Positions 1 through 64,000 of a stretch of DNA of 64,000 nt are shown here, piece after piece (position 1 is the first letter of the stretch; every line of letters begins with the position of its first letter). A program made the position numbers and the translations under genes. This DNA comes from a virus. Below the pieces are notes generated by a model. That model made no database searches and was not told the DNA's origin. It was given only the letters and a program-made list of their open reading frames with translations. The stretch spans positions 1-64,000 of IMG/VR virus record IMGVR_UViG_3300044796_000657. The stretch is one strand, 5' to 3'.

Positions 1-201
1 TTACTCGCCTTCTTCTTCTTCCTCTTCTTCATCGTCGTCATCGAGATCGTCGTCGTCATCATCATCATCATCGAGATCGTCATCTTCATCCAACTCGTCG
101 TCTTCTTCGAGTTCGTCGTCTTCGTCCGGCTTTGGTGGTGGCCCGACGCCGCTGGTGTCTTCGTCGTCGGGTGGCGTGGCCGAAGAATTTTTGCGTGCCA
201 T
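1..201 (-). CDS. Small, extremely acidic protein (66 aa)
   Basis: The protein begins MARKNSS and after about 25 residues becomes almost pure Asp/Glu to the C-terminus, ending in a run of Glu. The longer frame starting at 312 is rejected because ATG at 201 is preceded by an AAAGGAA ribosome site and the upstream residues would be read from the promoter. No fold is expected; an acidic tail of this kind could be a DNA mimic, a chaperone-like tail or a metal binder. Transcribed away from the neighbouring peptidase gene. Function unknown. Confidence 0.6.
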   Translation of the reverse strand: MARKNSSATPPDDEDTSGVGPPPKPDEDDELEEDDELDEDDDLDDDDDDDDDLDDDDEEEEEEEGE

Positions 202-241
202 AAACGGTTCCTTTCGCAGAATTGAATTATTGGACACACGC

Positions 242-270
242 AGTCTATACGACCCTTTTGGCTGTGTCAA
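242..270 (-). promoter_or_regulatory. Sigma-70 promoter for the acidic protein
   Basis: Reading the minus strand, TTGACA (270-265), a 17-bp spacer and TAGACT (247-242) lie 40 bp before the ATG at 201. Confidence 0.5.
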
Positions 271-350
271 CAAAAAAATACAGAAAATTTGAATAACCAG
301 CAGAATTACCACTACCTTTTAATGCAAGAAATATGCCAACTAAATAGGGC

Positions 351-884
351 ATGAAGCAACTACTATCCTTACTTGTCACATTCATACTTTCTACTGCCCT
401 TTTTGCTGATGTTGATATTCCCAATTCTGATCGTGTTATAAACCGTGCTCCAGGCTATTGCGCATGGTGTTGCCTTGAAACACTTGGAAAATTCCATCAC
501 GTAAAAGCCCTCTACAACCTTGCTGCCGATAGAGAGAATGATTCGGACTTCGTTCATCAACTACCAAATAATCAAATCTATATTGAAGCCAAAAATTCTG
601 GATCACGCCCTGCTGTTGAAGCCAAACTTAAAGCATTGAATGTTAAGTATATTCTGACCGACAATAAGAACGATACTTCCCTGCTCGCCAAAGAAGGCGG
701 TATGGTTTATCTTGATAAGGGCGCAATTTCCCCTAATGAGGCTCATGCCGTTATCCTCACTGCCTACCATGATGATGTTGTAGAATACCTCGATCCCAAT
801 GATTGCCGCATCTACGTGACGACCAAAAAGTGGTTTCACTACTACTGGACGGGATTTTGCCTAATGTTGGAAAAAAGCAAATAA
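351..884 (+). CDS. Secreted papain-like (C39-type) cysteine peptidase candidate
   Basis: 177 residues. Residues 1-19 are a typical Sec signal peptide (positive start, hydrophobic core, cut after LFA). The mature part has a Cys cluster GYCAWCCLETLG (C37, C40, C41), then NEAHAVILTAYH with H132 and LDPND with D148/N150. The order Cys - His - Asp/Asn with a hydrophobic strand after the His is that of the C39-like/papain-like peptidase fold. The match is by motif and order only, and which Cys is the nucleophile is unclear. It would act outside the cytoplasm. The leader ACTAAATAGGGCATG is nearly repeated before the gene at 10421. Confidence 0.5.
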   Translation: MKQLLSLLVTFILSTALFADVDIPNSDRVINRAPGYCAWCCLETLGKFHHVKALYNLAADRENDSDFVHQLPNNQIYIEAKNSGSRPAVEAKLKALNVKYILTDNKNDTSLLAKEGGMVYLDKGAISPNEAHAVILTAYHDDVVEYLDPNDCRIYVTTKKWFHYYWTGFCLMLEKSK

Positions 885-889
885 TTGTG

Positions 890-918
890 TTGACATTTAC
901 GATGAAATAGATTACTCT
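890..918 (+). promoter_or_regulatory. Sigma-70 promoter upstream of the membrane-protein cluster
   Basis: TTGACA (890-895), 17-bp spacer, TACTCT (913-918). The -35 is perfect and the -10 weak. It lies 40 bp before the GTG start at 959. Confidence 0.5.
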
Positions 919-958
919 CTGGCCACGGATCAAGGAACGTGCAACCAAGGAGATCGCC

Positions 959-1909
959 GTGGAAGAGACCCTCATCCAACTGTGCTTCATCGTTTCGGAA
1001 TTCACCAAGGAGTATTGGTGGAGCCAACCGATCATCCTCGTTGTCATCATCGGCCTGATGGGATGGCGAACCGGCGCATGGAAGAAGAAGCTGGAAACGG
1101 CCTCCAAAAATGAAATCAACAAGCTGCGGGATGAATTCAAAACCACCGGCAAGAAGAAGGCCGACGACGACGATACGGACGAAGAAGAGCAATTCTTCCA
1201 AGAAGTCTCTAAAATGTCGCCCGTGGACAAAATCGTGGCAATCTTCACCAGAGCCTTAAGTTTTAGCCCGGAAGAATGGAGAGTGGTTTTGAATAAACCG
1301 ACGCCCCACGTGGTTCAAGGTGAGGAAAAGTTTATTTGCGATAAGCAAGGATATGAAAATCTTTCTTTCATCAAACCTCCCAAATCGGCCACACTCACCA
1401 AGTTCTTCGTTGGCGATAATGATGTTTCATCGGCAATGAAGGGAAACGACCTCCATCACAAAGCGGTCGCATTACGAGCGGACATCTTGGCGAATGCCGA
1501 ACACGAACGGTTAAGCAAGATCGCCGAAGTGTTCAATCCCAATAAAACAACAGAAATGTCGGGAGAGGAACAAGTTGTTGCCGACCAATTGTTTGAGGCG
1601 GCTATGCGATGCCTCAAAACTCACAAGTTTGTCTTGAAAGATCGCCACGGCGAACATGTTTTGGAGTCATCTTGGGATGGCTGCATACTGTCATTTCAAT
1701 CCGAAGGTCAGTATGCCGCTGTATGGGTTCAAAAAACCGCAACTCTATGCTCCCGTTTCTGTCTTTCGGATTTCTTGAATAGCGAACAACACGACAAAAT
1801 TTCAGAGCAATGTTCCAAAATTGCTATGGCTCACGAAGCATACCAATTGGCGATGTGTCAAACCTTCGATCACTTTCTTAAAAGTTCGCTGATAAAGGTG
1901 GAAGCCTAA
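959..1909 (+). CDS. Membrane-anchored E-D-V-T family protein with two domains (316 aa)
   Basis: GTG start chosen from AAGGAG seven bases upstream. One transmembrane helix (about residues 24-40) is followed by a charged linker with an Asp run, then domain A with an aromatic strand FFVGDNDVSS and the trailing helix AEHERLSKIAEVF. Domain B follows: a Trp/Cys-rich region ending ISEQCSKIAMAH. Domain A recurs in the genes at 2560, 3282, 5041 and 6035, and domain B in those at 1956 and 3282. N-in or N-out cannot be decided, but the charged domain is probably cytoplasmic. I know no named family for it. Confidence 0.75.
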   Translation: MEETLIQLCFIVSEFTKEYWWSQPIILVVIIGLMGWRTGAWKKKLETASKNEINKLRDEFKTTGKKKADDDDTDEEEQFFQEVSKMSPVDKIVAIFTRALSFSPEEWRVVLNKPTPHVVQGEEKFICDKQGYENLSFIKPPKSATLTKFFVGDNDVSSAMKGNDLHHKAVALRADILANAEHERLSKIAEVFNPNKTTEMSGEEQVVADQLFEAAMRCLKTHKFVLKDRHGEHVLESSWDGCILSFQSEGQYAAVWVQKTATLCSRFCLSDFLNSEQHDKISEQCSKIAMAHEAYQLAMCQTFDHFLKSSLIKVEA

Positions 1910-1955
1910 TCATCGTCCCAACTTAACTTCATTCGCAATTCACAAGGATTGAGTC

Positions 1956-2483
1956 ATGGAAACTTTCTTTCATCATTTGTCATCGGTGGGGATTGTCGTG
2001 GGGGTAGGATTTTTAGTTGTCTTTTTTGTTGCTATCATGCACGGAAGCAGCAAAAAGAAAATGGACAAAATCGTTGCCGAAGGGTACGCAGCAGCCGACC
2101 GTGAGTGTAAACGTGTGGAGCGTTTATCATATATTTCGTCCGAATCGTCTGAAGTGCGGATTTGGAAGGCGGTTCGGGGAGCGGTTTGTCGGTTCATTCT
2201 GTCCGAATGGAAGTTAACGCCTTTGTGCGGTACAACAGACAGTCTGAAAAACGATGCTAAGAAAATCAGTATCAACATCTTCCATCCGCAAGATGGCCGA
2301 TTAACAGTCACCTATTTCGCTGACCAGATCATTGCCCTCTCTGAAATGTGCTACAAAATAGCCAAAAACAATTCAACCCGATACCATCACATAGATGGTC
2401 GTATTGCTCTACTGAAAAAGATCATGCGACCGGGCTACGAAAAACTTTTGGTTCATCCGTGGTTCCAACACAAGGTAAGTTAA
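1956..2483 (+). CDS. Membrane-anchored paralogue carrying only domain B (175 aa)
   Basis: An N-terminal hydrophobic helix (residues 11-28) precedes a basic stretch. The rest aligns by eye with the C-terminal part of the 959 and 3282 proteins (a Cys-containing helix, a beta strand pair, then ALSEMCYKIAKNN), but the E-D-V-T domain is missing. It lies in the same string as its paralogues, about 46 bp after the previous stop. Function unknown. Confidence 0.65.
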   Translation: METFFHHLSSVGIVVGVGFLVVFFVAIMHGSSKKKMDKIVAEGYAAADRECKRVERLSYISSESSEVRIWKAVRGAVCRFILSEWKLTPLCGTTDSLKNDAKKISINIFHPQDGRLTVTYFADQIIALSEMCYKIAKNNSTRYHHIDGRIALLKKIMRPGYEKLLVHPWFQHKVS

Positions 2484-2559
2484 CGTGGCCTGATGCGGAC
2501 ACCCCGATGGTGGCAAAAACTATACTGTGGAATGCGAGAATACATTTAAGGAGCTTCCC

Positions 2560-3210
2560 GTGAACGAGAACACTTTGGCCATTATCACCAACAAAAGCGA
2601 TTCAATCTGCCAACAAATCTTAACGGTTTGTGTGGGTGCTATTGTCGTATTAGGAATAGGGTACCTCATTGTTGTGATCTATCAACATGTTTTATCCTTC
2701 TTGAGGGTGTTTTCGCTGATACAAAAAGGTCGTCGCAAAGTGAGGCAGTACAAAAAGGAATACGCACAATACCTCACCAGTGAACCTCTCGGCGTCGTAC
2801 AATCAATCGTTGCTCAAGAGGCAACAGCATTTACGCCGATGGTTGACAACATCCAAAGCGAAATTGAAGCAGCGATTTTGTTGGGTGGTGAGGCATGGAC
2901 TCTGAAGCCACCAGTCATTTCCAAATATATTGACTTGTACTCAATACTCACGCATAAATCAATCACTTTGCGTATCTCTCGGCAGTATGTTCATCCATCC
3001 CATCCACCGTTAAAGTTTGAGTTTTTTGTAGGCGAGGAGGACGTTACTGATATTGTAAACATTCCAAGACCAGTATACAAATATCGCTTCGTCTCTCCTA
3101 CACCTTGCCCGACACTGGAAGAACGGGCGCACGCTCTTCTCAAAGTCAAACTCGAACAAGAGGAAAACGAACGGCTGAAAAACATCTTGGAAGATCGTAT
3201 TCCTTTTTGA
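2560..3210 (+). CDS. Membrane-anchored E-D-V-T family protein (216 aa)
   Basis: GTG start chosen because AAGGAG lies six bases upstream; an ATG at 2527 has no such site. A transmembrane helix (about residues 20-43) precedes a basic linker (KGRRKVRQYKK), then domain A: an amphipathic helix with GEAWTL, a strand ending FFVGEEDVTDIV, and the helix QEENERLKNILEDR. Same family as 959, 3282, 5041 and 6035. No enzyme motif is seen. Confidence 0.7.
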   Translation: MNENTLAIITNKSDSICQQILTVCVGAIVVLGIGYLIVVIYQHVLSFLRVFSLIQKGRRKVRQYKKEYAQYLTSEPLGVVQSIVAQEATAFTPMVDNIQSEIEAAILLGGEAWTLKPPVISKYIDLYSILTHKSITLRISRQYVHPSHPPLKFEFFVGEEDVTDIVNIPRPVYKYRFVSPTPCPTLEERAHALLKVKLEQEENERLKNILEDRIPF

Positions 3211-3229
3211 AAAAATTGCCATTTTTTTC

Positions 3230-3258
3230 TTGACATTGACACGGCATTAAGTTATACT
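3230..3258 (+). promoter_or_regulatory. Strong sigma-70 promoter
   Basis: TTGACA (3230-3235), 17-bp spacer, TATACT (3253-3258), 23 bp before the ATG at 3282. This is the best promoter match in the left part and restarts transcription inside the paralogue cluster. Confidence 0.8.
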
Positions 3259-3281
3259 CGTTCCACCACTGAGGGATCGCC

Positions 3282-4967
3282 ATGTTTTGGGACTTTGACC
3301 AAACTAAGCAAGGTATCGCAGTTATTGTTTCCTTCTTTTTCGGCACCCTCTCGTTTGTAAGAGTGGCGATTTTCCTCCACCGCATTTTTCTTCGCAAGAA
3401 CCAAAACAACGTCAGTCATATCACGACCAACAAGCTCGTAGAAAACGTCTCCCCCGCTGAAATGATTCGAGAAGGATTACGAAAACTGATCCTCTTGGGT
3501 TATGAAGCATGGGATTTGACAGAAGAAAACAACAAGGAATTTCCTGCTACTTGCTCTTACAAGACTCTTACCAGCAACAAGATCAAAGAAGTTAAACTCA
3601 AATATTGGCCGCAATTTCGCATGTATGGCGCATGGGTTGGCAAAGAGGATGTGACCAAGGAACTTAATTTGTTTCTCGATGTTCGCCTTTATGATGACCC
3701 CAACCATATCGGCATCTTGATACACGAATTGTTCCAAGGCAAAATCCAGCAAGTGGAAAAGGCCAATCTCGCCGAAAAAGAACAAGAGGAAAACGCACGA
3801 CTCACAAGAATACTTCAGCCAGTTATCGAGTTGGATGAAATCACAAAATTCATTGACAAGAATGTTGGCCAAATGATGGCGGAAAATTTCGGGCCAACAC
3901 CGGAAACGGCAAGCATCATGGATGGCTTGCGATGGGATAAGGATTTTGAAATCAATCGTGGACTAATGGAATTCAGCCAAGCGGAAATCACGCAGGCTCG
4001 CCTAGAAGAGTCGATGGATCGCAAGCAGACGGGTATTCCTGTTTACGATGCCGCATTTGAACAATGTGGCAATGGTTTGGGGTCATTCCTGAAGAGTCCG
4101 CAACTAATACCCACGGTATACAACTACGACAAGGTGGGGGAACCATTGCTGCCCCGATATGATGTTAACAATCCACCGCCTGAACCTCTTCCTATGAGTG
4201 GCATCGGTACAACCATCAGTTGCGATGACAGCTTGGTATTGTTCGGTCTTTTGATCAAGATCAGCAGAAAACCCTACTACTTTTTGGCACACACAAGAAA
4301 CATATTCAGATCAGATGATAACACCATCCAGTTTATTGATATGCCGAATGGAATTAATATATCAACCGTGGTCAACAATGAACGACGCTCGATCTTAGAA
4401 TTTTTGTCAGGCCGAGAGCAAGCCATTGTCACCAAAGCATACAAATCTTTGGCGGCAAGTATTCGGAGTAATCTGAATACTGCTCGCAGTGAAGCTATAG
4501 CGTTTGTCGATCATCCACCACGAAGATTGGAAGCAGCAGAAACATTCCGAGACATTATCATCACCTTGAAAGGTATCTGCGAAGAACCGCCCGAAAAGGA
4601 ATGGGTAAGGTTGAATAATCTGCTGTACAATCGGCTGGCTGCTTGCCTCAGCAGAACCGACAAGTGGGAAATGCATAGTTATTACGGCTTCAACACGCAA
4701 AACGATGCTGTGATATTCACTATGAGCAAAACAAAAATGACTCACCTTGTTATCGAGTCTGGACAAGGGCAAATAGATGTCAGATCGTGCTTGACTCCCG
4801 ATCAACTTATTGATATTACGAATAAGTGTCTTGACATAGCAACGTTTTGTCGTGAGAAATACGGGCCGCTATACTCGACCAAACTGTTTAGTGTTAGCGA
4901 AACACGCAATGCCGAAGTGATTGGTAAATGTATCGAGGGACTTGACCGCACAATCTTTGGCAATTAG
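3282..4967 (+). CDS. Large membrane-anchored E-D-V-T family protein (561 aa)
   Basis: N-terminal hydrophobic helix (about residues 12-33), then domain A with GYEAWDLT, AWVGKEDVTKEL and QEENARLTRILQ. A middle region of about 280 residues is unique to this member and includes a Pro-rich stretch near residues 280-300. The C-terminal domain B ends LIDITNKCLDIATFC. It carries both shared domains, like the 959 protein. It has its own promoter, and a GTGACCATACA site follows it. Unknown function, probably a scaffold or envelope-associated protein. Confidence 0.75.
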   Translation: MFWDFDQTKQGIAVIVSFFFGTLSFVRVAIFLHRIFLRKNQNNVSHITTNKLVENVSPAEMIREGLRKLILLGYEAWDLTEENNKEFPATCSYKTLTSNKIKEVKLKYWPQFRMYGAWVGKEDVTKELNLFLDVRLYDDPNHIGILIHELFQGKIQQVEKANLAEKEQEENARLTRILQPVIELDEITKFIDKNVGQMMAENFGPTPETASIMDGLRWDKDFEINRGLMEFSQAEITQARLEESMDRKQTGIPVYDAAFEQCGNGLGSFLKSPQLIPTVYNYDKVGEPLLPRYDVNNPPPEPLPMSGIGTTISCDDSLVLFGLLIKISRKPYYFLAHTRNIFRSDDNTIQFIDMPNGINISTVVNNERRSILEFLSGREQAIVTKAYKSLAASIRSNLNTARSEAIAFVDHPPRRLEAAETFRDIIITLKGICEEPPEKEWVRLNNLLYNRLAACLSRTDKWEMHSYYGFNTQNDAVIFTMSKTKMTHLVIESGQGQIDVRSCLTPDQLIDITNKCLDIATFCREKYGPLYSTKLFSVSETRNAEVIGKCIEGLDRTIFGN

Positions 4968-5040
4968 CCATTATTGATACAGGGCGGGTGACCATACACC
5001 CCCTTTATTGTTCCGTTTTCACCCTTCAGGAGGATTGTCC

Positions 5041-5694
5041 ATGTTTGCGAGTCTCACGAACGGCGAAGTGTTCATGGAGAAGTTTAACGCTGGCGTTCAA
5101 TACGTCGGGAACTTCTCGCAAAACCAATGGGAAAGTGTGACCATTGGGGCTGTGTTGTCGTTCATCACGGCAATGGTCTTCGGCGTCAAACTCAAAAAGC
5201 GGAATCGCCGAATCAAGAAACAGGAAATCGGATTGATCGACAACCAACAACAAGCCAACTGGACCCTCGAAAAAACAGTCACAGCCCTCCAGCAGGCACA
5301 CAAGGCCGAACTGGAGGAATTGCGAAACCCCTCGCCGGTCATTCGCATTTACCAGATGTTCGGCAACGCTCTCGGCCTCTTCGATAACTGGACAGTCAGC
5401 ACTCCTGCAGCCGAAGAAACTGTCGGCACCTATGTCGATCCCACAACGAAACACACCTTAACGTTGAAGACGGCCAAAAATTCGATCAAATTCTCCATCA
5501 ACAACGAAGATGTCACCGACCACATCCTCGGTTATGAACACAATAAGGGGATCAACGGCAACCAAACATTGAGCAGCATCTTCCGCAACGCACTCCAAGT
5601 GAAGAAGAACAAGGCCGAAACTGACCGTTTGGCCAAGATCGCCAACCTGCTCGGCACACCGGCAGCACCTACGCATCGTGATCGCTACGCTTAA
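5041..5694 (+). CDS. Membrane-anchored E-D-V-T family protein (217 aa)
   Basis: ATG at 5041 follows a clear AGGAGG; the frame is open from 5008. One transmembrane helix (about residues 34-50) precedes a basic, coiled-coil-like stretch (residues 51-95). Domain A follows with DNWTVS, FSINNEDVTDHI and AETDRLAKIANLL. Preceded by a GTGACCATACA site. Confidence 0.7.
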   Translation: MFASLTNGEVFMEKFNAGVQYVGNFSQNQWESVTIGAVLSFITAMVFGVKLKKRNRRIKKQEIGLIDNQQQANWTLEKTVTALQQAHKAELEELRNPSPVIRIYQMFGNALGLFDNWTVSTPAAEETVGTYVDPTTKHTLTLKTAKNSIKFSINNEDVTDHILGYEHNKGINGNQTLSSIFRNALQVKKNKAETDRLAKIANLLGTPAAPTHRDRYA

Positions 5695-5743
5695 GCGATT
5701 GGGTGACATGTCGTAGGTTCCTTTCCACTGGCCGGGGTGCGTG

Positions 5744-6031
5744 ATGCCTTTACTACTTGACGAAGCAGTGATCGAGTCCCTTATCGCCAAAGGTAAATTG
5801 GTACAGGATAGCCAAGACCTTTTTACAGCGACAGTGAACAAGGGCGTCGTTTACGAAGGGAAGATTGCCATTACCAGAGAAGTTAACGGCAATCTCGTCA
5901 AGTGGTATGGTGAAAGACCGTGGGGCTTGTTGATTGAAAAGTCGCAAGCCCCCTCGTTGTGGCTTCTACTCCGAAGACTAGGAATGGAAGTCCGTATGGT
6001 TCCCAAATCCGAAGAATCTTTCAAGGAGTAA
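5744..6031 (+). CDS. Unknown 95-aa protein
   Basis: Begins MPLLLDEAVIESLIAKGKLV; mixed alpha/beta appearance, no membrane segment or motif I recognise. A GTG at 5741 is an alternative start. Its last bases (TCAAGGAG) form the ribosome site of the following gene three bases away, so the two are probably translated together. Confidence 0.6.
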   Translation: MPLLLDEAVIESLIAKGKLVQDSQDLFTATVNKGVVYEGKIAITREVNGNLVKWYGERPWGLLIEKSQAPSLWLLLRRLGMEVRMVPKSEESFKE

Positions 6032-6034
6032 GTC

Positions 6035-7078
6035 GTGGAACAGCAACAAGGTCACACTTTCGGCCAATTCATTTTGTGGAGTCTCGAACAGACTTGGCCT
6101 ATTTGGTCAGTCTTGTGTGGCTTCGGCTTACTTTACGGCTTCGTTTGTGTGCTTGACAAACGCCGCAAAAAACTGGCAGCAATAGCGAAATGCGAAGCGA
6201 CGAATGAACGTATTGCCAAAAAAGCGAGAGCGAACATTAACGAAGTTCTCAACGATCCAAACGCTGTGACAACGGAAATCATTCGGGCATTAATCATCCA
6301 AGCCATCAGAATGGGTGTAAATTTCTGGACATTGGAAGCCAACACTTGCGACGGATATGGATACAATGGCATTTCCAGCGATGTGCTGAAATTTGTATGC
6401 GGGCCAATTCGCCTCAAAACCACGAAAGTCTATTCACGGGTACTCCACGAAATCATCACAGCTCTTCAAGTCTTTGTCAATGAAGAGGACATCACTTCTC
6501 TTGTCTTGGATCAAGATACAGAACAAGAAGGCAACCGCCTCTATAAAGAAAAAATTGAACAGATCAAATTGGAAAAACTTGAAAAAATCATCAAGCCAAA
6601 AGAGGAAATCAAAGAAGCTTTGCCGCTCCCAACCCAAACGAATGGGCCAGCTTATGAAGCCCTTAAAGGTTGGGATGACATGGAATTACCAAAATTGAAA
6701 ACCCCTGAACAAACTGCCCAAGAAATATTGGCGACTTTACCTCCTCCAATTAAATTCCAATCTTATGATGAAGTTGCTGCCGTCGCTGCCAATAATGGTT
6801 TTCCCGCTCGTTTCCCAGATTGGAAATGGGGTACCGACTATGAAGTGCTAGAACGCAAACCCAAACCTCCCACACTCAAACCAACTGGCGATTGGAAACC
6901 TGCGTTTGATATTCCAGAAGAAGCTATCAAAGAAGCTTACAGACAACACTTGTTGGTGAACGAGGAGCTGAAAAAGCGATGTCAATCCACTAACGATAAA
7001 CCTATGCCCATGCTGCTTTTATCGCCGGTGATGGGTTATGAGGAATTTCGAGCCATTATTACCAAGAGTGAAAAATGA
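6035..7078 (+). CDS. Membrane-anchored E-D-V-T family protein with long tail (347 aa)
   Basis: GTG start after AAGGAG. Transmembrane helix about residues 17-38, then KRRKK. Domain A has NFWTLE, VFVNEEDITSLV and a long charged helix full of Glu/Lys (residues 165-200). The C-terminal 150 residues are Pro/Trp-rich and not shared with the paralogues. Its stop overlaps the next start as ATGA. Confidence 0.7.
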   Translation: MEQQQGHTFGQFILWSLEQTWPIWSVLCGFGLLYGFVCVLDKRRKKLAAIAKCEATNERIAKKARANINEVLNDPNAVTTEIIRALIIQAIRMGVNFWTLEANTCDGYGYNGISSDVLKFVCGPIRLKTTKVYSRVLHEIITALQVFVNEEDITSLVLDQDTEQEGNRLYKEKIEQIKLEKLEKIIKPKEEIKEALPLPTQTNGPAYEALKGWDDMELPKLKTPEQTAQEILATLPPPIKFQSYDEVAAVAANNGFPARFPDWKWGTDYEVLERKPKPPTLKPTGDWKPAFDIPEEAIKEAYRQHLLVNEELKKRCQSTNDKPMPMLLLSPVMGYEEFRAIITKSEK

Positions 7079-7719
7079 CAAATCACATGGAAGATTGCGT
7101 ATTTCTTTTTGATATGGACGGGAGCATGGCTGATCATGACTCTGCCCTCTTGGAGGGGTTGAACATGCTCAAATGCCCCGGCGAAGAGGAAGTTAACTTG
7201 TGGGCCGAAGATCACCCACAATACATCCTCAACCGTATTAGACTCATACGCAATCAACCCGGTTGGTGGCTCAATCTCAAACCCATCTCACTCGGTTTGA
7301 AAATGTACGAACTCGCTATCCAAATGGGCTTCATCGCCGAAGTGTTAACAAAAGGCCCAAGAAATCCCAACGCATGGAAAGAAAAAGTCGAGTGGTGCAA
7401 CAGATACCTTCGCCCAGACACCGATGTACACATCGTATCTGACCGCTCTGAGGGCGATAAGGCCAAGAGTAGTGGTAAGGGACGATTCTACGGAAGAGTT
7501 CTGTACGATGATTATGGGCCATTTATGTTGAAGTGGTTGAGGCACCGTCCCCGTGGACTTGGCATCATGCCTGTTAATGCTCACAATAAGGATTTCGATC
7601 ATCCAAATGTTTTGCGATACGATGGCAGTCCGGAAAGTCTAGCCATTGTCAAAGAGGCATTAAGCCGAACTATGGCAAGAAAGCCCGGAGAACCTTTTAC
7701 TATCGCTGACTTGAAATGA
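7075..7719 (+). CDS. HAD-superfamily 5'(3')-deoxyribonucleotidase-like phosphatase
   Basis: 214 residues. Motif I FDMDG (D13 nucleophile, D15) near the N-terminus, motif II LTKGP with T92, a Lys in the DKAKSSGKGRF segment and motif IV LYDDYGP (D145, D146). Size and order fit the 5'-nucleotidase C-type HAD family, which dephosphorylates dNMPs. Such genes occur in phages as part of nucleotide salvage. ATGA overlap with the gene before and after. An ATG at 7087 is a possible alternative start. Substrate is inferred. Confidence 0.7.
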   Translation: MTNHMEDCVFLFDMDGSMADHDSALLEGLNMLKCPGEEEVNLWAEDHPQYILNRIRLIRNQPGWWLNLKPISLGLKMYELAIQMGFIAEVLTKGPRNPNAWKEKVEWCNRYLRPDTDVHIVSDRSEGDKAKSSGKGRFYGRVLYDDYGPFMLKWLRHRPRGLGIMPVNAHNKDFDHPNVLRYDGSPESLAIVKEALSRTMARKPGEPFTIADLK

Positions 7720-7985
7720 AAATCATGGAACTTCCAATAAGAGAGCTTGTTTACGAGTATGAAACCCAAATTCACATCGGGCTTCCGGAAGGAGACACCC
7801 GAATTAAAGTGATGCGGGCACTCAACAAACACCACATGGGACAAGAGCAAGTCCCAACGGGTAGAGCGAGTATCAAAATTCCACACGCTCTCATGGAGGC
7901 CGTACAAGCTGCCTGCAAAATCAGACAACGGATTGTCAAGGTAAAAATATACAGTGACGGTTCCATTGAACACCTTTTACGTTAA
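7716..7985 (+). CDS. Unknown 89-aa protein downstream of the HAD gene
   Basis: Start overlaps the stop of the HAD gene (ATGA). Basic, alpha/beta, no membrane helix; ends VKVKIYSDGSIEHLLR. Translational coupling suggests related timing. Function unknown. Confidence 0.6.
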   Translation: MKIMELPIRELVYEYETQIHIGLPEGDTRIKVMRALNKHHMGQEQVPTGRASIKIPHALMEAVQAACKIRQRIVKVKIYSDGSIEHLLR

Positions 7986-7994
7986 GGAGATGCG

Positions 7995-8282
7995 ATGGAC
8001 GAAACACCCCACAAGCGATTAGCCGATGGTGAGCTTCTCGTCATTACGCTTATTAGCGGTGCTATCTTGTTTGTCATTGGTATTATCTGGACAGATATTG
8101 CCATGAACCGCCGTATTGAAATCAATAAACCAACCATCGGCGACAAACGATCCGACTTGGCCAAAAATCTACTGGCCACCAATAATAAACTCACCGCTGC
8201 CGACGTAAGCAAGATCGTTAATGCTTGTTACACCGATGAAGACTTCGCAACAAACTCTACGGCGAATTCCCTGCAAAAATAA
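7995..8282 (+). CDS. Small single-pass membrane protein (95 aa)
   Basis: AAGGAGATGCG precedes the ATG. Hydrophobic helix about residues 15-35, then a polar, Asn/Ala-rich C-terminal part. No family recognised. Confidence 0.65.
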   Translation: MDETPHKRLADGELLVITLISGAILFVIGIIWTDIAMNRRIEINKPTIGDKRSDLAKNLLATNNKLTAADVSKIVNACYTDEDFATNSTANSLQK

Positions 8283-8293
8283 CAAAAATTCAT

Positions 8294-8322
8294 TTGACAA
8301 CGCTTGATGCTTATGGTATACT
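8294..8322 (+). promoter_or_regulatory. Strong sigma-70 promoter
   Basis: TTGACA (8294-8299), 17-bp spacer, TATACT (8317-8322), 25 bp before the ATG at 8347. Confidence 0.8.
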
Positions 8323-8346
8323 CAATGCTCAATCAAGGAGTCAATA

Positions 8347-8490
8347 ATGTTTCCCACAAACGGCCAGTTGTTATTGCTTGTTGGCGGATTGGCTTTTGTT
8401 GTTTTTTTTGGTTCTTGTGTGGTCAATGAACCCGAAGAACCCAAACCCCGAAAATTGTCCCGATACAACATCCAACCTAGCAAGAATTAA
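8347..8490 (+). CDS. 47-aa membrane or lipoprotein-like peptide
   Basis: AAGGAG precedes the ATG. Residues 8-21 are hydrophobic and are followed by FGSC, a weak lipobox (Cys23), then an acidic Pro-rich EPEEPKP tail. First gene after the 8294 promoter. Either a lipoprotein or a simple single-pass peptide. Confidence 0.6.
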   Translation: MFPTNGQLLLLVGGLAFVVFFGSCVVNEPEEPKPRKLSRYNIQPSKN

Positions 8491-8502
8491 CAAAAGATTG
8501 CC

Positions 8503-8769
8503 ATGAAACGAGAAAACAAACTTGTGAAATTGGCCGAAAAGAACGGCTGGACTGTTGCAGAAATTGCTCAACTGCGATGGGAACTATGGGGTCAAATATA
8601 TCTGCCCGACAACTTTCGTGGTGAATTGCCATTACCGAGTACCATTCGGGAAGGCATTCAAATGTTGATCGGCGAAGATTGGGATCGAATCGCAGAACCG
8701 CACTTGGCCAAACCGCCTTACCGGGATGGTAGCCGTAATCCCAATGAAATGCCAGTAGGAGTTGCTTAA
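8503..8769 (+). CDS. Unknown 88-aa protein
   Basis: Basic N-terminus MKRENKLVKLAEKNGWT with a helix resembling a short helix-turn-helix (VAEIAQLRWEL), then a Pro-rich tail. No firm assignment. Next gene starts one base after the stop. Confidence 0.55.
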   Translation: MKRENKLVKLAEKNGWTVAEIAQLRWELWGQIYLPDNFRGELPLPSTIREGIQMLIGEDWDRIAEPHLAKPPYRDGSRNPNEMPVGVA

Positions 8770-8770
8770 C

Positions 8771-9220
8771 ATGCCACTCAACAAAACTTTTTTGCTCGCT
8801 GCCGTCGCCCCGCATACCGAAGGGTCAATGCTCTTAGTCATTGACTCTCTTGACGATTTCGTAGTTAAGTTCAAGGAATACTACGCCAAGAAACGAGAAT
8901 TCATGTTGGCTGGCGTTCCAAAATACTACGCTCATAAGCGAGATGAAGAATGGGGCAAGACCTGCGATAAACGCACCAAACTGGAAAAGAAATTCATCGC
9001 TGACAACAACAACAAGCCGTTCGACTTCGAGTTCGAAACAGGTTGCCGTTACAGTAAAGATGACACCGTTATCGCTGGCTACTTCTATGACAACGTTAAC
9101 ATCTTTCTGGAAAAGAAACGCTGTACCGATCATCGTGACGATTGCCACTGGTATATTGTCCGAGAATTCATGAGTGATCTACCAACCGGAACCCACTACC
9201 TCGGCGATTATTGCGCATAA
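8771..9220 (+). CDS. Unknown 149-aa soluble protein
   Basis: ATG at 8771 preferred over a TTG at 8762. Lys- and Asp-rich with three Cys in the C-terminal half (RCTDHRDDCHW) that could bind a metal. No recognisable family. Confidence 0.55.
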   Translation: MPLNKTFLLAAVAPHTEGSMLLVIDSLDDFVVKFKEYYAKKREFMLAGVPKYYAHKRDEEWGKTCDKRTKLEKKFIADNNNKPFDFEFETGCRYSKDDTVIAGYFYDNVNIFLEKKRCTDHRDDCHWYIVREFMSDLPTGTHYLGDYCA

Positions 9221-9231
9221 AGGACATTAAC

Positions 9232-9384
9232 ATGAGTTGCGGTTGCTACAATCCAGAATCCAAAAAATGCCTATTGGTAGTGATGATTTTCATCCTCGTA
9301 GGTATCGTTATCACCATTATGGCGTGTAATCCCGGCACCGCAAACACCAAACAAACTTCTCAAATTTTGTCCGGAAAACAATAA
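9232..9384 (+). CDS. 50-aa membrane peptide with Cys-rich start
   Basis: Begins MSCGCYNPESKKC, then a hydrophobic helix (residues 14-31) ending AC and a polar tail. Start follows AAGGACATTAAC. A similar Cys-rich start is seen in the peptide at 20510. Function unknown. Confidence 0.6.
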   Translation: MSCGCYNPESKKCLLVVMIFILVGIVITIMACNPGTANTKQTSQILSGKQ

Positions 9385-9394
9385 GGAAGTTGAC

Positions 9395-9808
9395 ATGTTA
9401 CGACTCATGAAGTATGGTACCCTCGGCCTGATCCTCTCATTCTGCAGCTACGCAGGATACAACAAGATTTCCTCCAAGATCAGCACGCCGGAAGGTATGA
9501 AGATCGAGGTGCGAAACAACAAGTGCCGCCTTCTCGCTCCAGACGGCAAGGTGCTGCTGGAAATGGAAGCCGATGGTACTTCCTTCACAGTTAACAGCGT
9601 CAGCACAGCGTTCGGTACACACGTGCAGGGCAATCGTGTCCGTGTCATTGATGAAGACGGCACAACGACCCTGTGCGACATGGACTACAACGGTAAGATC
9701 ATCACCGTGACCAACATTCACGGTTTAAAGGTCAGCGATGTAGACATTAAACTCCATATGGACAAAAAGACCGGAACCTTGGCCGGAATCTCTATCCCCA
9801 AACTGTGA
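9395..9808 (+). CDS. Membrane-anchored beta-rich protein (137 aa)
   Basis: Hydrophobic N-terminus (residues 5-20) then a soluble part rich in alternating strands (GNRVRVIDEDGTTTL, DVDIKLHMDKK). Looks like an extracytoplasmic beta domain on a membrane anchor or signal peptide. No family recognised. Confidence 0.6.
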   Translation: MLRLMKYGTLGLILSFCSYAGYNKISSKISTPEGMKIEVRNNKCRLLAPDGKVLLEMEADGTSFTVNSVSTAFGTHVQGNRVRVIDEDGTTTLCDMDYNGKIITVTNIHGLKVSDVDIKLHMDKKTGTLAGISIPKL

Positions 9809-9811
9809 GTT

Positions 9812-9919
9812 ATGAGTAAATCCCGAAAAGACCAGAAAAAACACCGACGCAAAGTCGCTGGTACACAAAAGGGAAAATCCGAACACAGCAAGCGGAACAA
9901 AAGAAGGAACAGAAAGTGA
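9812..9919 (+). CDS. 35-aa very basic peptide
   Basis: About half of the residues are Lys or Arg (begins MSKSRKDQKKHRRK); likely to bind nucleic acid or be disordered. The stop overlaps the next start as GTGA. No clear ribosome site of its own beyond GAG four bases upstream. Confidence 0.5.
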   Translation: MSKSRKDQKKHRRKVAGTQKGKSEHSKRNKRRNRK

Positions 9920-10407
9920 AATTCCTTGCAGTCGTTTACACAGATGTTATTTTGGACACTGATAAAGACTCGCCGAAAGGCTGGCAGTCTTTCTTCAAAG
10001 ATCCGAAAAATATGACAAAAGAAGAGATTGCAAATTTCTTCGCATCGTTTTATGACTTGAGAGACAAAGAGTACACCATTGTATCGGATGCTATCGCCGA
10101 CCGACAAAGCGAAGATGATGCCGATTATTTGGTGGAAAAAGACAAAGGGAGTATCCCTTCATGTGAAGCAAAACCCCTCAGTCTCAACGAATTGTTAACT
10201 CTCGGAACACTCATGCAGCGGTGGATACTCAATCATTGGCCGTATGAGTCCTGTGGCCTTACTGAGTTTATCGATGCGAGGGAAACTTACTCTCTGATCC
10301 AACGGCATTGTGGCTTCCCAAATGAAGCAACGCCGAATCGAGAGGAATTCAAGAAACAACACGAACCTTTTTATTCACTTGGGGAAAAAGATCAAACGGT
10401 GATTTGA
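9916..10407 (+). CDS. Unknown 163-aa protein
   Basis: GTG start within GTGA overlap with the basic peptide. Acidic, soluble, mostly helical; no motif recognised. The GGAAC just upstream lies inside the preceding gene. Confidence 0.6.
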   Translation: MKFLAVVYTDVILDTDKDSPKGWQSFFKDPKNMTKEEIANFFASFYDLRDKEYTIVSDAIADRQSEDDADYLVEKDKGSIPSCEAKPLSLNELLTLGTLMQRWILNHWPYESCGLTEFIDARETYSLIQRHCGFPNEATPNREEFKKQHEPFYSLGEKDQTVI

Positions 10408-10420
10408 AACTAAATAGGTC

Positions 10421-10776
10421 ATGGAATTCAAACGATACATGACAGAGTCCGTGATAAACCAAATAGTTTATCACGGAACCAACAGTAATTTTCGGAAGTT
10501 CAGCCTTGCGAAGTCCACCTATGGCTTCATTTGGTTTAGTTCCGATAAAGACTCGATCATCAGAGGCGAGTCTGGCGCACAAGTACCAAATACATTCTGG
10601 AATTGAAAGTTAACATCCAAAAGGCAGCAGGTTGGAAGGAATATGACAACCTGATGACAGGACAGTTAAAAAGCCAAGGATACGACGGCGTAATCTTGCC
10701 AGATCCGGATGGAACCTTTGTCGGATATGTGTTCAGTCCAGAGCAAGTTGAAATTGTAGGTAGAACTAAGGCTTAA
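10421..10776 (+). pseudogene. Frameshifted ADP-ribosyltransferase-like gene
   Basis: The first frame encodes IVYHGTNSNFRKFS and GFIWFSSDKDSI, then stops at 10606. A -1 shift near 10590 reopens a frame (LELKVNIQ...GYDGVILPD...YVFSPEQVEIVG) to the stop at 10774-10776. The order YHGT-x-x-F, a Ser-containing strand, then GYDGVI and VFxPxQ is that of the ART/PolyVal-type ADP-ribosyltransferases found in phages and toxins. One missing base near 10589-10592 would restore a protein of about 119 residues with VPKYILEL at the join. Either inactivated, a sequencing error or a programmed shift. Confidence 0.55.
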
Positions 10777-10787
10777 CGGAGAAACTC

Positions 10788-11189
10788 ATGATCTGGTTCC
10801 ATTTTGTATCTATGATCCAATACATGATCATGTTGATTGGATCAAGAATGGAAAGGGTGTGGGAAAAGTTCACACCCCTACGACAAAAGTACTTCGGCCC
10901 AAGATTGAGCTGGTCAATGCGATGGCGAGTTGAAAAGGAATGGAAGTTTGAATATCCCGGCCTCAGTTTGAAACATTGCCCTTGGAGGATCAGTAGCGAC
11001 GGATACGAGTGGTACTGGCAAAATGGACGATGGAGACCAGAATTGCCAGCAGTTGGCGGCATCCTTCACAGAGCCTCAATTGGCTTTGATGGTGTCGTTC
11101 ACAGTGAAACCCAAGAATACACCGATGAAGCAGGTGTTCGCCATATAAAACGATGGCAGAAAAGAATCCCCACAATCAAGTATTTTTGA
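10788..11189 (+). CDS. Unknown 133-aa Trp/Arg-rich protein
   Basis: Hydrophobic start (MIWFHFVSMIQYMIMLIG), then a basic, Trp-rich body. ATG preceded by CGGAGAAACTC. Possibly membrane-associated. Function unknown. Confidence 0.6.
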   Translation: MIWFHFVSMIQYMIMLIGSRMERVWEKFTPLRQKYFGPRLSWSMRWRVEKEWKFEYPGLSLKHCPWRISSDGYEWYWQNGRWRPELPAVGGILHRASIGFDGVVHSETQEYTDEAGVRHIKRWQKRIPTIKYF

Positions 11190-11232
11190 TGGTGACCGCC
11201 TTCAATATCTTTAACTCAAAAGAAAGTCAACA

Positions 11233-11559
11233 ATGACCAGCAATGACCGCAAATGGATCTTCGACGCAATTGAAGCTATCGCACAAGAAACCGACCACCC
11301 CATCCTGCACGAGGACGCCGACCGTTTCTTTAAATGCGTAAAAGAACTGAAGGCCGAAAAACTCGACAAACTGTATCTCGTAACCAACGATGGGTCTATC
11401 AACTCCGTTTGCACGAGCGAACAAGCCGCCGCCGAAGCACTGGTCAAGGCAGGGTACTTCAAAACTAAAGAAGAAGTTACTTCGCACTTTGAAAAAAACA
11501 ACGATTTCCCATATATCCAAGAAATCCCCGCCAACATCGTTGTTAGCATCGACTGCTAA
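11233..11559 (+). CDS. Unknown 108-aa acidic protein
   Basis: Helical, acidic, no membrane segment; ends IVVSIDC. Lies seven bases before the tRNA-Lys gene and is probably on the same transcript. Confidence 0.6.
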   Translation: MTSNDRKWIFDAIEAIAQETDHPILHEDADRFFKCVKELKAEKLDKLYLVTNDGSINSVCTSEQAAAEALVKAGYFKTKEEVTSHFEKNNDFPYIQEIPANIVVSIDC

Positions 11560-11565
11560 CCCAAA

Positions 11566-11638
11566 GACTTCGTAGCTCAGTTGGTAGAGCAGCAGACTTT
11601 TAATCTGCGGGTCGTGGGTTCAAGTCCCACCGGAGTCA
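11566..11638 (+). tRNA. tRNA-Lys (anticodon UUU)
   Basis: Complete cloverleaf: acceptor GACTTCG/CGGAGTC, D stem GCTC/GAGC, anticodon stem GCAGA/TCTGC around loop CTTTTAA, T stem GTGGG/CCCAC with TTCAAGT. CCA is not encoded. It reads AAA/AAG, the favoured Lys codons of these AT-leaning genes. Confidence 0.95.
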
Positions 11639-11652
11639 TTAGGAGAGTTGAA

Positions 11653-11841
11653 GTGAATATCATTCGTTGGTTCGTTGGTTTGTTCTGGGGTAGAGAAGTG
11701 ATGCAGATCAAAAAATATCCACGAAAGATTAATGACCGCATTAATGCGGCGGAATTTAACTATTTGGTACACGGCATAGACCCCGATTCCGAATTCGAAT
11801 GTATTTACAAAGATTTGATTGAAGAAGTTAAACCTTTATAG
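11653..11841 (+). CDS. Unknown 62-aa protein
   Basis: GTG start after AGGAGA just behind the tRNA. Hydrophobic start (NIIRWFVGLFWG) then a polar acidic part. Function unknown. Confidence 0.55.
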   Translation: MNIIRWFVGLFWGREVMQIKKYPRKINDRINAAEFNYLVHGIDPDSEFECIYKDLIEEVKPL

Positions 11842-11851
11842 GAGACTGCTC

Positions 11852-12094
11852 ATGAATTTCGCTGAAGGCGTTGCAGCCGAACAAATGATGCGTCTTTCAA
11901 TTAGGGTGAAAAACAGCCACGGCTTCCGAACCGGCATTGAGAACTATTGCCAAGCCATGTTTGGAATGGACGGCTTGATGAAGATTAAGAAAAAATACGA
12001 ACACAAACTTCTTGACGAAGAAATGGCACAATACGCTGCCGACTCAGAGAAGTTCATGAACACCATTCATCATGATGTGTGTGAGGCTGAGTGA
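11852..12094 (+). CDS. Unknown 80-aa helical protein
   Basis: TAGGAGACTGCTC precedes ATG 11852. All-helical, charged. GTGA overlap with the next gene. Confidence 0.6.
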   Translation: MNFAEGVAAEQMMRLSIRVKNSHGFRTGIENYCQAMFGMDGLMKIKKKYEHKLLDEEMAQYAADSEKFMNTIHHDVCEAE

Positions 12095-12417
12095 AAACTT
12101 CATTGAGCGAATTCGTTGAAGAATACGGCGTAACCAAGCTAGAAGCTATGGTTATTTGGGGTGCCATTGAACACTGTGGCCTACCCGAAACCCGACCCAA
12201 ATTCAAAAGCACGATGGATGATTACATGGGCATGTTTGCCGATGGTGTTAACCGCCGCATTCTTAGGGATAAAATCCAAGTGCGTGATGAAGCTCATTAC
12301 GAAGAATTGTACAAGCATTACCGAGATGAAATCTTCATCGACAAATACGGCATGACTTTCCGTCAATGGATGGACGGCAAACAAAACCAAAAAGGTAAAA
12401 TTAAAAAACGAGGTTAG
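12091..12417 (+). CDS. Unknown 108-aa protein
   Basis: GTG start in GTGA overlap. Helical with a basic Lys-rich tail (NQKGKIKKRG) that may contact nucleic acid. Function unknown. Confidence 0.6.
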   Translation: MKTSLSEFVEEYGVTKLEAMVIWGAIEHCGLPETRPKFKSTMDDYMGMFADGVNRRILRDKIQVRDEAHYEELYKHYRDEIFIDKYGMTFRQWMDGKQNQKGKIKKRG

Positions 12418-12419
12418 TA

Positions 12420-12707
12420 ATGGGCCAGTACATCCGTAAAGCCGACATAACCCACCGAAGCTTTACGGGTTATCGTGTTAGGATCATGACACCTGTTGCC
12501 ATCATTGAGCAGCGAGATTTCCGCACTATGTCAGACTTGTTAATATACAAAAACAAGTTTGAAAAAGCCATATTGCCTTCCAATACGCCAAAACAACGTA
12601 GACAACTTTTGGATGCATGCGACCTAGAAGATCACTACAATTTTGCAAGTCTTGAAGTCCACGAACATACCATCGATGGCAAAGTCTATCTCATGGAGTG
12701 GAAATAA
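12420..12707 (+). CDS. Unknown 95-aa protein
   Basis: Starts two bases after the previous stop, with GAGG upstream. Basic N-terminal half, mixed structure. Not recognised. Confidence 0.55.
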   Translation: MGQYIRKADITHRSFTGYRVRIMTPVAIIEQRDFRTMSDLLIYKNKFEKAILPSNTPKQRRQLLDACDLEDHYNFASLEVHEHTIDGKVYLMEWK

Positions 12708-12719
12708 TATAAAAAAAGC

Positions 12720-12748
12720 TTGACAAATGATCAAGAATATGTTCTAAT
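12720..12748 (+). promoter_or_regulatory. Sigma-70 promoter ahead of the tRNA-Arg unit
   Basis: TTGACA (12720-12725), 17-bp spacer, TCTAAT (12743-12748). It drives the gene at 12783 and probably the tRNA behind it. Confidence 0.7.
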
Positions 12749-12782
12749 AGAATTTCACTTAACGTTTCATAGGAGATCAATT

Positions 12783-13169
12783 GTGAAAGAACAATATCTT
12801 GATGAGATTATGGCCGATTTCAAAAAGAATGAACCGAAACGCAAGAAGACATTGCGTGAAATGATGGCCCCCCTTTATAGTGTCGAAGACATGGATGAGG
12901 ACGAAGTTAAACTCGGCCAAGAAGTGTTAGAGCGTTCCGTGGACATTTCTTTCAACGCTTTCACCGAAGTTGCCAGAGAAGTGTACGACAACACGTACAC
13001 CGAAGAAGAACTTCGAATCATTCTTGAATGCCGCAAGAAATATCCGTGGATGTCCGAAAAGAGCGACATCGTAGATCACGAAACCAGAAAACGCCTCGAA
13101 ATCGCTGCGGCGCCACATGTTGCCGCACTTAAAGAAGAATTCGCCGACCGCCTCGAAGCCCTTGATTGA
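12783..13169 (+). CDS. Unknown 128-aa acidic helical protein
   Basis: GTG at 12783 follows AGGAGATCAATT and the 12720 promoter; the longer frame begins inside the promoter and is rejected. Strongly helical and charged, with likely coiled-coil stretches. Followed by tRNA-Arg 21 bases on. Confidence 0.65.
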   Translation: MKEQYLDEIMADFKKNEPKRKKTLREMMAPLYSVEDMDEDEVKLGQEVLERSVDISFNAFTEVAREVYDNTYTEEELRIILECRKKYPWMSEKSDIVDHETRKRLEIAAAPHVAALKEEFADRLEALD

Positions 13170-13190
13170 ACTACCATACGCATCGATTAA

Positions 13191-13263
13191 GCACCCGTAG
13201 CTCAACTGGAAGAGCAGCCGATTTCTACTCGGCAGGTTGGGGGTTCGAGTCCCTTCGGGTGTA
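13191..13263 (+). tRNA. tRNA-Arg (anticodon UCU)
   Basis: Acceptor GCACCCG/CGGGTGT, D stem GCTC/GAGC, anticodon stem GCCGA/TCGGC around loop TTTCTAC, T arm with TTCGAGT and two G-U pairs in its stem. Anticodon TCT reads AGA. No encoded CCA. Confidence 0.92.
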
Positions 13264-13282
13264 CTTTACAAGGAATGTTAAT

Positions 13283-13504
13283 ATGTTATTTGAAGAACTC
13301 AAAACTGGCCAAGTATTCTGTTTCAACGACGGTCGTATGTCGGAAGCAGAAACACGGTTGCCATTCGTCAAAACCAGTGACGTTGCTGCCCGGCTATTGG
13401 TTGTATCCGGACACAAATGCGAATCATTCGTAGACGACAACTGTTTGGGTTACTCTGTGCGTACTGACGTAAAAATGGACTCTACTCAATGGACAGGGAA
13501 ATAA
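13283..13504 (+). CDS. Unknown 73-aa protein
   Basis: ATG after AAGGAATGTTAAT, 20 bases behind the tRNA. Compact mixed alpha/beta, no motif known. Confidence 0.6.
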   Translation: MLFEELKTGQVFCFNDGRMSEAETRLPFVKTSDVAARLLVVSGHKCESFVDDNCLGYSVRTDVKMDSTQWTGK

Positions 13505-13506
13505 AT

Positions 13507-13920
13507 ATGTCCTACGAATTTGAACAAGCACGAATGCAATCCGAAGCATTCCTACTGCGATGCCGGTATGAACGAAGTGACGCACGAATGCAAATGCTTC
13601 TCGTCGTTGTTCCATGTGCATTACTAGCCATTCTCTGTGCAATTCTTCTGGCTATTCAGATGGCCTTTCCCACACCAAAACCGCCCGGCCCTCCAACCAC
13701 ATACTTCCTAGAAGGGACACAAGCCCGTGCCATTAACTTGGAACGCTCCTTAAATCCTTATCCCGAAGAAAAATACACCGAACAACCCGATCCATCCAAA
13801 GAAGCGATGCGACAAAAGTATTTTCCAGATATGCCGCCACAAATGACAAGACGCTATCAGGAAACCGGTCATCGTCGCCAAGAATGGTTCAAAGGATACG
13901 ACTCAAAGGAGCAGCCATGA
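13507..13920 (+). CDS. Single-pass membrane protein with Pro-rich tail (137 aa)
   Basis: A helical charged N-terminus of about 25 residues, transmembrane helix (about 28-52), then PTPKPPGPPTT and a polar tail. ATGA overlap with the next gene. An in-frame ATG at 13489 is a less likely start. Possibly spans the envelope. Confidence 0.6.
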   Translation: MSYEFEQARMQSEAFLLRCRYERSDARMQMLLVVVPCALLAILCAILLAIQMAFPTPKPPGPPTTYFLEGTQARAINLERSLNPYPEEKYTEQPDPSKEAMRQKYFPDMPPQMTRRYQETGHRRQEWFKGYDSKEQP

Positions 13921-14285
13921 TCACTTTAAGCAACGGCGACCGATGGATCATTGACGATAAAGAAATTGAGGGCATTTCCTACGAGGATGCCCAAGCCGCC
14001 AAAATTCCGGCAACCGACATTCGTGAATTCGTCAACAGGTTAGTTAAGGGGGATTGGTATCTTGCCAGAAAGTGGGTGCCAGAAATGGGCGGATTTTGGG
14101 ACGCCAATTTCAAAGCCAATGATGAAGTTTTGGATAGTGTCTCAACCGCCAAAGTCCACACGCCATTCTTTCAAGCGTACGAAATGCCTTGGGATGAAGT
14201 TCTAGTTGTCGGCAGAGATTCCGATGGATTCAAGATTACAGTGTACGAGAACCGGGCGGCGTTTCAAAAAGTAGTGAGCTTCTAA
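13917..14285 (+). CDS. Unknown 122-aa soluble protein
   Basis: Begins MITLSNGDRWIIDDKEIEG; AAGGAG lies in the end of the previous gene. Compact alpha/beta protein without a recognised motif. Confidence 0.6.
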   Translation: MITLSNGDRWIIDDKEIEGISYEDAQAAKIPATDIREFVNRLVKGDWYLARKWVPEMGGFWDANFKANDEVLDSVSTAKVHTPFFQAYEMPWDEVLVVGRDSDGFKITVYENRAAFQKVVSF

Positions 14286-14389
14286 TGAATGGATTGGTTC
14301 AAATTGATGATGGTCAGATATAAGAAGAAAAGTTAACCTATTGCTTTTCGGGGTATTTCTAATTCCGCAAATCTTTGCCAAGGTGTCTC

Positions 14390-15100
14390 ATGATCGGTAG
14401 CTCAACCACCATCTTCCAACGTGGCAACAACGTTAACGAAGTCCATACCACGGGTTCGTTCGGTGGCCTTTTCGCTCCACAGGATGAAGCCGAACGTGAA
14501 AAACTAATCGTTCAAACAGCCGAAGAAAAACAATGGAAACCCGAAGCCATTGTTGACGATGCCGAAGTCAAAAAGATTGTCTATGCTACGAGCATCAACC
14601 CCGGCAGTGAAGGTTACCACAAGTTTGCGGGCGACGGCGTTACCGTTATCAATCTTTCGGGCGATCCTAACCTCTACAATCCCGCCAAGGAAAAAGCTGA
14701 AGCCTATCGCATCAAAAGAGAAAAACGACAAGCGGGTTTGGTCAAAATTAAAGAGCTGCATCTCGCAGAACTTGTCAGTTTGAGAAAGATGGTTCCAGTT
14801 GGTCAAGTTGATATAGAAGTCACACTCACATTGCCGGTCACCGTTGAGTTCACCATCCACGGTCCACAAACCCCCAACATCATCGTGGACGGCAAAGACG
14901 GCAAACCTCGTCAAGCAAGTTACGCTTGGGAGGTACTCAATCGGGAAGAAATATACAAACGATCTGAACTCCAAGCCTTCATGAATTGTCCACATCGCAA
15001 AAAATACCACGACCGCTGTAAAGAACTTGACACTCTTTATGAGCTTAGGGATGGTGATAGTAGCGATGCTGCTTATTGGGCAGAAAAGGAAGAAAACTAA
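14390..15100 (+). CDS. Unknown 236-aa protein
   Basis: ATG at 14390 after AAGGTGTCTC. The N-terminal third is Gly/Asn-rich, then a charged helix (KEKAEAYRIKREKRQAG) and a beta-like part with GPQTPNIIVDGKDGK. No assignment. Confidence 0.6.
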   Translation: MIGSSTTIFQRGNNVNEVHTTGSFGGLFAPQDEAEREKLIVQTAEEKQWKPEAIVDDAEVKKIVYATSINPGSEGYHKFAGDGVTVINLSGDPNLYNPAKEKAEAYRIKREKRQAGLVKIKELHLAELVSLRKMVPVGQVDIEVTLTLPVTVEFTIHGPQTPNIIVDGKDGKPRQASYAWEVLNREEIYKRSELQAFMNCPHRKKYHDRCKELDTLYELRDGDSSDAAYWAEKEEN

Positions 15101-15130
15101 AAGTCCAAAAACCTCAATTAAGGTGCTCCA

Positions 15131-15679
15131 ATGTCCTTCAAGAACAGCCGTGATTTTGCCGAAGAAAGCTTGGATCTCGATAAGTATTTTCCGGTATTAA
15201 ACACCGAACAGGCTATTAGTTTGTTATACCGGTTAGAAATTGCGGTTGGTCAGACTGTCAAGCCCCGTGAAAACGAATGGGGATACATTCCTTATGCTTA
15301 CGGCCACTTCGCCAGCGCAATCAAGGAATTCACCACACCCGATAGCAAATACCTAGAAGTAGGTTGTGGACTCGGTACCAAACTTCTCATCGCCCGCAAC
15401 ATTGTCGGCATTAAAGACGTAACCGGCTTGGAAATACAACAAGACCTCCTCACCATCGCCAAGTCTATGATTTGGAAAGATGAAAAAATTAAGTTGCTTC
15501 ATCAGGATGCCGCTACCTACAAGGATTATAGGAAATACGATTTGATCTACACGTATGAGCCAATCGACTCCTTATCTTCCAAGATTGACTTGAAAGATAT
15601 TATTCAGAGAAAGATGAAGAAGGGTGCGATTCTTCTCTATGCTTATTGTTCAGGGTCTATCGAGATCATCAAGGGGTAA
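15131..15679 (+). CDS. Class I SAM-dependent methyltransferase
   Basis: 182 residues. Motif I YLEVGCGLGT near residue 78, the ribose-binding acidic residue in TGLEIQQD, the DAAT segment after motif II, and motif IV region YDLIYTYEP. The fold is complete but small, lacking a target-recognition domain, so the substrate (DNA, small molecule or protein) cannot be told. Motif IV is YEP rather than the DPPY of DNA adenine methylases. Confidence 0.75.
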   Translation: MSFKNSRDFAEESLDLDKYFPVLNTEQAISLLYRLEIAVGQTVKPRENEWGYIPYAYGHFASAIKEFTTPDSKYLEVGCGLGTKLLIARNIVGIKDVTGLEIQQDLLTIAKSMIWKDEKIKLLHQDAATYKDYRKYDLIYTYEPIDSLSSKIDLKDIIQRKMKKGAILLYAYCSGSIEIIKG

Positions 15680-15757
15680 CCCCAATAGCTCACAAGGTTC
15701 CCGAAACGACACAAAGCGGTATCCCCAATAACCCAATAGTTAACCAAAAGACACAAC

Positions 15758-16081
15758 ATGAACCCCACAGCATTCATTGAACGAACACAAGCCATCACCA
15801 TAGATGATCTTTCCCACGGTAAAACAACCGGCCAAATCGTATTGTCCACGATCAGCGAAATGGGGGAGTTTTGTGAAGAATTACGCATTGAAGAAAAAGT
15901 ATTCAGCCACGCCCACAAAGTCCCCGATGAAGGGACATTGGGCGAAGGCGTGGATGTGGTGATCTGTGCACTCGCCCTCTACTTCAGTCGCCCCGGAAGC
16001 AGTATCGAGCATCTCACCGAATACGGAATGAAAAAATTGGACAAGTGGGCCGGACAAATATCCAAAGCAGCGAAAGGTTAA
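15758..16081 (+). CDS. MazG-like NTP pyrophosphohydrolase
   Basis: 107 residues. The signature of the all-alpha NTP pyrophosphatases is complete: E37-x-x-E40 in SEMGEFCEEL and, 22 residues on, E63-x-x-D66 in LGEGVDVVICALALYF. These bind Mg2+ and cut nucleotide triphosphates or ppGpp-like alarmones; phage versions are common. Next gene follows after two bases. Confidence 0.75.
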   Translation: MNPTAFIERTQAITIDDLSHGKTTGQIVLSTISEMGEFCEELRIEEKVFSHAHKVPDEGTLGEGVDVVICALALYFSRPGSSIEHLTEYGMKKLDKWAGQISKAAKG

Positions 16082-16083
16082 CA

Positions 16084-16353
16084 ATGAGCGAAGAACTCTA
16101 CGATCTTGTACGCAAGGTCAAAAATCATGAAACCATCCTCATGACCGATACCCTCAAAAAAGTGACGCACCACAAACGTCTCGTTGATAAAACCCACCCC
16201 AAACAAATCAAGGGCAACCGGGCAACCTATTCCATTCGACTTGCCTCCACCGGTTCCCAAAAATACAAGAAGCCGCCAAACACAATGGATTTAAGCGGAG
16301 ACGGTCAAGGTGGGCCTCGTCTCATTAAATGGGATAAAAATAAAAAGAATTAA
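16084..16353 (+). CDS. Unknown 89-aa basic protein
   Basis: ATG at 16084 follows the MazG-like stop with AAAGG upstream. Rich in Lys and polar residues, no membrane helix. Possibly nucleic-acid binding. Confidence 0.6.
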   Translation: MSEELYDLVRKVKNHETILMTDTLKKVTHHKRLVDKTHPKQIKGNRATYSIRLASTGSQKYKKPPNTMDLSGDGQGGPRLIKWDKNKKN

Positions 16354-16354
16354 C

Positions 16355-16383
16355 TTGACTTTTCATTCCGAATATGGTCTAAT
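16355..16383 (+). promoter_or_regulatory. Sigma-70 promoter
   Basis: TTGACT (16355-16360), 17-bp spacer, TCTAAT (16378-16383), 22 bp before the ATG at 16406. The -10 equals that of the 12720 promoter. Confidence 0.7.
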
Positions 16384-16405
16384 AGAAATCAATGGAGGAT
16401 TTGCT

Positions 16406-17077
16406 ATGTGTCCGTGTAATGAATGCTTCAAGTGTAATTGTGGACTCGGAACGACTTTCGAAGGCGGCATGGTTTGCGTTAATTTCAAGGTAGCCGGAGA
16501 ATGCAAATGCCCCATTGGTGCCAAAACCGTCGCATCCGACCTTATCGATGGTTTTCAGGAATTCAACCGGGAAATGGAAATTCCTGATAAAGCATCCCAC
16601 GAAAAAATTACGAAAATCACGGAAATCCTCTACCAAAGCAGCTTTTGGAAAGCCGATCTTGCCGAGCGATACAAAGTCCTACGAAGCGTCTATATCGCCC
16701 TCCAAGGAAAAAAATACTTCAATTCAATAAGCGATCAACAATACTGCAGTTTTATAATTGATGAAGCCATTAATTACGACAACCATCCCACGATGAGTAA
16801 ACTCTTCGTAGAAATCTTCGACATACATTCGGGCATCGCTCAAATCATTCTTCGCCGTTGCCGTAATGTTGCCGGAAGACTCGCCTATGCCGAAACATGG
16901 ATCGGCAAGAAAGTCGCATTGAGAAGCGGTCAACCCTTCAAGAGCGGACTTAAGCAAAACACCGTCAAAGACGTTGTGGAAGTTGAAAACAAAGAAAAAC
17001 CGAAACAGTGTTGGGCCTTCGTATTTGAAGAAGATCCGAGTACGATCAATGTTAACGACTGTGATTGGACATTATGA
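16406..17077 (+). CDS. 223-aa protein with Cys-rich N-terminus
   Basis: ATG 16406 follows GGAGGATTTGCT. The start MCPCNECFKCNCGLG has five Cys within twelve residues and more follow (CVNF, GECKCPIG), suggesting a metal-binding head. The rest is helical. ATGA overlap with the next gene. Unknown function. Confidence 0.65.
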   Translation: MCPCNECFKCNCGLGTTFEGGMVCVNFKVAGECKCPIGAKTVASDLIDGFQEFNREMEIPDKASHEKITKITEILYQSSFWKADLAERYKVLRSVYIALQGKKYFNSISDQQYCSFIIDEAINYDNHPTMSKLFVEIFDIHSGIAQIILRRCRNVAGRLAYAETWIGKKVALRSGQPFKSGLKQNTVKDVVEVENKEKPKQCWAFVFEEDPSTINVNDCDWTL

Positions 17078-17223
17078 TACAAGAGATTACCCCTATCTTC
17101 GTTAAAAACGGAGCCACGTTAATAGGATACATCTATTACTTGGGAACAGGACAATGGTTTGTTGCCACAGTGGCAAATTACTGGTCCCCACCAAGGTGTG
17201 CCAAACGTATTTGTAATTATTGA
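17074..17223 (+). CDS. Unknown 49-aa peptide
   Basis: Starts in the ATGA overlap with the previous gene. Begins MIQEITPIFVKNGATLIGY; short beta-rich peptide with a Cys pair near the C-terminus. Confidence 0.45.
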   Translation: MIQEITPIFVKNGATLIGYIYYLGTGQWFVATVANYWSPPRCAKRICNY

Positions 17224-17230
17224 GGTTTTT

Positions 17231-17686
17231 ATGTTGACATTCCGTGAACAACAGATTATCATAGGTGTTCTAGGTTTTTGTGGGGGAAATTCCGACAGCC
17301 TGAATGAATCCATGACATTAACCGAACAACAAGTGGATTCCGGAACCATCACCATTAACGGACAGGAAGCCTCACCCATCACGTGGGAAGAACTGAATCT
17401 TCTTTGCGACAAGATGAAGAAACTACGAATCCATAAGCCGTTTGAACCTTACGAAAGATTGGTGGATGCTCCCGATTTCAGCCATCATAACTGTGACGTG
17501 TGCAACGACCCTTTCAATAAAGCATACTTCAGAGTCTATGGAAACCATGCGAGACTGGCCGTAAACTACATCAAGAAGTTTGATTCACCCGAAGAGGCAA
17601 AAACCTACATTGAAACCGCACCCGAAGTGATTACCAAAGAATGGGTAGAATCAGAAGGATTTGAATATTTCCACACGGAACACTGA
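17231..17686 (+). CDS. Unknown 151-aa protein with CDVC motif
   Basis: ATG 17231, GAGG upstream. The central HHNCDVCNDPFNKAYF could bind zinc. Mixed structure. Not recognised. Confidence 0.55.
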   Translation: MLTFREQQIIIGVLGFCGGNSDSLNESMTLTEQQVDSGTITINGQEASPITWEELNLLCDKMKKLRIHKPFEPYERLVDAPDFSHHNCDVCNDPFNKAYFRVYGNHARLAVNYIKKFDSPEEAKTYIETAPEVITKEWVESEGFEYFHTEH

Positions 17687-17687
17687 A

Positions 17688-18140
17688 ATGACCACTCCCA
17701 TTACCTATGAAACCATTGTCGCTGGCCGTGAAGAACGAAAGCTGGCACACGAAAAAAGAAAACAGGAAATCGAATCCATCCATGCTATGTTGGATTCGGA
17801 ACCTATGCGTTGGTATACCACAGGAGGCATGGAAAACCCATACGAAGACGAATACGATGAAATAAGCTATCAGCCACCAACGCCAATAGCGGAAATTAAG
17901 GTTTATCGTCGTCGTGATGGAATCTCGCCTCAAATTCGCCTTGGAGGCACTAGAAGCCTTGACCGCATTGGACAGATCGTTGACGATAAGAATATCTTTG
18001 AGACGCTGGATGATGCCCAAGAAGCGTACCTTCAACGCCGTGAAGCCTACGCAATCTACCGGCTGAAGGAAGGGCTTGAATGTGTTGACAGTCCCATAGT
18101 GAAAGCCCTGATTGAAACCGCCATCGAAAGACTGAAATGA
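17688..18140 (+). CDS. Unknown 150-aa protein
   Basis: Start chosen at 17688, immediately after the previous stop; an in-frame ATG at 17661 would overlap it. Charged helices at both ends with a beta-like centre. No known family. Confidence 0.55.
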   Translation: MTTPITYETIVAGREERKLAHEKRKQEIESIHAMLDSEPMRWYTTGGMENPYEDEYDEISYQPPTPIAEIKVYRRRDGISPQIRLGGTRSLDRIGQIVDDKNIFETLDDAQEAYLQRREAYAIYRLKEGLECVDSPIVKALIETAIERLK

Positions 18141-18165
18141 AACTGCTTCACGAAGGAATCAAGGA

Positions 18166-18408
18166 ATGAAACCGAAAATCCTAATTGCGGTTTGGGTTAT
18201 TGCGATCCTGATTTGCTTGGCATGTTTCATGTCATTGCCGAGTTTCGACATGAAGCCCGTATCCGCTAAGGCGACAGGGCCGGTCGAGGGAAGCAATCCG
18301 GCGAGATACAAAATCTACGCCGATGATGGAACGTCGCAATTGGTGGCTGCTCCCGCTTGGAACCACATCCAAGTCGGACAGCAATTATCCGGGCCTTGGA
18401 ACCCATAA
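18166..18408 (+). CDS. 80-aa membrane or lipoprotein-like protein
   Basis: AAGGAATCAAGGA precedes the ATG. N-terminal hydrophobic segment VWVIAILICLACFMSL with Cys at two possible lipobox positions, then a short extracytoplasmic beta-like domain. Confidence 0.6.
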   Translation: MKPKILIAVWVIAILICLACFMSLPSFDMKPVSAKATGPVEGSNPARYKIYADDGTSQLVAAPAWNHIQVGQQLSGPWNP

Positions 18409-18418
18409 GAGTTAACCA

Positions 18419-18886
18419 ATGAAACTTCAAATACCGGGTGTAGGCGATACCCTCAAACTTACCAAACCGTGGACGTTCACCATCATTCCAGAACATCGGA
18501 ATGTTGGTATGTACGAATTCTTTTTCCCCGAAACAAACTGGAAACATCTGATTGAGAAATGGGAATGGGATAGATTTGATTGGATTGGTGGTGTTTATCG
18601 CCGGAATTCCAAAGTGGTCGATCCCGGTAAAAAGACTATCACTCTCAATCCCGGTGTGGAATTGGTAGTGGACAGAATGTACATGGCCAAGATCAATACC
18701 AATCATTATCACGGCAACAAGGATGTTAAGGATTTCCATTCCATAACCTTTGTTATCAGGAAAGGGTGTCCCATTCTGGAAAACAAGAAACAAATACGTT
18801 TCTTTGTCAGTCTTGCCGATGCCAACACCATCGACTACAAAGTCGCAGAAGTAGATTCAAAATCCGGCCTTCAACCCAAACCTTAA
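18419..18886 (+). CDS. Unknown 155-aa beta-rich protein
   Basis: Start after GTTAACCA, which lies between the stop and the ATG. Many aromatic strands, no membrane segment. Not recognised. Confidence 0.6.
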   Translation: MKLQIPGVGDTLKLTKPWTFTIIPEHRNVGMYEFFFPETNWKHLIEKWEWDRFDWIGGVYRRNSKVVDPGKKTITLNPGVELVVDRMYMAKINTNHYHGNKDVKDFHSITFVIRKGCPILENKKQIRFFVSLADANTIDYKVAEVDSKSGLQPKP

Positions 18887-18907
18887 CCCTTAACTTAGGA
18901 CTCTACA

Positions 18908-19525
18908 ATGAACCGTCGTCAATTCTTCGGTGCTGCTGCTCTCGCTCTTGAAGCGACCCACCTCCTTACGTCGGAAACTGAGGATGAACGCTACGAGCGG
19001 CTGGAGAAGGAGCATCTTGGAGACTCCGAGAAGCAGACGGGGATTTACGCCCCGAAGCCAAGGAAGTCTTGGTGGTATCAGTTTCATGTAAATAATTACA
19101 ATTGTCATGTGGCCATCTTAAGCTACCATGACGACATCAAGCCAAGCTACTTGTCCCTGCATGGAATTCATCCCAACTACTTGCACATGCATGAAATCCA
19201 ACGGAATCGATATCAATCCGCAGGTGACTGCGTTCCCCACTTGTTCATTCAGGATGTACGCCGTTTTGACACAAATGGCGTTCAATACAAAGTCGCTCAT
19301 CCTTATGGGTTAGATCCGAAAAGTAGGACGTTTTACGACGAAGCAAATGAATTCAAGCAGAAGAAATTCGAACAGCAATACGAAGTGTTCGTCGGAACGT
19401 TTTCGGAAGTTCAAGCATTTGTGGGACAACGCCTAATATGGCCTCCACGGGAACTTATGGAACTTGAAACAGAACATACCGAACATTACTTCCTTTGTTC
19501 GGCCAAATTCAAGGAGCAGAAATGA
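18908..19525 (+). CDS. 205-aa protein with twin-arginine start
   Basis: The start MNRRQFFGAAALALEATHLL has Arg-Arg at residues 3-4 followed by an aliphatic stretch, resembling a short Tat signal. The soluble remainder is His/Tyr-rich. ATGA overlap with 19522, whose product begins the same way. If exported by Tat it would fold first in the cytoplasm. Function unknown. Confidence 0.6.
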   Translation: MNRRQFFGAAALALEATHLLTSETEDERYERLEKEHLGDSEKQTGIYAPKPRKSWWYQFHVNNYNCHVAILSYHDDIKPSYLSLHGIHPNYLHMHEIQRNRYQSAGDCVPHLFIQDVRRFDTNGVQYKVAHPYGLDPKSRTFYDEANEFKQKKFEQQYEVFVGTFSEVQAFVGQRLIWPPRELMELETEHTEHYFLCSAKFKEQK

Positions 19526-19938
19526 ACCGTCGAACCTTCCTCGCAACTGCCGCCGCCCTCCCCCTCAGCGTTAACGCTTTACGGGGAATGTCGGTAAAAT
19601 TGACCCCGGCCTCCTTGCTCGCCGTGTGCGACTACAAGCTGCCGTCCGCCAACAAGCACAAAAGGGATGTTCCCGACAACCCGGACATTGTTGGCCTGAT
19701 TGAAGAGCTTGCCAAGGGGAACATCCGGACGACCTGCGACTTGGAGCGTCTCATCGATCAACACCTTGGAACTGCCTTGCAAGAGGATTGTGTGTTAACA
19801 CAGCCTTTTCTTTATGGCCAGCAACAAGAAAACCACGAAACCGTAATTCGGGCACGGCAAGGTGTCTATTTGAGCCATGTCGGCCTTATCCGCACCATCT
19901 ACTACAGGGACAAGATTGCCCTTCCTTCGGGAATATAG
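19522..19938 (+). CDS. 138-aa protein with twin-arginine start
   Basis: AAGGAGCAGAA precedes ATG. Begins MNRRTFLATAAALPLSVNAL, a close fit to the Tat signal pattern R-R-x-F-L with A-x-A-like residues behind. The mature part (about 115 aa) is not recognised. Paired with the 18908 gene. Confidence 0.6.
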   Translation: MNRRTFLATAAALPLSVNALRGMSVKLTPASLLAVCDYKLPSANKHKRDVPDNPDIVGLIEELAKGNIRTTCDLERLIDQHLGTALQEDCVLTQPFLYGQQQENHETVIRARQGVYLSHVGLIRTIYYRDKIALPSGI

Positions 19939-19940
19939 AT

Positions 19941-20153
19941 ATGAAGGTTGAAATCCTATGGTCGGAAGACGACGAGCTACGGAAGCGAGAGGAGATGCGT
20001 CAACTGCGTACTTCCGTTGCTGAAAAGATGATGGCAAACTATCATGCCCAACTTGAGCGTGAACGCATTGAAACAATGAAAGACCGGCGGTTTCTAATCA
20101 TCTGGTTAATCATTTGTCTTGTGTTACTTTTTGGTTCTTTTTTAATTTTCTAG
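19941..20153 (+). CDS. Tail-anchored membrane protein (70 aa)
   Basis: Charged helix for about 48 residues, then a C-terminal hydrophobic segment (FLIIWLIICLVLLFGSFLIF). The layout is that of a tail-anchored, cytoplasmic coiled-coil protein. Confidence 0.65.
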   Translation: MKVEILWSEDDELRKREEMRQLRTSVAEKMMANYHAQLERERIETMKDRRFLIIWLIICLVLLFGSFLIF

Positions 20154-20161
20154 GAGTTCCA

Positions 20162-20290
20162 ATGAACGAACGCATTCAAACCATCACCATCCACGAAAAA
20201 CCGTACGACAGGAAACGTACGATGAAATGGTTGATGATCTTCGGTATCATTGATCTGCTCTTGGGAATACTCATCATTACCACCCGTTAA
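20162..20290 (+). CDS. 42-aa membrane peptide
   Basis: TAGGAGTTCCA precedes ATG. Basic first half, hydrophobic second half (WLMIFGIIDLLLGILIITT). Confidence 0.6.
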   Translation: MNERIQTITIHEKPYDRKRTMKWLMIFGIIDLLLGILIITTR

Positions 20291-20301
20291 AGGAACTTCC
20301 G

Positions 20302-20532
20302 ATGCTGTATCAAAACCTGATGATTATTGGCGTCTGTGTATTCTTCGTTCTATCGTTACTTTCTGCCGGTTTGGCAATTAAGTATCGTAAAGAAGAGGAT
20401 ACCGTCAGAGCATTGGGCGTGGCAGCAATGGTTCTGTTTGTTATCGCATTATGTGGCTTCTCAATCACAATAACGAATATTCGGGAACAAGAAAAAGAGG
20501 AGCAAAAAAATGTCATGCTGCAAAAACGTTAG
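20302..20532 (+). CDS. Two-helix membrane protein (76 aa)
   Basis: AAGGAACTTCCG precedes ATG. Two hydrophobic helices (residues 5-26 and 38-57) joined by a short charged loop, with a charged C-terminal tail. Holin-like in size, but no more can be claimed. Confidence 0.6.
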   Translation: MLYQNLMIIGVCVFFVLSLLSAGLAIKYRKEEDTVRALGVAAMVLFVIALCGFSITITNIREQEKEEQKNVMLQKR

Positions 20533-20605
20533 TTCCCCGTGGTGTCCTTTGATGGGTATCCTGATTGCTACATTGGTCGGACTTCTGATATTCTTATTAC
20601 TGTAG
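20510..20605 (+). CDS. 31-aa membrane peptide
   Basis: Overlaps the end of the 20302 gene in another frame, with GAGGAGC upstream. Begins MSCCKN and then has a hydrophobic helix to the C-terminus. Confidence 0.45.
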   Translation: MSCCKNVSSPWCPLMGILIATLVGLLIFLLL

Positions 20606-20833
20606 TGTCGGAAAAGCCGACAGAGTTGTATGAAAATCCGTCTGTGTGTGGTTGCTCATCGATGTGCGGCACTGTGCTACATTTGACATAAAAGTTACTT
20701 GTACAAGGTGGAATTTGGAACTTTTGATTGGCACGACAGTTGCTAATTGTTATATGGGTAAATTTACCCTGTTATTTCATCACCAATCTTACGGTTGAAA
20801 TAACAACCCTTGTACAAACTTTGAGGATTTGTC
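20606..20833 (+). promoter_or_regulatory. Structured control region with palindromic operators
   Basis: No gene lies here. It holds CTTGTACAAG (20698-20707) and an almost identical site CTTGTACAAA (20809-20818) about 110 bp apart, a perfect 14-bp palindrome GGGTAAATTTACCC (20756-20769), and an inverted repeat TGTTATTTCA/TGAAATAACA (20770-20805). The 14-bp palindrome sits at the expected transcription start of the promoter at 20728. This looks like a repressor-controlled promoter with two flanking sites that could loop. Confidence 0.6.
20728..20756 (+). promoter_or_regulatory. Sigma-70-like promoter
   Basis: TTGGCA (20728-20733), 17-bp spacer, TATATG (20751-20756), directly abutting the palindrome at 20756-20769. 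Confidence 0.5.
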
Positions 20834-21481
20834 ATGTTTCTTACTACCTTCTCGGTGCGATGCTCGGACAGCAAAGTCGAAGATTGCTTCGCCCTTGCCG
20901 ACAGTGCCGCCGAACCAGAGGCCGCTGTACGAAACGCAGAAACGGCTGGATGGCTCATCAAAGGGCAGAAAGCGTATTGCCCCAACTGCCGGAAAGCCCT
21001 CATCGGTGAAAGTGTACAGAAGTCAGAACCGGGTAATTTGAAGCCTCTGTTCTTCGATACCTCTCTGGATGTGGATTACGAGACCCATTGGGATGCTGTT
21101 AAGTTCGGTGATCTGCTCGACCAAGGCTTCTTGGATTTGAACAGCTTTGAAGGCAACCAGATGCGGAGATTGTTAACGTCGGAGAATTACGACGTTGAGG
21201 AGACGGTGAAGAAGATCGGTCGGGCGGCACGCACGGTCGTCAGCGGTATCGCCTACAACAACATACTGGAATCGTGCGGTATGTTCCTCCGATGGGAACC
21301 CGAACAGCTCAAGGCGGAAATGATCAGTCTGGAGCGACACCTCGTTGGTAAAATATTTGATACCGAAACAGCGGAGATGAGAATCACGCTCGGTGAAATC
21401 AAAATGTGCATTGCCGTGCAGGAAGGTTTGGGACGACGCTGTGTATTGCCTACTCATCGCTTGGAAAAGGTCTGTTCATGA
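20834..21481 (+). CDS. Unknown 215-aa protein with CPNC
   Basis: First gene after the control region. Contains CPNCRKALIG near residue 50, a likely half zinc ribbon, and a helical remainder. ATGA overlap with the next gene. The control region suggests tight regulation. Not recognised. Confidence 0.6.
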   Translation: MFLTTFSVRCSDSKVEDCFALADSAAEPEAAVRNAETAGWLIKGQKAYCPNCRKALIGESVQKSEPGNLKPLFFDTSLDVDYETHWDAVKFGDLLDQGFLDLNSFEGNQMRRLLTSENYDVEETVKKIGRAARTVVSGIAYNNILESCGMFLRWEPEQLKAEMISLERHLVGKIFDTETAEMRITLGEIKMCIAVQEGLGRRCVLPTHRLEKVCS

Positions 21482-21870
21482 ACAAGCTCTTAATTATTAC
21501 GGGCGACAACCTCTCCCTCATCAGAAAATTCCAAGGCGCACAGGTTGCCCTTTGGGATTTTCCTGAATGTTACAAGTCCAAGCCCGAAATCGTGGCAACC
21601 GTCAACGAGATTGTGAAATACATCTACGAACCTAATCTGTTCAAAGAACCTCCCATCGTGACGACTCTCTCCCTGTTCGTCTTGCGGGAACTGTATCTGG
21701 TGATCGGCGAGAAGATGAAATCTGAGAAGATTGAAGTGGAATGGGTCAACGCCAAGGGAGATGGTACAAGACAGAGCGATGATCTGGACAACATCGGCTC
21801 TCTGGTCACATTGGACGAAGAACTCAAGCAGAGTGATCGGTACATGAACTTTGAAAATGGGTTTAACTAA
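21478..21870 (+). CDS. Unknown 130-aa protein
   Basis: ATGA overlap with the previous gene. Begins MNKLLIITGDNLSLIRKF, like a Rossmann-type first strand, but no binding motif follows. Followed by a GTGACCATACA site. Confidence 0.55.
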   Translation: MNKLLIITGDNLSLIRKFQGAQVALWDFPECYKSKPEIVATVNEIVKYIYEPNLFKEPPIVTTLSLFVLRELYLVIGEKMKSEKIEVEWVNAKGDGTRQSDDLDNIGSLVTLDEELKQSDRYMNFENGFN

Positions 21871-21928
21871 CACCATTCCGGCCTGTGACCATACACCCCA
21901 TTGATTACTATGGAAATCTTGGAACCAC

Positions 21929-22123
21929 ATGAACATTTCATACCAATCATACCGACACGGACAGCTTAAATTGAGCCTTCGCTTATTTTGGAAAGACATT
22001 GTCGGGGGAGAGCCTGTCAAGGCGTGGAACGATCTTTTCTTTCTCTCGAAGATCAGGTTGCGCAATAACCAATGTGAATATGGTTTTTGTTTATTCGGAC
22101 AGTATATTTACATTCAACATTAA
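21929..22123 (+). CDS. Unknown 64-aa protein
   Basis: 33 bases after the GTGACCATACA site. Aromatic-rich, basic. No clear ribosome site; weakest of the group. Confidence 0.45.
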   Translation: MNISYQSYRHGQLKLSLRLFWKDIVGGEPVKAWNDLFFLSKIRLRNNQCEYGFCLFGQYIYIQH

Positions 22124-22132
22124 GGATACGAT

Positions 22133-22429
22133 ATGACAATTAAATGTCCACGATGCAACCTACCGGTTCACAGCAAAACGATGGGATTGGAAGCGAAAGA
22201 ATATGACCAGCTTCTTATCAGAAAATGGAACGAGGGTGCCATTGCCTGCTTGAAGAAGTCCGACCTGAACGAAATTGAGGATTGTCCGTACAATGTCAAC
22301 ATTGAACCGGCATTCTTCCGGGCTTGGCAGGGAGGCGTCTGGTATTGCCGGGCCAGACGCCTCATCGACCCCGAAAAGTACACCCCGGAATTGATCGCAA
22401 AGTACATTAGCGATTTTGAGAAAAAATAA
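22133..22429 (+). CDS. 98-aa protein with zinc-knuckle-like start
   Basis: Begins MTIKCPRCNLPVHSK; CPRC plus later Cys may bind zinc. The leader TTCAACATTAAGGATACGAT is repeated nearly exactly before the 22463 gene. Confidence 0.6.
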   Translation: MTIKCPRCNLPVHSKTMGLEAKEYDQLLIRKWNEGAIACLKKSDLNEIEDCPYNVNIEPAFFRAWQGGVWYCRARRLIDPEKYTPELIAKYISDFEKK

Positions 22430-22462
22430 CCTGTATTTTTATTCAATATTAAGGATACGATC

Positions 22463-22897
22463 ATGTCAGAAATGGAAACGCATACAGAAGTGGATTGGGA
22501 TAGCTACGTTGACCAATCTGCTTGCGCCCGTAACAGTGCCGCTAATCTTATCCTTGCCTTTGCTCGGATGTTCAAAAGGCACCCCTTCCACGCTTCACGG
22601 TTTGAAACGCTGGTTGCCCCGTTCATGCCACAGGCATCGATAACGAACCTATCTCAAATTGCCTCCCAAATGGAATTCATTGATTCGGCTACCCTCATGG
22701 CCCTCCTTCGTGTGGATGATATTTGCCGCAAGGTAGGAACCCATGATAAACCCGTCACGTTCTACGGTTGCGTGTCGGTTCTGAAAATGATTCCAATGGC
22801 CGTTAAAATAGGTATTAATCTGGCCGATCCCCGAAAGACGTTCGAGGCACTGGTTGAGAAACTCTGTACCCAGATTGATGCGATAAGCAAGAATTAA
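22463..22897 (+). CDS. Unknown 144-aa helical protein
   Basis: Leader TTCAATATTAAGGATACGATC matches that of 22133. All-helical with Cys scattered. It is the last gene of the left plus-strand block and its end overlaps the convergent gene by four bases. Confidence 0.6.
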   Translation: MSEMETHTEVDWDSYVDQSACARNSAANLILAFARMFKRHPFHASRFETLVAPFMPQASITNLSQIASQMEFIDSATLMALLRVDDICRKVGTHDKPVTFYGCVSVLKMIPMAVKIGINLADPRKTFEALVEKLCTQIDAISKN

Positions 22898-23697
22898 CTT
22901 GTCAAAGCGTCAAATTCCGCAATGAGTAGATCGGCTTCTTTCTGGATCTCAAACAATTTCATAAGTGCCGGGCTTTTGGTGGGATCGAACTCCTTAATCT
23001 TCTTTTCAAGTTCCTCCATTCTCTTCATCTTCTCTTTCATTGCTTCCATACTGGCTGTCGGTTTCTTGTTGCCCACGGCTCTTTCAATACTGGAAAGCAG
23101 GGTGTGCTTGGATGAACCACCCGAACGTTGCGGCGTGGAATGGTTCCAGTACGGATTGATGGTTTGACCGTCTTTCTCAATGCACATAAAGGAACCATCG
23201 GCAGGCGCATGGGCATCTTTGGATTTGAGATAGAAAGTGATCTGTACTTCGCCCCTTCGCAGGATGTTGCCGTTCCAGTATTTGACTTCAACCCGATCTG
23301 TTCCGAGTTCTTGGTTAAGGAAGGCTTCAATTGTCTTTTGGCTTGGGGATTGCCCAATAATGGCTTTGGCCTTTTCTTCCAGCGGCTGCATCTTGATTAG
23401 GATTGTACAGAACTTATCGATTTGCTTGGCAACGTCTTTGTTGAAAGGGATTCGGATAAACGGGAAGCCATCACCCCGTAATTCGTCCAAGACTGGATAT
23501 ACGGTGAGTTGTACACTTTTCTTTTTGAATTCCAGTGGGCATTCATACCCATTCAAGACAAGTGTTGTACCCTTCTTTCCGTAGCAATGATAATTGCGGC
23601 TGACTTTGTTGGCAAACAGGTCGTAGACCTGCTTTTCAATGGTTGGATAAGCGATTGCGTCGTGAAAGTTTTCGGTGTCCAAGTTGGTATGAATCAT
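22894..23697 (-). CDS. Unknown 267-aa protein with C-terminal coiled coil
   Basis: The N-terminal two thirds is a mixed alpha/beta domain (includes YHCYGKKGTTLVLNGYE). The C-terminal 60 residues (MEAMKEKMKRMEELEKKIKE and on) form a clear coiled coil. Transcribed toward the left block, with a hairpin just upstream. Function unknown. Confidence 0.7.
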   Translation of the reverse strand: MIHTNLDTENFHDAIAYPTIEKQVYDLFANKVSRNYHCYGKKGTTLVLNGYECPLEFKKKSVQLTVYPVLDELRGDGFPFIRIPFNKDVAKQIDKFCTILIKMQPLEEKAKAIIGQSPSQKTIEAFLNQELGTDRVEVKYWNGNILRRGEVQITFYLKSKDAHAPADGSFMCIEKDGQTINPYWNHSTPQRSGGSSKHTLLSSIERAVGNKKPTASMEAMKEKMKRMEELEKKIKEFDPTKSPALMKLFEIQKEADLLIAEFDALTS

Positions 23698-23724
23698 AGT
23701 AATCTCCGGGGATGGTTAAACGCA

Positions 23725-23761
23725 AATCCACCGGGGAAACTCAACGTCTCCCCGGTGGATT
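23725..23761 (-). terminator. GC-rich hairpin
   Basis: Stem AATCCACCGGGGA / TCCCCGGTGGATT with an 11-base loop between two minus-strand genes. No T-run follows on the minus strand, so it may be a terminator or an mRNA-stabilising hairpin. The stem core CACCGGGG recurs at 24092. Confidence 0.5.
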
Positions 23762-23781
23762 AGGCCGTGAGGCCCGTGTTC

Positions 23782-24015
23782 TTAAAGTTTGACGTTTTTG
23801 ACGTATTGCTTGGCCAACTCAAGGAAAGACGGTGTGTCCATCCAATCGGTACCCAAGGTGTGGTGTGCGCCGATTTCGGACATGATGCGAAGGCGGAAAT
23901 CATAGGCACCCTGTTCGGGAATATCATAATTCTCTTCCGTTGCCCTCATCACTGCTTCATCCGCCGGTTGTTTGGCGATGAACTTGGCAATTTCTTGCAA
24001 ATAGGCGACGTTCAT
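23782..24015 (-). CDS. Unknown 77-aa acidic protein
   Basis: Start set at the second ATG because GGAGAACTTG precedes it; an ATG at 24027 adds four residues. Helical. Enclosed by two matching hairpins. Confidence 0.55.
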   Translation of the reverse strand: MNVAYLQEIAKFIAKQPADEAVMRATEENYDIPEQGAYDFRLRIMSEIGAHHTLGTDWMDTPSFLELAKQYVKNVKL

Positions 24016-24091
24016 CAAGTTCTCCATGAAGGATGTTAACTTTACTCAAAGTTTGTTCCATTAAGATCAACCATGACAACTCCAAAAATGA

Positions 24092-24121
24092 CCCCGGTGG
24101 AACGCTTCCATCCCACCGGGG
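24092..24121 (-). terminator. GC-rich hairpin related to that at 23725
   Basis: Stem CCCCGGTGG / CCACCGGGG with a 12-base loop, upstream of the 23782 gene and downstream of the 24198 gene on the minus strand. Confidence 0.5.
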
Positions 24122-24197
24122 AGGAACTTGCTGCAGTCCCCAAGTGAAGTGATAATATAACCCATTCCTTCAATTGCGTCAACCCCATTTAGTAAAT

Positions 24198-24368
24198 TTA
24201 TCCCAACATATAGCCGAACTTATTAAACAGAGCTACCAGACAAATCAGACCCAAAATCAACATCGCAACCTTGCGGATATTGGCAGGCAACTCAAGAGCA
24301 TCAACCACCATCTTCGCCACGTACATAACCACCAGCAGTACCAGCACCCAAATCAGAAAACTTATCAT
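24198..24368 (-). CDS. 56-aa two-helix membrane protein
   Basis: GAAGGAATAATA precedes the ATG. Begins MISFLIWVLVLLVVMYVAK, then a short loop with LPANIRK and a second helix ending FNKFGYMLG. Small two-helix proteins of this type are frequent in phages and sometimes called holin-like; the role here is open. Confidence 0.6.
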   Translation of the reverse strand: MISFLIWVLVLLVVMYVAKMVVDALELPANIRKVAMLILGLICLVALFNKFGYMLG

Positions 24369-24413
24369 TATTATTCCTTCGTTTTGTGTAATCCCTTAAC
24401 GTAGTAGTGAATA

Positions 24414-24442
24414 TTGAAACCGCAAGACATTGCGGATATACT
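24414..24442 (+). promoter_or_regulatory. Promoter with operator for the tandem paralogue array
   Basis: TTGAAA (24414-24419), 17-bp spacer, TATACT (24437-24442). The spacer is itself a near-complete perfect palindrome, CCGCAA-GACA-TTGCGG (24420-24435), placed to block RNA polymerase if bound. It drives the twelve-gene array from 24468. Confidence 0.75.
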
Positions 24443-24467
24443 CGGTCTTCATTTACTGAGAAGTGCT

Positions 24468-24743
24468 ATGTCAAAAATTCCTTCAAAAGAGATGATAGTA
24501 GAAAAATTGGCAAAGATGTCATTGCAGGAATTGCTGGCACTGAAGGAATACGTCAAAACGGAATACGAGGCATGGCCGAGGGCGGGCACAAGAGTTAAGT
24601 GCAATACTGCGAATGCTTTTAGTATCTCTGACTGTGGAACGGTTATCTCAAAAGCGAACCGCAGTGGATTGAAAGTTGTCTTTGTCAAATTGGACAACGG
24701 TACCGAGGCGGGTTACAGGCTTGGAAACTTGGAGCCACTATGA
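24468..24743 (+). CDS. Array member 1 (91 aa)
   Basis: Founder position behind the promoter. Its N-terminus differs (MSKIPSKEMIVEKLAKM), but MSLQELLALKEYV, GTRVKC and GYRLGNLEPL follow the family plan. Confidence 0.7.
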   Translation: MSKIPSKEMIVEKLAKMSLQELLALKEYVKTEYEAWPRAGTRVKCNTANAFSISDCGTVISKANRSGLKVVFVKLDNGTEAGYRLGNLEPL

Positions 24744-25000
24744 ACCTCAATAAAATCTCTCAGATGAAACCGAAGGAACTTCTTAAGATTCGAGAGCTTA
24801 TTGAAGCGGCCATTCTTCAAAAGGATTGGTGCGTTTGCGGAGCGAGAGTCAAGTTTAACCACGGCTTGCATTTGGGTCGGCGGGGCGAGGTAGTCGCCGT
24901 GCTTGCTTCCGGTACGAGAAGACTGGCAAACATCATGGTTAAGATTGACGGTGCCGAATCAGCCACCCATGCAACCAAAATGATCTTGGAGCCAGAATGA
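24740..25000 (+). CDS. Array member 2 (86 aa)
   Basis: MNLNKISQM start, GARVKFNHG barrel strand, and GRRGEVVAVL. Overlaps both neighbours by four bases. Confidence 0.7.
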   Translation: MNLNKISQMKPKELLKIRELIEAAILQKDWCVCGARVKFNHGLHLGRRGEVVAVLASGTRRLANIMVKIDGAESATHATKMILEPE

Positions 25001-25293
25001 ACCTTAACAAGATCACAGTGATGTCCATCGGCGAGTTGCGGGCATTGGAAGATATTATCACCAAAACATTATCATCAAAACTCCAAGAGGTTTTTGTCGT
25101 TGGAGCACGTGTTAAGATTATTACCTCAGTAAGAGCAAGACCATATCCGGGCGGGTATAGTCATAATTATGACGGCCATTGTGGCGTCATAATAGATGTT
25201 CACAAGGGCACAAGTACCCATTGCGTGCGAACCGACGGCAACGCTGTCCTCTATTTTTATAATTGTGAACTGGAGTTGGTAAGTGAACCTTAA
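24997..25293 (+). CDS. Array member 3 (98 aa)
   Basis: MNLNKITVM start, a VVGARVKI strand, a Gly/Tyr-rich insertion (PYPGGYSHNYDGH), and LELVSEP end. Shares its last bases with member 4. Confidence 0.7.
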   Translation: MNLNKITVMSIGELRALEDIITKTLSSKLQEVFVVGARVKIITSVRARPYPGGYSHNYDGHCGVIIDVHKGTSTHCVRTDGNAVLYFYNCELELVSEP

Positions 25294-25552
25294 CAAAATC
25301 TACGAAATGGACTCGGAGCAATTGCTGGCTTTGCAAACCATTGTCAGTGATGCTTTGAAAAAAAAGATGATCAAGTTCAAAGTCGGCGATAGAATCAAAA
25401 CGACATTGAAGCATTGGAGCAGACCGGCAATGTATGGCTTTGTGTTACAATTACCGTTCGCCCCCGGCGGCCCATACGTTATTAATTGTGATAATTCATT
25501 GGTTAGTAGAATGATGTATGATGATGAAATGGAGTTAGTCAATGAACCTTAA
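25283..25552 (+). CDS. Array member 4 (89 aa)
   Basis: GTG start inside the end of member 3. FKVGDRIKT strand, GFVLQLPFAPGGPYV, and end MELVNEP. Confidence 0.65.
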   Translation: MNLNKIYEMDSEQLLALQTIVSDALKKKMIKFKVGDRIKTTLKHWSRPAMYGFVLQLPFAPGGPYVINCDNSLVSRMMYDDEMELVNEP

Positions 25553-25718
25553 CAAAATCTACGAAATGGACTTGGATCAATTGGCGGCTTTGAAGGTCGT
25601 CGTAGACGACGCCATTGCTAAAAAAGAAAAAGAGAAAAAACAAAAAGAGAAAGATCAACGAATAAGTCGTGATTACAATAACGATTACGATTATTACAAT
25701 TACGATGGCTACAACTAG
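25542..25718 (+). CDS. Array member 5, truncated (58 aa)
   Basis: The MNLNKIYEMDLDQL head matches member 4 closely at DNA level, but the barrel is replaced by a Lys/Glu run and a Tyr/Asn/Asp-rich low-complexity tail (DYNNDYDYYNYDGYN). A head without its barrel, showing recent reshaping of the array. Confidence 0.65.
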   Translation: MNLNKIYEMDLDQLAALKVVVDDAIAKKEKEKKQKEKDQRISRDYNNDYDYYNYDGYN

Positions 25719-25726
25719 GGGCTTCT

Positions 25727-26179
25727 ATGAACCTCAATAAACTGATGGAACTGGATGAAGAAGGTTTGTTGCTTGTGATTGTTTCACTTAATATGGAACT
25801 TTCCGAGCGATTCAAATCTTTCTGTCCCAAGCAATTCGCCGTCATTCGTAATGTTCCAGCACCGTACACTCGCTTCAATGGTTCGAAGTGTATCATACAA
25901 CAGGTCACCCCAAATAGTTGCCACGTAGATGTACCTCAAAAACACGCTTGGATGCCTTCCGAATTGGTAATAATACCAAACGAGTTTTTGTTTCTTCCAG
26001 ATGATGCCTACGCAACTTTGAGAGAACCAAAGTTTGCGGATATGGATTTTAAGCAACTGGAAATGTTAATGGGCCACGTTAATCAACTCATTAACGACAA
26101 AAGAGAAAAACTCAATCAAAGAAAAATAGAAGTTGTCAAGAAAATATCCTCTTACATGAAAATCCATGAACCTCAATAA
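25727..26179 (+). CDS. Array member 6 (150 aa)
   Basis: MNLNKLMEL head with LSERFKSF; barrel-like centre; a second copy of the head-like helix (FADMDFKQLEMLMGHV) in the C-terminal third, as if two units were partly fused. Confidence 0.7.
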   Translation: MNLNKLMELDEEGLLLVIVSLNMELSERFKSFCPKQFAVIRNVPAPYTRFNGSKCIIQQVTPNSCHVDVPQKHAWMPSELVIIPNEFLFLPDDAYATLREPKFADMDFKQLEMLMGHVNQLINDKREKLNQRKIEVVKKISSYMKIHEPQ

Positions 26180-26549
26180 ACTCACTGAAATGGATGAAAA
26201 GACCTTACTCTCTTTGGGTAATAGTGTTTCCTTGGAACTTTCAGAGCGGTTCAAGATTTTTTACAAACGTCAATACGTTATCGTAAGAAACCATACGGCG
26301 AAATCTTACAACAATAGAACGGGAACCGTAGAAGCTCTTGGCGTAAATGATACTTACGTTTTTATGCACTCATATCCCCGTGACGGATTAGAGAAAATTT
26401 GGATACCAAATAAAAATATTGAACCTTTTCAAAGCATCCGCCTTCCAAAGTTATTCAACTTGGAACGTGAACAATTAATAGCTTTGGGAAAAAAGATTTT
26501 TAACATACATCATCAAAAGTGGCTAGAACGAGAAAACAAAAAACTATGA
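26166..26549 (+). CDS. Array member 7 (127 aa)
   Basis: MNLNKLTEMDEKTL head, LSERFKIFYKRQYVIV shared with members 6 and 8, then a second head-like segment LFNLEREQLIALG. Overlaps member 6 by 14 bases. Confidence 0.7.
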   Translation: MNLNKLTEMDEKTLLSLGNSVSLELSERFKIFYKRQYVIVRNHTAKSYNNRTGTVEALGVNDTYVFMHSYPRDGLEKIWIPNKNIEPFQSIRLPKLFNLEREQLIALGKKIFNIHHQKWLERENKKL

Positions 26550-27106
26550 ATTTAAACAATTTGACGAACCTGACCTTTGCGCAATTTAACCAACTTGAAG
26601 ATGAAGTGACTTACCATTTGGCAAAGCGGTTCAAAATCTTCTTTAAGGAACAATTGGTTGTGGTAGTCGGCCTTGAGGCCGATTCTTCCCCCTCTGTTCT
26701 TGATCTTAATCTTGTCTCTCGGCTTGGCCGCATCATATCACCAAAATTAAGTGTTGATGGATATTACGATGTCAGCATTCACGATGTTGGCATTCTGATG
26801 TTCAAGCCATCGGAAATTGAACCAATCATACCTGATGACAACAGACATCCAGTTTTTGAAACGATGGACAAAGAGACACTTGAAGAGTTTTATGAATTAA
26901 TGAGTATTCAGTGGATGAAGAAATTAAGCTTACCTATCTTTAAGGTTGGTGATCGTGTTCAGGTAGTACATCCACATATTTGTCCAGAAGGATTGAACGG
27001 TACCATTGTCAAAGCACATTACCACGATACCAAATACAGTATTCTTTTTGACAAACTAATAGACATACCAGAAAAATTTGACGCAATGTTTGTGAGGGCA
27101 TTATGA
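26546..27106 (+). CDS. Array member 8, double-barrel form (186 aa)
   Basis: MNLNNLTNL head, a first barrel-like region (KRFKIFFKEQLVVVVG), a second head (FETMDKETLEEFYELM) and a second canonical barrel (FKVGDRVQVVHPH...GLNGTIVKA). It is a tandem fusion of two family units. Confidence 0.7.
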   Translation: MNLNNLTNLTFAQFNQLEDEVTYHLAKRFKIFFKEQLVVVVGLEADSSPSVLDLNLVSRLGRIISPKLSVDGYYDVSIHDVGILMFKPSEIEPIIPDDNRHPVFETMDKETLEEFYELMSIQWMKKLSLPIFKVGDRVQVVHPHICPEGLNGTIVKAHYHDTKYSILFDKLIDIPEKFDAMFVRAL

Positions 27107-27357
27107 ACCTGAATAAGTTAACTAAAATGTCCCGTGAGGAATTGCGAGCTGTTCAAGATTTCGTTGAACAACAATTACATCATCACCCGTTTCAAATTGG
27201 CGATAAAGTACGCAATCGATACGCACCCGAAGCGCATGGTATCATTATACGATCCCATAAAAGCGTCGGCAAAAAACCACGTTATTATTCCGTTTCATTT
27301 AATGGCAATCTCAATTATGTTTACGTTGACTTTGAAAACTTGGAGTTGGACAAATGA
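27103..27357 (+). CDS. Array member 9 (84 aa)
   Basis: MNLNKLTKM, PFQIGDKVRNRY, AHGIIIRSHK, end NLELDK. Canonical single unit with ATGA overlaps. Confidence 0.7.
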   Translation: MNLNKLTKMSREELRAVQDFVEQQLHHHPFQIGDKVRNRYAPEAHGIIIRSHKSVGKKPRYYSVSFNGNLNYVYVDFENLELDK

Positions 27358-27602
27358 ACTTAAACAAGTTAGCTCAAATGAATACCAAGGAATTGCGGGC
27401 TATTCAAGAATTCATATCAGAATTATTGAAGCGTCCATTTAAGGTCGGCGATAAAGTGTGCAATCGGAGAATGCGTGTTAATAAGGGCATCATAACACAG
27501 CTTCATCCAAATGCCCCATTTAATATTTATTATTCTGTTCTTTGGAAAGAAACCCTTAATACATCTTTCGCAAATTTTGATGACTTGGAGTTAGATGAAT
27601 GA
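27354..27602 (+). CDS. Array member 10 (82 aa)
   Basis: MNLNKLAQM, RPFKVGDKVCNRR, NKGIITQLH, end DLELDE. Closest to member 9. Confidence 0.7.
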   Translation: MNLNKLAQMNTKELRAIQEFISELLKRPFKVGDKVCNRRMRVNKGIITQLHPNAPFNIYYSVLWKETLNTSFANFDDLELDE

Positions 27603-27853
27603 ACCTGAATAAGTTAGCCGAAATGACTAACGGCGAATTGGTAAAAATCAAAATACTGATTGAGGCGGAATTGAATAAGCGACCATTGAAGATTGGGGAT
27701 AAAGTCAGACAACGTGAATTTGGAAAACAACCCAACGGCACCATCGTAGACATCAACGAACCACTTCAACTGTGTTGGGTATTAGTGAATGGAACCTCAG
27801 CAAAGACGTTCACGGCAGCAACCTCCTTGTATAACGTAATACTGGATTATTAA
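27599..27853 (+). CDS. Array member 11 (84 aa)
   Basis: MNLNKLAEMTNGEL, RPLKIGDKVRQRE, PNGTIVDI; C-terminal end diverged. Confidence 0.7.
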   Translation: MNLNKLAEMTNGELVKIKILIEAELNKRPLKIGDKVRQREFGKQPNGTIVDINEPLQLCWVLVNGTSAKTFTAATSLYNVILDY

Positions 27854-27854
27854 A

Positions 27855-28097
27855 ATGAACCTGAACAAACTAACCGAAATGACCAATGAGCAATTGTTTG
27901 CTATCAAACAATTCATTGAAGCTGAATTGCATAAGCGACCTTTGAAAGTCGGCGACAGGGTCAGTTACAAACTTGATAAAAAGAGATCCGTTGGTGTTGT
28001 TGAGGATATTGGTACGTTTGATTGTTTCATAACCTTCCGGCAATATGGAACAAGCCAACACAGAGTCAGAAAAGCAGATTTGGAATTAGTGGAGTGA
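27855..28097 (+). CDS. Array member 12, last (80 aa)
   Basis: MNLNKLTEMTNEQL, RPLKVGDRVSYK, SVGVVEDIG, end ADLELVE. Its start is just after the previous stop rather than overlapping it. Confidence 0.7.
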   Translation: MNLNKLTEMTNEQLFAIKQFIEAELHKRPLKVGDRVSYKLDKKRSVGVVEDIGTFDCFITFRQYGTSQHRVRKADLELVE

Positions 28098-28147
28098 AAA
28101 CCCCCACGGGAACTTAAAATTTGCCCCGGCTATTTTTTGGGAAAACG

Positions 28148-28563
28148 CTATAGGAAACTTTTTAGTATTTTGGCGGTGTTTTTAGAAATAAGAAAAGTTA
28201 AAAATGATACTCTAAAATTTCTTTAAGAAATTCTATAACTTTTACGGAATTTGCTTTCATTTTATCATGAACTAATCTGTGGCAATTAGGACAAACAATA
28301 ATAACATTACCTTTAACATATTCGCCCCCATCTTTACCGGGGACAATTCTGTGTCTGTCGCATTTAGATAAATTCCACCCGCAAATTTGACAAGAAAATT
28401 TTTGCCATTTTTTATGAGTTTTTAGGCATTTGTTTTTATGATGAGTACTACAAATATTTTTATATTTTCCATTCCCTTTACTTGTTGCTAAGTTTTTACA
28501 ATTTTCTATTGTGCAGGTTGGTCTTGTTTTCATTTTTTTAAATAGCGAAACCCCTATAGGAAA
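28148..28563. repeat. Direct repeat flanking the HNH gene
   Basis: CTATAGGAAA occurs at 28148-28157 and again at 28554-28563, in both cases followed by a T-rich run, and brackets the HNH gene. It may mark insertion of a mobile gene, but ten bases can also match by chance. Confidence 0.35.
28198..28533 (-). CDS. HNH endonuclease
   Basis: 111 residues. Zinc Cys pairs C48/C51 and C81/C84 frame the beta-beta-alpha core: the CDRHRIVPGKDGGEYVKGNVIIV segment gives the general base region (H61), N76, and the CPNCHRLVH helix gives H89. Such free-standing HNH genes are often homing endonucleases in phages. AT-richer than its right-hand neighbours and bracketed by a direct repeat. Confidence 0.8.
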   Translation of the reverse strand: MKTRPTCTIENCKNLATSKGNGKYKNICSTHHKNKCLKTHKKWQKFSCQICGWNLSKCDRHRIVPGKDGGEYVKGNVIIVCPNCHRLVHDKMKANSVKVIEFLKEILEYHF

Positions 28564-28701
28564 TTATTTTTTTCTTGGGTGTTAAACATAAAGTAGTCGT
28601 CCTTGCTGTGGGGTAGGGGGGTCACTGGTACCCTCGTCAGACCTTTTGATAAATAGTTAATTAGATGATTAGAATGCCACAACATATGCCTATACATGGT
28701 G

Positions 28702-29023
28702 TGTATGGTCACAACCCCCAGGCGTCGCTCGCACGCTCGCTTGACTGTCAGTGCGTGGTGGCGTGACCATACAGCATGTGTGTAAACCCTATGCGATACG
28801 CTGGCATGGGGCGGGTGTGAAATGGCAATGACAGTCGTTTGAATATCTTAGCCCTGCTTGTGACCATACATCCTTTGTCCTTATCCGTTAATGTTACCAA
28901 GACTTCATTGCTCGTGACCATACAACCTATGCCCCCCACTTCGCCGAGGTCGTGCGTCTTAGTAGTAGTGACCATACAATCATTGCTCTCGCTTTGATTG
29001 AGAGCAATGATTGTGACCATACA
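28702..29023. repeat. Cluster of six GTGACCATACA sites between opposing transcription units
   Basis: Copies at 28702 (minus) and 28763, 28860, 28914, 28968 and 29013 (plus). The last four are spaced 54, 54 and 45 bp. There is no supported gene in 28534-29030; a minus frame here simply translates the repeats as CMVT. The plus-oriented copies face the transcription coming from the tandem array. Confidence 0.8.
28978..29012. terminator. Hairpin between two GTGACCATACA sites
   Basis: Perfect 13-bp stem AATCATTGCTCTC / GAGAGCAATGATT with a nine-base loop fills the whole gap between the sites at 28968 and 29013. Confidence 0.65.
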
Positions 29024-29030
29024 CTAGATG

Positions 29031-29789
29031 TTAACCTACATTGCGTAAGTAGTTCCGCAACGTATCTACCTCGTCATAGTCCCCGCTTCCGTTATCATCA
29101 ATCCGTTGTAGAGCCGCAACGGTTAGGCGGCGCAGTTCGTCATAGTCCCGCTTTCGCTGTACGATTGCGTTTGCGGGGCGATCAGGGGCGGCGTGGGGTG
29201 TTTTACCCTTCGGCCCCCAAGCGGCCACCAGTTGCGGATAAGACGTAAAGGGCGTGGGATCTTTATCATCATCGTCAGTCCAAAAGAATGTGCGGCTCTT
29301 CCCCTCGCCCTTGGAACACTGGTCGGAAGGGCAACATACGAACCCCTTCCCCTTATTCCCGTTGCCTTTGGCCTTGACCGTGAACGGAACTAGATCGGCC
29401 CCTTCGCAGTTCGGGCAGAGTCGGCAATAGTTGACTTGGTTCGCCAACTTGCGTAGCATCGCCGTTAGGCGTTCTTCCCACCCCTTGACCCGTGTTACCC
29501 AGCGCTGCGACTTCCCCCCGTGGAAAGTCAAGATAGGCGGTTCCCCCGGCTTCGGGTTCGGCGTGATACTGACAATGCGGCCCCGTATGGAATCCTCACC
29601 GCAACCCTTGCTAGTATCGGCCCCGTCAACCGACGAACGGACTAGGATACCGTAGGGGATGGACGGGAACGGGCGAACTAGGTAAGTATGTTCGCCGAGA
29701 TTGAACCCGGCGTAAGTCCAAAGCGGTTGACCCTTCGGCGCTGGCAGAGCATCCTCAAACTCTTGTTTGGTAAAGTAATCAATAGGCAT
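29031..29789 (-). CDS. 252-aa protein with zinc-ribbon region
   Basis: Start at MPIDYFTKQEF, after AGGGGAAATCC; an upstream ATG comes from a reversed repeat. The centre has CRLCPNCEG and, 25 residues on, FVCCPSDQCSKGEG then RTFFWTDDD, which resembles the zinc ribbons of topoisomerase and GRF-type domains that hold single-stranded DNA. Directly behind the helicase gene, so a DNA-handling role is plausible. Confidence 0.65.
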   Translation of the reverse strand: MPIDYFTKQEFEDALPAPKGQPLWTYAGFNLGEHTYLVRPFPSIPYGILVRSSVDGADTSKGCGEDSIRGRIVSITPNPKPGEPPILTFHGGKSQRWVTRVKGWEERLTAMLRKLANQVNYCRLCPNCEGADLVPFTVKAKGNGNKGKGFVCCPSDQCSKGEGKSRTFFWTDDDDKDPTPFTSYPQLVAAWGPKGKTPHAAPDRPANAIVQRKRDYDELRRLTVAALQRIDDNGSGDYDEVDTLRNYLRNVG

Positions 29790-29802
29790 TGGATTTCCCC
29801 TA

Positions 29803-29869
29803 GTGACCATACATGGAATGTTAACTTGATTTTTTGTAGCTGCGATTAGGCCGAGGTCGTGACCATACA
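29803..29869 (+). repeat. Two plus-oriented GTGACCATACA sites between minus genes
   Basis: Copies at 29803-29813 and 29859-29869, both opposite to the local gene direction, unlike most copies. Confidence 0.8.
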
Positions 29870-29880
29870 GTAGGTACTGC

Positions 29881-29912
29881 CCTAAGCCCCCCGGATAACC
29901 GGGGGGCTTAGG
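29881..29912 (-). terminator. Strong hairpin behind the helicase gene
   Basis: Perfect 14-bp stem CCTAAGCCCCCCGG / CCGGGGGGCTTAGG with an ATAA loop, nine bases after the helicase stop. Confidence 0.75.
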
Positions 29913-29920
29913 TCGTTTAG

Positions 29921-31951
29921 TTATTCGTCGGCGAACATCTCACGGGGGGCGTTTTCCATGTCGCTCCCTGCGATGCGGTTGACCGTGAGCAAGAGCCGTT
30001 TACCCCGGCTTAGGGCAACGTGTCGGCAAGCGGCATCCTCCTCCGAGTCGCCCCAGCTTTCGTTGAACTTGGCGCTATCGTCCACGATTGCTACGTCTGC
30101 TTCGTCGCCCTTACAGCGATACACCGTAGTAAGAACACGGCGGGCCTTACGATCAGCGTAGTAGGCGATAAAGCGGCGCAAGTTGCCTACCGTGGCGATT
30201 GCTTCTAGGCCCGCTTTAACCAGCAACGTAGGATCGTCCTGAATTGCTTTTCCGAGTTCCAGAACAAAGCGCTCCATAGAATTCGGATCGGGTGCGCCCG
30301 TTTCCGCTGCTTCCGTTTCCGCTGCCATCTCTTCCAATTTTTTCAGGCATACGGCAAGGGTCGTGGGATATTCACCAGCGGTATCAGGCCACCCGGCGCC
30401 GTTGTAGATAAACCCGTCAATAATCCCCATGAAGCCATCGTTGCCACGGATACAACATTCTTGTTGTGATTTGAGCGTATCAATGAGCAGTTTGGATAGT
30501 GGGGCGTTCGTGCGAGTGATCCATAGTGCCGTTTCGCCGGGGGGGAGGTTGATCCAAGCGGTGAACGCTTGCGATTGATCCACGATCCACGCTTCCGACT
30601 TTCCAGCGGGAAGGGCCGATTGTATAACCGTATTGAGCGGACGATAGGCGGCGCAGATTTCCGGGCCGTGGCGGAAAGTTTTTGTTAGTTGCGCCCTCAC
30701 TGCTGCTTCACCCGTCAATTCTTCCCAGAGTCGCCCGATAAGGTTGAAGGAACCGCCAAAAGCGCCCCGCCAACCGTAGATAGCTTGACCCGCCTTATAT
30801 CCATCGTCGCCCGGTTGACCGCTGGCATCATCCCCGATAACGGCCAGCTCGCCGTTGCGGAACACCTGCGCCAGTATGACGGCGATTTGACATAGGGAAA
30901 GGTCTTGCCCTTCGTCAACGATAGCGCCCGGCAGTTGCGGAAGTTGTATCGTCCGTATGAGACTTGCGAAGTGGCGAACGTCATCATTCGTCCATTCGCT
31001 TGCTCGTTTGGATACGCAATCGAACCGCATTTTCCAACCAGTTCGGGAAATGGCATCGGCGACCGGGCGGGAGATTTGTTCGGCTAAGTCTACTTTCTTG
31101 CTAGTCTTATGCGAACGGCAGAGCATAGCGGGGAGATAGTCCCGAATGAGATCCATAGCGCCGTGAGTTTGTTCCGCTTTCCGTGCTAGACTTCCGAACC
31201 GTGTGAAAATGGCATTCACGCTATCGGCGAAAAAATTGGTATCGGTTTCGTCGGTCGTGAAGAGGCAAACGTCCCGCATACGTTCAACGATTTTTCCGAC
31301 GATACCCAACCGGGGGCGCTCGCCCTTTTCGAAGTTCGGTTCGGTCAATTCCTTCCAGAGATCATTGAGCTTTTTCGTATCATAGTTGCGACGGGTGAAG
31401 CCCTGCGCCCGCCCGTGCCACGAGTTGAGCGTAGCAACGTCGGGAAATTCAATCGGCAGTTTTTCCAAGGCGACGTTTGCGGCGTTTTTATTGAACGTGA
31501 GGAGCGGATACTTGAAGAGATCGCCCTTACGGCGCTTGTGGATTGATTGCGCCGACCAGCTAACCGTAGTGGTTTTAGCCGTTCCGGGTCCGGCGTCAAT
31601 GAGAAGCAAGCGGCCCCCACGTTGAGCGGGTTCTTGAGCGAATAGGGCGTTAATTTGATTCTGTTCGGCAGTGGGGCGGGCGATGATAGGCCACGTTTTA
31701 GCCCGTTCCACGACTTCGGCGGGAACGAACGTAGTGTTATTCCAGATAACCCCCTCACAACCGGACTTGATCCAGCTTTTGCCGACTTTCTTCACGCTGC
31801 CCTTAGAGCAACGGAACCCCTTACCGCTGCCCATTGGCACCATGCTTGCGCCGCAAGTAGGGCAGGAAATGATACCAGTAGCGGCACAACGGTTAGAATC
31901 AACCGTCGGCTTCTTGACCCGTGGCGTGAATGCCATAGCAGTAGTTCCCAT
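29921..31951 (-). CDS. SF1 (UvrD/Rep-like) DNA helicase with N-terminal zinc finger
   Basis: 676 residues. The N-terminus has a zinc finger (CPTC near 30-33, C48, C65) like topoisomerase C-terminal fingers. A Q-motif (PTAEQNQI) precedes Walker A DAGPGTAKTTT (119-129), Walker B AIVDEGQD, motif III/IV GDDASGQ...QAIYGWRGA, KTFRHGPEI and motif VI HVALSRGKRLLL with the arginine finger. Motif V reads VYRCKGDEADVAIV. It unwinds DNA with ATP; the finger may target single-stranded DNA. Four tandem GTGACCATACA sites lie upstream. Confidence 0.85.
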   Translation of the reverse strand: MGTTAMAFTPRVKKPTVDSNRCAATGIISCPTCGASMVPMGSGKGFRCSKGSVKKVGKSWIKSGCEGVIWNNTTFVPAEVVERAKTWPIIARPTAEQNQINALFAQEPAQRGGRLLLIDAGPGTAKTTTVSWSAQSIHKRRKGDLFKYPLLTFNKNAANVALEKLPIEFPDVATLNSWHGRAQGFTRRNYDTKKLNDLWKELTEPNFEKGERPRLGIVGKIVERMRDVCLFTTDETDTNFFADSVNAIFTRFGSLARKAEQTHGAMDLIRDYLPAMLCRSHKTSKKVDLAEQISRPVADAISRTGWKMRFDCVSKRASEWTNDDVRHFASLIRTIQLPQLPGAIVDEGQDLSLCQIAVILAQVFRNGELAVIGDDASGQPGDDGYKAGQAIYGWRGAFGGSFNLIGRLWEELTGEAAVRAQLTKTFRHGPEICAAYRPLNTVIQSALPAGKSEAWIVDQSQAFTAWINLPPGETALWITRTNAPLSKLLIDTLKSQQECCIRGNDGFMGIIDGFIYNGAGWPDTAGEYPTTLAVCLKKLEEMAAETEAAETGAPDPNSMERFVLELGKAIQDDPTLLVKAGLEAIATVGNLRRFIAYYADRKARRVLTTVYRCKGDEADVAIVDDSAKFNESWGDSEEDAACRHVALSRGKRLLLTVNRIAGSDMENAPREMFADE

Positions 31952-32019
31952 TATATGGAACCACCTCCGTTTAGGCCGGAGTTAGCCTCAGCCCCTCTCT
32001 GTGGGCTTACCCGTATACT

Positions 32020-32162
32020 TGTATGGTCACAACCCCTCGGCGTCAAGTGAATTCTCAAAATTCGCCCTGCTTGTATGGTCACAATGGGGTCTGGCTATTA
32101 TCGGCCATGCTTGTATGGTCACAATTGCCTTTGAATGTTAACTGCCTTGCTTGTATGGTCAC
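32020..32162 (-). repeat. Four tandem GTGACCATACA sites upstream of the helicase
   Basis: Minus-oriented copies at 32020, 32072, 32112 and 32152, spaced 52, 40 and 40 bp, the last three with the longer form GTGACCATACAAGCA. They lie between 70 and 210 bp ahead of the helicase start. No gene in 31952-32400. Confidence 0.85.
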
Positions 32163-32173
32163 GGGTACTTAAC

Positions 32174-32192
32174 CGCCCCCCGAAGGGGGGCG
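32174..32192 (-). terminator. Hairpin CGCCCCCC/GGGGGGCG
   Basis: Eight-bp GC stem with a GAA loop, lying between oppositely oriented GTGACCATACA sites at 32152 and 32208. Confidence 0.55.
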
Positions 32193-32207
32193 CAGTAGCG
32201 CCAGGGC

Positions 32208-32289
32208 GTGACCATACATACGCTGAAAGAAACGGGCTATCTTTGTCTTATGCCCTTGGCGAAGTCCTATTCATGGTGTGTATGGTCAC
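32208..32289 (-). promoter_or_regulatory. Operon-boundary module 1
   Basis: An inverted pair of GTGACCATACA sites encloses 60 bp whose ends are conserved in the modules at 34898, 40269 and 45898: reading minus, ACACACCATGAATAGG after the first site and CCGTTTCTTTCA before the second. A hairpin (GCGAACC/GGTTCGC) lies just upstream at about 32309-32328. Confidence 0.6.
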
Positions 32290-32400
32290 GACGGGGTGGC
32301 CCAATAAAAGCGAACCGATCCGGTTCGCCTATTGGGGTGTCTACCTATTGGCTTGTATGGTCACAGCCTCCTCATTCTGATGATCGTCCAAGTCAGATTG

Positions 32401-32631
32401 TCAGAGAGTATCACTACCGGGCATGGCCAGCGCTGGATCTTCGGGCATCACGGCATCATCGGCGATACGCACCCAATGCGTATATTTCATATCGAGGACG
32501 TTGCTGATTTCACCGATCTTGGCTTGTTCCATCCAAGTGATAATTTCACCATGTTGTGGCATCATCTTGCGGGCGTCTTCAAGTGTCAGCACTTCAGGCC
32601 ACGAATGATCGAGAACGAGGAACTTGGCCAT
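32401..32631 (-). CDS. Unknown 76-aa protein
   Basis: Begins MAKFLVLDHSWPEVLTLEDA; CAATAGGAGTTAATATT precedes the ATG. First gene of a long string of small minus genes counted from the left. Function unknown. Confidence 0.6.
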   Translation of the reverse strand: MAKFLVLDHSWPEVLTLEDARKMMPQHGEIITWMEQAKIGEISNVLDMKYTHWVRIADDAVMPEDPALAMPGSDTL

Positions 32632-32676
32632 AATATTAACTCCTATTGGCGGGTTTACACCAATAGGGTTGTATGG

Positions 32677-32862
32677 TCACTCCAATTCCAAGAAGCATCG
32701 TCCGCCGATCACTTTGATGCTCTTGATATTGTAAGACGTTCCGGCTGGTTCGCATTGGGCGACAAGCGAAGTTTCGCCGTCAACTTCAATCTCCTCACCA
32801 GTGTCGGGGTCGTTGCCGTTCAAGAGCGATGATAGAGCGGCATGAAGTTCGTTCGGGTTCAC
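32677..32862 (-). CDS. Unknown 61-aa acidic protein
   Basis: GGAGATTATGCCGTG precedes the ATG. Beta-like C-terminal half. Its TGA stop is the TGA of a GTGACCATACA site. Confidence 0.6.
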   Translation of the reverse strand: MNPNELHAALSSLLNGNDPDTGEEIEVDGETSLVAQCEPAGTSYNIKSIKVIGGRCFLELE

Positions 32863-32974
32863 GGCATAATCTCCAGAGCTTGGGTTTACACCAATAGGAC
32901 TGTATGGTCACTCACTGCCGTCTGCACTGGCAATCGTTGTGGGCTTGCACACGATCTATGCATGGTGCTGCACA

Positions 32975-33298
32975 CTAGCTTGGGCTATTCGCCTCGGATT
33001 GAATGACGAGAACGGCGACCCAATTACCCCGCTCATTCTTGGCGTATTGAACTTTGTTGAGGATGCCTTTATTGGCTTCCAAGCGGCGTAGGGCTTCCGT
33101 TCTCATTGCCCGGTAGCTGCCCACCATTTCAGGATAAACGGCGTTTGCGGTCGGCCAGTCCCAACCGCTGGTAATATCGCCGGGGCAATGATTCTGCTTT
33201 GCCGTGAAGGCAAGATAGGCCAGAACACGGTTAATGCCCTTGATTAATTGGGCATCCTTCATCTCACCAACGGGCTTCGGGAATTTTGGCTCTTTCAT
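32975..33298 (-). CDS. Unknown 107-aa protein
   Basis: AAGGAGACCAGCC precedes the ATG. Basic helical protein (AMRTEALRRLEANKGILNKV) with a winged-helix-like end; could be DNA-binding. Followed by an incomplete copy of the GTGTGCAG-TAGTGTGCC motif. Confidence 0.6.
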   Translation of the reverse strand: MKEPKFPKPVGEMKDAQLIKGINRVLAYLAFTAKQNHCPGDITSGWDWPTANAVYPEMVGSYRAMRTEALRRLEANKGILNKVQYAKNERGNWVAVLVIQSEANSPS

Positions 33299-33335
33299 GG
33301 CTGGTCTCCTTGTACCCGTTGGGTTGTATGGTCAC

Positions 33336-33550
33336 TCAGGCTACGTCTTCATGCGGTAGGTCGTCGCTATTGACGACGATAACGAGTTGATCGCCTTCCG
33401 AACCGCCCTTGCTGTAAACGACATTGAACAAACTGAAAGTTAAGTCAGGTTCGGTGCCGTGGTGAGACATGAGCAGAGTAGCGGGGCAATCATCGCTCAA
33501 GTGTTCATGGCTTTGCGAATATCCCCGACACTGACGGTGTGGACGGCCAT
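33336..33550 (-). pseudogene. Small gene split by a single-base shift
   Basis: AAGGAGACAATGTT precedes ATG 33550. The first frame reads MAVHTVSVGDIRKAMNT and stops at once. One base on, the frame LSDDCPATLLM...LPHEDVA runs to a TGA next to a GTGACCATACA site. Restoring one base near 33498-33502 gives about 71 residues of one sensible protein. The joined sequence resembles small phage proteins of the DIxxALxxLPDDxPV type. Confidence 0.5.
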
Positions 33551-33584
33551 AACATTGTCTCCTTGTACCCGTTGGGTTGTATGG

Positions 33585-33821
33585 TCACTCCCATACAAGG
33601 CTAATGCCCTTGCGAGAGAGTTTGACACGGCGACGATCTTGGCGGGAAGGCTGAGGGCCGACATTGATGCGATACAGTTGATCCAATTCGGCACAAGCGG
33701 CATCATACTTCCGAAGGGCATGGACATAAGCAACGCCTTGCAGTCCATGAAGTTTGGCGCCGCATTCTTGTTTCTTGGCTTTGAGGCGGACCTTTTCGGC
33801 CTCATATTCGCTCTTGTTCAT
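33585..33821 (-). CDS. Unknown 78-aa basic protein
   Basis: Charged N-terminal coiled-coil-like helix, basic C-terminus (PSRQDRRRVKLSRKG). Stop codon inside a GTGACCATACA site. Confidence 0.6.
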   Translation of the reverse strand: MNKSEYEAEKVRLKAKKQECGAKLHGLQGVAYVHALRKYDAACAELDQLYRINVGPQPSRQDRRRVKLSRKGISLVWE

Positions 33822-33859
33822 GTTAACTCCACCCCTTTGATACTAGGGGGATTGTATGG

Positions 33860-34294
33860 TCACCCCTTGACGAATTCACCGGGTTGAGCATCAAAGAGCT
33901 TGCGGGCTTCTTTCAGCGTCGGGAACGATTCCCAGAATACCCGTTTGCCGTTGCCGAAATCGTGCTGCCGAACGTGAAAACAAGCGTGTTCGTGCCACAA
34001 GTCCGTATCGACGCTTTCTTCTGTGCTTTTGCGTTCAATGTAGCCACAAGCGAAGGAATAGGCCGTTAGGCGTCCATCCTTGCTACGGAAGCTTGGCGAC
34101 TTGTAATTGCGGCTGATTGCGTCCAGCATTTGAGCGTAGGAGCATTGCTTGGCGTGGATCATGCCCGTCAACGCTTTGTATTCGTCGGGGAGGCAAACGC
34201 TTTCAATGTAGTTCGCCCATCCTTGCGTGATAGGCGGCATCTTTGCCTTGCATTCGGCGATAATGGCGATTGCCCTTGCTTGTGAAATTCGCAT
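33860..34294 (-). CDS. Unknown 144-aa protein
   Basis: Starts MRISQARAIAIIAECKAK, with a following helical domain and a His/Cys-containing centre (DTDLWHEHACFHVRQHDF). The tail FPTLKEARKLFD is of the kind seen in small repeat-type phage proteins. Stop within a GTGACCATACA site. Confidence 0.6.
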   Translation of the reverse strand: MRISQARAIAIIAECKAKMPPITQGWANYIESVCLPDEYKALTGMIHAKQCSYAQMLDAISRNYKSPSFRSKDGRLTAYSFACGYIERKSTEESVDTDLWHEHACFHVRQHDFGNGKRVFWESFPTLKEARKLFDAQPGEFVKG

Positions 34295-34333
34295 TTCAAT
34301 TTCTCCCCGTTTGGTATCCAGTGGGATGTATGG

Positions 34334-34576
34334 TCACCGCAAAGAAACGGGTGCTATTGCCAGAATGAGGTCTTCACCCTTGGCCGTAATGTTAACTTGG
34401 CTATTGCCGTCCTTTTCCACTTCTTCCAGCAACTCGGCGATATTATCAGACTTATCGCCCAGACGATACGCCAGAACCAAAGCCTTATCAATGGCTTTCT
34501 GAAACGAATTGGCGTAATGAAGCTCCTGCAGCACGGCGATCCCATCCCGGCTGATGATTGCGACGATGAACAGCAT
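34334..34576 (-). CDS. Unknown 80-aa protein
   Basis: Start at MLFIVAIISRDG, after GAGGGGATTGAA. Alpha/beta, acidic. Stop within a GTGACCATACA site. Confidence 0.6.
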   Translation of the reverse strand: MLFIVAIISRDGIAVLQELHYANSFQKAIDKALVLAYRLGDKSDNIAELLEEVEKDGNSQVNITAKGEDLILAIAPVSLR

Positions 34577-34615
34577 TTCAATCCCCTCTTGGTACCACTT
34601 GGCTTGTATGGTCAC

Positions 34616-34834
34616 CTACTTCGGGTCCGACCACTGACCCATGACGATTTTTTCCTTGCCCGTCTTGGCTTTCTTGATCGCTTCCTTGGCCGATTCGGCT
34701 TCGACCTTGGCGATCCAATACATACCGGCGCTGAGACGATCCCGATTATCGCCGTCAATGTTCTTGTGAGTGCGATAGCCCCGACTCTTGGCAGGCCAAT
34801 TACTATAACACTCAACATAATAAATTTTCGGCAT
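34616..34834 (-). CDS. Unknown 72-aa protein
   Basis: Begins MPKIYYVECYSNWPAK; central WIAKVEAESAKEAIKKAK is the strand-helix unit of proteins that display an AESAKEA motif, common in small phage proteins. TAG stop abuts a GTGACCATACA site. Confidence 0.6.
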   Translation of the reverse strand: MPKIYYVECYSNWPAKSRGYRTHKNIDGDNRDRLSAGMYWIAKVEAESAKEAIKKAKTGKEKIVMGQWSDPK

Positions 34835-34862
34835 GACGAACCCTCTTAGTTAACATCACCGG

Positions 34863-34980
34863 TGTATGGTCACATTAAACATTAACATCCTGCCACCGTG
34901 ACCATACATGCTGTGAATAGGGCTTTGATTTACATTTGTATATCTTTATTCAAAGTCTTATTCATGGTGTGTATGGTCAC
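34863..34980 (-). promoter_or_regulatory. Operon-boundary module 2
   Basis: Sites at 34863 (minus), 34898 (plus) and 34970 (minus). The minus reading of the enclosed 61 bp starts ACACACCATGAATAAG and ends CCCTATTCACAGCA; the left end matches the other modules better than the right. The gap 34835-35057 holds no other gene. Confidence 0.55.
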
Positions 34981-35002
34981 AGAGGGTGTTGTACGGTTAA
35001 AA

Positions 35003-35040
35003 CGATCAATCCGGGGGCGCTTCCACCCTCGGATTGATCG
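35003..35040 (-). terminator. Hairpin beside boundary module 2
   Basis: Perfect 10-bp stem CGATCAATCC / GGATTGATCG extended by imperfect pairs (GGGGG/CCCTC). Confidence 0.6.
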
Positions 35041-35057
35041 CAAGGCTGCCGAATTGT

Positions 35058-35114
35058 TTAGCCTTCATAGCCGAAGTCCCGTTCGTCGTCGTAGTCGTCG
35101 GGGTCGGGCGGCAT
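35058..35114 (-). CDS. 18-aa acidic peptide
   Basis: Strong AAAGGAGACCACT before the ATG and the standard GTGACCATACA leader support translation. Product MPPDPDDYDDERDFGYEG. Shortest gene I would accept here. Confidence 0.45.
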   Translation of the reverse strand: MPPDPDDYDDERDFGYEG

Positions 35115-35146
35115 AGTGGTCTCCTTTCATTGTTAAGGTTGTATGG

Positions 35147-35365
35147 TCACTCCAAGAGAGCGGCCAGCAATTCCTCATCGGACAAGTTTTCTGGAACGTC
35201 GGGCGGCAGTCCAAGGCGTTCCCGCTCATCAACAATTTGCTTTTCGTACTGTTTCACCCAGACTTGACGCAATTTACGTTCGTTGTCATTCTTGGCAGAT
35301 GCTAACCGCTGGCGCTCATGACTTAGTCCAAGTTCAAGAGCGTGTAAATGGCTTAGGTCTTTCAT
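35147..35365 (-). CDS. Unknown 72-aa coiled-coil protein
   Basis: Long charged helix (LGLSHERQRLASAKNDNERK and on) and a LSDEELLAALLE end. Only 11 bases separate the upstream GTGACCATACA site from the ATG. Stop is the TGA of the next site. Confidence 0.6.
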   Translation of the reverse strand: MKDLSHLHALELGLSHERQRLASAKNDNERKLRQVWVKQYEKQIVDERERLGLPPDVPENLSDEELLAALLE

Positions 35366-35383
35366 ACCTATTGGCCTGTATGG

Positions 35384-35617
35384 TCACTTCTTTTTCTTCT
35401 TTTGCGTTTCCATTCGTTTGAGCATTTTGCCAAGCTGGTGAAGATCAACCGGCTTATGCATCCTCAATTCCAGTTTATCGGCGAGTTCACGGGTCGTTAA
35501 CTGCCCATGTTCAGCAGTGATTTCGACAATTAGAGTTTTTATGTGCCCCTCCAAGTCGTACCAACTACTGGACGCTTGGTTACTAATGCCTTCGTTTGGC
35601 TTGTCCGTTTCTTTCAT
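35384..35617 (-). CDS. Winged-helix-like small protein (77 aa)
   Basis: GLTTRELADKLELR-type helix-turn-helix (residues about 39-52) with a following helix and a run of five Lys at the end. Probably a small DNA-binding regulator. Stop within a GTGACCATACA site. Confidence 0.5.
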   Translation of the reverse strand: MKETDKPNEGISNQASSSWYDLEGHIKTLIVEITAEHGQLTTRELADKLELRMHKPVDLHQLGKMLKRMETQKKKKK

Positions 35618-35651
35618 GGCTCACCCCCTTGGTAACCATAAGGGTGTATGG

Positions 35652-35927
35652 TCACCCGAAAAGGAGGTGCGTGTGGATGATGTATTCCCGGCGGGTTTCG
35701 TCGGGAAATGTAGTATCGCTGAATTCACCGCTGACGCCGGGCAATTCACCTTCCGGCACTTGATCGCCCTTGAGGAAAGAGAAGCCAGCGTAAACGTCGG
35801 CTTCATAGAGAACACCTTCGAGAATGGAATTCCAACCGGCCCGCAGGTCAGGAGAACAATCCTTGCTCTCCCGGTTGAGCGTGTTCACCCTCTGGATCAA
35901 TCCTTTGACATGAACAGTTTGCCGCAT
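35652..35927 (-). CDS. Unknown 91-aa protein
   Basis: AGAGGCGATACC precedes the ATG. Mixed alpha/beta. TGA stop inside a GTGACCATACA site. Confidence 0.6.
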   Translation of the reverse strand: MRQTVHVKGLIQRVNTLNRESKDCSPDLRAGWNSILEGVLYEADVYAGFSFLKGDQVPEGELPGVSGEFSDTTFPDETRREYIIHTHLLFG

Positions 35928-35942
35928 GGTATCGCCTCTTGG

Positions 35943-36653
35943 TTAACCATTAGCCTGTATGGTCACCTTCTTGTCGTCGTATTCTTTCATGCCTTCGTAT
36001 GTGTCAAGTTCGCTTGCGGCCCGTTCGTTCATTTTGTAGGCGTTGACTTGATCGCCGACGCACGCTAAGAGCCATTCCAAGCGGTTCACCGTGATGCCCG
36101 CAGGAACGAATTGAGGCGGGAACGTCCACGTTCCTTTGATTGCCTCGGCACACGCTTTCAGGAAGATCAAAGCGTAAAGGCTATTGTGCCAACCGTGCGT
36201 ATAAAGCCCGTAGATTTGCGCCGGGGTGTTCGCACCGTGCGCCCATTCCGGTACCGGCGTCCATCGTGTATCATGCTTGGCGGAAAGAGCTACCGATGTT
36301 TCGCCGTGGTGGTTGTAGTAGGTCGGCTTTTTGTCGCTGTATTTGAGTTTGTGGAAGCGTTGGATCGTGTCCGCCTTCGGTTCCTTCGGCCACATTTGAG
36401 AAATGACGGGGTTGCAGCCATTGGCCCGCATATGACGGGCGAGGGCGTGTAGGAATTCTTCGAGGCGTTCGCTGATAAGTAGGCCCGGCGGGGTGTGTTT
36501 CGTCGGGTAATCGCCCATACAATCGGCAAACGCCACTTGCGGGTTAACCGCTTTGTTGGTGTATCCCCAACGATTATCGGGGTGAAGGTCTGACGGGAAG
36601 ATCATAAAGATATGATCCGGGTTCACCAAACTACGGAATTCAATAACGGCCAT
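35943..36653 (-). CDS. Unknown 236-aa protein
   Basis: TAGGAGTCTTTATC precedes the ATG. Largest unknown of the small-gene string, Trp/His-rich centre. At its end the GTGACCATACA sequence is read as part of the protein (VTIQ), so the site is kept even inside coding DNA. Confidence 0.65.
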   Translation of the reverse strand: MAVIEFRSLVNPDHIFMIFPSDLHPDNRWGYTNKAVNPQVAFADCMGDYPTKHTPPGLLISERLEEFLHALARHMRANGCNPVISQMWPKEPKADTIQRFHKLKYSDKKPTYYNHHGETSVALSAKHDTRWTPVPEWAHGANTPAQIYGLYTHGWHNSLYALIFLKACAEAIKGTWTFPPQFVPAGITVNRLEWLLACVGDQVNAYKMNERAASELDTYEGMKEYDDKKVTIQANG

Positions 36654-36712
36654 GATAAAGACTCCTAGAAGGATGTTAACAACTATCAGGCTGTATGGTC
36701 ACCGAAGATACG

Positions 36713-36737
36713 CCCCTCGGAACTACCGAGAAGCGTA
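36713..36737 (-). terminator. Imperfect hairpin ahead of a GTGACCATACA site
   Basis: CTCGG-AACTA-CCGAG core with outer CGC/GCG pairs, between the 36772 gene and the site at 36692. Confidence 0.45.
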
Positions 36738-36771
36738 GGGAATATGCCGGGGGAAGTGGACAAGACATGGA

Positions 36772-37056
36772 TCAAGCGGCGTGGCGTTCGTATTCGGCGG
36801 CTTTGGTCGTGTAGTGCTTACAAAGTTCACGCCAATCGGATACGGGAAACTTCCGCAGGGTCAGAGCGAGAAGAGGGGCATTCTCCTTATCGGCCCGTTG
36901 CGGGCAATTCCGCATATCAAGGGCCGCACGGGTTTCAATGTATAAGATAATGGCGTACTCTTCGTTGCCCTTGTGCTTCTTGATCGTTTGCAGCACGTTC
37001 GTCAAAACGGGCTGACAATTATCAATCAGCATCAAAACGGTTTCGAGGGGTTCCAT
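36772..37056 (-). CDS. Unknown 94-aa helical protein
   Basis: Start at MEPLETVLMLIDN, after AAAGGATTGCGATC. Helical; no motif known. Confidence 0.6.
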   Translation of the reverse strand: MEPLETVLMLIDNCQPVLTNVLQTIKKHKGNEEYAIILYIETRAALDMRNCPQRADKENAPLLALTLRKFPVSDWRELCKHYTTKAAEYERHAA

Positions 37057-37107
37057 GATCGCAATCCTTTTGAGGTTGATGTTAACAACCATCGGGGTGT
37101 ATGGTCA

Positions 37108-37269
37108 CTAGGACACTTTCAAAGCCTCAATCTTTTCAATCGCCCATTCGAGACCTTGTATCGTGCCTTCATTCTTCCACTTCGCACGATTCCCCGAAAA
37201 ATTGCCAGCGTCGGCCTCTTCTTGACACTGACGCTGCAACTCTTTAAGTTCAGCAAGAATCTTTTCCAT
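37108..37269 (-). CDS. 53-aa helical protein
   Basis: Begins MEKILAELKELQRQCQEEAD, then NFSGNRAKWKNEGTIQGLEW, a two-helix hairpin. The TAG stop runs into a GTGACCATACA site. A longer frame on the same strand is a shadow. Confidence 0.6.
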   Translation of the reverse strand: MEKILAELKELQRQCQEEADAGNFSGNRAKWKNEGTIQGLEWAIEKIEALKVS

Positions 37270-37316
37270 GATCGTTTACCCTTGTGGTTGATGTTAACAA
37301 CCATCGGGGTGTATGG

Positions 37317-37577
37317 TCACAACCACTCGCTTGCGAGGGCTTCAACAATCGGCATGTTGATGTACATTCCGTCGTCCGTTTGATAGACACCAGCTTCGCC
37401 CAACAGAACGGGGGAGCTGAACTTGGTGCCATCCTTCCGAAAAATCTGAGCGGAAGGGAAACGACTGTCTGACACTTCAACGAATGCCCGTTTGCCAGCA
37501 CAACGCATGTGCATGCACACTTCGCTGTGAGGCAATTCAACTTCGACCTTTTGGCCGGGAACTACTGGTTGCCGCAT
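37317..37577 (-). CDS. Unknown 86-aa beta-rich protein
   Basis: GGAGAACGATC precedes the ATG. PGQKVEVELPHSEV start suggests a small barrel. Stop within a GTGACCATACA site. Confidence 0.6.
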   Translation of the reverse strand: MRQPVVPGQKVEVELPHSEVCMHMRCAGKRAFVEVSDSRFPSAQIFRKDGTKFSSPVLLGEAGVYQTDDGMYINMPIVEALASEWL

Positions 37578-37621
37578 GATCGTTCTCCGTTTTGGAAGTT
37601 AACAACCATCGGCCTGTATGG

Positions 37622-37846
37622 TCACTTGCCAAAAACTTTCTTGTGCCGCTTGGCCTTGGCTTTGCGTGCCCGTTCCTTAGCGGTTCGCTTGCGTTTGCCT
37701 ACACCATTGGCATCGGTAGGCGTTCCCCGTTGCTTGCTGTCAAAACGGGGTGGTCGGCGGCGTTCTACTTCGGGGTGAGGCCAAACGGGCCAGCAAGCCC
37801 CGATAAGAGCGAACACGGGCAAAATGCGGGGATGTCGGGCAATCAC
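37622..37846 (-). CDS. 74-aa protein with very basic C-terminus
   Basis: Short hydrophobic start (LPVFALIGACWPVW), then GKRKRTAKERARKAKAKRHK at the end. Could be a membrane-linked nucleic-acid binder. ATGA overlap with the upstream gene, stop in a GTGACCATACA site. Confidence 0.55.
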   Translation of the reverse strand: MIARHPRILPVFALIGACWPVWPHPEVERRRPPRFDSKQRGTPTDANGVGKRKRTAKERARKAKAKRHKKVFGK

Positions 37847-38217
37847 GGTAGCTCCTCTGGCTTCTTGTTACCGTAGTTGAACCAACCTTGAGCCAGAATG
37901 CGGTCGATCAACTTTTTGGCTTGGTAAATGCTGGTAATGTCGCAACCGGCGGCGCAACTCGTCACCAGTTTGCCCGTATCGCCGGACGTTCCGAACAGAT
38001 AGACGGCAGTTTCCCGCACTTTGATGCCACGCAAACCGCCCGTATAAAGTTGCGTGTTGCGGACGATCATACACCCCCGGTGCATGGTGTAAGTCTCACG
38101 CTTGCCGTGCGGCTTGCGGAAAAATACCGGTTCGGCCCGTTCAACGTCAACGATGCTATGATCTTCGTTGACGGTCAACAACCAATCGGCACCTAACATT
38201 TTGAGCGGGATCAGCAT
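37843..38217 (-). CDS. Unknown 124-aa protein
   Basis: Beta-rich N-terminal two thirds, then TSIYQAKKLIDRILAQGWF. Translationally coupled to the 37622 gene by ATGA. Confidence 0.6.
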   Translation of the reverse strand: MLIPLKMLGADWLLTVNEDHSIVDVERAEPVFFRKPHGKRETYTMHRGCMIVRNTQLYTGGLRGIKVRETAVYLFGTSGDTGKLVTSCAAGCDITSIYQAKKLIDRILAQGWFNYGNKKPEELP

Positions 38218-38261
38218 CGGTTTACCCTCTTAGTTAACCTTTGCGGTGTATGGTCACAAGC

Positions 38262-38331
38262 AAGCGTGAGACGGGTTAAGTGTCAACCGCTCCCCAACAA
38301 TCGGCCCTCCGATCATTGTTGTCTCACGCTT
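38262..38331 (-). terminator. Long hairpin
   Basis: Outer 11-bp stem AAGCGTGAGAC / GTCTCACGCTT encloses a smaller hairpin (AACAATCGG...CCGATCATTGTT). Lies between the 38373 peptide gene and the site at 38247. Confidence 0.6.
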
Positions 38332-38343
38332 GGTACTACTACA

Positions 38344-38361
38344 AACCCGCCTAAGCGGGTT
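38344..38361 (-). terminator. Hairpin AACCCGC/GCGGGTT
   Basis: Seven-bp stem with CTAA loop, 12 bases after the stop of the 19-aa peptide gene. Confidence 0.55.
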
Positions 38362-38372
38362 GTGTAGCCTCC

Positions 38373-38432
38373 TTATTGGATAGGATCAGTGAGGCCGATG
38401 AACAAGACGGCAAAGAGAACGAGAATTTCCAT
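38373..38432 (-). CDS. 19-aa hydrophobic peptide
   Basis: MEILVLFAVLFIGLTDPIQ, after GAGGGGCTTACA and with a terminator-like hairpin directly behind it. A single-gene membrane peptide unit. Confidence 0.4.
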   Translation of the reverse strand: MEILVLFAVLFIGLTDPIQ

Positions 38433-38476
38433 TGTAAGCCCCTCGGTGTTATACCGTGAGGCTTGTATGGTCACCA

Positions 38477-38839
38477 CTAGGCCGCTGCCTTTTCCTCCTT
38501 TTCCTTGATCGTCATGCCGTGGGCGTTGGCGAAAGCTTGGATCATGTCCCAATAGGCACCGCTGCGCCGACTGATTTGATCCTTCAAGGCGAATGCGGTG
38601 GCGGTCACCTTCTTGGTGTTGAGGCGGGGCATCTCTTCGAGGGTGATGTTCTGCGAAGGCGAGCCAATGGGCATGTATTGAAAATGTGTAGGAAAGTCCG
38701 GGGTCGGTTCGTGCTTGACGCCGGTAAGGCTCAAGATGACGGCTTTCGTGCTTTTCCAGTGCGAGATGTCAACCTTGATCGCATTGCTTTCCGCTTTGCT
38801 TTTGGCCGTGTGGATTGAGGCCAGTTTGATGAACAACAT
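38477..38839 (-). CDS. Unknown 120-aa protein
   Basis: AAGGAGACGCAATC precedes the ATG. Basic N-terminus, helical C-terminus with EKEEKAAA. Not recognised. Confidence 0.6.
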   Translation of the reverse strand: MLFIKLASIHTAKSKAESNAIKVDISHWKSTKAVILSLTGVKHEPTPDFPTHFQYMPIGSPSQNITLEEMPRLNTKKVTATAFALKDQISRRSGAYWDMIQAFANAHGMTIKEKEEKAAA

Positions 38840-38886
38840 GATTGCGTCTCCTTGGGATGAATGTTAACAACTATCGGGGTGTATGG

Positions 38887-39072
38887 TCACATTTTGAGAT
38901 AGCGGTAGATCGTCGTTTGACTTTTGCCCATGAGACCAGCAATCTCCTTAACGCTCAAACCTTTTTCTTTCAATGCCTTTGCGGCATGGGCGAGGTCGGC
39001 GGGCGTGCTTTTCTTGTAGGGCGTGCTTTCTGCCATTGCTTGACGCAAAGAATCTTCTTCGGCTTGTGTCAT
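38887..39072 (-). CDS. Helix-turn-helix protein of resolvase type (61 aa)
   Basis: The C-terminal GLSVKEIAGLMGKSQTTIYR is a clear helix-turn-helix like the one of Hin/resolvase DNA-binding tails, here without the catalytic domain. Begins MTQAEEDSLRQAMAEST. A small regulator is likely. Stop within a GTGACCATACA site. Confidence 0.7.
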   Translation of the reverse strand: MTQAEEDSLRQAMAESTPYKKSTPADLAHAAKALKEKGLSVKEIAGLMGKSQTTIYRYLKM

Positions 39073-39093
39073 AACAATTCTCCTGTACTGCTA

Positions 39094-39115
39094 AAACCCC
39101 GCCTTAGCGGGGTTT
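39094..39115 (-). terminator. Hairpin AAACCCCGC/GCGGGGTTT
   Basis: Nine-bp stem with a CTTA loop between the 39124 and 38887 genes. Confidence 0.7.
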
Positions 39116-39123
39116 AGTGGTGT

Positions 39124-39393
39124 TTATTCGCACCATGACGGCAGAAACGTTTCGATGCCCTTGGCGTTCTGCTCGGCTACCAATTCCCGCATTTCGCCGC
39201 AGGTCAAGTAGATCGTCTCCTTGACCTTCACGATATTGAATTGAGACACGCCACGACCGCCCGGAAGGTAATCGTATTCGTGAACTCGGCGAACGATGCG
39301 GTACACGCCATCGTGGAAGTTGATAAGGCTGTTAACCTTTGTGGAACTTCCCAACATTGCGGTTCCCGGCTCTTGTGCGATTGAAACGGCCAT
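39124..39393 (-). CDS. Unknown 89-aa protein
   Basis: Start at MAVSIAQEPGTA, with AAGGGAGTTCAAGTC upstream. Beta-rich middle (GVYRIVRRVHEYDYLPGGRG). Confidence 0.6.
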   Translation of the reverse strand: MAVSIAQEPGTAMLGSSTKVNSLINFHDGVYRIVRRVHEYDYLPGGRGVSQFNIVKVKETIYLTCGEMRELVAEQNAKGIETFLPSWCE

Positions 39394-39416
39394 GACTTGA
39401 ACTCCCTTGGTGCCAA

Positions 39417-39803
39417 TCAACCTGTATGGTCACCAGTGTTGAACGCCATACCGACACAAACGGCCTCATAGATCAACGCTTGCATGCCGCAGGCGCTCAT
39501 TTCGCTGAAGTCCAAACTATCACGGCCACGCATCTCCAAGGGGTGGCCCCAATGCTTTTTGGCCAACTCTACAACCTTCTCCTGAATGAGACAATGCTTG
39601 ACGAACTGCCAGAGAACATTGGCAAAAACGATATGATCCCCGTTGCGCTCACGTTCGTGTAGCCATTTCTCAAACGCATTCAAGAGCTTTTCATGATTGC
39701 CGTAAAACCGATGGAGAGGCTTCCAGCAATCATAGTGCAACGTTTTGAAGATATTGAAGGCTTCGCTTGCCGTGCCTGTTCCAACAATAGCGGGGCTTTT
39801 CAT
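39417..39803 (-). CDS. Unknown 128-aa protein
   Basis: Start at MKSPAIVGTGTA. Helical, with several Cys and His. The GTGACCATACA site at 39423 is read as GDHT just before the stop, another site kept within coding sequence. Confidence 0.55.
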   Translation of the reverse strand: MKSPAIVGTGTASEAFNIFKTLHYDCWKPLHRFYGNHEKLLNAFEKWLHERERNGDHIVFANVLWQFVKHCLIQEKVVELAKKHWGHPLEMRGRDSLDFSEMSACGMQALIYEAVCVGMAFNTGDHTG

Positions 39804-39939
39804 GTTAACTCTCACAAGAACGTCAAGGATGGGATAGCCGGTCGCCTCGGATTTCCCCGGTTGGTCTCACCGTTATATCGGGGTCTCTGTCATAGCTCGC
39901 ACTATCCGGCCTTGACAACTATCAGGCTGTATGGTCACC

Positions 39940-39958
39940 GGCACACTACCTGCACACA
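39940..39958 (-). repeat. Second-type intergenic motif copy
   Basis: GGCACACTACCTGCACACA, adjoining a GTGACCATACA site (39928) on one side and a terminator on the other. Confidence 0.7.
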
Positions 39959-39989
39959 TAAAAAAAGCCCCGCACACTGGCGGGGCTTT
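39958..39989 (-). terminator. Rho-independent terminator
   Basis: On the minus strand GCCCCGC / GCGGGGC followed by seven T residues, three bases after the 39993 gene. Confidence 0.9.
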
Positions 39990-39992
39990 CGT

Positions 39993-40205
39993 CTACTTAC
40001 GTTGTCGTAGTCTATTTATCAAAATGTCGTACGAGGGTCGTCCCTGCGACCCACAACACAAGTGAGATGTTTTGATGATACGAACGCAGGACTTGCCAAA
40101 GCCGATGATACACGAAACGAATGCGGCAATAATCAACCAATTCGTATAGAACGGGTCAGGACTCAACAGAGTTTGCGGCCACTCTGTGACAACATACTTT
40201 TTCAC
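39993..40205 (-). CDS. 70-aa single-pass membrane protein
   Basis: GTG start after AGAGGAGATTAACG. Hydrophobic helix WLIIAAFVSCIIGFG, then a basic Cys-containing tail. Confidence 0.6.
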   Translation of the reverse strand: MKKYVVTEWPQTLLSPDPFYTNWLIIAAFVSCIIGFGKSCVRIIKTSHLCCGSQGRPSYDILINRLRQRK

Positions 40206-40234
40206 CGTTAATCTCCTCTTGGTATCCATCACCC

Positions 40235-40354
40235 TGTATGGTCACGTTAATAGTTAACATCGCCCCACGTGACCATACATGCTTTGAAAGAAACGGGATG
40301 AAGTTGGTGATTGTTCTGGGAATTATGTTGACTATTCATAGGATGTATGGTCAC
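40235..40354 (-). promoter_or_regulatory. Operon-boundary module 3
   Basis: Sites at 40235 (minus), 40269 (plus) and 40344 (minus). The minus reading begins ACATCCTATGAATAGTC and ends CCGTTTCTTTCAAAGCA, nearly identical at both ends to module 4. Confidence 0.65.
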
Positions 40355-40378
40355 GGGGTGGGTTGTTAACGACATAAA

Positions 40379-40408
40379 GGCCGGGAATGCCGAAAGGCAT
40401 TCCCGGCC
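40379..40408 (-). terminator. Strong hairpin beside module 3
   Basis: Perfect 13-bp stem GGCCGGGAATGCC / GGCATTCCCGGCC with GAAA loop. Confidence 0.75.
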
Positions 40409-40435
40409 CTCTTTTGTACCTATCAGGCTGTATGG

Positions 40436-40825
40436 TCACCCGGCGTTGCGGAGGATGTCTTGCATCGTCCAAGGTTCATCGTCGGCGGCGGGCTTGTCGG
40501 GCCGGTTGTCGTATTGCTCTGCGATGTCAGCGCAATTGGCATCGTGGGCGAAGTCGGACGGGGCGAGGTGGCCTAGATAGTCCTCGTTCGTGGTATGGAG
40601 TTTGTTGCGGTGTTCCCATCGCAGCATTGCCGTGCGGTAGTCGGTTTCCGTCTTGCCGAAGTAGTCCCCGCTGGAGAAAGAGATTGCGAACTTGGTAGCG
40701 CCCGCTTGGTAAGTTTGGTTGTGAACCACAAACTCACCTTTGAAGTTTTTGTAAAGGACGATGCGGATCGCCATATCGTTTCCGTTCATCATCCAAGGGC
40801 CAGCCGCAAGATAGAGCCGTTTCAT
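40436..40825 (-). CDS. Unknown 129-aa protein
   Basis: Start at MKRLYLAAGPW after GGAGACCTGACA. Beta-rich N-terminal half, acidic helical end. Stop within a GTGACCATACA site. Confidence 0.6.
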   Translation of the reverse strand: MKRLYLAAGPWMMNGNDMAIRIVLYKNFKGEFVVHNQTYQAGATKFAISFSSGDYFGKTETDYRTAMLRWEHRNKLHTTNEDYLGHLAPSDFAHDANCADIAEQYDNRPDKPAADDEPWTMQDILRNAG

Positions 40826-40890
40826 TGTCAGGTCTCCGGGGTGAAGTTCTTTACAACTATCGGGGTGTATGGTCACGCTTATGTTAAATG

Positions 40891-40913
40891 AAAAAACCCG
40901 GCCAGAGGCCGGG
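40891..40913 (-). terminator. Rho-independent terminator
   Basis: Minus strand CCCGGCC / GGCCGGG with a TCT loop and six T residues, behind the 40921 gene and ahead of the site at 40866. Confidence 0.9.
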
Positions 40914-40920
40914 CAAACGA

Positions 40921-41262
40921 TCAAGAACCGTTCTTTGCTTCCAATGCTCGGAAGATTAGCAGAGCATCCGAAACGGGCGGGCGTTCGTAGCCACTACACA
41001 ACTCCAGAACTTCTTCCACGCTTGGCGCTTCGTCGTCGTCCATCACTTCGCTTTCATCCCAGAGCATTTCTTGAAGTTCGTGGATTTCAGCCGGGGCCAT
41101 CGTGTTTCCGGCCCGTTCACGCACCAGATCGCCCGGATTGATGAGGATGGAATTTCCGAGTTCTCCACCGTTCCACAATGCGGCGTTGATTTCATCCAAG
41201 TTGCTTGTGGCATACGATAAGATCGCAGCCAGAACAAAACGCTTGCGTTCACTCAGTTTCAT
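40921..41262 (-). CDS. Unknown 113-aa acidic helical protein
   Basis: Begins MKLSERKRFVLAAILSYATS. Acidic C-terminal half (DESEVMDDDEAPSVEEVL). Own terminator, so a one- or two-gene unit. No family known. Confidence 0.6.
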   Translation of the reverse strand: MKLSERKRFVLAAILSYATSNLDEINAALWNGGELGNSILINPGDLVRERAGNTMAPAEIHELQEMLWDESEVMDDDEAPSVEEVLELCSGYERPPVSDALLIFRALEAKNGS

Positions 41263-41281
41263 CGCTTGTTTCCCCCTGTTG

Positions 41282-41479
41282 TTAACCTTCGGGCTGTATG
41301 GTCACCGCTTGGCGTTTCTTCTCAAACTCTCTATCATCATCTTCAACGATGAGACGGTTGATTGTCTTATTGACGTTGCAACCACGCACGCCCATCAAAC
41401 AGACTGACCAATTTCCGCCGTGAACACTCTCACGGATGGAATAGGTTCCGTCGTTCTCTTTAACCCCTTTGTAAAGCAT
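41282..41479 (-). CDS. Unknown 65-aa protein
   Basis: Start at MLYKGVKENDGTYSIRES after AAAGGGGGCTTCA. Beta-rich start. The site at 41295 is read as VTIQ near the stop. Confidence 0.55.
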   Translation of the reverse strand: MLYKGVKENDGTYSIRESVHGGNWSVCLMGVRGCNVNKTINRLIVEDDDREFEKKRQAVTIQPEG

Positions 41480-41537
41480 TGAAGCCCCCTTTCTAAACAT
41501 AGGGGTGTATGGTCACGATCATTGCGGTTAACGACAA

Positions 41538-41564
41538 AAGCCCCCGGCAGATCGCCGGGGGCTT
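41538..41564 (-). terminator. Rho-independent terminator of the ParB-like gene
   Basis: Minus strand AAGCCCCCGGC / GCCGGGGGCTT then TT, 21 bases behind the ParB-like stop. Confidence 0.85.
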
Positions 41565-41584
41565 AGTCTAGTTGCTTCTGTCAA

Positions 41585-42928
41585 TTACTCGGCGGCGGTC
41601 GTTTCGTCGGTCGTTTCGGTGGTCGTCTTGCTGCCCTTGGAGGCGGCTTTCTTCACTTCGGCGGCGGCGACGGCGGCGGCTTCCTTGGCCTTGTTCGCAA
41701 TCACTTGGTCGAGAGTGATGTATTTTTCACCGCAGCACTTTGCGATGAACTTGCGAACGTTTTCATCACGGGTCAAGTCCCAGATTGCGGGCTTGCCGAA
41801 ACGTTCCTTGACTTCCGGGGAGAGGTCGCTCTTGTCCGTGGCGTAGAACAACTCACGGCTTTGGGCCACGCTCGGCATCTTAACCCGTTCGCCTTGCCCC
41901 GGCGTTCCCTTCGGTGCGGCCACTTCGGCACCCGGCTTGCCGGTCGCACGGGCGGCAGCTTGTTGCTTCGCCAGTTCCTTGACGTGCCGTTCCGCAGCGA
42001 CGACGCCCAAAGTTCCGAGGTGAACCCGTTCTTGCTGATCGGCGGGCAATCGCAAGAGCGTCAGACGGTGCATCACCATCTGTTGCTTGTTCTTCGCCGT
42101 GGCTTCGGCCTTGCCGTAGTATTGTTCGGCGATTTCTTGAGCCGTCATGCCGAATTCGGTTTTAAGGCGGCGGAAGAAGATCGCTTCGTCAATCGGGCTT
42201 TGATCCTTGCGGGAACGGTTTTCGGCGAGAGCGGCCATCAACTCGGTTTTGACATCCTTCCCTTCAACCAGCTCGGCGTCCAAGAGCGGCAAACCGCCCG
42301 TTAAGTCCAACCCGCCGTAGAGGTTCTCCTCCCCTTCTTCCAACGGACGGTAAGCCCAGACTTCTTGAGCCTTGTCGCCCTTGCCTTCCATCTTGATCGC
42401 CTTGGCGTCCCCTTCGCCTTCGTAGACGGCGGCGAGGATCGTGCAGCTCATGGCGTATTGCATCGCCCGGCTGATTGAGCGGCGTGCCCCGAAGATCACG
42501 TTGAACTTGTCGGCAATCGGATCGCCCGCTGCGTCGTAGCAGGGACGTACCCGGATGTTCATCAACTGGCCTTGTTGTTCCAGCGAAGAGATCATTTCCC
42601 ATTGCGAATGGGGATTAGCCGGGGTTTCGGGGTCGTATTCCCGCAGGATGTTAAGCATCGCTGCTTGGCGGGCCGGATCGTCGCAGATGAGTTCACCGAC
42701 AACGCTGGTTTCGTCGGTGTATTCGCTGCCCTTCGGTTGCTTGACGGGCTTATCGCCGGGGAAGGCTTTGAGGCCCAACGGGATGAGAGCGGCGAGAACG
42801 CCCTTCCCACGGCTGTTTTCGGCGTTGCTGTGGATCGCCCGAACGTCGATGTTCCAGTTTTGACGCTTGCTCTTCGTCTTGGCATTGAACGGGGTCGGTT
42901 CGGCGCTGGTCGTGGCTCCGGTCGTCAT
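41585..42928 (-). CDS. ParB/Spo0J-like DNA-binding protein
   Basis: 447 residues from ATG 42928 (CAGGAGTTTTGT upstream). The N-terminal ParB core shows ISSLEQQGQLMNIRVRP followed by FNVIFGARRSISRAMQYA, the nucleotide-binding box of the family (GxRR form). A helix-turn-helix region (FGMTAQEIAEQYYG...) follows, then a Lys/Ala/Thr-rich tail. Larger than plasmid ParB and with no ParA neighbour, so it may act in regulation rather than segregation. It has its own promoter and terminator and three GTGACCATACA sites upstream. It is the best local candidate to bind them, by position only. Confidence 0.75.
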   Translation of the reverse strand: MTTGATTSAEPTPFNAKTKSKRQNWNIDVRAIHSNAENSRGKGVLAALIPLGLKAFPGDKPVKQPKGSEYTDETSVVGELICDDPARQAAMLNILREYDPETPANPHSQWEMISSLEQQGQLMNIRVRPCYDAAGDPIADKFNVIFGARRSISRAMQYAMSCTILAAVYEGEGDAKAIKMEGKGDKAQEVWAYRPLEEGEENLYGGLDLTGGLPLLDAELVEGKDVKTELMAALAENRSRKDQSPIDEAIFFRRLKTEFGMTAQEIAEQYYGKAEATAKNKQQMVMHRLTLLRLPADQQERVHLGTLGVVAAERHVKELAKQQAAARATGKPGAEVAAPKGTPGQGERVKMPSVAQSRELFYATDKSDLSPEVKERFGKPAIWDLTRDENVRKFIAKCCGEKYITLDQVIANKAKEAAAVAAAEVKKAASKGSKTTTETTDETTAAE

Positions 42929-42977
42929 ACAAAACTCCTGAAAGAAAAAAGGGTGAAAAACGTTCCCGACATAAAGG

Positions 42978-43005
42978 ATGATAGCATCCAATACCGTCAG
43001 GTCAA
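42978..43005 (-). promoter_or_regulatory. Extended -10 sigma-70 promoter of the ParB-like gene
   Basis: Minus strand TTGACC (43005-43000), 16-bp spacer ending TGC, TATCAT (42983-42978). Confidence 0.7.
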
Positions 43006-43091
43006 GACTCAAACTAACAATTTTCGGGAAATTCCGATTTTATTGTGTCGCATGAGTCCGGGGATTTGATTTCCCCTTACAACCAACCCGC

Positions 43092-43227
43092 TGTATGGTC
43101 ACCATCATCGGGTCAGTCATTGTTTCAACACTAGCCACCCTGTATGGTCACTTCTCTCTTAAGATTGCGGCCAAACATTAACTTCCTTCAATGTACACTT
43201 TGAAACGCATTAACAGTGTATGGTCAC
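43092..43227 (-). repeat. Three tandem GTGACCATACA sites upstream of the ParB-like gene
   Basis: Minus-oriented copies at 43092, 43141 and 43217 within a 350-bp gene-free stretch, 90-220 bp ahead of the promoter at 42978-43005. Confidence 0.85.
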
Positions 43228-43244
43228 GGCTAAAACTAGGCCAA

Positions 43245-43271
43245 ATAAAAAACCCCGCCAAATAGCGGGGT
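43245..43271 (-). terminator. Rho-independent terminator
   Basis: Minus strand ACCCCGC / GCGGGGT followed by a T-run, behind the 43282 gene. Confidence 0.85.
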
Positions 43272-43281
43272 GTACACTTCA

Positions 43282-43497
43282 CTATTTCCCGAACCCTTCC
43301 ATCCATTGTATTAGATGAGGGTTTTTCAATTCGGACCTATCTTCATCCGTGTCGGCTTTTCCGTCTCTCACCTTCAACTCTTCAATCACTGCCAAAACGG
43401 CAGAAACAAACGCTGGCCCCGTCGCCTGCGAAAGTTCGCCCAGATCAAAAGAGACATCGGCAACATTGCCCCTATCACTCGTTATCGTCAATGTCAT
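43282..43497 (-). CDS. Unknown 71-aa acidic protein
   Basis: Begins MTLTITSDRGNVADVSFDLG with a helical second half. Function unknown. Confidence 0.55.
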   Translation of the reverse strand: MTLTITSDRGNVADVSFDLGELSQATGPAFVSAVLAVIEELKVRDGKADTDEDRSELKNPHLIQWMEGFGK

Positions 43498-43548
43498 AAG
43501 GCACCCTAGTTAAAGAAACAAAGCCCACCAGTGAGGCGGGCTGTATGG

Positions 43549-43692
43549 TCACTTCTTCTTCGACTTCTTCGGCGGCGGAGACACTCGCTCATCTTCAGAA
43601 CACGCATTGAGGAAATAGCCGGTAAACTTCGTTTCGTTGTGCCAGAATTCGCCGTCACTCGGTTGCTGCGCTGAACAGTTCGCAAAGCTCAA
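43549..43692 (-). CDS. 47-aa protein with unusual start
   Basis: The frame (SFANCSAQQPSDGEFWH ... KKSKKK) looks protein-like and ends in the TGA of a GTGACCATACA site, but the only start is TTG 43692 without a ribosome site. It is in frame with the upstream gene, whose TGA lies in a variant site (AGTATGGTCAC), so stop-codon readthrough is an alternative. Confidence 0.35.
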   Translation of the reverse strand: MSFANCSAQQPSDGEFWHNETKFTGYFLNACSEDERVSPPPKKSKKK

Positions 43693-43704
43693 TTCACAGT
43701 ATGG

Positions 43705-44139
43705 TCACTCCGGTATCTGTTCCTCAATCACCCATCCATTGATGTCGCCCACAACCTCAACTTGCCAGCGGTTCGGCTTGCCCTCCTTCTTATTAACTTC
43801 CGTTACCTCACGAATCTCACAACCCCGACCCTCAATGTAGGCTACTGCCGATGCCTTCGACCCGCACACTTTCACCGTTCCACTTGGGAAATGAAGAGCC
43901 ACGAACACCGGTACCTTAACACGCTCGCTCCACTCAATCCCATCACCAAACGCCTGCAGCCAATCCCACAAGGCGGCGGGCTTCAAAAGAGGGCTGATCG
44001 TCCGATGCCCCATTGCCGCACTGACCAACGAACGGCGGCGATTATTGCTATCCAACTCAAACATGAGCTGGTTGCCAGTATTGCGGTTCAAACGATCCAC
44101 AACACGCTGTAGATCATCACGACTGAAACGACGGGCCAT
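43705..44139 (-). CDS. Unknown 144-aa protein
   Basis: AGGAGACAAGTC precedes the ATG. Basic helical N-terminus (MARRFSRDDLQRVVDRLNR), a middle with LWDWLQAFG, and a beta-rich C-terminus. The leader holds both intergenic motif types. Confidence 0.6.
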   Translation of the reverse strand: MARRFSRDDLQRVVDRLNRNTGNQLMFELDSNNRRRSLVSAAMGHRTISPLLKPAALWDWLQAFGDGIEWSERVKVPVFVALHFPSGTVKVCGSKASAVAYIEGRGCEIREVTEVNKKEGKPNRWQVEVVGDINGWVIEEQIPE

Positions 44140-44157
44140 GACTTGTCTCCTGTTTCG

Positions 44158-44253
44158 GGCACACTAACTGCACACACCCCTGTATGGTCACCCTAGTACC
44201 ATTAACACCCAATACTGAACAAACGTTCAGTATTGGGCACATTACCTGCACAC
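44158..44253 (-). repeat. Compound leader with both motif types
   Basis: Second-type motif at 44236-44253 and 44158-44175, with a GTGACCATACA site (44181-44191) and a hairpin (44208-44237) between. Confidence 0.75.
44208..44237 (-). terminator. Perfect 13-bp hairpin
   Basis: CCCAATACTGAAC / GTTCAGTATTGGG with an AAAC loop, behind the 44258 gene. Confidence 0.75.
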
Positions 44254-44257
44254 TTGT

Positions 44258-44548
44258 TTACATTCGGAAGTTGGCAGGCTGAATGGTATAAATCCATTCA
44301 CCATCCATCAAAACTCGCCATTCCCTTTCTTCGGGGAACGGTATTACAACGATGTCTCTCTCGTTGCCCGGTTCATCCATCACACCAAGCCAGTTCCGAA
44401 TGTAAAGCTCCGCTCGCTCCACATTCGGATAAACCCCACCGTTGCCCCCATCATCATCACGCTTAATAACCACAACCATTTCAATGGCATTGGCTTCCGG
44501 CGTCATCGGATGAGAAGTCGGCACATTCAACGTGATTTGAGCGTTCAT
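44258..44548 (-). CDS. Unknown 96-aa protein
   Basis: Start at MNAQITLNVPT after AAGGAGATCACTG. The stretch MVVVIKRDDDGG then VERAELYIRNW suggests a small alpha/beta fold. Not recognised. Confidence 0.6.
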   Translation of the reverse strand: MNAQITLNVPTSHPMTPEANAIEMVVVIKRDDDGGNGGVYPNVERAELYIRNWLGVMDEPGNERDIVVIPFPEEREWRVLMDGEWIYTIQPANFRM

Positions 44549-44582
44549 CAGTGATCTCCTTAGTACCACAACGCCTGTATGG

Positions 44583-44936
44583 TCACAGTTGGGCCAAAAC
44601 CAAAGCATCTGACCACATGTTGGGCTTCTTTGTCTCAATCTCTTCCATCCAACCCAAAACAACTATCAAATCAGCCGAACGTGTTAACAAACGCCAACGC
44701 CAAGGAATCGGCCCAGATTCATCAACCTCATCACCCGGCATCGCAACCGCATACTTGCCAGATTCCGTCTGCACAATCACGGGACGTAAACTGCTATGGT
44801 TGAGAAGGGTTTTCAAATCTTTCAATGACTCCAATCCCATGCTCGCTAAATCCTTGTCGTCGGCTTTCATTCGCATCCGACAACCATTAAGACAATCATG
44901 AATACGAGCTAAACATTTTTTGATAGCAGGACTCAT
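44583..44936 (-). CDS. Unknown 117-aa protein
   Basis: Start at MSPAIKKCLARIHDCLNG; an ATG nine bases earlier is possible. Helical N-terminus. Stop within a GTGACCATACA site; a second-type motif lies in its leader (44951-44968). Confidence 0.55.
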   Translation of the reverse strand: MSPAIKKCLARIHDCLNGCRMRMKADDKDLASMGLESLKDLKTLLNHSSLRPVIVQTESGKYAVAMPGDEVDESGPIPWRWRLLTRSADLIVVLGWMEEIETKKPNMWSDALVLAQL

Positions 44937-44982
44937 GTTAAACATCCCCCGGCACACTTGCTGCACACTTAGTACGCCCCTA

Positions 44983-45020
44983 AGCCCGCTTCCCATAGAG
45001 TTTCCTCATAGGGGCGGGCT
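44983..45020 (-). terminator. Hairpin AGCCCGC/GCGGGCT
   Basis: Seven-bp outer stem with an inner imperfect stem (TCCCATAGAG/CTCATAGGGG). The rest of 44969-45108 shows nothing further. Confidence 0.5.
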
Positions 45021-45108
45021 ATCGGGCTAACAACGACAAACAATCCTCTAGGCTGCGCAACCAAAAGGCATTTTTGCCAACCACAAGGGAATTTTATTAT
45101 GTGGCCTT

Positions 45109-45369
45109 TCACCCCGTCGCTTGCTCCCCATGACGCAATGATTGCTCATCACGCCCCGTAATCCTCATCATGCTCTGAATGACATTATCAGGAACTTCCG
45201 ATCCCGATACCTCAATGAACGCCGCCTCTTTCTTCGGCTGGTAAAACCAACGAACACCATCAAACGCAAACTCCCGCATCTGATTCAAGAAATTGTAGCC
45301 CGTAATGACTTCACCAGTCACACTGCCTACATCATCCTTGAACTTAACCAAAAAGCGAGTCTTTGCCAT
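45109..45369 (-). CDS. Unknown 86-aa protein
   Basis: AAGGGGACACGATC precedes the ATG. Begins MAKTRFLVKFKDDVGSV; beta-rich, with EVSGSEVPDNVIQSMMR. No family known. Confidence 0.6.
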   Translation of the reverse strand: MAKTRFLVKFKDDVGSVTGEVITGYNFLNQMREFAFDGVRWFYQPKKEAAFIEVSGSEVPDNVIQSMMRITGRDEQSLRHGEQATG

Positions 45370-45381
45370 GATCGTGTCCCC

Positions 45382-45504
45382 TTAAGAACAATACTTCAAA
45401 AGATGCCGCCACTTGTAAGGCAAGAAAGCCTTCGGCAAATAAGGCTCCCTCATCTTGAAACTCGCCAAACCACGACGAATTCCCGGCTCTACTCTGTATG
45501 TCAA
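45382..45504 (-). CDS. 40-aa basic protein, TTG start
   Basis: GGGGGACATCAC precedes TTG 45504. Product is basic and aromatic (RVEPGIRRGLASFKMREPY). The upstream site at 45532 and the ribosome site support the unusual start. Confidence 0.4.
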   Translation of the reverse strand: MTYRVEPGIRRGLASFKMREPYLPKAFLPYKWRHLLKYCS

Positions 45505-45542
45505 GTGATGTCCCCCTGATAACCACAAGGCTGTATGGTCAC

Positions 45543-45782
45543 TCAGCCCCAAGCATACATCAAACATTCTGACCAATACGTTTGAACAATCCCCTTGATC
45601 TTAGACGCCTTCACCTTCCGCAATTCTTCCACCGACACTTCCAAAATGCCACGGGACGTATCACGCCGCAAACTCACATACTCCTGCGGGCGATAACCCA
45701 AAAGGCTATAAACCTTATCACGCCCTCGATGAGAACCACACTTAACCAGATATTTGCCATCCTTCTCATAAATGCGGGCCAT
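45543..45782 (-). CDS. Unknown 79-aa basic protein
   Basis: Begins MARIYEKDGKYLVKCGSHRG. Stop within a GTGACCATACA site. Its leader is unusually long (about 100 bases) and folded. Confidence 0.6.
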   Translation of the reverse strand: MARIYEKDGKYLVKCGSHRGRDKVYSLLGYRPQEYVSLRRDTSRGILEVSVEELRKVKASKIKGIVQTYWSECLMYAWG

Positions 45783-45802
45783 GACATTAACCTTGTGTAT
45801 TA

Positions 45803-45866
45803 GGCGAGAGAAACTACCACTACCGCCACGATTAGATAGCTACTTCGGCTATTAGTCCCTCTCGCC
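45803..45866 (-). promoter_or_regulatory. Structured 5' leader
   Basis: Minus strand GGCGAGAG ... CTCTCGCC closes a 64-base element that contains a second stem ATAGC-CGAAGTA-GCTAT. It lies between the boundary module and the 45543 start. Could be a regulatory RNA fold. Confidence 0.5.
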
Positions 45867-45877
45867 ACCAATAACCC

Positions 45878-45983
45878 TGTATGGTCACCACGCCCCTGTG
45901 ACCATACACGCCATGAAAGAAACGGACTAAATGAACTACCACTCCCCACCAATTTGACGACTATTCATAGGATGTATGGTCAC
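45878..45983 (-). promoter_or_regulatory. Operon-boundary module 4
   Basis: Sites at 45878 (minus), 45898 (plus) and 45973 (minus); ends ACATCCTATGAATAGTC and CCGTTTCTTTCATGGC on the minus strand match module 3. Confidence 0.65.
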
Positions 45984-46004
45984 AACGGGAAAGGTCACGA
46001 AGAA

Positions 46005-46034
46005 ACCCCACGGAGAATCTCGTCTCCGTGGGGT
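46005..46034 (-). terminator. Strong hairpin beside module 4
   Basis: Perfect 12-bp stem ACCCCACGGAGA / TCTCCGTGGGGT. Confidence 0.7.
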
Positions 46035-46203
46035 CAACTTGCCGGTGATCGGGCAAAAATAATCAGGACACGGTGGTGAAGCGTTTCATGTTCATTCTCC
46101 TCTTGGCTATGCCCCCGAACTTGGGGCGGGTTTCAGGAAACGGGGAAAGTCTGGGTGATGTTCACAGGTTCGGTATCAGATGCCCATCAGCCTGTATGGT
46201 CAC

Positions 46204-47377
46204 TCGTCTTGGTGTCTACCGGGCCGTTAGTGAGGAGGATCAACTCTGTCATTGGCAACTAGCACGCAGGCGACGATATTGGCGGTCGGCGGCGGCAAGT
46301 ATCAGTTAACCCTCGGAAGCGGCGTTGTCGTCATGGTTGCCGCTGTGATCGGGCCGGTTTTCGGTATCAGGCTAATGGGCATCCTCTGGAAAAAAAGAAG
46401 GAACAAAGCTACGGGAATGGGTTTGGTTTTTTCATGGCGTGGTCTTTCATATAGGTATGGCCCCGGCTTTTGACGCTGCCCACTCAGCACCTAGACACCG
46501 AAAGGGTATCATTAAGGGCCATTTACGGGTGTGGGACATGAGCGACACTAGCCAAAAACAGAACTTCTCGGCAACATGTTATTCTCCGCCGTTGAGGGTG
46601 TTGGGCGTTTCAAATGGGCCGGGATACTACTTCTCGCCTACCTAAGCGGCTCGTTTGTGTCCGGTCAGGCCCGAAGCGAGTTTTTACAATCTAGTCCCGG
46701 TCAGCACGGATGCCTATGCTAATGGAATACCAACCATTAGCACCTTGGCTCCGATGTCTGTTTAGGGAAATCCCGATGTGAACATCGTAGCACCATCCTT
46801 TCATTAGGTTTATACAATTCCGGGCTGCTTAACCATCCTGAATGTTCCCGACGACCCGTGAGGGCTATCTATCTCACGGCACTTACGCACGCCGGGAACT
46901 ACCCAAGATACTACCACGTACTCTTTGGCCTGTCAAGACCATTCTTCACAATTATCACGGTGTATGGTCACTCGCTGAACATCCGTATATCTTCGCTCTC
47001 TTGGCCGTTAACATCCACAACGTGACCATACAGAAAACTTGGCGTTCAACCCTTAGAGATCCATCAGGATTCCAGCCCTTTTTCATACTTTTCATTTTCA
47101 GTGGTGGGCTTGGAATTGACTGCATTGGCCTTTGAAATGGTTTCCGGTGGCAAAATGGTGGGGCGTGCGTTAGAATGTCAGACAGTAGACAAGAGGGGGC
47201 TAGTACCAACCCATAGAGACCCCCTTGACTTTCCCCGTCAATCCCCTACCATATCCTTTATGTACAATACAGTGGTATGCTCTTTAACGGCTTTTTCCTG
47301 TTAAATGGCACTTTGGGCTTGTCTAGGCTTTGGCATTCTGTACGATAGTCTTATGGTGTTAGTGGTGGGGGTTCGGT
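46204..47377. other. 1.2-kb stretch without a convincing gene
   Basis: No minus-strand frame has a good start. On the plus strand, weak frames with protein-like membrane segments are seen: TTG 46252-46473 (KYQLTLGSGVVVMVAAVIG), ATG 46576-46722 (FKWAGILLLAYLSGSF) and ATG 47305-47424 (FGILYDSLMVLVVG). A 23-bp exact repeat lies at 46367-46389 and 47378-47400, the second copy covering the stop of the next minus gene. A convergent pair of GTGACCATACA sites is at 46961 and 47022. It may be a decayed region. Confidence 0.45.
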
Positions 47378-47572
47378 TCAGGCTAATGGGCATCCTCTGG
47401 CTGCGAGTATTAGGAAGGAGGTGATGATGATTAGGCCGACGAGGTGTCTTAGGTAGTTTGGCACTGTGTTTGCTGGTATTGTGCAAACGATAGTGAAGCA
47501 GGCGATCATTGCGATTGCTGCTAGGATTGTGATAGGGTTTTGGCGTATGATGGCCCAGAGTGTATTTTTCAT
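47378..47572 (-). CDS. 64-aa two-helix membrane protein
   Basis: Start MKNTLWAIIRQN in ATGA overlap with the upstream gene. Two hydrophobic helices. Confidence 0.6.
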   Translation of the reverse strand: MKNTLWAIIRQNPITILAAIAMIACFTIVCTIPANTVPNYLRHLVGLIIITSFLILAARGCPLA

Positions 47573-47763
47573 TTTAATTTCTTGACTAGCCATATGAGGC
47601 ATAGGACTGAGAGGATTGTGAGTATGATTGATGCTGGTATTTTGTAGGGGTTGTGGAGTCTGTTAATGGTGACCATGTGTAGGATGAGGGTGACCCATAG
47701 CACGATGAGTGGTGATTTGGCGAAGGCTCTTGTGAGCATCCAGAGTCTAGTTCTTGTGTTCAT
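47569..47763 (-). CDS. 64-aa two-helix membrane protein
   Basis: Start MNTRTRLWMLTRAF, four bases after a second-type motif copy (47768-47785). Similar in layout to the 47378 product; possibly a duplicated pair. No normal ribosome site, so the leader is unusual. Confidence 0.55.
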   Translation of the reverse strand: MNTRTRLWMLTRAFAKSPLIVLWVTLILHMVTINRLHNPYKIPASIILTILSVLCLIWLVKKLK

Positions 47764-47803
47764 TTTCGGCACACTACATGCACAGTTGGCGTGGTGTTGG
47801 GTT

Positions 47804-47983
47804 TTAGCGGATTGTTGCGAGTGTGCCTTCTGCGTTTCTGAGTGTGATGCTGTAGTATCCTTTTGCTGTTGCTTTGAGCCACATTCTTCGGACATGGTTT
47901 TCGTTGCCGGATACAAGTGTAAATCCGGTGCCGTTCATTTCTTCTGCCATTCCGTAGTGGGCGATGATTTGGAACACGTTCAT
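47804..47983 (-). CDS. Unknown 59-aa protein
   Basis: Start MNVFQIIAHYGMAEEMNG with AGAGAATGAACGT around it. Compact alpha/beta. Confidence 0.55.
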   Translation of the reverse strand: MNVFQIIAHYGMAEEMNGTGFTLVSGNENHVRRMWLKATAKGYYSITLRNAEGTLATIR

Positions 47984-47988
47984 TCTCT

Positions 47989-48213
47989 TTATTTGGTTCG
48001 TTTGGTTTGGTGTATGATTGTGATGATTAGGGTGATTATGCAGAGTGTAGCGATGCACACTGTGGTTATCCGTTGTCTTTCTGTGTATGGCAGTGGTATG
48101 TTAAGCATTGGTTGTAGTGCTAGGAATGACAGGACGAAGTAAGTAGCTGGTTGTTTGAGTGCAAGGTGTGCGAGTAGCCATAGGATGTTTTTGGGTGTAG
48201 GTTTGTATGGCAT
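47989..48213 (-). CDS. 74-aa two-helix membrane protein
   Basis: Begins MPYKPTPKNILWLLAHLALK, hydrophobic helices at residues 24-40 and 50-67. Leader carries a second-type motif (48235-48252). Confidence 0.6.
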   Translation of the reverse strand: MPYKPTPKNILWLLAHLALKQPATYFVLSFLALQPMLNIPLPYTERQRITTVCIATLCIITLIITIIHQTKRTK

Positions 48214-48255
48214 TTGGTATGTCCTGTATGTTTTGGCACACTAGCTGCACACTTG

Positions 48256-48465
48256 TTAGGCTTTTTTGAGGTTGGCTTCGAGTTTTGCCATTTCGGCGGC
48301 GTGGTGTTTGCCTTGTTTGACACGGGCGTCTGCTATTGTGTGTGCGAGTTCTTTGGCGGCATCGACTTCATCGGGTTTGAGTTCCCCTCGTAGTGCCCGG
48401 TTGACCATGTTAAGTTCATCGGTGGCGAGAACCAGTTGGTATGTCATAAACATGTCAAGTCTCAT
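48256..48465 (-). CDS. Unknown 69-aa helical protein
   Basis: Start MRLDMFMTYQLVLATDEL after AAAAAGGAATAATACA. Fully helical, basic end EMAKLEANLKKA. Confidence 0.6.
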   Translation of the reverse strand: MRLDMFMTYQLVLATDELNMVNRALRGELKPDEVDAAKELAHTIADARVKQGKHHAAEMAKLEANLKKA

Positions 48466-48482
48466 TGTATTATTCCTTTTTG

Positions 48483-48893
48483 TTAGTCGTACCATGCTCT
48501 GAGGCAAGTTTCTGTGGATTCGTATTCGTCGGCATTCTTGAACATTGTCTTGAATGCTTTTTGGAGTTTTGGTGAGGCTTTTCCTTGGAGTGATATTTGT
48601 GAGATAGTGATACGGAAGTCGGGTCTTTCTTCCGTAACGACGTATCCATCGCCTTGTAGTTCCGGGTATTCTTCCATGAACTTAACTATTTCGGCGATTG
48701 TGGGGCCGTTGTTTTGTGATTCTTCGGGGTCTAGGAAACCTCTTTCAATGAGCAGTTTGATTGCGTTGAGTTTGAGGCCGTCGAACAGTGCGATACCTCC
48801 TCCGTATTGTGGCGTATCTCTTTGTGTTTCTTCGTGGTTCCATTTGACGCCGTTGGCGGTCATGAGTTCATCACGTTTGGCTTGTCTTTGCAT
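48483..48893 (-). CDS. Unknown 136-aa protein
   Basis: Start MQRQAKRDELMTANGVKWN after AAGGAATACA. Contains NGPTIAEIVKFMEEYPEL and a helical end. No family known. Confidence 0.6.
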   Translation of the reverse strand: MQRQAKRDELMTANGVKWNHEETQRDTPQYGGGIALFDGLKLNAIKLLIERGFLDPEESQNNGPTIAEIVKFMEEYPELQGDGYVVTEERPDFRITISQISLQGKASPKLQKAFKTMFKNADEYESTETCLRAWYD

Positions 48894-48901
48894 TGTATTC
48901 C

Positions 48902-49159
48902 TTAGTGTTTGTAGCGGCTGTAGCTTTGTTGAACGTCTATGTGGATTTTTATTGCGATGTAGATTGCGTAGCTTGTGAAGGTGATTAGTCCCAAGCAAAG
49001 GATCAAGCCTGCTAGTGCTGAGATTTCGTTGGCGGTCTTTTTGGCTTTGGAGAGTTTGGTTATTGCTGCTGTGGTTAGCAGTGTGATGAAACCTATCACT
49101 GTGATAGTGAGTGTCAGGATGAGGTTATTGAGCAGTGTGTTAACTTCGTAGGATGTCAT
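48902..49159 (-). CDS. 85-aa two-helix membrane protein
   Basis: Hydrophobic helices at about residues 12-34 and 46-70 with a basic loop between (KLSKAKK). Confidence 0.6.
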   Translation of the reverse strand: MTSYEVNTLLNNLILTLTITVIGFITLLTTAAITKLSKAKKTANEISALAGLILCLGLITFTSYAIYIAIKIHIDVQQSYSRYKH

Positions 49160-49214
49160 TGTTGTTCTCGTTTGAGGGTTTTGGGGAATTTCCCTTTATG
49201 TTAAGGGTGTATGG

Positions 49215-49457
49215 TCACTGTGATTTGTAGGTTGCTTGTCCTACGTTAAATCCTTTGGCGAAGCCTTCGAGTTTGTGGTTGATTTCCTTGATTTGTTCGG
49301 GTGTGAGTTCGTTGAGTGAGAGAAATGCGATTGCGTATCCCTCTTTGAAGTGTGCGGTGAAGTGTGCACCGCTACTTCTGAATGTTTCGGTGGCGAATTC
49401 GATGAGTGCGTTGGCTTGATTGTAATTCAAGCCTTTGAGTGTGGTTTGGTAATTCAC
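49215..49457 (-). CDS. Unknown 80-aa protein
   Basis: GTG start with AAGGAGAGACT upstream, overlapping the previous stop as GTGA. Alpha/beta. Stop within a GTGACCATACA site. Confidence 0.6.
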   Translation of the reverse strand: MNYQTTLKGLNYNQANALIEFATETFRSSGAHFTAHFKEGYAIAFLSLNELTPEQIKEINHKLEGFAKGFNVGQATYKSQ

Positions 49458-49972
49458 AGTCTCTCCTTTACGCAGATGCAGGTGAAGGTATGTCCCTTGT
49501 GGGAATCGTCGATGGTTTTTTGGAAGATTTCTTCTGCCCATTCATCGATATTGTGTTGGTGGACTGTTGTGATATTAACGTATTTCCCTCTGTGGGTTGG
49601 TCGGTTGTCCATTGAGCTGGACTGGTATCGTACGATGATACTTGTGGGATCTTGGAATTTGTCTACGGTTTGGATGATTTTGGATTTTCTGAGGGCTTGG
49701 GCGAGGAGTTCGGGTGAGGATTGGTATTGTAGTTCTTCTGCCCAACCGCCGATAGCGAGCATGAAACCGAAGGCGTGGATGTGGATTTTGAGTTGTAGGA
49801 TGTTTTCGTAGGGGATTGTTTCCTTGTTAATTTTGATGGTTTGTTTGTTGTCGGAGTTTTGTTTGAGTTTGCCTTTGTAGGTTCTGTTGTCTTTTGTTGT
49901 GAGGGTGACGAGGTGTCCTGTCAGCTTTGTGGCATCTTGATCGTTGAACGGGATTTTGGCGAAGTTTTGCAT
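49454..49972 (-). CDS. 172-aa protein with Sm-like start
   Basis: Residues 17-62 (GHLVTLTTKDNRTYKGKLKQ ... IPYENILQLKI) resemble an Sm/LSm-type small barrel with its two strand pairs. The rest is unknown, with a TSIIVRYQSSSMD stretch. If the barrel is real it may bind RNA. Confidence 0.5.
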   Translation of the reverse strand: MQNFAKIPFNDQDATKLTGHLVTLTTKDNRTYKGKLKQNSDNKQTIKINKETIPYENILQLKIHIHAFGFMLAIGGWAEELQYQSSPELLAQALRKSKIIQTVDKFQDPTSIIVRYQSSSMDNRPTHRGKYVNITTVHQHNIDEWAEEIFQKTIDDSHKGHTFTCICVKERL

Positions 49973-50004
49973 GGTTGTTTCCCCTTTATTTTAAGGGTGT
50001 ATGG

Positions 50005-50271
50005 TCACTTGATTTCTTGGATGTGGAAAGGTTTGACTGTGGCGACGAGTCTTGTGCCGATGCCTAGTGTATCTCTCATGATTTGTGCGGCTTCTCCGAG
50101 TGGTCCGCTACTTGTTTTGAGCATGGTGTCGAGTAGTTTGGCACGGTCGGCGCATTTCTGTTTGGCTTTGGGGTCTTTATCGGGATTTGGGAATACGCAA
50201 ACGTCTTGAGTTTGTCGGTATTGTCCGTTTCCGATGGCGTAGGTGATGATAACGCAGCAGTAGGATTCCAT
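50005..50271 (-). CDS. Unknown 88-aa protein
   Basis: Start MESYCCVIITYAIGNG after AAGGAAAATACCA. Stop within a GTGACCATACA site. Confidence 0.55.
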   Translation of the reverse strand: MESYCCVIITYAIGNGQYRQTQDVCVFPNPDKDPKAKQKCADRAKLLDTMLKTSSGPLGEAAQIMRDTLGIGTRLVATVKPFHIQEIK

Positions 50272-50315
50272 TGGTATTTTCCTTAGTGCCTCTTGGTAAC
50301 CATGAGGGTGTATGG

Positions 50316-50621
50316 TCACCGTCTAGCTCGGTAGAAGTGTGTTGTGTGGCTTGCTTTGGGGCCGAGCTGGTATCCCAACTGGAAAAATTCGTGGTGATCG
50401 GCGGGTGTGCTGGTGTAGCCTATGGAGGGCTTGTATTTCCAATAGAAGCCGGGTTGTGATTCTATGTGTATCTTAACGATTTCAATGAGGTTTTCGGTTT
50501 TATCCTTGTGGTCGATCATTATGAGTGTATCGCCCGGTTTCAGGATACTGAGTTTGATGATACGTCGTTGTTTGCGGTATCCGTTTGTGGGGCGTCCGAG
50601 TTCATAGGTTCTGTTTGCCAT
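50316..50621 (-). CDS. 101-aa protein, paralogue of 51683
   Basis: MANRTYELGRPTNGYRKQRR start, then GDTLIMIDHKDKTENLIE, shared almost word for word with the 51683 product. The middle part looks like a small beta barrel. Stop within a GTGACCATACA site. Confidence 0.65.
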   Translation of the reverse strand: MANRTYELGRPTNGYRKQRRIIKLSILKPGDTLIMIDHKDKTENLIEIVKIHIESQPGFYWKYKPSIGYTSTPADHHEFFQLGYQLGPKASHTTHFYRARR

Positions 50622-50623
50622 TG

Positions 50624-50758
50624 TTAACCTTTGATGAATTTGTCTTCGGTGATTGAGCAATCGTGCCAGCCGAAGGAATCCAACCAGAGATAGTGTCCCG
50701 GTTGTTTGGGGTCTTCGGTGATTGTTCGTTTGCCTAAGTGTGGCAGTGTGATTGTCAT
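50624..50758 (-). CDS. 44-aa protein
   Basis: GGAGAACCAA precedes the ATG. Begins MTITLPHLGKRTITEDPKQP, then HYLWLDSFGWHDCS. Its stop is two bases from the next ATG. Confidence 0.55.
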   Translation of the reverse strand: MTITLPHLGKRTITEDPKQPGHYLWLDSFGWHDCSITEDKFIKG

Positions 50759-50835
50759 TTGGTTCTCCTTGAAAGTAGGTGGTTTAGGTCTGCCGTATCC
50801 TTGCTTTTATGGTTTTCTTTGACACCGCAACCCGG

Positions 50836-51240
50836 TTAACCGTACTCTGCCATATTAGCGGCTATTAGATTGTTGTGTGCTTCGGCGAGGCATTGGCAGG
50901 TTCCGCATTCGGATGTAGGCAGGATGGGTGCGTCGAGTTTGTTTTTGTCGTCAAATTGTTTGCCTGCTTTGGCTTGACGGATTTCGTTTTCCGTGTATTC
51001 CGCTGTACATCCGCAGGGGCAGAATTGGACGGTGTATCGTTCTTCGGTGAGTTGGATGATGCATTCGTTGAAGAGTTCGTCGTCTCCTACTTTGGTTCGT
51101 CCAGTAGTGACTTTGTGGATTTTGCCGTGGTAGGAGTGTTGTAGGCCGCTGTCTCTGGTGATGACGGTAGCGGTTTGTCCTTCGAATTTGTCGGCGGTTT
51201 CGAAGGTGAAGGGGTCGGTGAGCGAGTAGTAGTGTCGCAT
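50836..51240 (-). CDS. 134-aa protein with Cys pairs
   Basis: Start MRHYYSLTDPFTFETADKF. Beta-rich first half (GQTATVITRDSG), then CPCGC and, near the end, CGTCQCLAEAH, which may bind zinc. Not recognised. Confidence 0.6.
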   Translation of the reverse strand: MRHYYSLTDPFTFETADKFEGQTATVITRDSGLQHSYHGKIHKVTTGRTKVGDDELFNECIIQLTEERYTVQFCPCGCTAEYTENEIRQAKAGKQFDDKNKLDAPILPTSECGTCQCLAEAHNNLIAANMAEYG

Positions 51241-51242
51241 TG

Positions 51243-51422
51243 TTAACCTCGTAGTTTGGCGATGGCGGTTGGGGCGATGGCAATGAGCAGCAGGACGATC
51301 ATGAGTACGAACACCATACTCATCCAAAAGACGACCTTAAGTTCCTCTTGGACTCTTTTGAGTTGGGATTGTAGGGCTTCGATTTCGGCTTTTTGTGCTG
51401 CTAGTTCTTCTTGAATGGTCAT
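51243..51422 (-). CDS. 59-aa coiled-coil membrane protein
   Basis: Begins MTIQEELAAQKAEIEALQSQ, a clean coiled coil, then one hydrophobic helix. The layout is that of small spanin- or holin-partner proteins, but nothing proves it. ATGA overlap with 51419. Confidence 0.6.
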   Translation of the reverse strand: MTIQEELAAQKAEIEALQSQLKRVQEELKVVFWMSMVFVLMIVLLLIAIAPTAIAKLRG

Positions 51423-51649
51423 TGGATTCCTGCCAGTTGGTTAATGAGTTCGTCGGCGTCGGTGTTTGTATCGTGGCAGAACTTAGCGAAGTCGGCTTCG
51501 AAGTTTGTGGCGAAGAATTCTATTTGGTGACTGCCGCCTTGACCAGAGTTGTAGACTTCGGCAACGGGGGTGTCATTGAGTGTGAGGATTGCTCCGAGAG
51601 TGTAGGAGTATTCGCCCTTTTGTTTCTCTGCGTGTTGGAGTTTATACAT
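51419..51649 (-). CDS. Unknown 76-aa acidic protein
   Basis: Begins MYKLQHAEKQKGEYSYTLGA; a beta-strand centre with a helical end. Coupled to 51243 by ATGA. Confidence 0.55.
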   Translation of the reverse strand: MYKLQHAEKQKGEYSYTLGAILTLNDTPVAEVYNSGQGGSHQIEFFATNFEADFAKFCHDTNTDADELINQLAGIQ

Positions 51650-51682
51650 GGCTTAAGTTCGTTTGGTGAAGGTTCCTAGATC

Positions 51683-51979
51683 CTAGTAAGCCATTGCTTT
51701 GTGGAAGTAGGTGTTTTTGTTAAGGTCGTTGGCCCAAGTGAACGATTCTTGGTTCAGGCCGGGGCAGGGTGTGTTGTGTTTGTCTTGTTTGTATTTCCAT
51801 GCGAATCCTTTGGATGGGGATTCTCGAAGTTCGGTGACTTCGATGAGGTTTTCGGTTTTGCCGTCGTGGTCAATCATGATGAGGGTATCGCCCACTTGGA
51901 GCAATTTCATCTTGGTGACCCGTTTGGTTTTGCGGTATCCGGCTGTGGAACGTCCAGCATCGTAGGTTCGCTTGGCCAT
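51683..51979 (-). CDS. 98-aa protein, paralogue of 50316
   Basis: MAKRTYDAGRSTAGYRKTKR start, GDTLIMIDHDGKTENLIEV core. The 50316 gene is the second copy 1.3 kb away, with unrelated genes between. Confidence 0.65.
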   Translation of the reverse strand: MAKRTYDAGRSTAGYRKTKRVTKMKLLQVGDTLIMIDHDGKTENLIEVTELRESPSKGFAWKYKQDKHNTPCPGLNQESFTWANDLNKNTYFHKAMAY

Positions 51980-52014
51980 TTTGTTTCCCCTGTGTTAACA
52001 ATAAGGGTGTATGG

Positions 52015-52162
52015 TCACTGGAATGTGATGGTGTAGTATTCGTCCGTATATTTGCCGTTTTGTTGTGCGGAGGACTTCGGCTTGTTTATTTGAATCGAAC
52101 ATTTTGGTTAGGTCTGGGGCATTGTGGTAGCCGAGAACTTTGTGGTTGAAAATTTGGAACAT
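52015..52162 (-). pseudogene. Small gene with a single-base shift
   Basis: The first frame (MFQIFNHKVLGYHNAPDLTK) loses sense after about 22 residues. The sensible ending NGKYTDEYYTITFQ is in another frame and closes on the TGA of the GTGACCATACA site at 52008, as expected here. One extra base near 52095-52100 explains it. Intact product about 48 aa. Confidence 0.5.
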
Positions 52163-52164
52163 AG

Positions 52165-52425
52165 TTAATCCTCAATGGGTTTAATGGGTTCAACGTACGG
52201 CTTCCAGTTTTTGACCTGTTCGCCGTTCATCCATCGTCCTTCATCTTGGTAGAGATTGAAGATTTGGCCGGAGGTTTTGAGGGCTAGGGCTTTGGCCTTA
52301 GTGGATTCTGTGTCGAGAATGTGGCCGTGGCTGTTTTTGAGTGCCCATTTATTGCCGTGTTTTTCGACTGTCCACTTTTCGGGTGGGTCGGCATCGTGTT
52401 CGGCTTTGGTGAGATGGAGTGCCAT
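52165..52425 (-). CDS. Unknown 86-aa protein
   Basis: Start MALHLTKAEHDADPPEKW. WTVEKHGNKWALKN is typical of a small beta unit; Pro/Glu end. Not recognised. Confidence 0.55.
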   Translation of the reverse strand: MALHLTKAEHDADPPEKWTVEKHGNKWALKNSHGHILDTESTKAKALALKTSGQIFNLYQDEGRWMNGEQVKNWKPYVEPIKPIED

Positions 52426-52426
52426 T

Positions 52427-52534
52427 TTAGTTGTACCAACGGGTGACAATGAAACGCTGATCAATGACATCGTAAATAAGTTCGGCGGCGGTGCGGATTG
52501 TGGCATTCGGCTTACGCAAGTGAATAATGAGCAT
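52427..52534 (-). CDS. 35-aa peptide
   Basis: MLIIHLRKPNATIRTAAELI start, stop one base before the next ATG. No clear ribosome site. Confidence 0.4.
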   Translation of the reverse strand: MLIIHLRKPNATIRTAAELIYDVIDQRFIVTRWYN

Positions 52535-52552
52535 TTACCGTGTCTCTTGGGG

Positions 52553-52877
52553 TTAAAACTGCTTGGTGGGGTTTTCGGCGTTCCATTGCTTTTTGGCTTT
52601 GAGGAATGTCAACTTAATGTCTTGTAGCTGAAACCAGATTTTGAATGCGAGCAGGTTTTGGGGGCAGGTGCCGAGCGTGCCCCGTATTACTTCACCGTCA
52701 AGAGTGAAGGTTCCATCGGTACCGTAGTCGTCAAGCCTTGCCGCCGAGGATACTGATGCCCGTAACGATGCCGTAGTATCCTCGATTGTGGAAGGCTGCG
52801 AGCTTGATGTTAAACTGAACAGCATCACCTATCTTCAACCCTGTGTATTCAGTTTTGCGGGCGGCTGCGTTTTTCAT
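52553..52877 (-). pseudogene. Barrel-type gene with a single-base shift
   Basis: ATG 52877 opens MKNAAARKTEYTGLKIGDAV ... GYYGIVTGISILGG, a KOW/SH3-like strand pattern, which stops after 48 residues. One base on, the frame RLDDYGTDGTFTLDGEVIRG runs to 52553. A missing base near 52735 explains it; the intact protein would be about 108 aa. Confidence 0.5.
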
Positions 52878-53263
52878 AGTTGCTCATAAATGAGGAACAA
52901 TTGAACTTTGATTCTTTTGATGGTTTGGTGTCCCATGCCACTCAATGGCGGATTCATCCAGTATTTCCACTCACCATCATAAATCATTTTTGAAACTTCA
53001 TCGTATTTTGCTTGGGGGTGAGAACGCAATGTACTCTTCATATTGGCATCAAAGCGTTCATCAACTGCCTCTTTGATGGTTTGAAAGCAAGCGGTGAGTG
53101 TGGGGAATTTTCCTTTCCATTCAATGGGTTTGTCAGGCAGTGTTTCAGGGTTAACATCATGGAGATGGTTTGACCATACTTCCCACAATGCTTGACCTTG
53201 ATTCATGAACTGCCCATTGAGCAGGTCAATGATTGCACACTTGAATTTTTCCTTAGTATCCAT
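52874..53263 (-). CDS. Unknown 129-aa protein, possibly leaderless
   Basis: Start MDTKEKFKCAIIDLLNG. The promoter at 53270-53298 would start transcription at or within a base or two of this ATG, and there is no ribosome site. Helical, Trp-rich. Confidence 0.6.
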   Translation of the reverse strand: MDTKEKFKCAIIDLLNGQFMNQGQALWEVWSNHLHDVNPETLPDKPIEWKGKFPTLTACFQTIKEAVDERFDANMKSTLRSHPQAKYDEVSKMIYDGEWKYWMNPPLSGMGHQTIKRIKVQLFLIYEQL

Positions 53264-53269
53264 TGTCAA

Positions 53270-53298
53270 ATTGTCTCATATTGTGTAGGGTTTGTCAA
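53270..53298 (-). promoter_or_regulatory. Sigma-70 promoter
   Basis: Minus strand TTGACA (53298-53293), 17-bp spacer, GACAAT (53275-53270), seven bases before the ATG at 53263. Confidence 0.6.
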
Positions 53299-53307
53299 GA
53301 CAATTCT

Positions 53308-56300
53308 TTAATTTGCAACCTCAACTTCGAGGGCTTTGATGAGGTTAGCAATCTCCTCTTCAAGTTTTTCGGTGCCGATCTTCGCCCATAGCCATCCATT
53401 GGCCGTAGCGATGAAGTGTACATCTTGTTCGTTGTTGTCACCGTAGAACTTCGCTTCACGGATTTTGGCTATGATACTGCCAATGTCACCAGTATCCCAT
53501 TTTCGGCGATGAGCGAACGTGCGGAGGAAGTTTTCGTATGCGAAGCCGATTTCTTCTGCAGACTTGGTAGAGCTGCACACATTCGCATTATCGCTTGTGG
53601 TAATGGTGGGCGTAGTGTCTTTAATGGAGAAGTCAGAGAAGTTAACATTCTTCCACCAAAAACAACCGACGACCGGACCGCTTGCCATAGTGAATGAGCC
53701 ATCAATCGATGAAGCGTAGCAAAAGATTTGCTGTCCTTTATAACGAATTTGTGTGTGGTGATTCTTAAGGCCATCAATGAGGAATCTGATTTGCTCGTCG
53801 GAGATATTTATCTTCGGTATGAATGCGAAGTCTTCGTATTTGGTACTATTCCAATAAATGGGCGTATTCGCATCGGTGCTGTAAAAGAAAAGTCCGGACA
53901 TACTCGTCACTTCTTGGTTTTTGTAAAGCACTTTGCCCTCAAATGCCTTGATATACTTAATTTGGTTTTCAAGAACTTGTACTCCAACCTTGAAGTAAAT
54001 GACGGGATGGGTGGTTTGCCAATCAATGTTAACATCACCCTCTTTCACCTCGAAATTATCAAGGTAGCATTCTTTCCAGTTGAAGCAATTCATAATTGCT
54101 GCGTCAGCCAAATCCTTATTGTATGCACTGTTGATTGGGTGAGGATAGCCATTGGTGAATTGCCAAACTTTCACCTTATCATCATTTGTGTATGTGACTC
54201 GGTAGTGTTTATGAGCGGCAAATAGTTTGAGTTTTTCCACTTGTGCCATCGTGACGACGATTCTTGGCCAAATGTAATCTTCAATTCTCGTTTCTTTGAC
54301 ATTCACAATGGTGTGATACTTGTCATCGGCAACGGTGATCGTCATGTGTTGAATGAGCGACTGTTTTGAGTCTCCCACATTGCGGAGCATCGCCGTCACT
54401 TGTTTGCCTTGGTACTTAACGGTGCACACATTCGCCTTGAAGAGCTTCTGTGCAAATTCTTCCGTCATGTTGAATGACTTTTGTGTCGCTTTCTTCTCCT
54501 CTTCGATTGTGAAGTCTTCGATGTTAGCTTCACTGATTAGGATTTCTTTTCGTGGTGATTCAAAGCCGTAGTAATATGTCACTTGGGACATAACTTCGCC
54601 CTTGCCTTTATTGAAACCGGTAAGACCGATGCCCTTGTACTTAACCTCCTTGTGATCCCAATGAGCATCAAATATTTGTTTGGCGAGTGCTTCTGTCATA
54701 TTGGTGGCTTTTGCGGTTTGCCAATCAATGTTAACGCCGTCTTTGACGACTTTGAATTGTTCAGTATAGCACGATTCCCAATTCCAATGATCTTTTGCAA
54801 GATCCATGAAAGATGTTCCCGAAGGAAATTGTGTTTTATTACTTCTGTATCCATTTCCTAGTGAATAGATCGTTACCGTTCCCTGAATATTATAAGAAAC
54901 TTGGTATGCCTTATTGGCGGCAAACAGCTTGATTTTTTCGATTTGCTCCGGTGTTATTCTCGTTAACGCTTTGAGTTCGTAATCTTCAATGTTGGTATTG
55001 TGGATCAAAGTGTGTTTACCGGCGAACACAAATCCTACCCCTTTCCCTCTCACAACTTCCAAGTCCCCATTCAATCCGATAAAGTGAGAAATTATATTAC
55101 CTTGATACTTGGGATACTCAGAGTTTCGACATGCCAACGCAACCTTGTTGGCAAATTCATCGGTCATGTTATAAGTCGGTTCGGGTAAAGTGTTAAGCCA
55201 ATCAAGCCAATCAATGTTAACACCATCCTTCGTTACCTTGAAGTTGTCCACATAACAGCCACTCCAACCCCAAGACGTTTTAGCAAGATCGATGTGGGTG
55301 TGCACAGAAGCCCGTTTGAATCCACTGGTCAAAAAGTAAGGAGCTGAGGCGAGAGTATTTCCCATTTGGGGATTTGTATACGTAACTTCGTAAACCTTAT
55401 TGGCAGCAAGCAATCTGATTTTTGTGATTTGCTCTGCGGTGACGACTTCCCCCACGGCTGGCATCGTGTAATCTTCGATGTTAGTGTATCTGACTTCAAT
55501 AGCATCGCCCACATCGACTGTGTTAATTAACATCTCCATAACCGTTCCTTGCGGTCTGAGGGCACAAATGCGTTTGCCTTTGTATAACATCTCACATTTG
55601 GTGAATATCTTATGGATACGTGAAGCAAATTCTTCAGTCATGGTGTAAGTCGGTTCAAAGATTTCATAATCTTCCATATTGGTATAGAGAATTGAAATGG
55701 GACTATATTGCTTGCCGACCAACACAAATTCCGTCGCCTCAATAACACTCAAATTATTGCTCAATCCAGCGAAATAAGCAATTTGCTCATTTTTGTATCT
55801 TGGACACTTCATATTTCGACATGCAAATATAATTTTATTTGCGAATTCATCGGTCATGTTGTAAGTCGGTTCGGGTTCGGTGTTGAGCCAATCAATGACA
55901 ACACCATCCTTTGTAACTTTGAAATTGTCCACATAAGAAATTTTCCAATCCCAAGTTGTTTTTGCTATATCGATGTGGTTGTTCAAAGATTCACGTTTGA
56001 ATCCATTGGTCACAAAGTGAGGGACAGTAGGGAGCTTGTTGCTCACTTGAGGATTTGTATATGTGACTTCATACACCCTATTGGCAGCAAACAATTTGAT
56101 TTTTGCGATTTGTTCTAACGAGACAAGTAAACCTTCTGGCATAGTATAATCTTCGATGTTGGTATATTTGACTTGGACAAAGTCAGCAACGCCGACTGTG
56201 TTAATTTGTATCTTTTCCATAACTGTGTCGCTGGCCTTGCCCAACAGACTGACACCACAAATGCGTTTGCCCTTGTATAGCATATTGCATTTGGTGAATG

Positions 56301-59169
56301 TGTCGTTGATACGTAAAGCGAATTCTTCGGTCATGGTGTGAGAGGGCTGCACAGTGAAGTCTTTATTCTTCACAGCAAGCCAACGCAGGGTGATGATCCT
56401 TTTGTCTTTGTCTTCAAAAGCAAAATCATCCACATTGTTAGCAGATTTGATGCGGTAGCCTTTGTAGTTCGCTTGCCAATTGGGCTTGTTGTAGACATAA
56501 TCAATAATTTCGGTGATTTGTGCTGGACTTGGATGCGGTTCAACTGCCACGACATAGTCTTTTTGATGAATATCTAACATGAATTCGTTGGTCATGTTGT
56601 CAATGTTAACATCAAGCCAATTGGGGATATTGACGCCATCCTTGGATACTGTGAAGTTGGTGACTCTGCTGGCGTGCCAATCCCAATTTGTTTTGATGGG
56701 CTTCTTGGTTTTTAGGTCAACGCTACCGTGTTCAGAAATTTCATAATGATGATCTTCAATGAATTGATAGCGTTTGGGAGGAGAGATTGCACGCCCCAAA
56801 TCAACAGTGTATGTGACTTTGTATGCTTTATTGGCGGCAAAGGCCAAGACCTTATAGGCTTGTGGCATGGTCATTCTATACAATAATAAGTTTTGATTTT
56901 CCCAATTAAGTTTCTCACCATTAGTGGTAGTCACATCAAATTTGTCAACGAAAGCCGCCGACCAATTGAACTCTTCTTTGTTGGCAAGATCGGTTGTATT
57001 TTCAGATTCGGCTAACTTGTAACCATTAGTCAGCGACCAAATCACACCCTTAAGTTTATTTGTGTATGTGACTTTGTATTGTTTGTGAGCTGCAAACCAT
57101 TTGATGACGGCAACTTGTTCGGCTGTGCAGAGTTTGGAAGCATCAGGCACTACGACTGACTTGGGTGTAATGATGAAATCCTTTATGTTATGATCAACAA
57201 ACGACTTAGCTTGTTGCTCAAAGCTCATGTAAAAGAGCCACTTTCCAGCTTCCTCCTTATTGGCGGTAATGATGTACTCCCCGATAGAAATGACACAAAC
57301 CTTGCAAGTAGTCACGTAGTGTTGATGAATGTTTGTTCCTGTGACGAGAGCCGTTTCTTTGTATTTGACCGTATCCCCTTTTTCGAGGGCTGCGTAGATC
57401 GATGTGATGAATTCGTTACGCATGTTGGGCGTTATCACGAAATCATTCATGTCAATCTCATTGAAGAATATCGCAGCAGACCGTGTTGTGATGTAGAAAT
57501 GTGATTCGTAGGCGCCGTCGGTGTAAATACTTGCGACAAGGTTGTTTGCACCTTGATAACTTACCACCTGCTTGTTCTTGATAGCAGCTTTGAGGCTTTC
57601 AGGGGTGTGGATAGATTTTGCGAAATGTTGAGGTGCGTGCTTTGGCGTATCGCTTTCAGAGGTGGGTTTTGCGAAATCACTTACATCAACATCCTTGAAG
57701 AAATATCTGCTTTTCATTACATCAAAGTGATAATTGCCCCAAGGATGATAAATCCCCAAATCAGCAATCTGAACGGGCAGAGTCGCAACTCCGACGATTC
57801 GACTGCGTTTGTATTGTGTGATTTCATTTTTGCTGATTTTCAGAATGAGATCCTTCAATTCGGTTTGTCGTTGCGTGAAGACATTCTTGTCTGTCACAAT
57901 GACATCTTTTTCATTTATTGTGGTACAGCATGTCCACTTGCCGTCTATGACGAAAAATGGCTTTCCGTCTTCTTCTGATATATTGTTAACTAAAACGCCC
58001 TTATAGGTGATTATGGACTGTTCAGCAGTTGGTTGAGCTTGAAATTGTTTGTAAAGTTTGACTGACCAATGTTCTTGTAGTGTGAAATCATTTATGTCAA
58101 CATCGCTAAAGAACGTAGCAATGTGTTGACTTGCGTGCTTTGGCGTATCATGAAAGAATGGCTGTCTATCATCGAGATAAATGCTGTATACAGTTTTGTC
58201 TTTGTATTTGATGATATGAGTTTCCAAAGCCTTTTTGAGACTTGCTGGAGTATGTCCTGATTTGTTTTCTGTGATCGTGAAATCCTTCATGTTAACATCG
58301 TTGAAAAACAACGTATACATTTCACTTCTGTAACCGAAAAACGAATTGCCATTACCCGGAATGGTAATGCTGGCAACGGGTCTGCCCTTGTATTGAACAA
58401 GGTGGTTGCCTTCCATTGCCGCCTTGAGGCCTTCAGGAGTGTGCGTGGATTGTTGTGGTAATGGGCGTTCTGTCCATTCAAAATCTCTGTATTGCTTGTT
58501 TGTCCATTCAATCCAACGACCGCCACATTGGAAACTATTGACACCTGCTCCCGTGACTTCTACGCCTAGATAAGTCGTCTTCCAAGTCGTGTACTTCTCG
58601 GATACGAATTTGATGATGTTGTCGATTTGTAATCCGGTTATGCATGGCGGATTAGAGAAGTCAACATAGTTAACATTCGCCCAATGATACGTGGTTTGAT
58701 TATCGCACGAAAATCTGTCATCGTCACTGTTATCATCATCGCTATTGATTTGGGAGATACGTTGTTTCTTATAAAACACTTCGCTGCCCGATTTGAAGCG
58801 GGCAATGATTTCAGCAATTTGCTCTTTGGTCATAGGTGGTTGGCCATTGACCCAGTCGATGGGTTGATCTTTTTTATCAAACACGGCGAAATGAGAAATT
58901 GATTGTCCAACACCAGCTTGGTGACCACCAGAACTGGAAGGGTATGATGAAATATAAAAAGTACCTATTTGATTTGCGTTGGCATTTCGTTTAAAACGAA
59001 GAACGGTTGAGCCACGAAAGAAAACTTTGTATTTGGAACTACTGCAGAAGTCGTAAAGTTTGTTGAAGAGAGCAAGCGTGATGATGTTGGACACGGTAGA
59101 TTCCTTGTGGATGTTAACGGTAGATTGTGGATGTCGCCAACCAATGTAACAGGGAAGATCCATTGGCAT
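53308..59169 (-). CDS. Giant modular repeat protein (1,953 aa)
   Basis: No signal peptide or membrane helix. Three module types alternate. N-terminal modules: YKG-x-V strand, then FFNDVDMNDF-type ending. From about residue 700, module B occurs six times: FAANKxYKVTYTN, NGYK, DLAK-x-x-W-x-W, YVDNFKVTKDGVNIDW. Module C occurs about seven times: NMTDEFA, a YKGK strand, ending TNIEDYT. The C-terminal 90 residues are unique and helical. The modules look like small beta-rich domains strung together, as in an adhesin-like, internal or scaffold protein. It takes 9% of the window. The 53270 promoter lies after it and does not drive it. No known family. Confidence 0.75.
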   Translation of the reverse strand: MPMDLPCYIGWRHPQSTVNIHKESTVSNIITLALFNKLYDFCSSSKYKVFFRGSTVLRFKRNANANQIGTFYISSYPSSSGGHQAGVGQSISHFAVFDKKDQPIDWVNGQPPMTKEQIAEIIARFKSGSEVFYKKQRISQINSDDDNSDDDRFSCDNQTTYHWANVNYVDFSNPPCITGLQIDNIIKFVSEKYTTWKTTYLGVEVTGAGVNSFQCGGRWIEWTNKQYRDFEWTERPLPQQSTHTPEGLKAAMEGNHLVQYKGRPVASITIPGNGNSFFGYRSEMYTLFFNDVNMKDFTITENKSGHTPASLKKALETHIIKYKDKTVYSIYLDDRQPFFHDTPKHASQHIATFFSDVDINDFTLQEHWSVKLYKQFQAQPTAEQSIITYKGVLVNNISEEDGKPFFVIDGKWTCCTTINEKDVIVTDKNVFTQRQTELKDLILKISKNEITQYKRSRIVGVATLPVQIADLGIYHPWGNYHFDVMKSRYFFKDVDVSDFAKPTSESDTPKHAPQHFAKSIHTPESLKAAIKNKQVVSYQGANNLVASIYTDGAYESHFYITTRSAAIFFNEIDMNDFVITPNMRNEFITSIYAALEKGDTVKYKETALVTGTNIHQHYVTTCKVCVISIGEYIITANKEEAGKWLFYMSFEQQAKSFVDHNIKDFIITPKSVVVPDASKLCTAEQVAVIKWFAAHKQYKVTYTNKLKGVIWSLTNGYKLAESENTTDLANKEEFNWSAAFVDKFDVTTTNGEKLNWENQNLLLYRMTMPQAYKVLAFAANKAYKVTYTVDLGRAISPPKRYQFIEDHHYEISEHGSVDLKTKKPIKTNWDWHASRVTNFTVSKDGVNIPNWLDVNIDNMTNEFMLDIHQKDYVVAVEPHPSPAQITEIIDYVYNKPNWQANYKGYRIKSANNVDDFAFEDKDKRIITLRWLAVKNKDFTVQPSHTMTEEFALRINDTFTKCNMLYKGKRICGVSLLGKASDTVMEKIQINTVGVADFVQVKYTNIEDYTMPEGLLVSLEQIAKIKLFAANRVYEVTYTNPQVSNKLPTVPHFVTNGFKRESLNNHIDIAKTTWDWKISYVDNFKVTKDGVVIDWLNTEPEPTYNMTDEFANKIIFACRNMKCPRYKNEQIAYFAGLSNNLSVIEATEFVLVGKQYSPISILYTNMEDYEIFEPTYTMTEEFASRIHKIFTKCEMLYKGKRICALRPQGTVMEMLINTVDVGDAIEVRYTNIEDYTMPAVGEVVTAEQITKIRLLAANKVYEVTYTNPQMGNTLASAPYFLTSGFKRASVHTHIDLAKTSWGWSGCYVDNFKVTKDGVNIDWLDWLNTLPEPTYNMTDEFANKVALACRNSEYPKYQGNIISHFIGLNGDLEVVRGKGVGFVFAGKHTLIHNTNIEDYELKALTRITPEQIEKIKLFAANKAYQVSYNIQGTVTIYSLGNGYRSNKTQFPSGTSFMDLAKDHWNWESCYTEQFKVVKDGVNIDWQTAKATNMTEALAKQIFDAHWDHKEVKYKGIGLTGFNKGKGEVMSQVTYYYGFESPRKEILISEANIEDFTIEEEKKATQKSFNMTEEFAQKLFKANVCTVKYQGKQVTAMLRNVGDSKQSLIQHMTITVADDKYHTIVNVKETRIEDYIWPRIVVTMAQVEKLKLFAAHKHYRVTYTNDDKVKVWQFTNGYPHPINSAYNKDLADAAIMNCFNWKECYLDNFEVKEGDVNIDWQTTHPVIYFKVGVQVLENQIKYIKAFEGKVLYKNQEVTSMSGLFFYSTDANTPIYWNSTKYEDFAFIPKINISDEQIRFLIDGLKNHHTQIRYKGQQIFCYASSIDGSFTMASGPVVGCFWWKNVNFSDFSIKDTTPTITTSDNANVCSSTKSAEEIGFAYENFLRTFAHRRKWDTGDIGSIIAKIREAKFYGDNNEQDVHFIATANGWLWAKIGTEKLEEEIANLIKALEVEVAN

Positions 59170-59178
59170 GACTGGTTC

Positions 59179-59313
59179 TCAAAATATAAGGAGGTCTTGG
59201 ATGGAACAGAAAAAGAAGCCACCTCGCATGAAAACCATAAAGCGGTTCCCCGATGGATACGCTTTACATTCGTGGGTTTCTTCCGTCAGTATGTCATAGT
59301 AAATGGCGTTCAT
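59179..59313 (-). CDS. 44-aa protein
   Basis: AAAGGATTGCC precedes the ATG. MNAIYYDILTEETHECKAYP start, hydrophobic end. A plus-strand frame with AAGGAGG (59200-59298) is an alternative reading of the same DNA. Confidence 0.5.
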   Translation of the reverse strand: MNAIYYDILTEETHECKAYPSGNRFMVFMRGGFFFCSIQDLLIF

Positions 59314-59322
59314 GGCAATCCT

Positions 59323-59535
59323 TTACATGAGAACAACGGTTAGTATTACACTTGCCACATATGTCAGTAATCCGCATGTGTAAACCACTCTGCGAATCCA
59401 CCAACGATCACTCCGAGACACATCCTTCGTTATGAGATTGAAAGCGATCAAATCCACAATCGCAAAAATAATTGTGAGGATCAGGAAAACAATTAAGATT
59501 GCGCCGACAAAATCCGGGGAGGAGATTTTGGACAT
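59323..59535 (-). CDS. 70-aa two-helix membrane protein
   Basis: Helices at about residues 10-32 and 50-69, separated by a charged loop with SDRWWIRR. AAAGGATGTTGAA precedes the ATG. Confidence 0.6.
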   Translation of the reverse strand: MSKISSPDFVGAILIVFLILTIIFAIVDLIAFNLITKDVSRSDRWWIRRVVYTCGLLTYVASVILTVVLM

Positions 59536-59575
59536 TTCAACATCCTTTTAGGGATTAGAAGCCCTTGTCTTCCCG

Positions 59576-59752
59576 TTACTTGAGGCAAATGGCAACAATG
59601 AAAGCAATGGCAAGGGCAAACTTCCACATTGCTGCAACGAAGTGGAGAGGGTTGTAGTGTTTGGCCGTCGATGAATAGTGAAAACTCACCAGTCCGCTCA
59701 CGAAAAAGTGAACAACAGCAATAATCAACATGATCTGGACAAAAGTATTCAT
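59576..59752 (-). CDS. 58-aa two-helix membrane protein
   Basis: Begins MNTFVQIMLIIAVVHFFVSG; a second hydrophobic segment ends the protein. ATGA overlap with 59749. Confidence 0.6.
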   Translation of the reverse strand: MNTFVQIMLIIAVVHFFVSGLVSFHYSSTAKHYNPLHFVAAMWKFALAIAFIVAICLK

Positions 59753-59910
59753 CGGAGCCTCATGATGTTAAGTCTTAGGATGTGCCAAACAATTAAGGCG
59801 CATACCATTGTTTTGAAAGTCCAAGACAACGCAGACTCGATAGTAAATGCGGCTTTGCCCCACGGCAGGATGATTGCCAACAATGCCAGTATTGCAAGAA
59901 TGCTGTTCAT
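59749..59910 (-). CDS. 53-aa membrane protein
   Basis: Begins MNSILAILALLAIILPWGK; second hydrophobic stretch near residues 33-46. AAGGGTTAACA precedes the ATG. Confidence 0.6.
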   Translation of the reverse strand: MNSILAILALLAIILPWGKAAFTIESALSWTFKTMVCALIVWHILRLNIMRLR

Positions 59911-59919
59911 TGTTAACCC

Positions 59920-60150
59920 TTACTTGATTGCCTTTTTGAGTTTGCCAGTGATGCTGATGCGGCGGTAGATGCCATGTTTGTGTTGGCACTGCTCGCAACC
60001 GCAATCGTTGCATTTCAGGCAAACGTAAATTTGTTTATTGTTACGCTGTGTCATTTCGCCGTAGCACTTTTCACACCACAAACGATCAGGCCAGAAGAAG
60101 CCCATCCACAACGAAACCACACGCTTGTAAACCTTAATAAACTTTTCCAT
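59920..60150 (-). CDS. 76-aa zinc-ribbon protein
   Basis: Cys pairs CEKC and CLKC with a further CNDCGCEQCQHKH segment: a double Cys4-type metal site. Preceded by a good promoter, with GAGGGTTTGGTC upstream. Confidence 0.65.
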   Translation of the reverse strand: MEKFIKVYKRVVSLWMGFFWPDRLWCEKCYGEMTQRNNKQIYVCLKCNDCGCEQCQHKHGIYRRISITGKLKKAIK

Positions 60151-60174
60151 GACCAAACCCTCAGTGTGGGCTAG

Positions 60175-60203
60175 ATCGTATCATATTCCATTCTTTTTGT
60201 CAA
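60175..60203 (-). promoter_or_regulatory. Sigma-70 promoter
   Basis: Minus strand TTGACA (60203-60198), 17-bp spacer, TACGAT (60180-60175), 25 bp before the ATG at 60150. Confidence 0.75.
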
Positions 60204-60215
60204 GCAAAAAATGTG

Positions 60216-60551
60216 TTATTTTTCTTCTTTTGTAAGGCGATTGTATTCGTCTGATATTGAACGGAGATCACCATGAATTTCCTTGCTTAAATTACGTCGC
60301 ATGTCATCTTCGATTGACCACGCCATTTCTAGGATTTTGGCAAGCGTTCCGAGTTGTAAAGATGTGAGAGTGTGTTCCTCAATGCCGATACGATGGGCGT
60401 TGTCGATGCCGTACAGGAAGCCACCAACGGCACTAACCGAACGACATTTTGCGTCGTAGTGAAGCCGTGAGCGTTCCATGAGGAAGTCGATTTCCTCTTG
60501 GGTGAATTCAATGATGATTTTAACTTCGTAGTCAAATTCTTTCGTTTTCAT
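60216..60551 (-). CDS. Unknown 111-aa helical protein
   Basis: Start MKTKEFDYEVKIIIEFTQEE in ATGA overlap with the upstream gene. Helical, charged. Confidence 0.6.
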   Translation of the reverse strand: MKTKEFDYEVKIIIEFTQEEIDFLMERSRLHYDAKCRSVSAVGGFLYGIDNAHRIGIEEHTLTSLQLGTLAKILEMAWSIEDDMRRNLSKEIHGDLRSISDEYNRLTKEEK

Positions 60552-61177
60552 ATAGCCCATATTTCTTCGGTGGTAGGAGTGCGGCCTAATTCAACAATCA
60601 ATGCCTTTTGGAGGTTTTCCAATCGTTCTGTTTCAATGACAATCTGCGCCCCATTGCGACCTTCGGTGACATTTTCCAAGTCTAGTTCAGCACCACGCAA
60701 GTCGCCGAAGATTTCAGCATCGGCTCTTTTAACTTTCTTCGGAATGGGTGCGGTGGCAGCTTGATCGGCCTTTAGGATGGCATTTTTAACCAAATCCAAA
60801 GGTGCCCGGTAAATTTTGCCGTTTTCTGCTGATACTTCAATTACGTTCTTTTCGCCCTTCGGCAAGATGCCAGTGATGATTGCTTTGATAATTTTACGAC
60901 CAACTCTGATTTCAATGGTCTTACGAAAGTCTTCCAATCGCAAGCCGAAAAGTTCATGGTATTTGTGAAATGCGGTTTCGCTTGGCGAAGTCGTCGGGGC
61001 TTTGTCAGTGCCGAAATCGACTTCAATGGTCGTGCGAAGACTTTTGGCTGAATAACGAATGGTGCCGAAGCGAATGTTAATTTTCAGTTCGGCATTGAGA
61101 GGAGCCAAAACGGCCTTGATCCGGTCTGAAACCTTTTTGGCTTGGCTTTCGTTCCATTTGTCTGCTTTGGTACTCAT
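60548..61177 (-). CDS. Unknown 209-aa protein
   Basis: Mixed alpha/beta with a barrel-like stretch (IIKAIITGILPKGEKNVIEVS). ATGA overlaps both neighbours, so three genes (61174, 60548, 60216) are coupled. Not recognised. Confidence 0.6.
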   Translation of the reverse strand: MSTKADKWNESQAKKVSDRIKAVLAPLNAELKINIRFGTIRYSAKSLRTTIEVDFGTDKAPTTSPSETAFHKYHELFGLRLEDFRKTIEIRVGRKIIKAIITGILPKGEKNVIEVSAENGKIYRAPLDLVKNAILKADQAATAPIPKKVKRADAEIFGDLRGAELDLENVTEGRNGAQIVIETERLENLQKALIVELGRTPTTEEIWAI

Positions 61178-61398
61178 ACAATCTCCAATAGATGTTGGAT
61201 CATTTGGTCGGCAGTTACCGGCTTTGCCTTACTCCCACACGAACAACACAGAGAGCATTCTTCGCAGTTAAGGCAAGCCCCGGTTGCTTTCTTGTTCTGT
61301 TTGTGGCCGTATTGTTTGCCACAACCGGGACAAGCAGTATCCTCTTTCGGCAAACCGTGTGATGAAATATCAAGGCCAGTAAGATTATCCTTTGCCAT
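61174..61398 (-). CDS. 74-aa zinc-finger protein
   Basis: CPGCGKQYGH, then CLNCEECSLCCSCGS: nine Cys in 40 residues. Probably binds two metal ions. GGAGTGTC precedes the ATG. Confidence 0.65.
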   Translation of the reverse strand: MAKDNLTGLDISSHGLPKEDTACPGCGKQYGHKQNKKATGACLNCEECSLCCSCGSKAKPVTADQMIQHLLEIV

Positions 61399-61430
61399 GA
61401 CACTCCCCTATTACCTTTTAGGGTGTATGG

Positions 61431-62297
61431 TCACCAACCATTGATATAAGGCAAAAACGGATAGTAAACACGTACATTGACATGATTACTTTTCATGATG
61501 CGTAGAATGTCTTCCATTCTCATTGCCTTGAAAATCGCATCAGCCATCCATACGGGACAATTAGCCCACAATTCATAAGTTCCATCACCACTATTGCGAA
61601 GACTGCCATTAGTCTCATACGGAACAAAACGAAGTTCGGCAGTGAAGCCCAAACTGGTAAGTGTTGTATGGTGTGGTGTCAATGCGCCACGGGCATACTT
61701 TCCCGCTCCATACCCTTGCGATGAATAAGAATACGTTGAGGATGTGTCAAGCAGTTGAGGTTCACCGCCAACAATCGGCGTTACTTGTTTGGCAAGCGAC
61801 CACAATAAATCCTCACGTTCTTTCTTTTGTTTGGCAAGTTGAGCATCGTATTCACTGATCTTGTACTTGGTTAACAATCTATTCTTCAACGCTTCAATGA
61901 AAGCATCGTCCAGAGGATCAAGGTTTTTCTTCTTGGGTTGACGACGCTTTTGCTCTTGTAATAGGAGTTGAGTGAATTCCTTCTGCGCCGTTTCTTTGGT
62001 TGTTTTGAAAGTGGCGTAAAATGTGCTTTTGAATGGGTCTTGCTCGTATGCTGCTTTGTATTGTTCGTTTGGTGTGCCTGATACACTCAACGTTAACAGC
62101 GGAGCAATTTCAATGGGCTTGACTGCTTTGACTTGCGGCTTAGTTGAAAGGAGATCGTAATTGCAGAAATCACAGATGATCGTGCCTTCAGGGATGCGAT
62201 TGAGGCATCCGGGGCATTCGTCCATTGTGAAATCGTAACCACATTGGCATACTTCGCCTTGCGGTCGTGCTTTACATTGTGGACAAGTAGTAATCAT
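61431..62297 (-). CDS. 288-aa protein with double zinc ribbon
   Basis: N-terminal CPQCKA...CQCGYDF and CPGCLNR...CDFCNYDL form a double zinc ribbon (residues 5-47), followed by a charged helical middle and a beta-rich C-terminal 90 residues. Stop within a GTGACCATACA site. Function unknown; the ribbon suggests a protein or nucleic-acid contact. Confidence 0.65.
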   Translation of the reverse strand: MITTCPQCKARPQGEVCQCGYDFTMDECPGCLNRIPEGTIICDFCNYDLLSTKPQVKAVKPIEIAPLLTLSVSGTPNEQYKAAYEQDPFKSTFYATFKTTKETAQKEFTQLLLQEQKRRQPKKKNLDPLDDAFIEALKNRLLTKYKISEYDAQLAKQKKEREDLLWSLAKQVTPIVGGEPQLLDTSSTYSYSSQGYGAGKYARGALTPHHTTLTSLGFTAELRFVPYETNGSLRNSGDGTYELWANCPVWMADAIFKAMRMEDILRIMKSNHVNVRVYYPFLPYINGW

Positions 62298-62315
62298 ACC
62301 AATAGGGATGTATGG

Positions 62316-62681
62316 TCACAGACCGCCCGACTTCTTGAGAACACGCCCGTTAACGGCATTGCCAATTTTTTGCTGTGAAACTTTGATTTTAGGCAGTTTG
62401 CGTTTACCAGCCCACTTCAGCATTGTAGGCGTCAAGATAATCGTTGCGTTTGGATCTTTTGAACCAATCGTAATGATACTAGCGTAGAAGCTCACCCTTG
62501 CCTCAGTGTTGGCCAATCGCATGATCTTCTCAATGATTGCTGTGGTTTCGGCTTCATTGAGTTTGGGGAATGTATCACCACGCTGAAATGCCGGAATCAA
62601 ATCAATGATTCCTTGTCTTGTCGCAACAGCTTGAGCAGCCCTAGCAGGATCGCTCAAGTCGTTTAGTTCTGGGAATGGCAT
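62316..62681 (-). CDS. Unknown 121-aa protein
   Basis: Start MPFPELNDLSDPARAAQAV after AAAGGAGAGTTAAC. Helical, basic C-terminus. Stop within a GTGACCATACA site. Confidence 0.6.
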   Translation of the reverse strand: MPFPELNDLSDPARAAQAVATRQGIIDLIPAFQRGDTFPKLNEAETTAIIEKIMRLANTEARVSFYASIITIGSKDPNATIILTPTMLKWAGKRKLPKIKVSQQKIGNAVNGRVLKKSGGL

Positions 62682-62682
62682 G

Positions 62683-62823
62683 TTAACTCTCCTTTTGAAC
62701 ATTCTCAAACAAAGTACGGAGAACCATAGAGACTTCGCTGTTTTCGCAATCGTTAGCAATGTCGTCAAATCCAAGTTGTAGATCAGGCTCATCGTATTGG
62801 TATGCAAAATTGAGAATTCGCAT
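62683..62823 (-). CDS. 46-aa acidic protein
   Basis: MRILNFAYQYDEPDLQLGFD start; its end carries the AAGGAG of the next gene, which starts one base after the stop. Confidence 0.5.
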   Translation of the reverse strand: MRILNFAYQYDEPDLQLGFDDIANDCENSEVSMVLRTLFENVQKES

Positions 62824-62844
62824 AACAGTACCGAGAGCCAACAA

Positions 62845-62913
62845 CTAGCTTTTCAGGCGTTCATGATCAACGGTAGCAAATAACTGTTTAAGAGGCTTGC
62901 GTGTACTTGTCAT
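62845..62913 (-). CDS. 22-aa basic peptide
   Basis: MTSTRKPLKQLFATVDHERL start, two bases after the 62916 gene, with GAGAT upstream. Weakly supported. Confidence 0.35.
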   Translation of the reverse strand: MTSTRKPLKQLFATVDHERLKS

Positions 62914-62915
62914 GA

Positions 62916-63128
62916 TTATCTCATACATTGGAAGGGAACGGCAGTGACGTTGATGCTGATGTCATCTGATTTGATGGGGCAAATGACATCACTTGCGATT
63001 TTTTTGGCATGGTCTGCATTCTGAATGCCTTGGACGCCAGAGTTAAGGTAAAACGTAGGCACTTGATGCGTCAAATCGCCTTTTGCTGTGTGATGAACAA
63101 CAGTGGCATCAATGGCATATAGTAGCAT
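62916..63128 (-). CDS. Unknown 70-aa protein
   Basis: Start MLLYAIDATVVHHTAKGDLT after AGGGAGAACGTC. Compact beta-rich protein. Confidence 0.6.
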   Translation of the reverse strand: MLLYAIDATVVHHTAKGDLTHQVPTFYLNSGVQGIQNADHAKKIASDVICPIKSDDISINVTAVPFQCMR

Positions 63129-63165
63129 GACGTTCTCCCTTATAACCATGTGGGTGTATGGTCAC

Positions 63166-63513
63166 TCATATCATGGGATCAAAGGCAAGGAAAGTGTTAA
63201 ACTTAGGCCATTGTAAATGAGTTGCTAAGTCTTTGTTTTTATTGGCCCACTTGGTATTACAAGCGTAACAAGCCATAACAGTGTTAGGTCGTTCTATAAA
63301 AAGTTCTATATCATCAAATAGAACCCAAACACCATCAAGTGCCCCACCCTTACTAACAGGTCGTATATGTTCAACTGTTGCCATATAATCAGGAAATTGT
63401 ATCCCTTGAGGCTGCGGTTGCGGCAACTCCGTTAAACCAAAACACCAGAAGCATGTTCCCATTTGCTTGAAGAACAAATTATCCAATACCTCTCGCTTTC
63501 TCTTGCTTCCCAC
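63166..63513 (-). CDS. HNH nuclease-like protein
   Basis: 115 residues. CFWC (C21, C24), ATVEHIRPVSKGG (E48, H49), N77 and CYACNTKWANK (C82, C85) give the zinc-bound HNH core. The final His is replaced by Asn/Lys in NTKWANK, as in many HNH proteins. A GTGACCATACA site follows the stop. Confidence 0.75.
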   Translation of the reverse strand: MGSKRKREVLDNLFFKQMGTCFWCFGLTELPQPQPQGIQFPDYMATVEHIRPVSKGGALDGVWVLFDDIELFIERPNTVMACYACNTKWANKNKDLATHLQWPKFNTFLAFDPMI

Positions 63514-63522
63514 GACAGTTTC

Positions 63523-63645
63523 CTATTTTAATTCAACATCAATTTTACATGATGTTAAGGTTACCACGGAATGGTATTCGGCTTTGACTCGTATTTGCTT
63601 GTGCTGACATCCTGCAAGCAACAAGATAAGCATCCATGCTTTCAT
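63523..63645 (-). CDS. 40-aa lipoprotein
   Basis: MKAWMLILLLAGCQHKQIRV start with a clear lipobox (LLAGC, Cys13) and a short mature part. GAAAGGTTCAA precedes the ATG. Rz1-like in size, but without a partner gene in sight. Confidence 0.6.
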   Translation of the reverse strand: MKAWMLILLLAGCQHKQIRVKAEYHSVVTLTSCKIDVELK

Positions 63646-63657
63646 TTGAACCTTTCG

Positions 63658-63927
63658 TTAGTTGATGCCAAGTGCGTGATAATTGGCCCGCACATCGGCC
63701 ATATGGTTTCGGTAAATGTTTGTGTGATTCGGCAACACGCTGACCAGATCATTACGGTGAACTTGAAACAGTTGGGGATACTGCCGAGGGTTGATACCGT
63801 ATTTCACCTTAACCTCTTCAACAGTGAGGTATCCCGGCGATGGCATCCAAGCAGTCTTGCAAACAACCTCCAGAATGATCGCTTCACGACTTCCGGGTTC
63901 AGGAATTTGGCTGAATGCTGCTGCCAT
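63658..63927 (-). CDS. Unknown 89-aa protein
   Basis: AGGGGCTTTATC precedes the ATG. GYLTVEEVKVKYGINPRQYP looks like a short helix-turn-helix, so DNA binding is possible. Confidence 0.55.
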   Translation of the reverse strand: MAAAFSQIPEPGSREAIILEVVCKTAWMPSPGYLTVEEVKVKYGINPRQYPQLFQVHRNDLVSVLPNHTNIYRNHMADVRANYHALGIN

Positions 63928-64000
63928 GATAAAGCCCCTCGTTGTTAACCATAAGGGTGTATGGTCACGTTATAGTTCAGGGGAAAATTCACAGATGTTG

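Follow-up and report, generated by a model that had tools for sequence, protein, structure and literature searches.

The 11-mer GTGACCATACA is most likely (roughly three chances in four, as judged from the sequence) the invariant recognition element of a promoter class private to the phage, which would be read by the host RNA polymerase together with a phage-encoded specificity factor. The window analysed here, positions 1-64,000 of a virus record of 430,229 b, holds 68 exact copies against 0.02 expected from dinucleotide shuffling; with a single one-mismatch copy they form a set of 69 (55 on the minus and 14 on the plus strand), which bears out an earlier note on this DNA that had counted about 69 near-identical sites and less than one by chance. 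Over the whole record the word occurs 104 times (87 minus, 17 plus), nearly always at 28.7-137 kb, and one-mismatch copies number 7 against 6.5 expected, so that true near-misses are practically absent; the one at 43698 (GTGACCATACT) is probably a chance occurrence and not functional. The flanks differ between sites, which argues against recent duplication of longer units. An extended form, GTGACCATACACCC, is frequent; no base is conserved at positions -40 to -1 before the word in the 430-kb record. With genes called by a simple home-made finder, 90 of the 104 copies are intergenic in a record of which intergenic DNA makes up 13%, as the same note had proposed, and the next gene is co-oriented with the word in 87 of 104. 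Its further proposal that most copies point with transcription holds to this extent, but 12 plus copies lie inside the minus block and, since these are mostly gene-less, in arrays or in facing pairs, the claim does not cover all copies.

Counting the first G of GTGACCATACA as index 0, the profile on its 3' side comprises CCC at 11-13 (in at least 90% of the sites beyond 52.5 kb, weaker before that point), A16, T17, G19 and, at 21 and 22, a pyrimidine followed by a purine. This pyrimidine-purine (YR) step is present at 78 of the 104 sites, and at 59 of the 64 where a gene follows. In six long ORFs (behind the sites at 35377, 62309, 64771, 67753, 116803 and 124547) the ATG stands exactly at index 22 with no other start nearby, an arrangement of leaderless type, as against none at index 23-28 among the long ORFs that follow the word. 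The remaining genes mostly have their start codon at index 36 or beyond, that is, at least 14 nt past index 22, and the ribosome site of these leadered genes begins near index 25, just past 22; a Shine-Dalgarno (SD) sequence is present in 85% of them versus 42% of other genes, and in 30 of the 33 with a short leader it lies no further than 12 nt into the predicted leader. Such a combination of YR steps, ATGs and SD sequences would be expected if transcription started at index 22. The choice of the +1 index was made on the same data, among about 25 positions, and after correction for that choice the YR signals survive, as do the leaderless signals of this phage and of its relative G011; the leaderless counts in the relatives LR756511 (W01), G004, G006 and G012 are small and do not stand alone.

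In the mechanism that we propose, the element would span about -22 to -12, or up to -9, relative to the predicted start, the RNA would begin at the purine of the YR step, 22 nt past the first G, and the transcript would be either leaderless, with its ATG at +1, or provided with a short SD-carrying leader. Transcription from each site would cover a single small accessory gene or a few of them, with a terminator, or the stop codon of the next gene, often adjoining the site that follows. The same bases can be read differently, with the word acting as an activator site or in place of a -35 element (as T4 MotA boxes do), T-R-T-n-A-A at 21-26 as the -10 and RNA starting from about index 33; a weak TRTnAA does occur at 21-26 in the 430-kb phage and at 24-29 in G006, at a spacing that fits a -35/-10 pair. 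However, start codons at index 22 would then precede the RNA, and in 30 of the 33 short-leader genes the ribosome site would be missing from the transcript, on which grounds the -35/-10 reading was rejected. It is also disfavoured by the -11 A, which is G in one third of the sites, and by G004 and G012, which have no such box, and we hold it to be very improbable. The TATAAT-like -10 and the start about 33 nt past the box start that mark T4 middle (MotA box) promoters are likewise at odds with the ATGs at index 22 and the ribosome sites at index 25-33.

On the 5' side, intrinsic terminators directly precede 7.7% of the sites compared with 1.6% of other genes (about five times), and in 34 cases the TGA within GTGACCATACA is the stop codon of the preceding gene. 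That the site comes after the terminator, as had been described for this DNA, was seen at 39928, 40866, 41506 and 43217. Co-oriented sites are most often spaced by one gene. The genes behind the sites are short (median 106 aa), 8% of them have a homologue in eight relatives versus 31% of other genes, and few of the 59 that were scanned contain a known domain, these including a tRNA-His guanylyltransferase, a tRNA nucleotidyltransferase and a clamp-loader-like ATPase. Sites between co-oriented genes would also suit an RNA-level signal, a motif in a long transcript directing cleavage (or translation) at the YR step and so giving separate mRNAs; Y-R steps are common RNA cleavage points, and the hairpins of G004 begin in the motif. 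The terminators directly 5' of the sites fit poorly with such processing, the more so at 40866, where only 14 nt between U-run and motif leave little room for another promoter, and where divergent sites lie 9-24 bp apart, each would stand at the head of a transcript of its own. We regard this alternative as unlikely.

For about 40 of the 104 sites no gene was called directly downstream, and the YR step is present in only 19 of these; some 20-25 sites, in arrays or facing pairs, have neither gene nor initiator and may serve as binding sites in some other role. Gene-less arrays and facing pairs, and the arrays placed before the ParB-HTH and helicase genes (Table 1), are what could be expected from stoperator-like silencing, in which an immunity repressor bound to asymmetric intergenic sites blocks elongation or initiation. 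The sites are moreover asymmetric, near-exact, intergenic and oriented with transcription, four properties shared by L5-type sites and other stoperators of cluster A mycobacteriophages (PMC9283540). Yet most sites here head the leader of a gene, with a predicted start at a fixed distance, and a pure silencer predicts no fixed-distance YR step, no ATG at its purine, no ribosome sites just past it and no terminators just 5' of the sites; nor was any relative seen as a prophage in GTDB genomes, among which core genes revealed no member of the clade. Silencing is improbable in our judgement. The earlier note had left silencing and genome-wide expression side by side, and it is the latter that finds support. 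The likeness in layout that it saw to stoperators and to the start-associated sequences (SAS) of cluster K mycobacteriophages extends to orientation and intergenic placing, but not to SAS position or the predicted start. SAS are found at 3-7 nt from the start codon and include an AGGAG Shine-Dalgarno (PMC3203893); like them, the present words are one-directional, precede many small non-structural genes and may enclose the upstream stop codon, but a gap of 11 or of about 25 nt and more separates the end of GTGACCATACA from the start codon, and the Shine-Dalgarno lies downstream of the motif, not in it.

Table 1. Sites of GTGACCATACA in the 64-kb window (window coordinates); promoter assignments and +1 positions are predictions
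Coordinates	Strand	Feature	Predicted +1	Start codon or gene
4988..4998	+	Site	5010	gene 5041-5694
21885..21895	+	Site with initiator YR	21907	
28702..28712	-	Site without gene; divergent to 28763		
28763..29023	+	Five-site array (28763, 28860, 28914, 28968, 29013); hairpin between last two		no ORF behind
29803..29869	+	Two sites (29803, 29859); strong hairpin past second		no gene
32020..32162	-	Four-site tandem array (32020, 32072, 32112, 32152); initiator at 32020 only	32008	5' of UvrD-like helicase 29921-31951
32208..32289		Facing-pair cassette 1: 32208 plus, 32279 minus		
32354..32364	-	Site with YR	32342	no gene called
32670..32680	-	Putative promoter	32658	32631
32901..32911	-	Putative promoter	32889	32862 (GTG)
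33325..33335	-	Putative promoter	33313	33298
33578..33588	-	Site with YR	33566	
33853..33863	-	Putative promoter	33841	33821
34327..34337	-	Putative promoter	34315	34294
34605..34615	-	Putative promoter	34593	34576
34863..34873	-	Putative promoter	34851	34834
34898..34980		Facing-pair cassette 2: 34898 plus, 34970 minus		
35140..35150	-	Site with YR	35128	
35377..35387	-	Putative promoter, leaderless type	35365	ATG at +1, gene 35147-35365
35645..35655	-	Putative promoter	35633	35617
35956..35966	-	Putative promoter	35944	35927
36692..36702	-	Putative promoter	36680	36653
37098..37108	-	Putative promoter	37086	37056
37310..37320	-	Putative promoter	37298	37269
37615..37625	-	Putative promoter	37603	37577
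38247..38257	-	Putative promoter	38235	38217
38464..38474	-	Site with YR	38452	
38880..38890	-	Putative promoter	38868	38839
39423..39433	-	Putative promoter	39411	39393
39928..39938	-	Site directly past intrinsic terminator	39916	
40235..40245	-	Putative promoter	40223	40205 (GTG)
40269..40354		Facing-pair cassette 3: 40269 plus, 40344 minus (40344 past terminator)		
40429..40439	-	Site with YR	40417	
40866..40876	-	Putative promoter directly past intrinsic terminator	40854	40825
41295..41305	-	Putative promoter	41283	41262
41506..41516	-	Putative promoter past terminator	41494	41479
43092..43227	-	Three tandem sites (43092, 43141, 43217); 43217 past terminator		5' of ParB-HTH gene 41585-43012
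43542..43552	-	Putative promoter		43497
43698..43708	-	Sole one-mismatch copy; no initiator		no gene
44181..44191	-	Putative promoter	44169	44139
44576..44586	-	Putative promoter	44564	44548
45532..45542	-	Site with YR	45520	
45878..45888	-	Site with YR; divergent to 45898	45866	
45898..45983		Facing-pair cassette 4: 45898 plus, 45973 minus (45973 past terminator)		
46193..46203	-	Site with YR	46181	
46961..46971	-	Site with YR	46949	
47022..47032	+	Site with YR	47044	
49208..49218	-	Site, extended form		
49998..50008	-	Putative promoter, extended form		49972
50309..50319	-	Putative promoter, extended form	50297	50271
52008..52018	-	Putative promoter, extended form	51996	51979
61424..61434	-	Putative promoter, extended form	61412	61398
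62309..62319	-	Putative promoter, leaderless type	62297	ATG at +1, gene 61431-62297
63155..63165	-	Putative promoter, extended form	63143	63128
63958..63968	-	Putative promoter, extended form	63946	63927

The virus is a tailed huge phage by its DNA polymerase III alpha, DEAD-box (Holliday-junction-type) helicase, DnaB-like helicase, terminase, NAD synthetase and tRNA synthetase; the only close relative with a name is LR756511.1 (W01), an uncultured phage of 595 kb (DnaE 40%, helicase 49%), and core-gene alignments assign at least 160 IMG/VR contigs to the same clade. The record is probably incomplete, since it is devoid of 23 gene clusters common to all large relatives, portal and baseplate genes included. 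GTGACCATACA was absent from all 16 clade records searched, and an IMG/VR search for it gave one contig with a single copy and two that are simple repeats. The earlier note had made its proposal depend on recurrence of the word in related genomes; the sequence itself is missing there, but other words occur in the same role, which lends support to the system. A different dominant invariant word was found in five of the eight relatives whose sequence was examined: ATACCAACTAG in G004 (83 copies, all on one strand; YR at a fixed distance in 62), AAGCTGTACWWA in LR756511 (40 copies, YR in 29), AAGTTTGATTGTACAAT in G006 (50, YR in 43), AATTGCAATTGTACCA in G011 (54, YR in 49) and GGTACGGTT in G012 (35, YR in 22). 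All five are mostly intergenic and directional. In G011 ten long ORFs have their ATG exactly at the predicted +1 against a background of 0.4 per position, and in G006 ATGs stand 2 nt before the YR purine. A terminator comes before 15% of the sites in LR756511 (0.6% in controls), 24% in G006 (1.2%) and 20% in G011 (2.4%). The triplet TAC lies 13-16 nt before the predicted +1 in all six words, a six-of-six result that none of 3000 shuffles reproduced. At least five relatives carry a different word in the same position, and the private start signal seems to have been swapped with the layout kept.

At many G004 sites a GC-rich hairpin starts in the motif and has the predicted +1 inside its 5' arm; it would fold in read-through RNA but not in newly started RNA. 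These hairpins contain no R'/R'' core, on which reading attC-like gene cassettes were rejected. A dyad or hairpin of the form GTGACCATA-N6-TATGGTTAC was likewise discarded, position 18 being a misfit and the words of the relatives mostly not palindromic (only that of G006 is). G007 has a looser AATTGTAC set of 24 intergenic copies without a sharp initiator, no word network was found in G013 or in G005 (a 120-kb fragment), and the DnaE flank of LR756511 contains no enriched word, the network lying elsewhere in that record.

With regard to the protein that may read the word, the enzyme would most likely be the core RNA polymerase of the host, redirected by a sigma factor or small DNA-binding protein that the phage encodes; this factor and its target word would have changed together between related huge phages. 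Multisubunit RNA polymerase (PF00623) was detected in none of 12 records, 14 controls being positive, and PF00562 and the polymerase catalytic motif were not found in the 430-kb record. The single-subunit polymerase gene expected with T7-type promoters is also absent from this record, and PF00940 gave no match over the cut-off in ten relatives (T7 as control, E=1e-109). Phage sigma genes are present in all records except G012, an incomplete one without the replication core. The 430-kb phage has two, 143989-144774 (regions 2 and 4) and 195733-196254 (region 2); the former belongs to a longer family shared with LR756511 and G004, the latter to a short family shared with LR756511 and G005. A third family, which may resemble T4 gp55, occupies a conserved position in LR756511, G004, G006, G007, G011 and G013. 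No single sigma family common to all six word-network phages was found. Another candidate reader is a double-HTH protein of 103-104 aa encoded at 374177-374488 in the 430-kb phage, at 489466 in LR756511 and at 161844 in G011. The ParB-HTH protein 41585-43012, for which the sites might have been parS-like, was rejected: its gene has no relative in four relatives or in the phage collection and therefore cannot explain a clade-wide layout.

T4 late promoters depend on gp55 and the element TATAAATA. Several of these phages also show an excess of TATAAATA and of sigma70-type boxes before their genes, so that the private word probably constitutes a further promoter class. Single conserved elements in the -10 region that are read by phage sigma factors have been described in phiEco32 (tAATGTAtA) and in Salmonella phage 7-11, the latter with ten somewhat variable predicted copies (PMC4331800). 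The present system shares with these and with T4 late promoters one conserved element near -10 (its end here 9-12 nt before the predicted +1), no conserved -35, a short distance to the start, a phage sigma gene in the genome and, presumably, use of the host polymerase. It departs from 7-11 in its 104 invariant copies, and from all of these in an element of 11-17 bp that is longer, contains GC and lies further upstream, at -25 to -7, in a word that differs per relative, in the leaderless starts and in the embedded stop codon. Long strict promoters with the start 6-7 nt further on are otherwise known from jumbo phages with their own polymerases such as the phiKZ-type phage AR9, whose early and late promoters read AAATATATATTAT-6N-G and AACA-6N-T(A/G), the last base being the start (PMC5312081). 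The long strict element, the gap of about 6-9 nt and the Y-R step of AR9 late promoters are all paralleled here, but phiKZ-type phages encode multisubunit RNA polymerases, and leaders measure 26-491 nt in AR9 (PMC5312081) as against a predicted 0 or mostly 14-30 nt here. Moraphages are a polymerase-less lineage of large phages with a sigma-F-like factor and no described promoter word (PMC12619734), and the open-licence literature searched yielded no description of such a promoter class in polymerase-less huge phages.

A broader proposition, which we put forward with considerable doubt, is that this clade of uncultured huge phages has a private promoter class in which the invariant 11-17-bp word is a wholly different one from relative to relative and only the arrangement (a TAC core, the initiator, no leader or a minimal one, and terminators abutting promoters) persists, and whose reader is neither a phage RNA polymerase nor a recognised phage sigma (the double-HTH protein 374177-374488, for example), giving mutually deaf transcription systems. 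If the word is read as a promoter, the transcription starts of hundreds of genes can be predicted to the base in viruses that have never been grown, and other huge phages can be searched by the rule of a single invariant word in each phage, a YR step at a fixed distance and a peak of leaderless ATGs. The promoter reading would also provide a natural series of promoter words, apparently diverged within one clade, and it raises the questions of how a phage alters the word at all of its 35-100 sites simultaneously and whether such a change isolates the accessory genes from co-infecting relatives.

Facing sites (exact copies of the record's repeated 11-bp word) bound four cassettes in the window, each of 82-86 bp, with inverted ends of about 20 bp (GTGACCATACAnnCnnTGAAWRG...CTATTCATnGnnTGTATGGTCAC) and middles that are unrelated to one another; no convincing ORF was found in any of the four. 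Elsewhere the sites stand in tandem ahead of two genes.

Facing-pair cassettes and genes behind tandem sites
Feature	Window positions	Tandem sites ahead
Facing-pair cassette 1	32208-32289	
Facing-pair cassette 2	34898-34980	
Facing-pair cassette 3	40269-40354	
Facing-pair cassette 4	45898-45983	
UvrD-like helicase	29921-31951	three or four
ParB-HTH protein	41585-43012	three or four

Window positions 48000-52000 differ from the remainder of the window in their strongly skewed composition (GC skew +0.28, AT skew -0.37). The record also lacks 23 gene clusters, including portal and baseplate genes, that every large relative has (about 361-368 kb of the record compared with 380-441 kb of the relative G004), which suggests that its assembly is incomplete. 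Among the relatives, TATGGCGTGGGTTGAAAC, a sequence resembling a CRISPR repeat, occurs about 20 times in the 527-kb G007 (IMGVR_UViG_3300005613_000001), and intein-like sequence appears to interrupt the ribonucleotide reductase genes of both LR756511.1 (444162-448055) and G006 (105400-108983). In contig L017, the DnaE ORF (12284-14785) is missing about 350 N-terminal residues of the relative's DnaE, being possibly a split gene; simple repeats of GTGACCATACA-like units lie at the ends of the viral contigs L031 and L032, apparently unrelated.

Seven plus-strand sites at window positions 28763-29869 point the opposite way to the genes around them. Hairpins separate or follow these sites, which have no accompanying ORF; they possibly represent small RNAs, decoys or a binding array.
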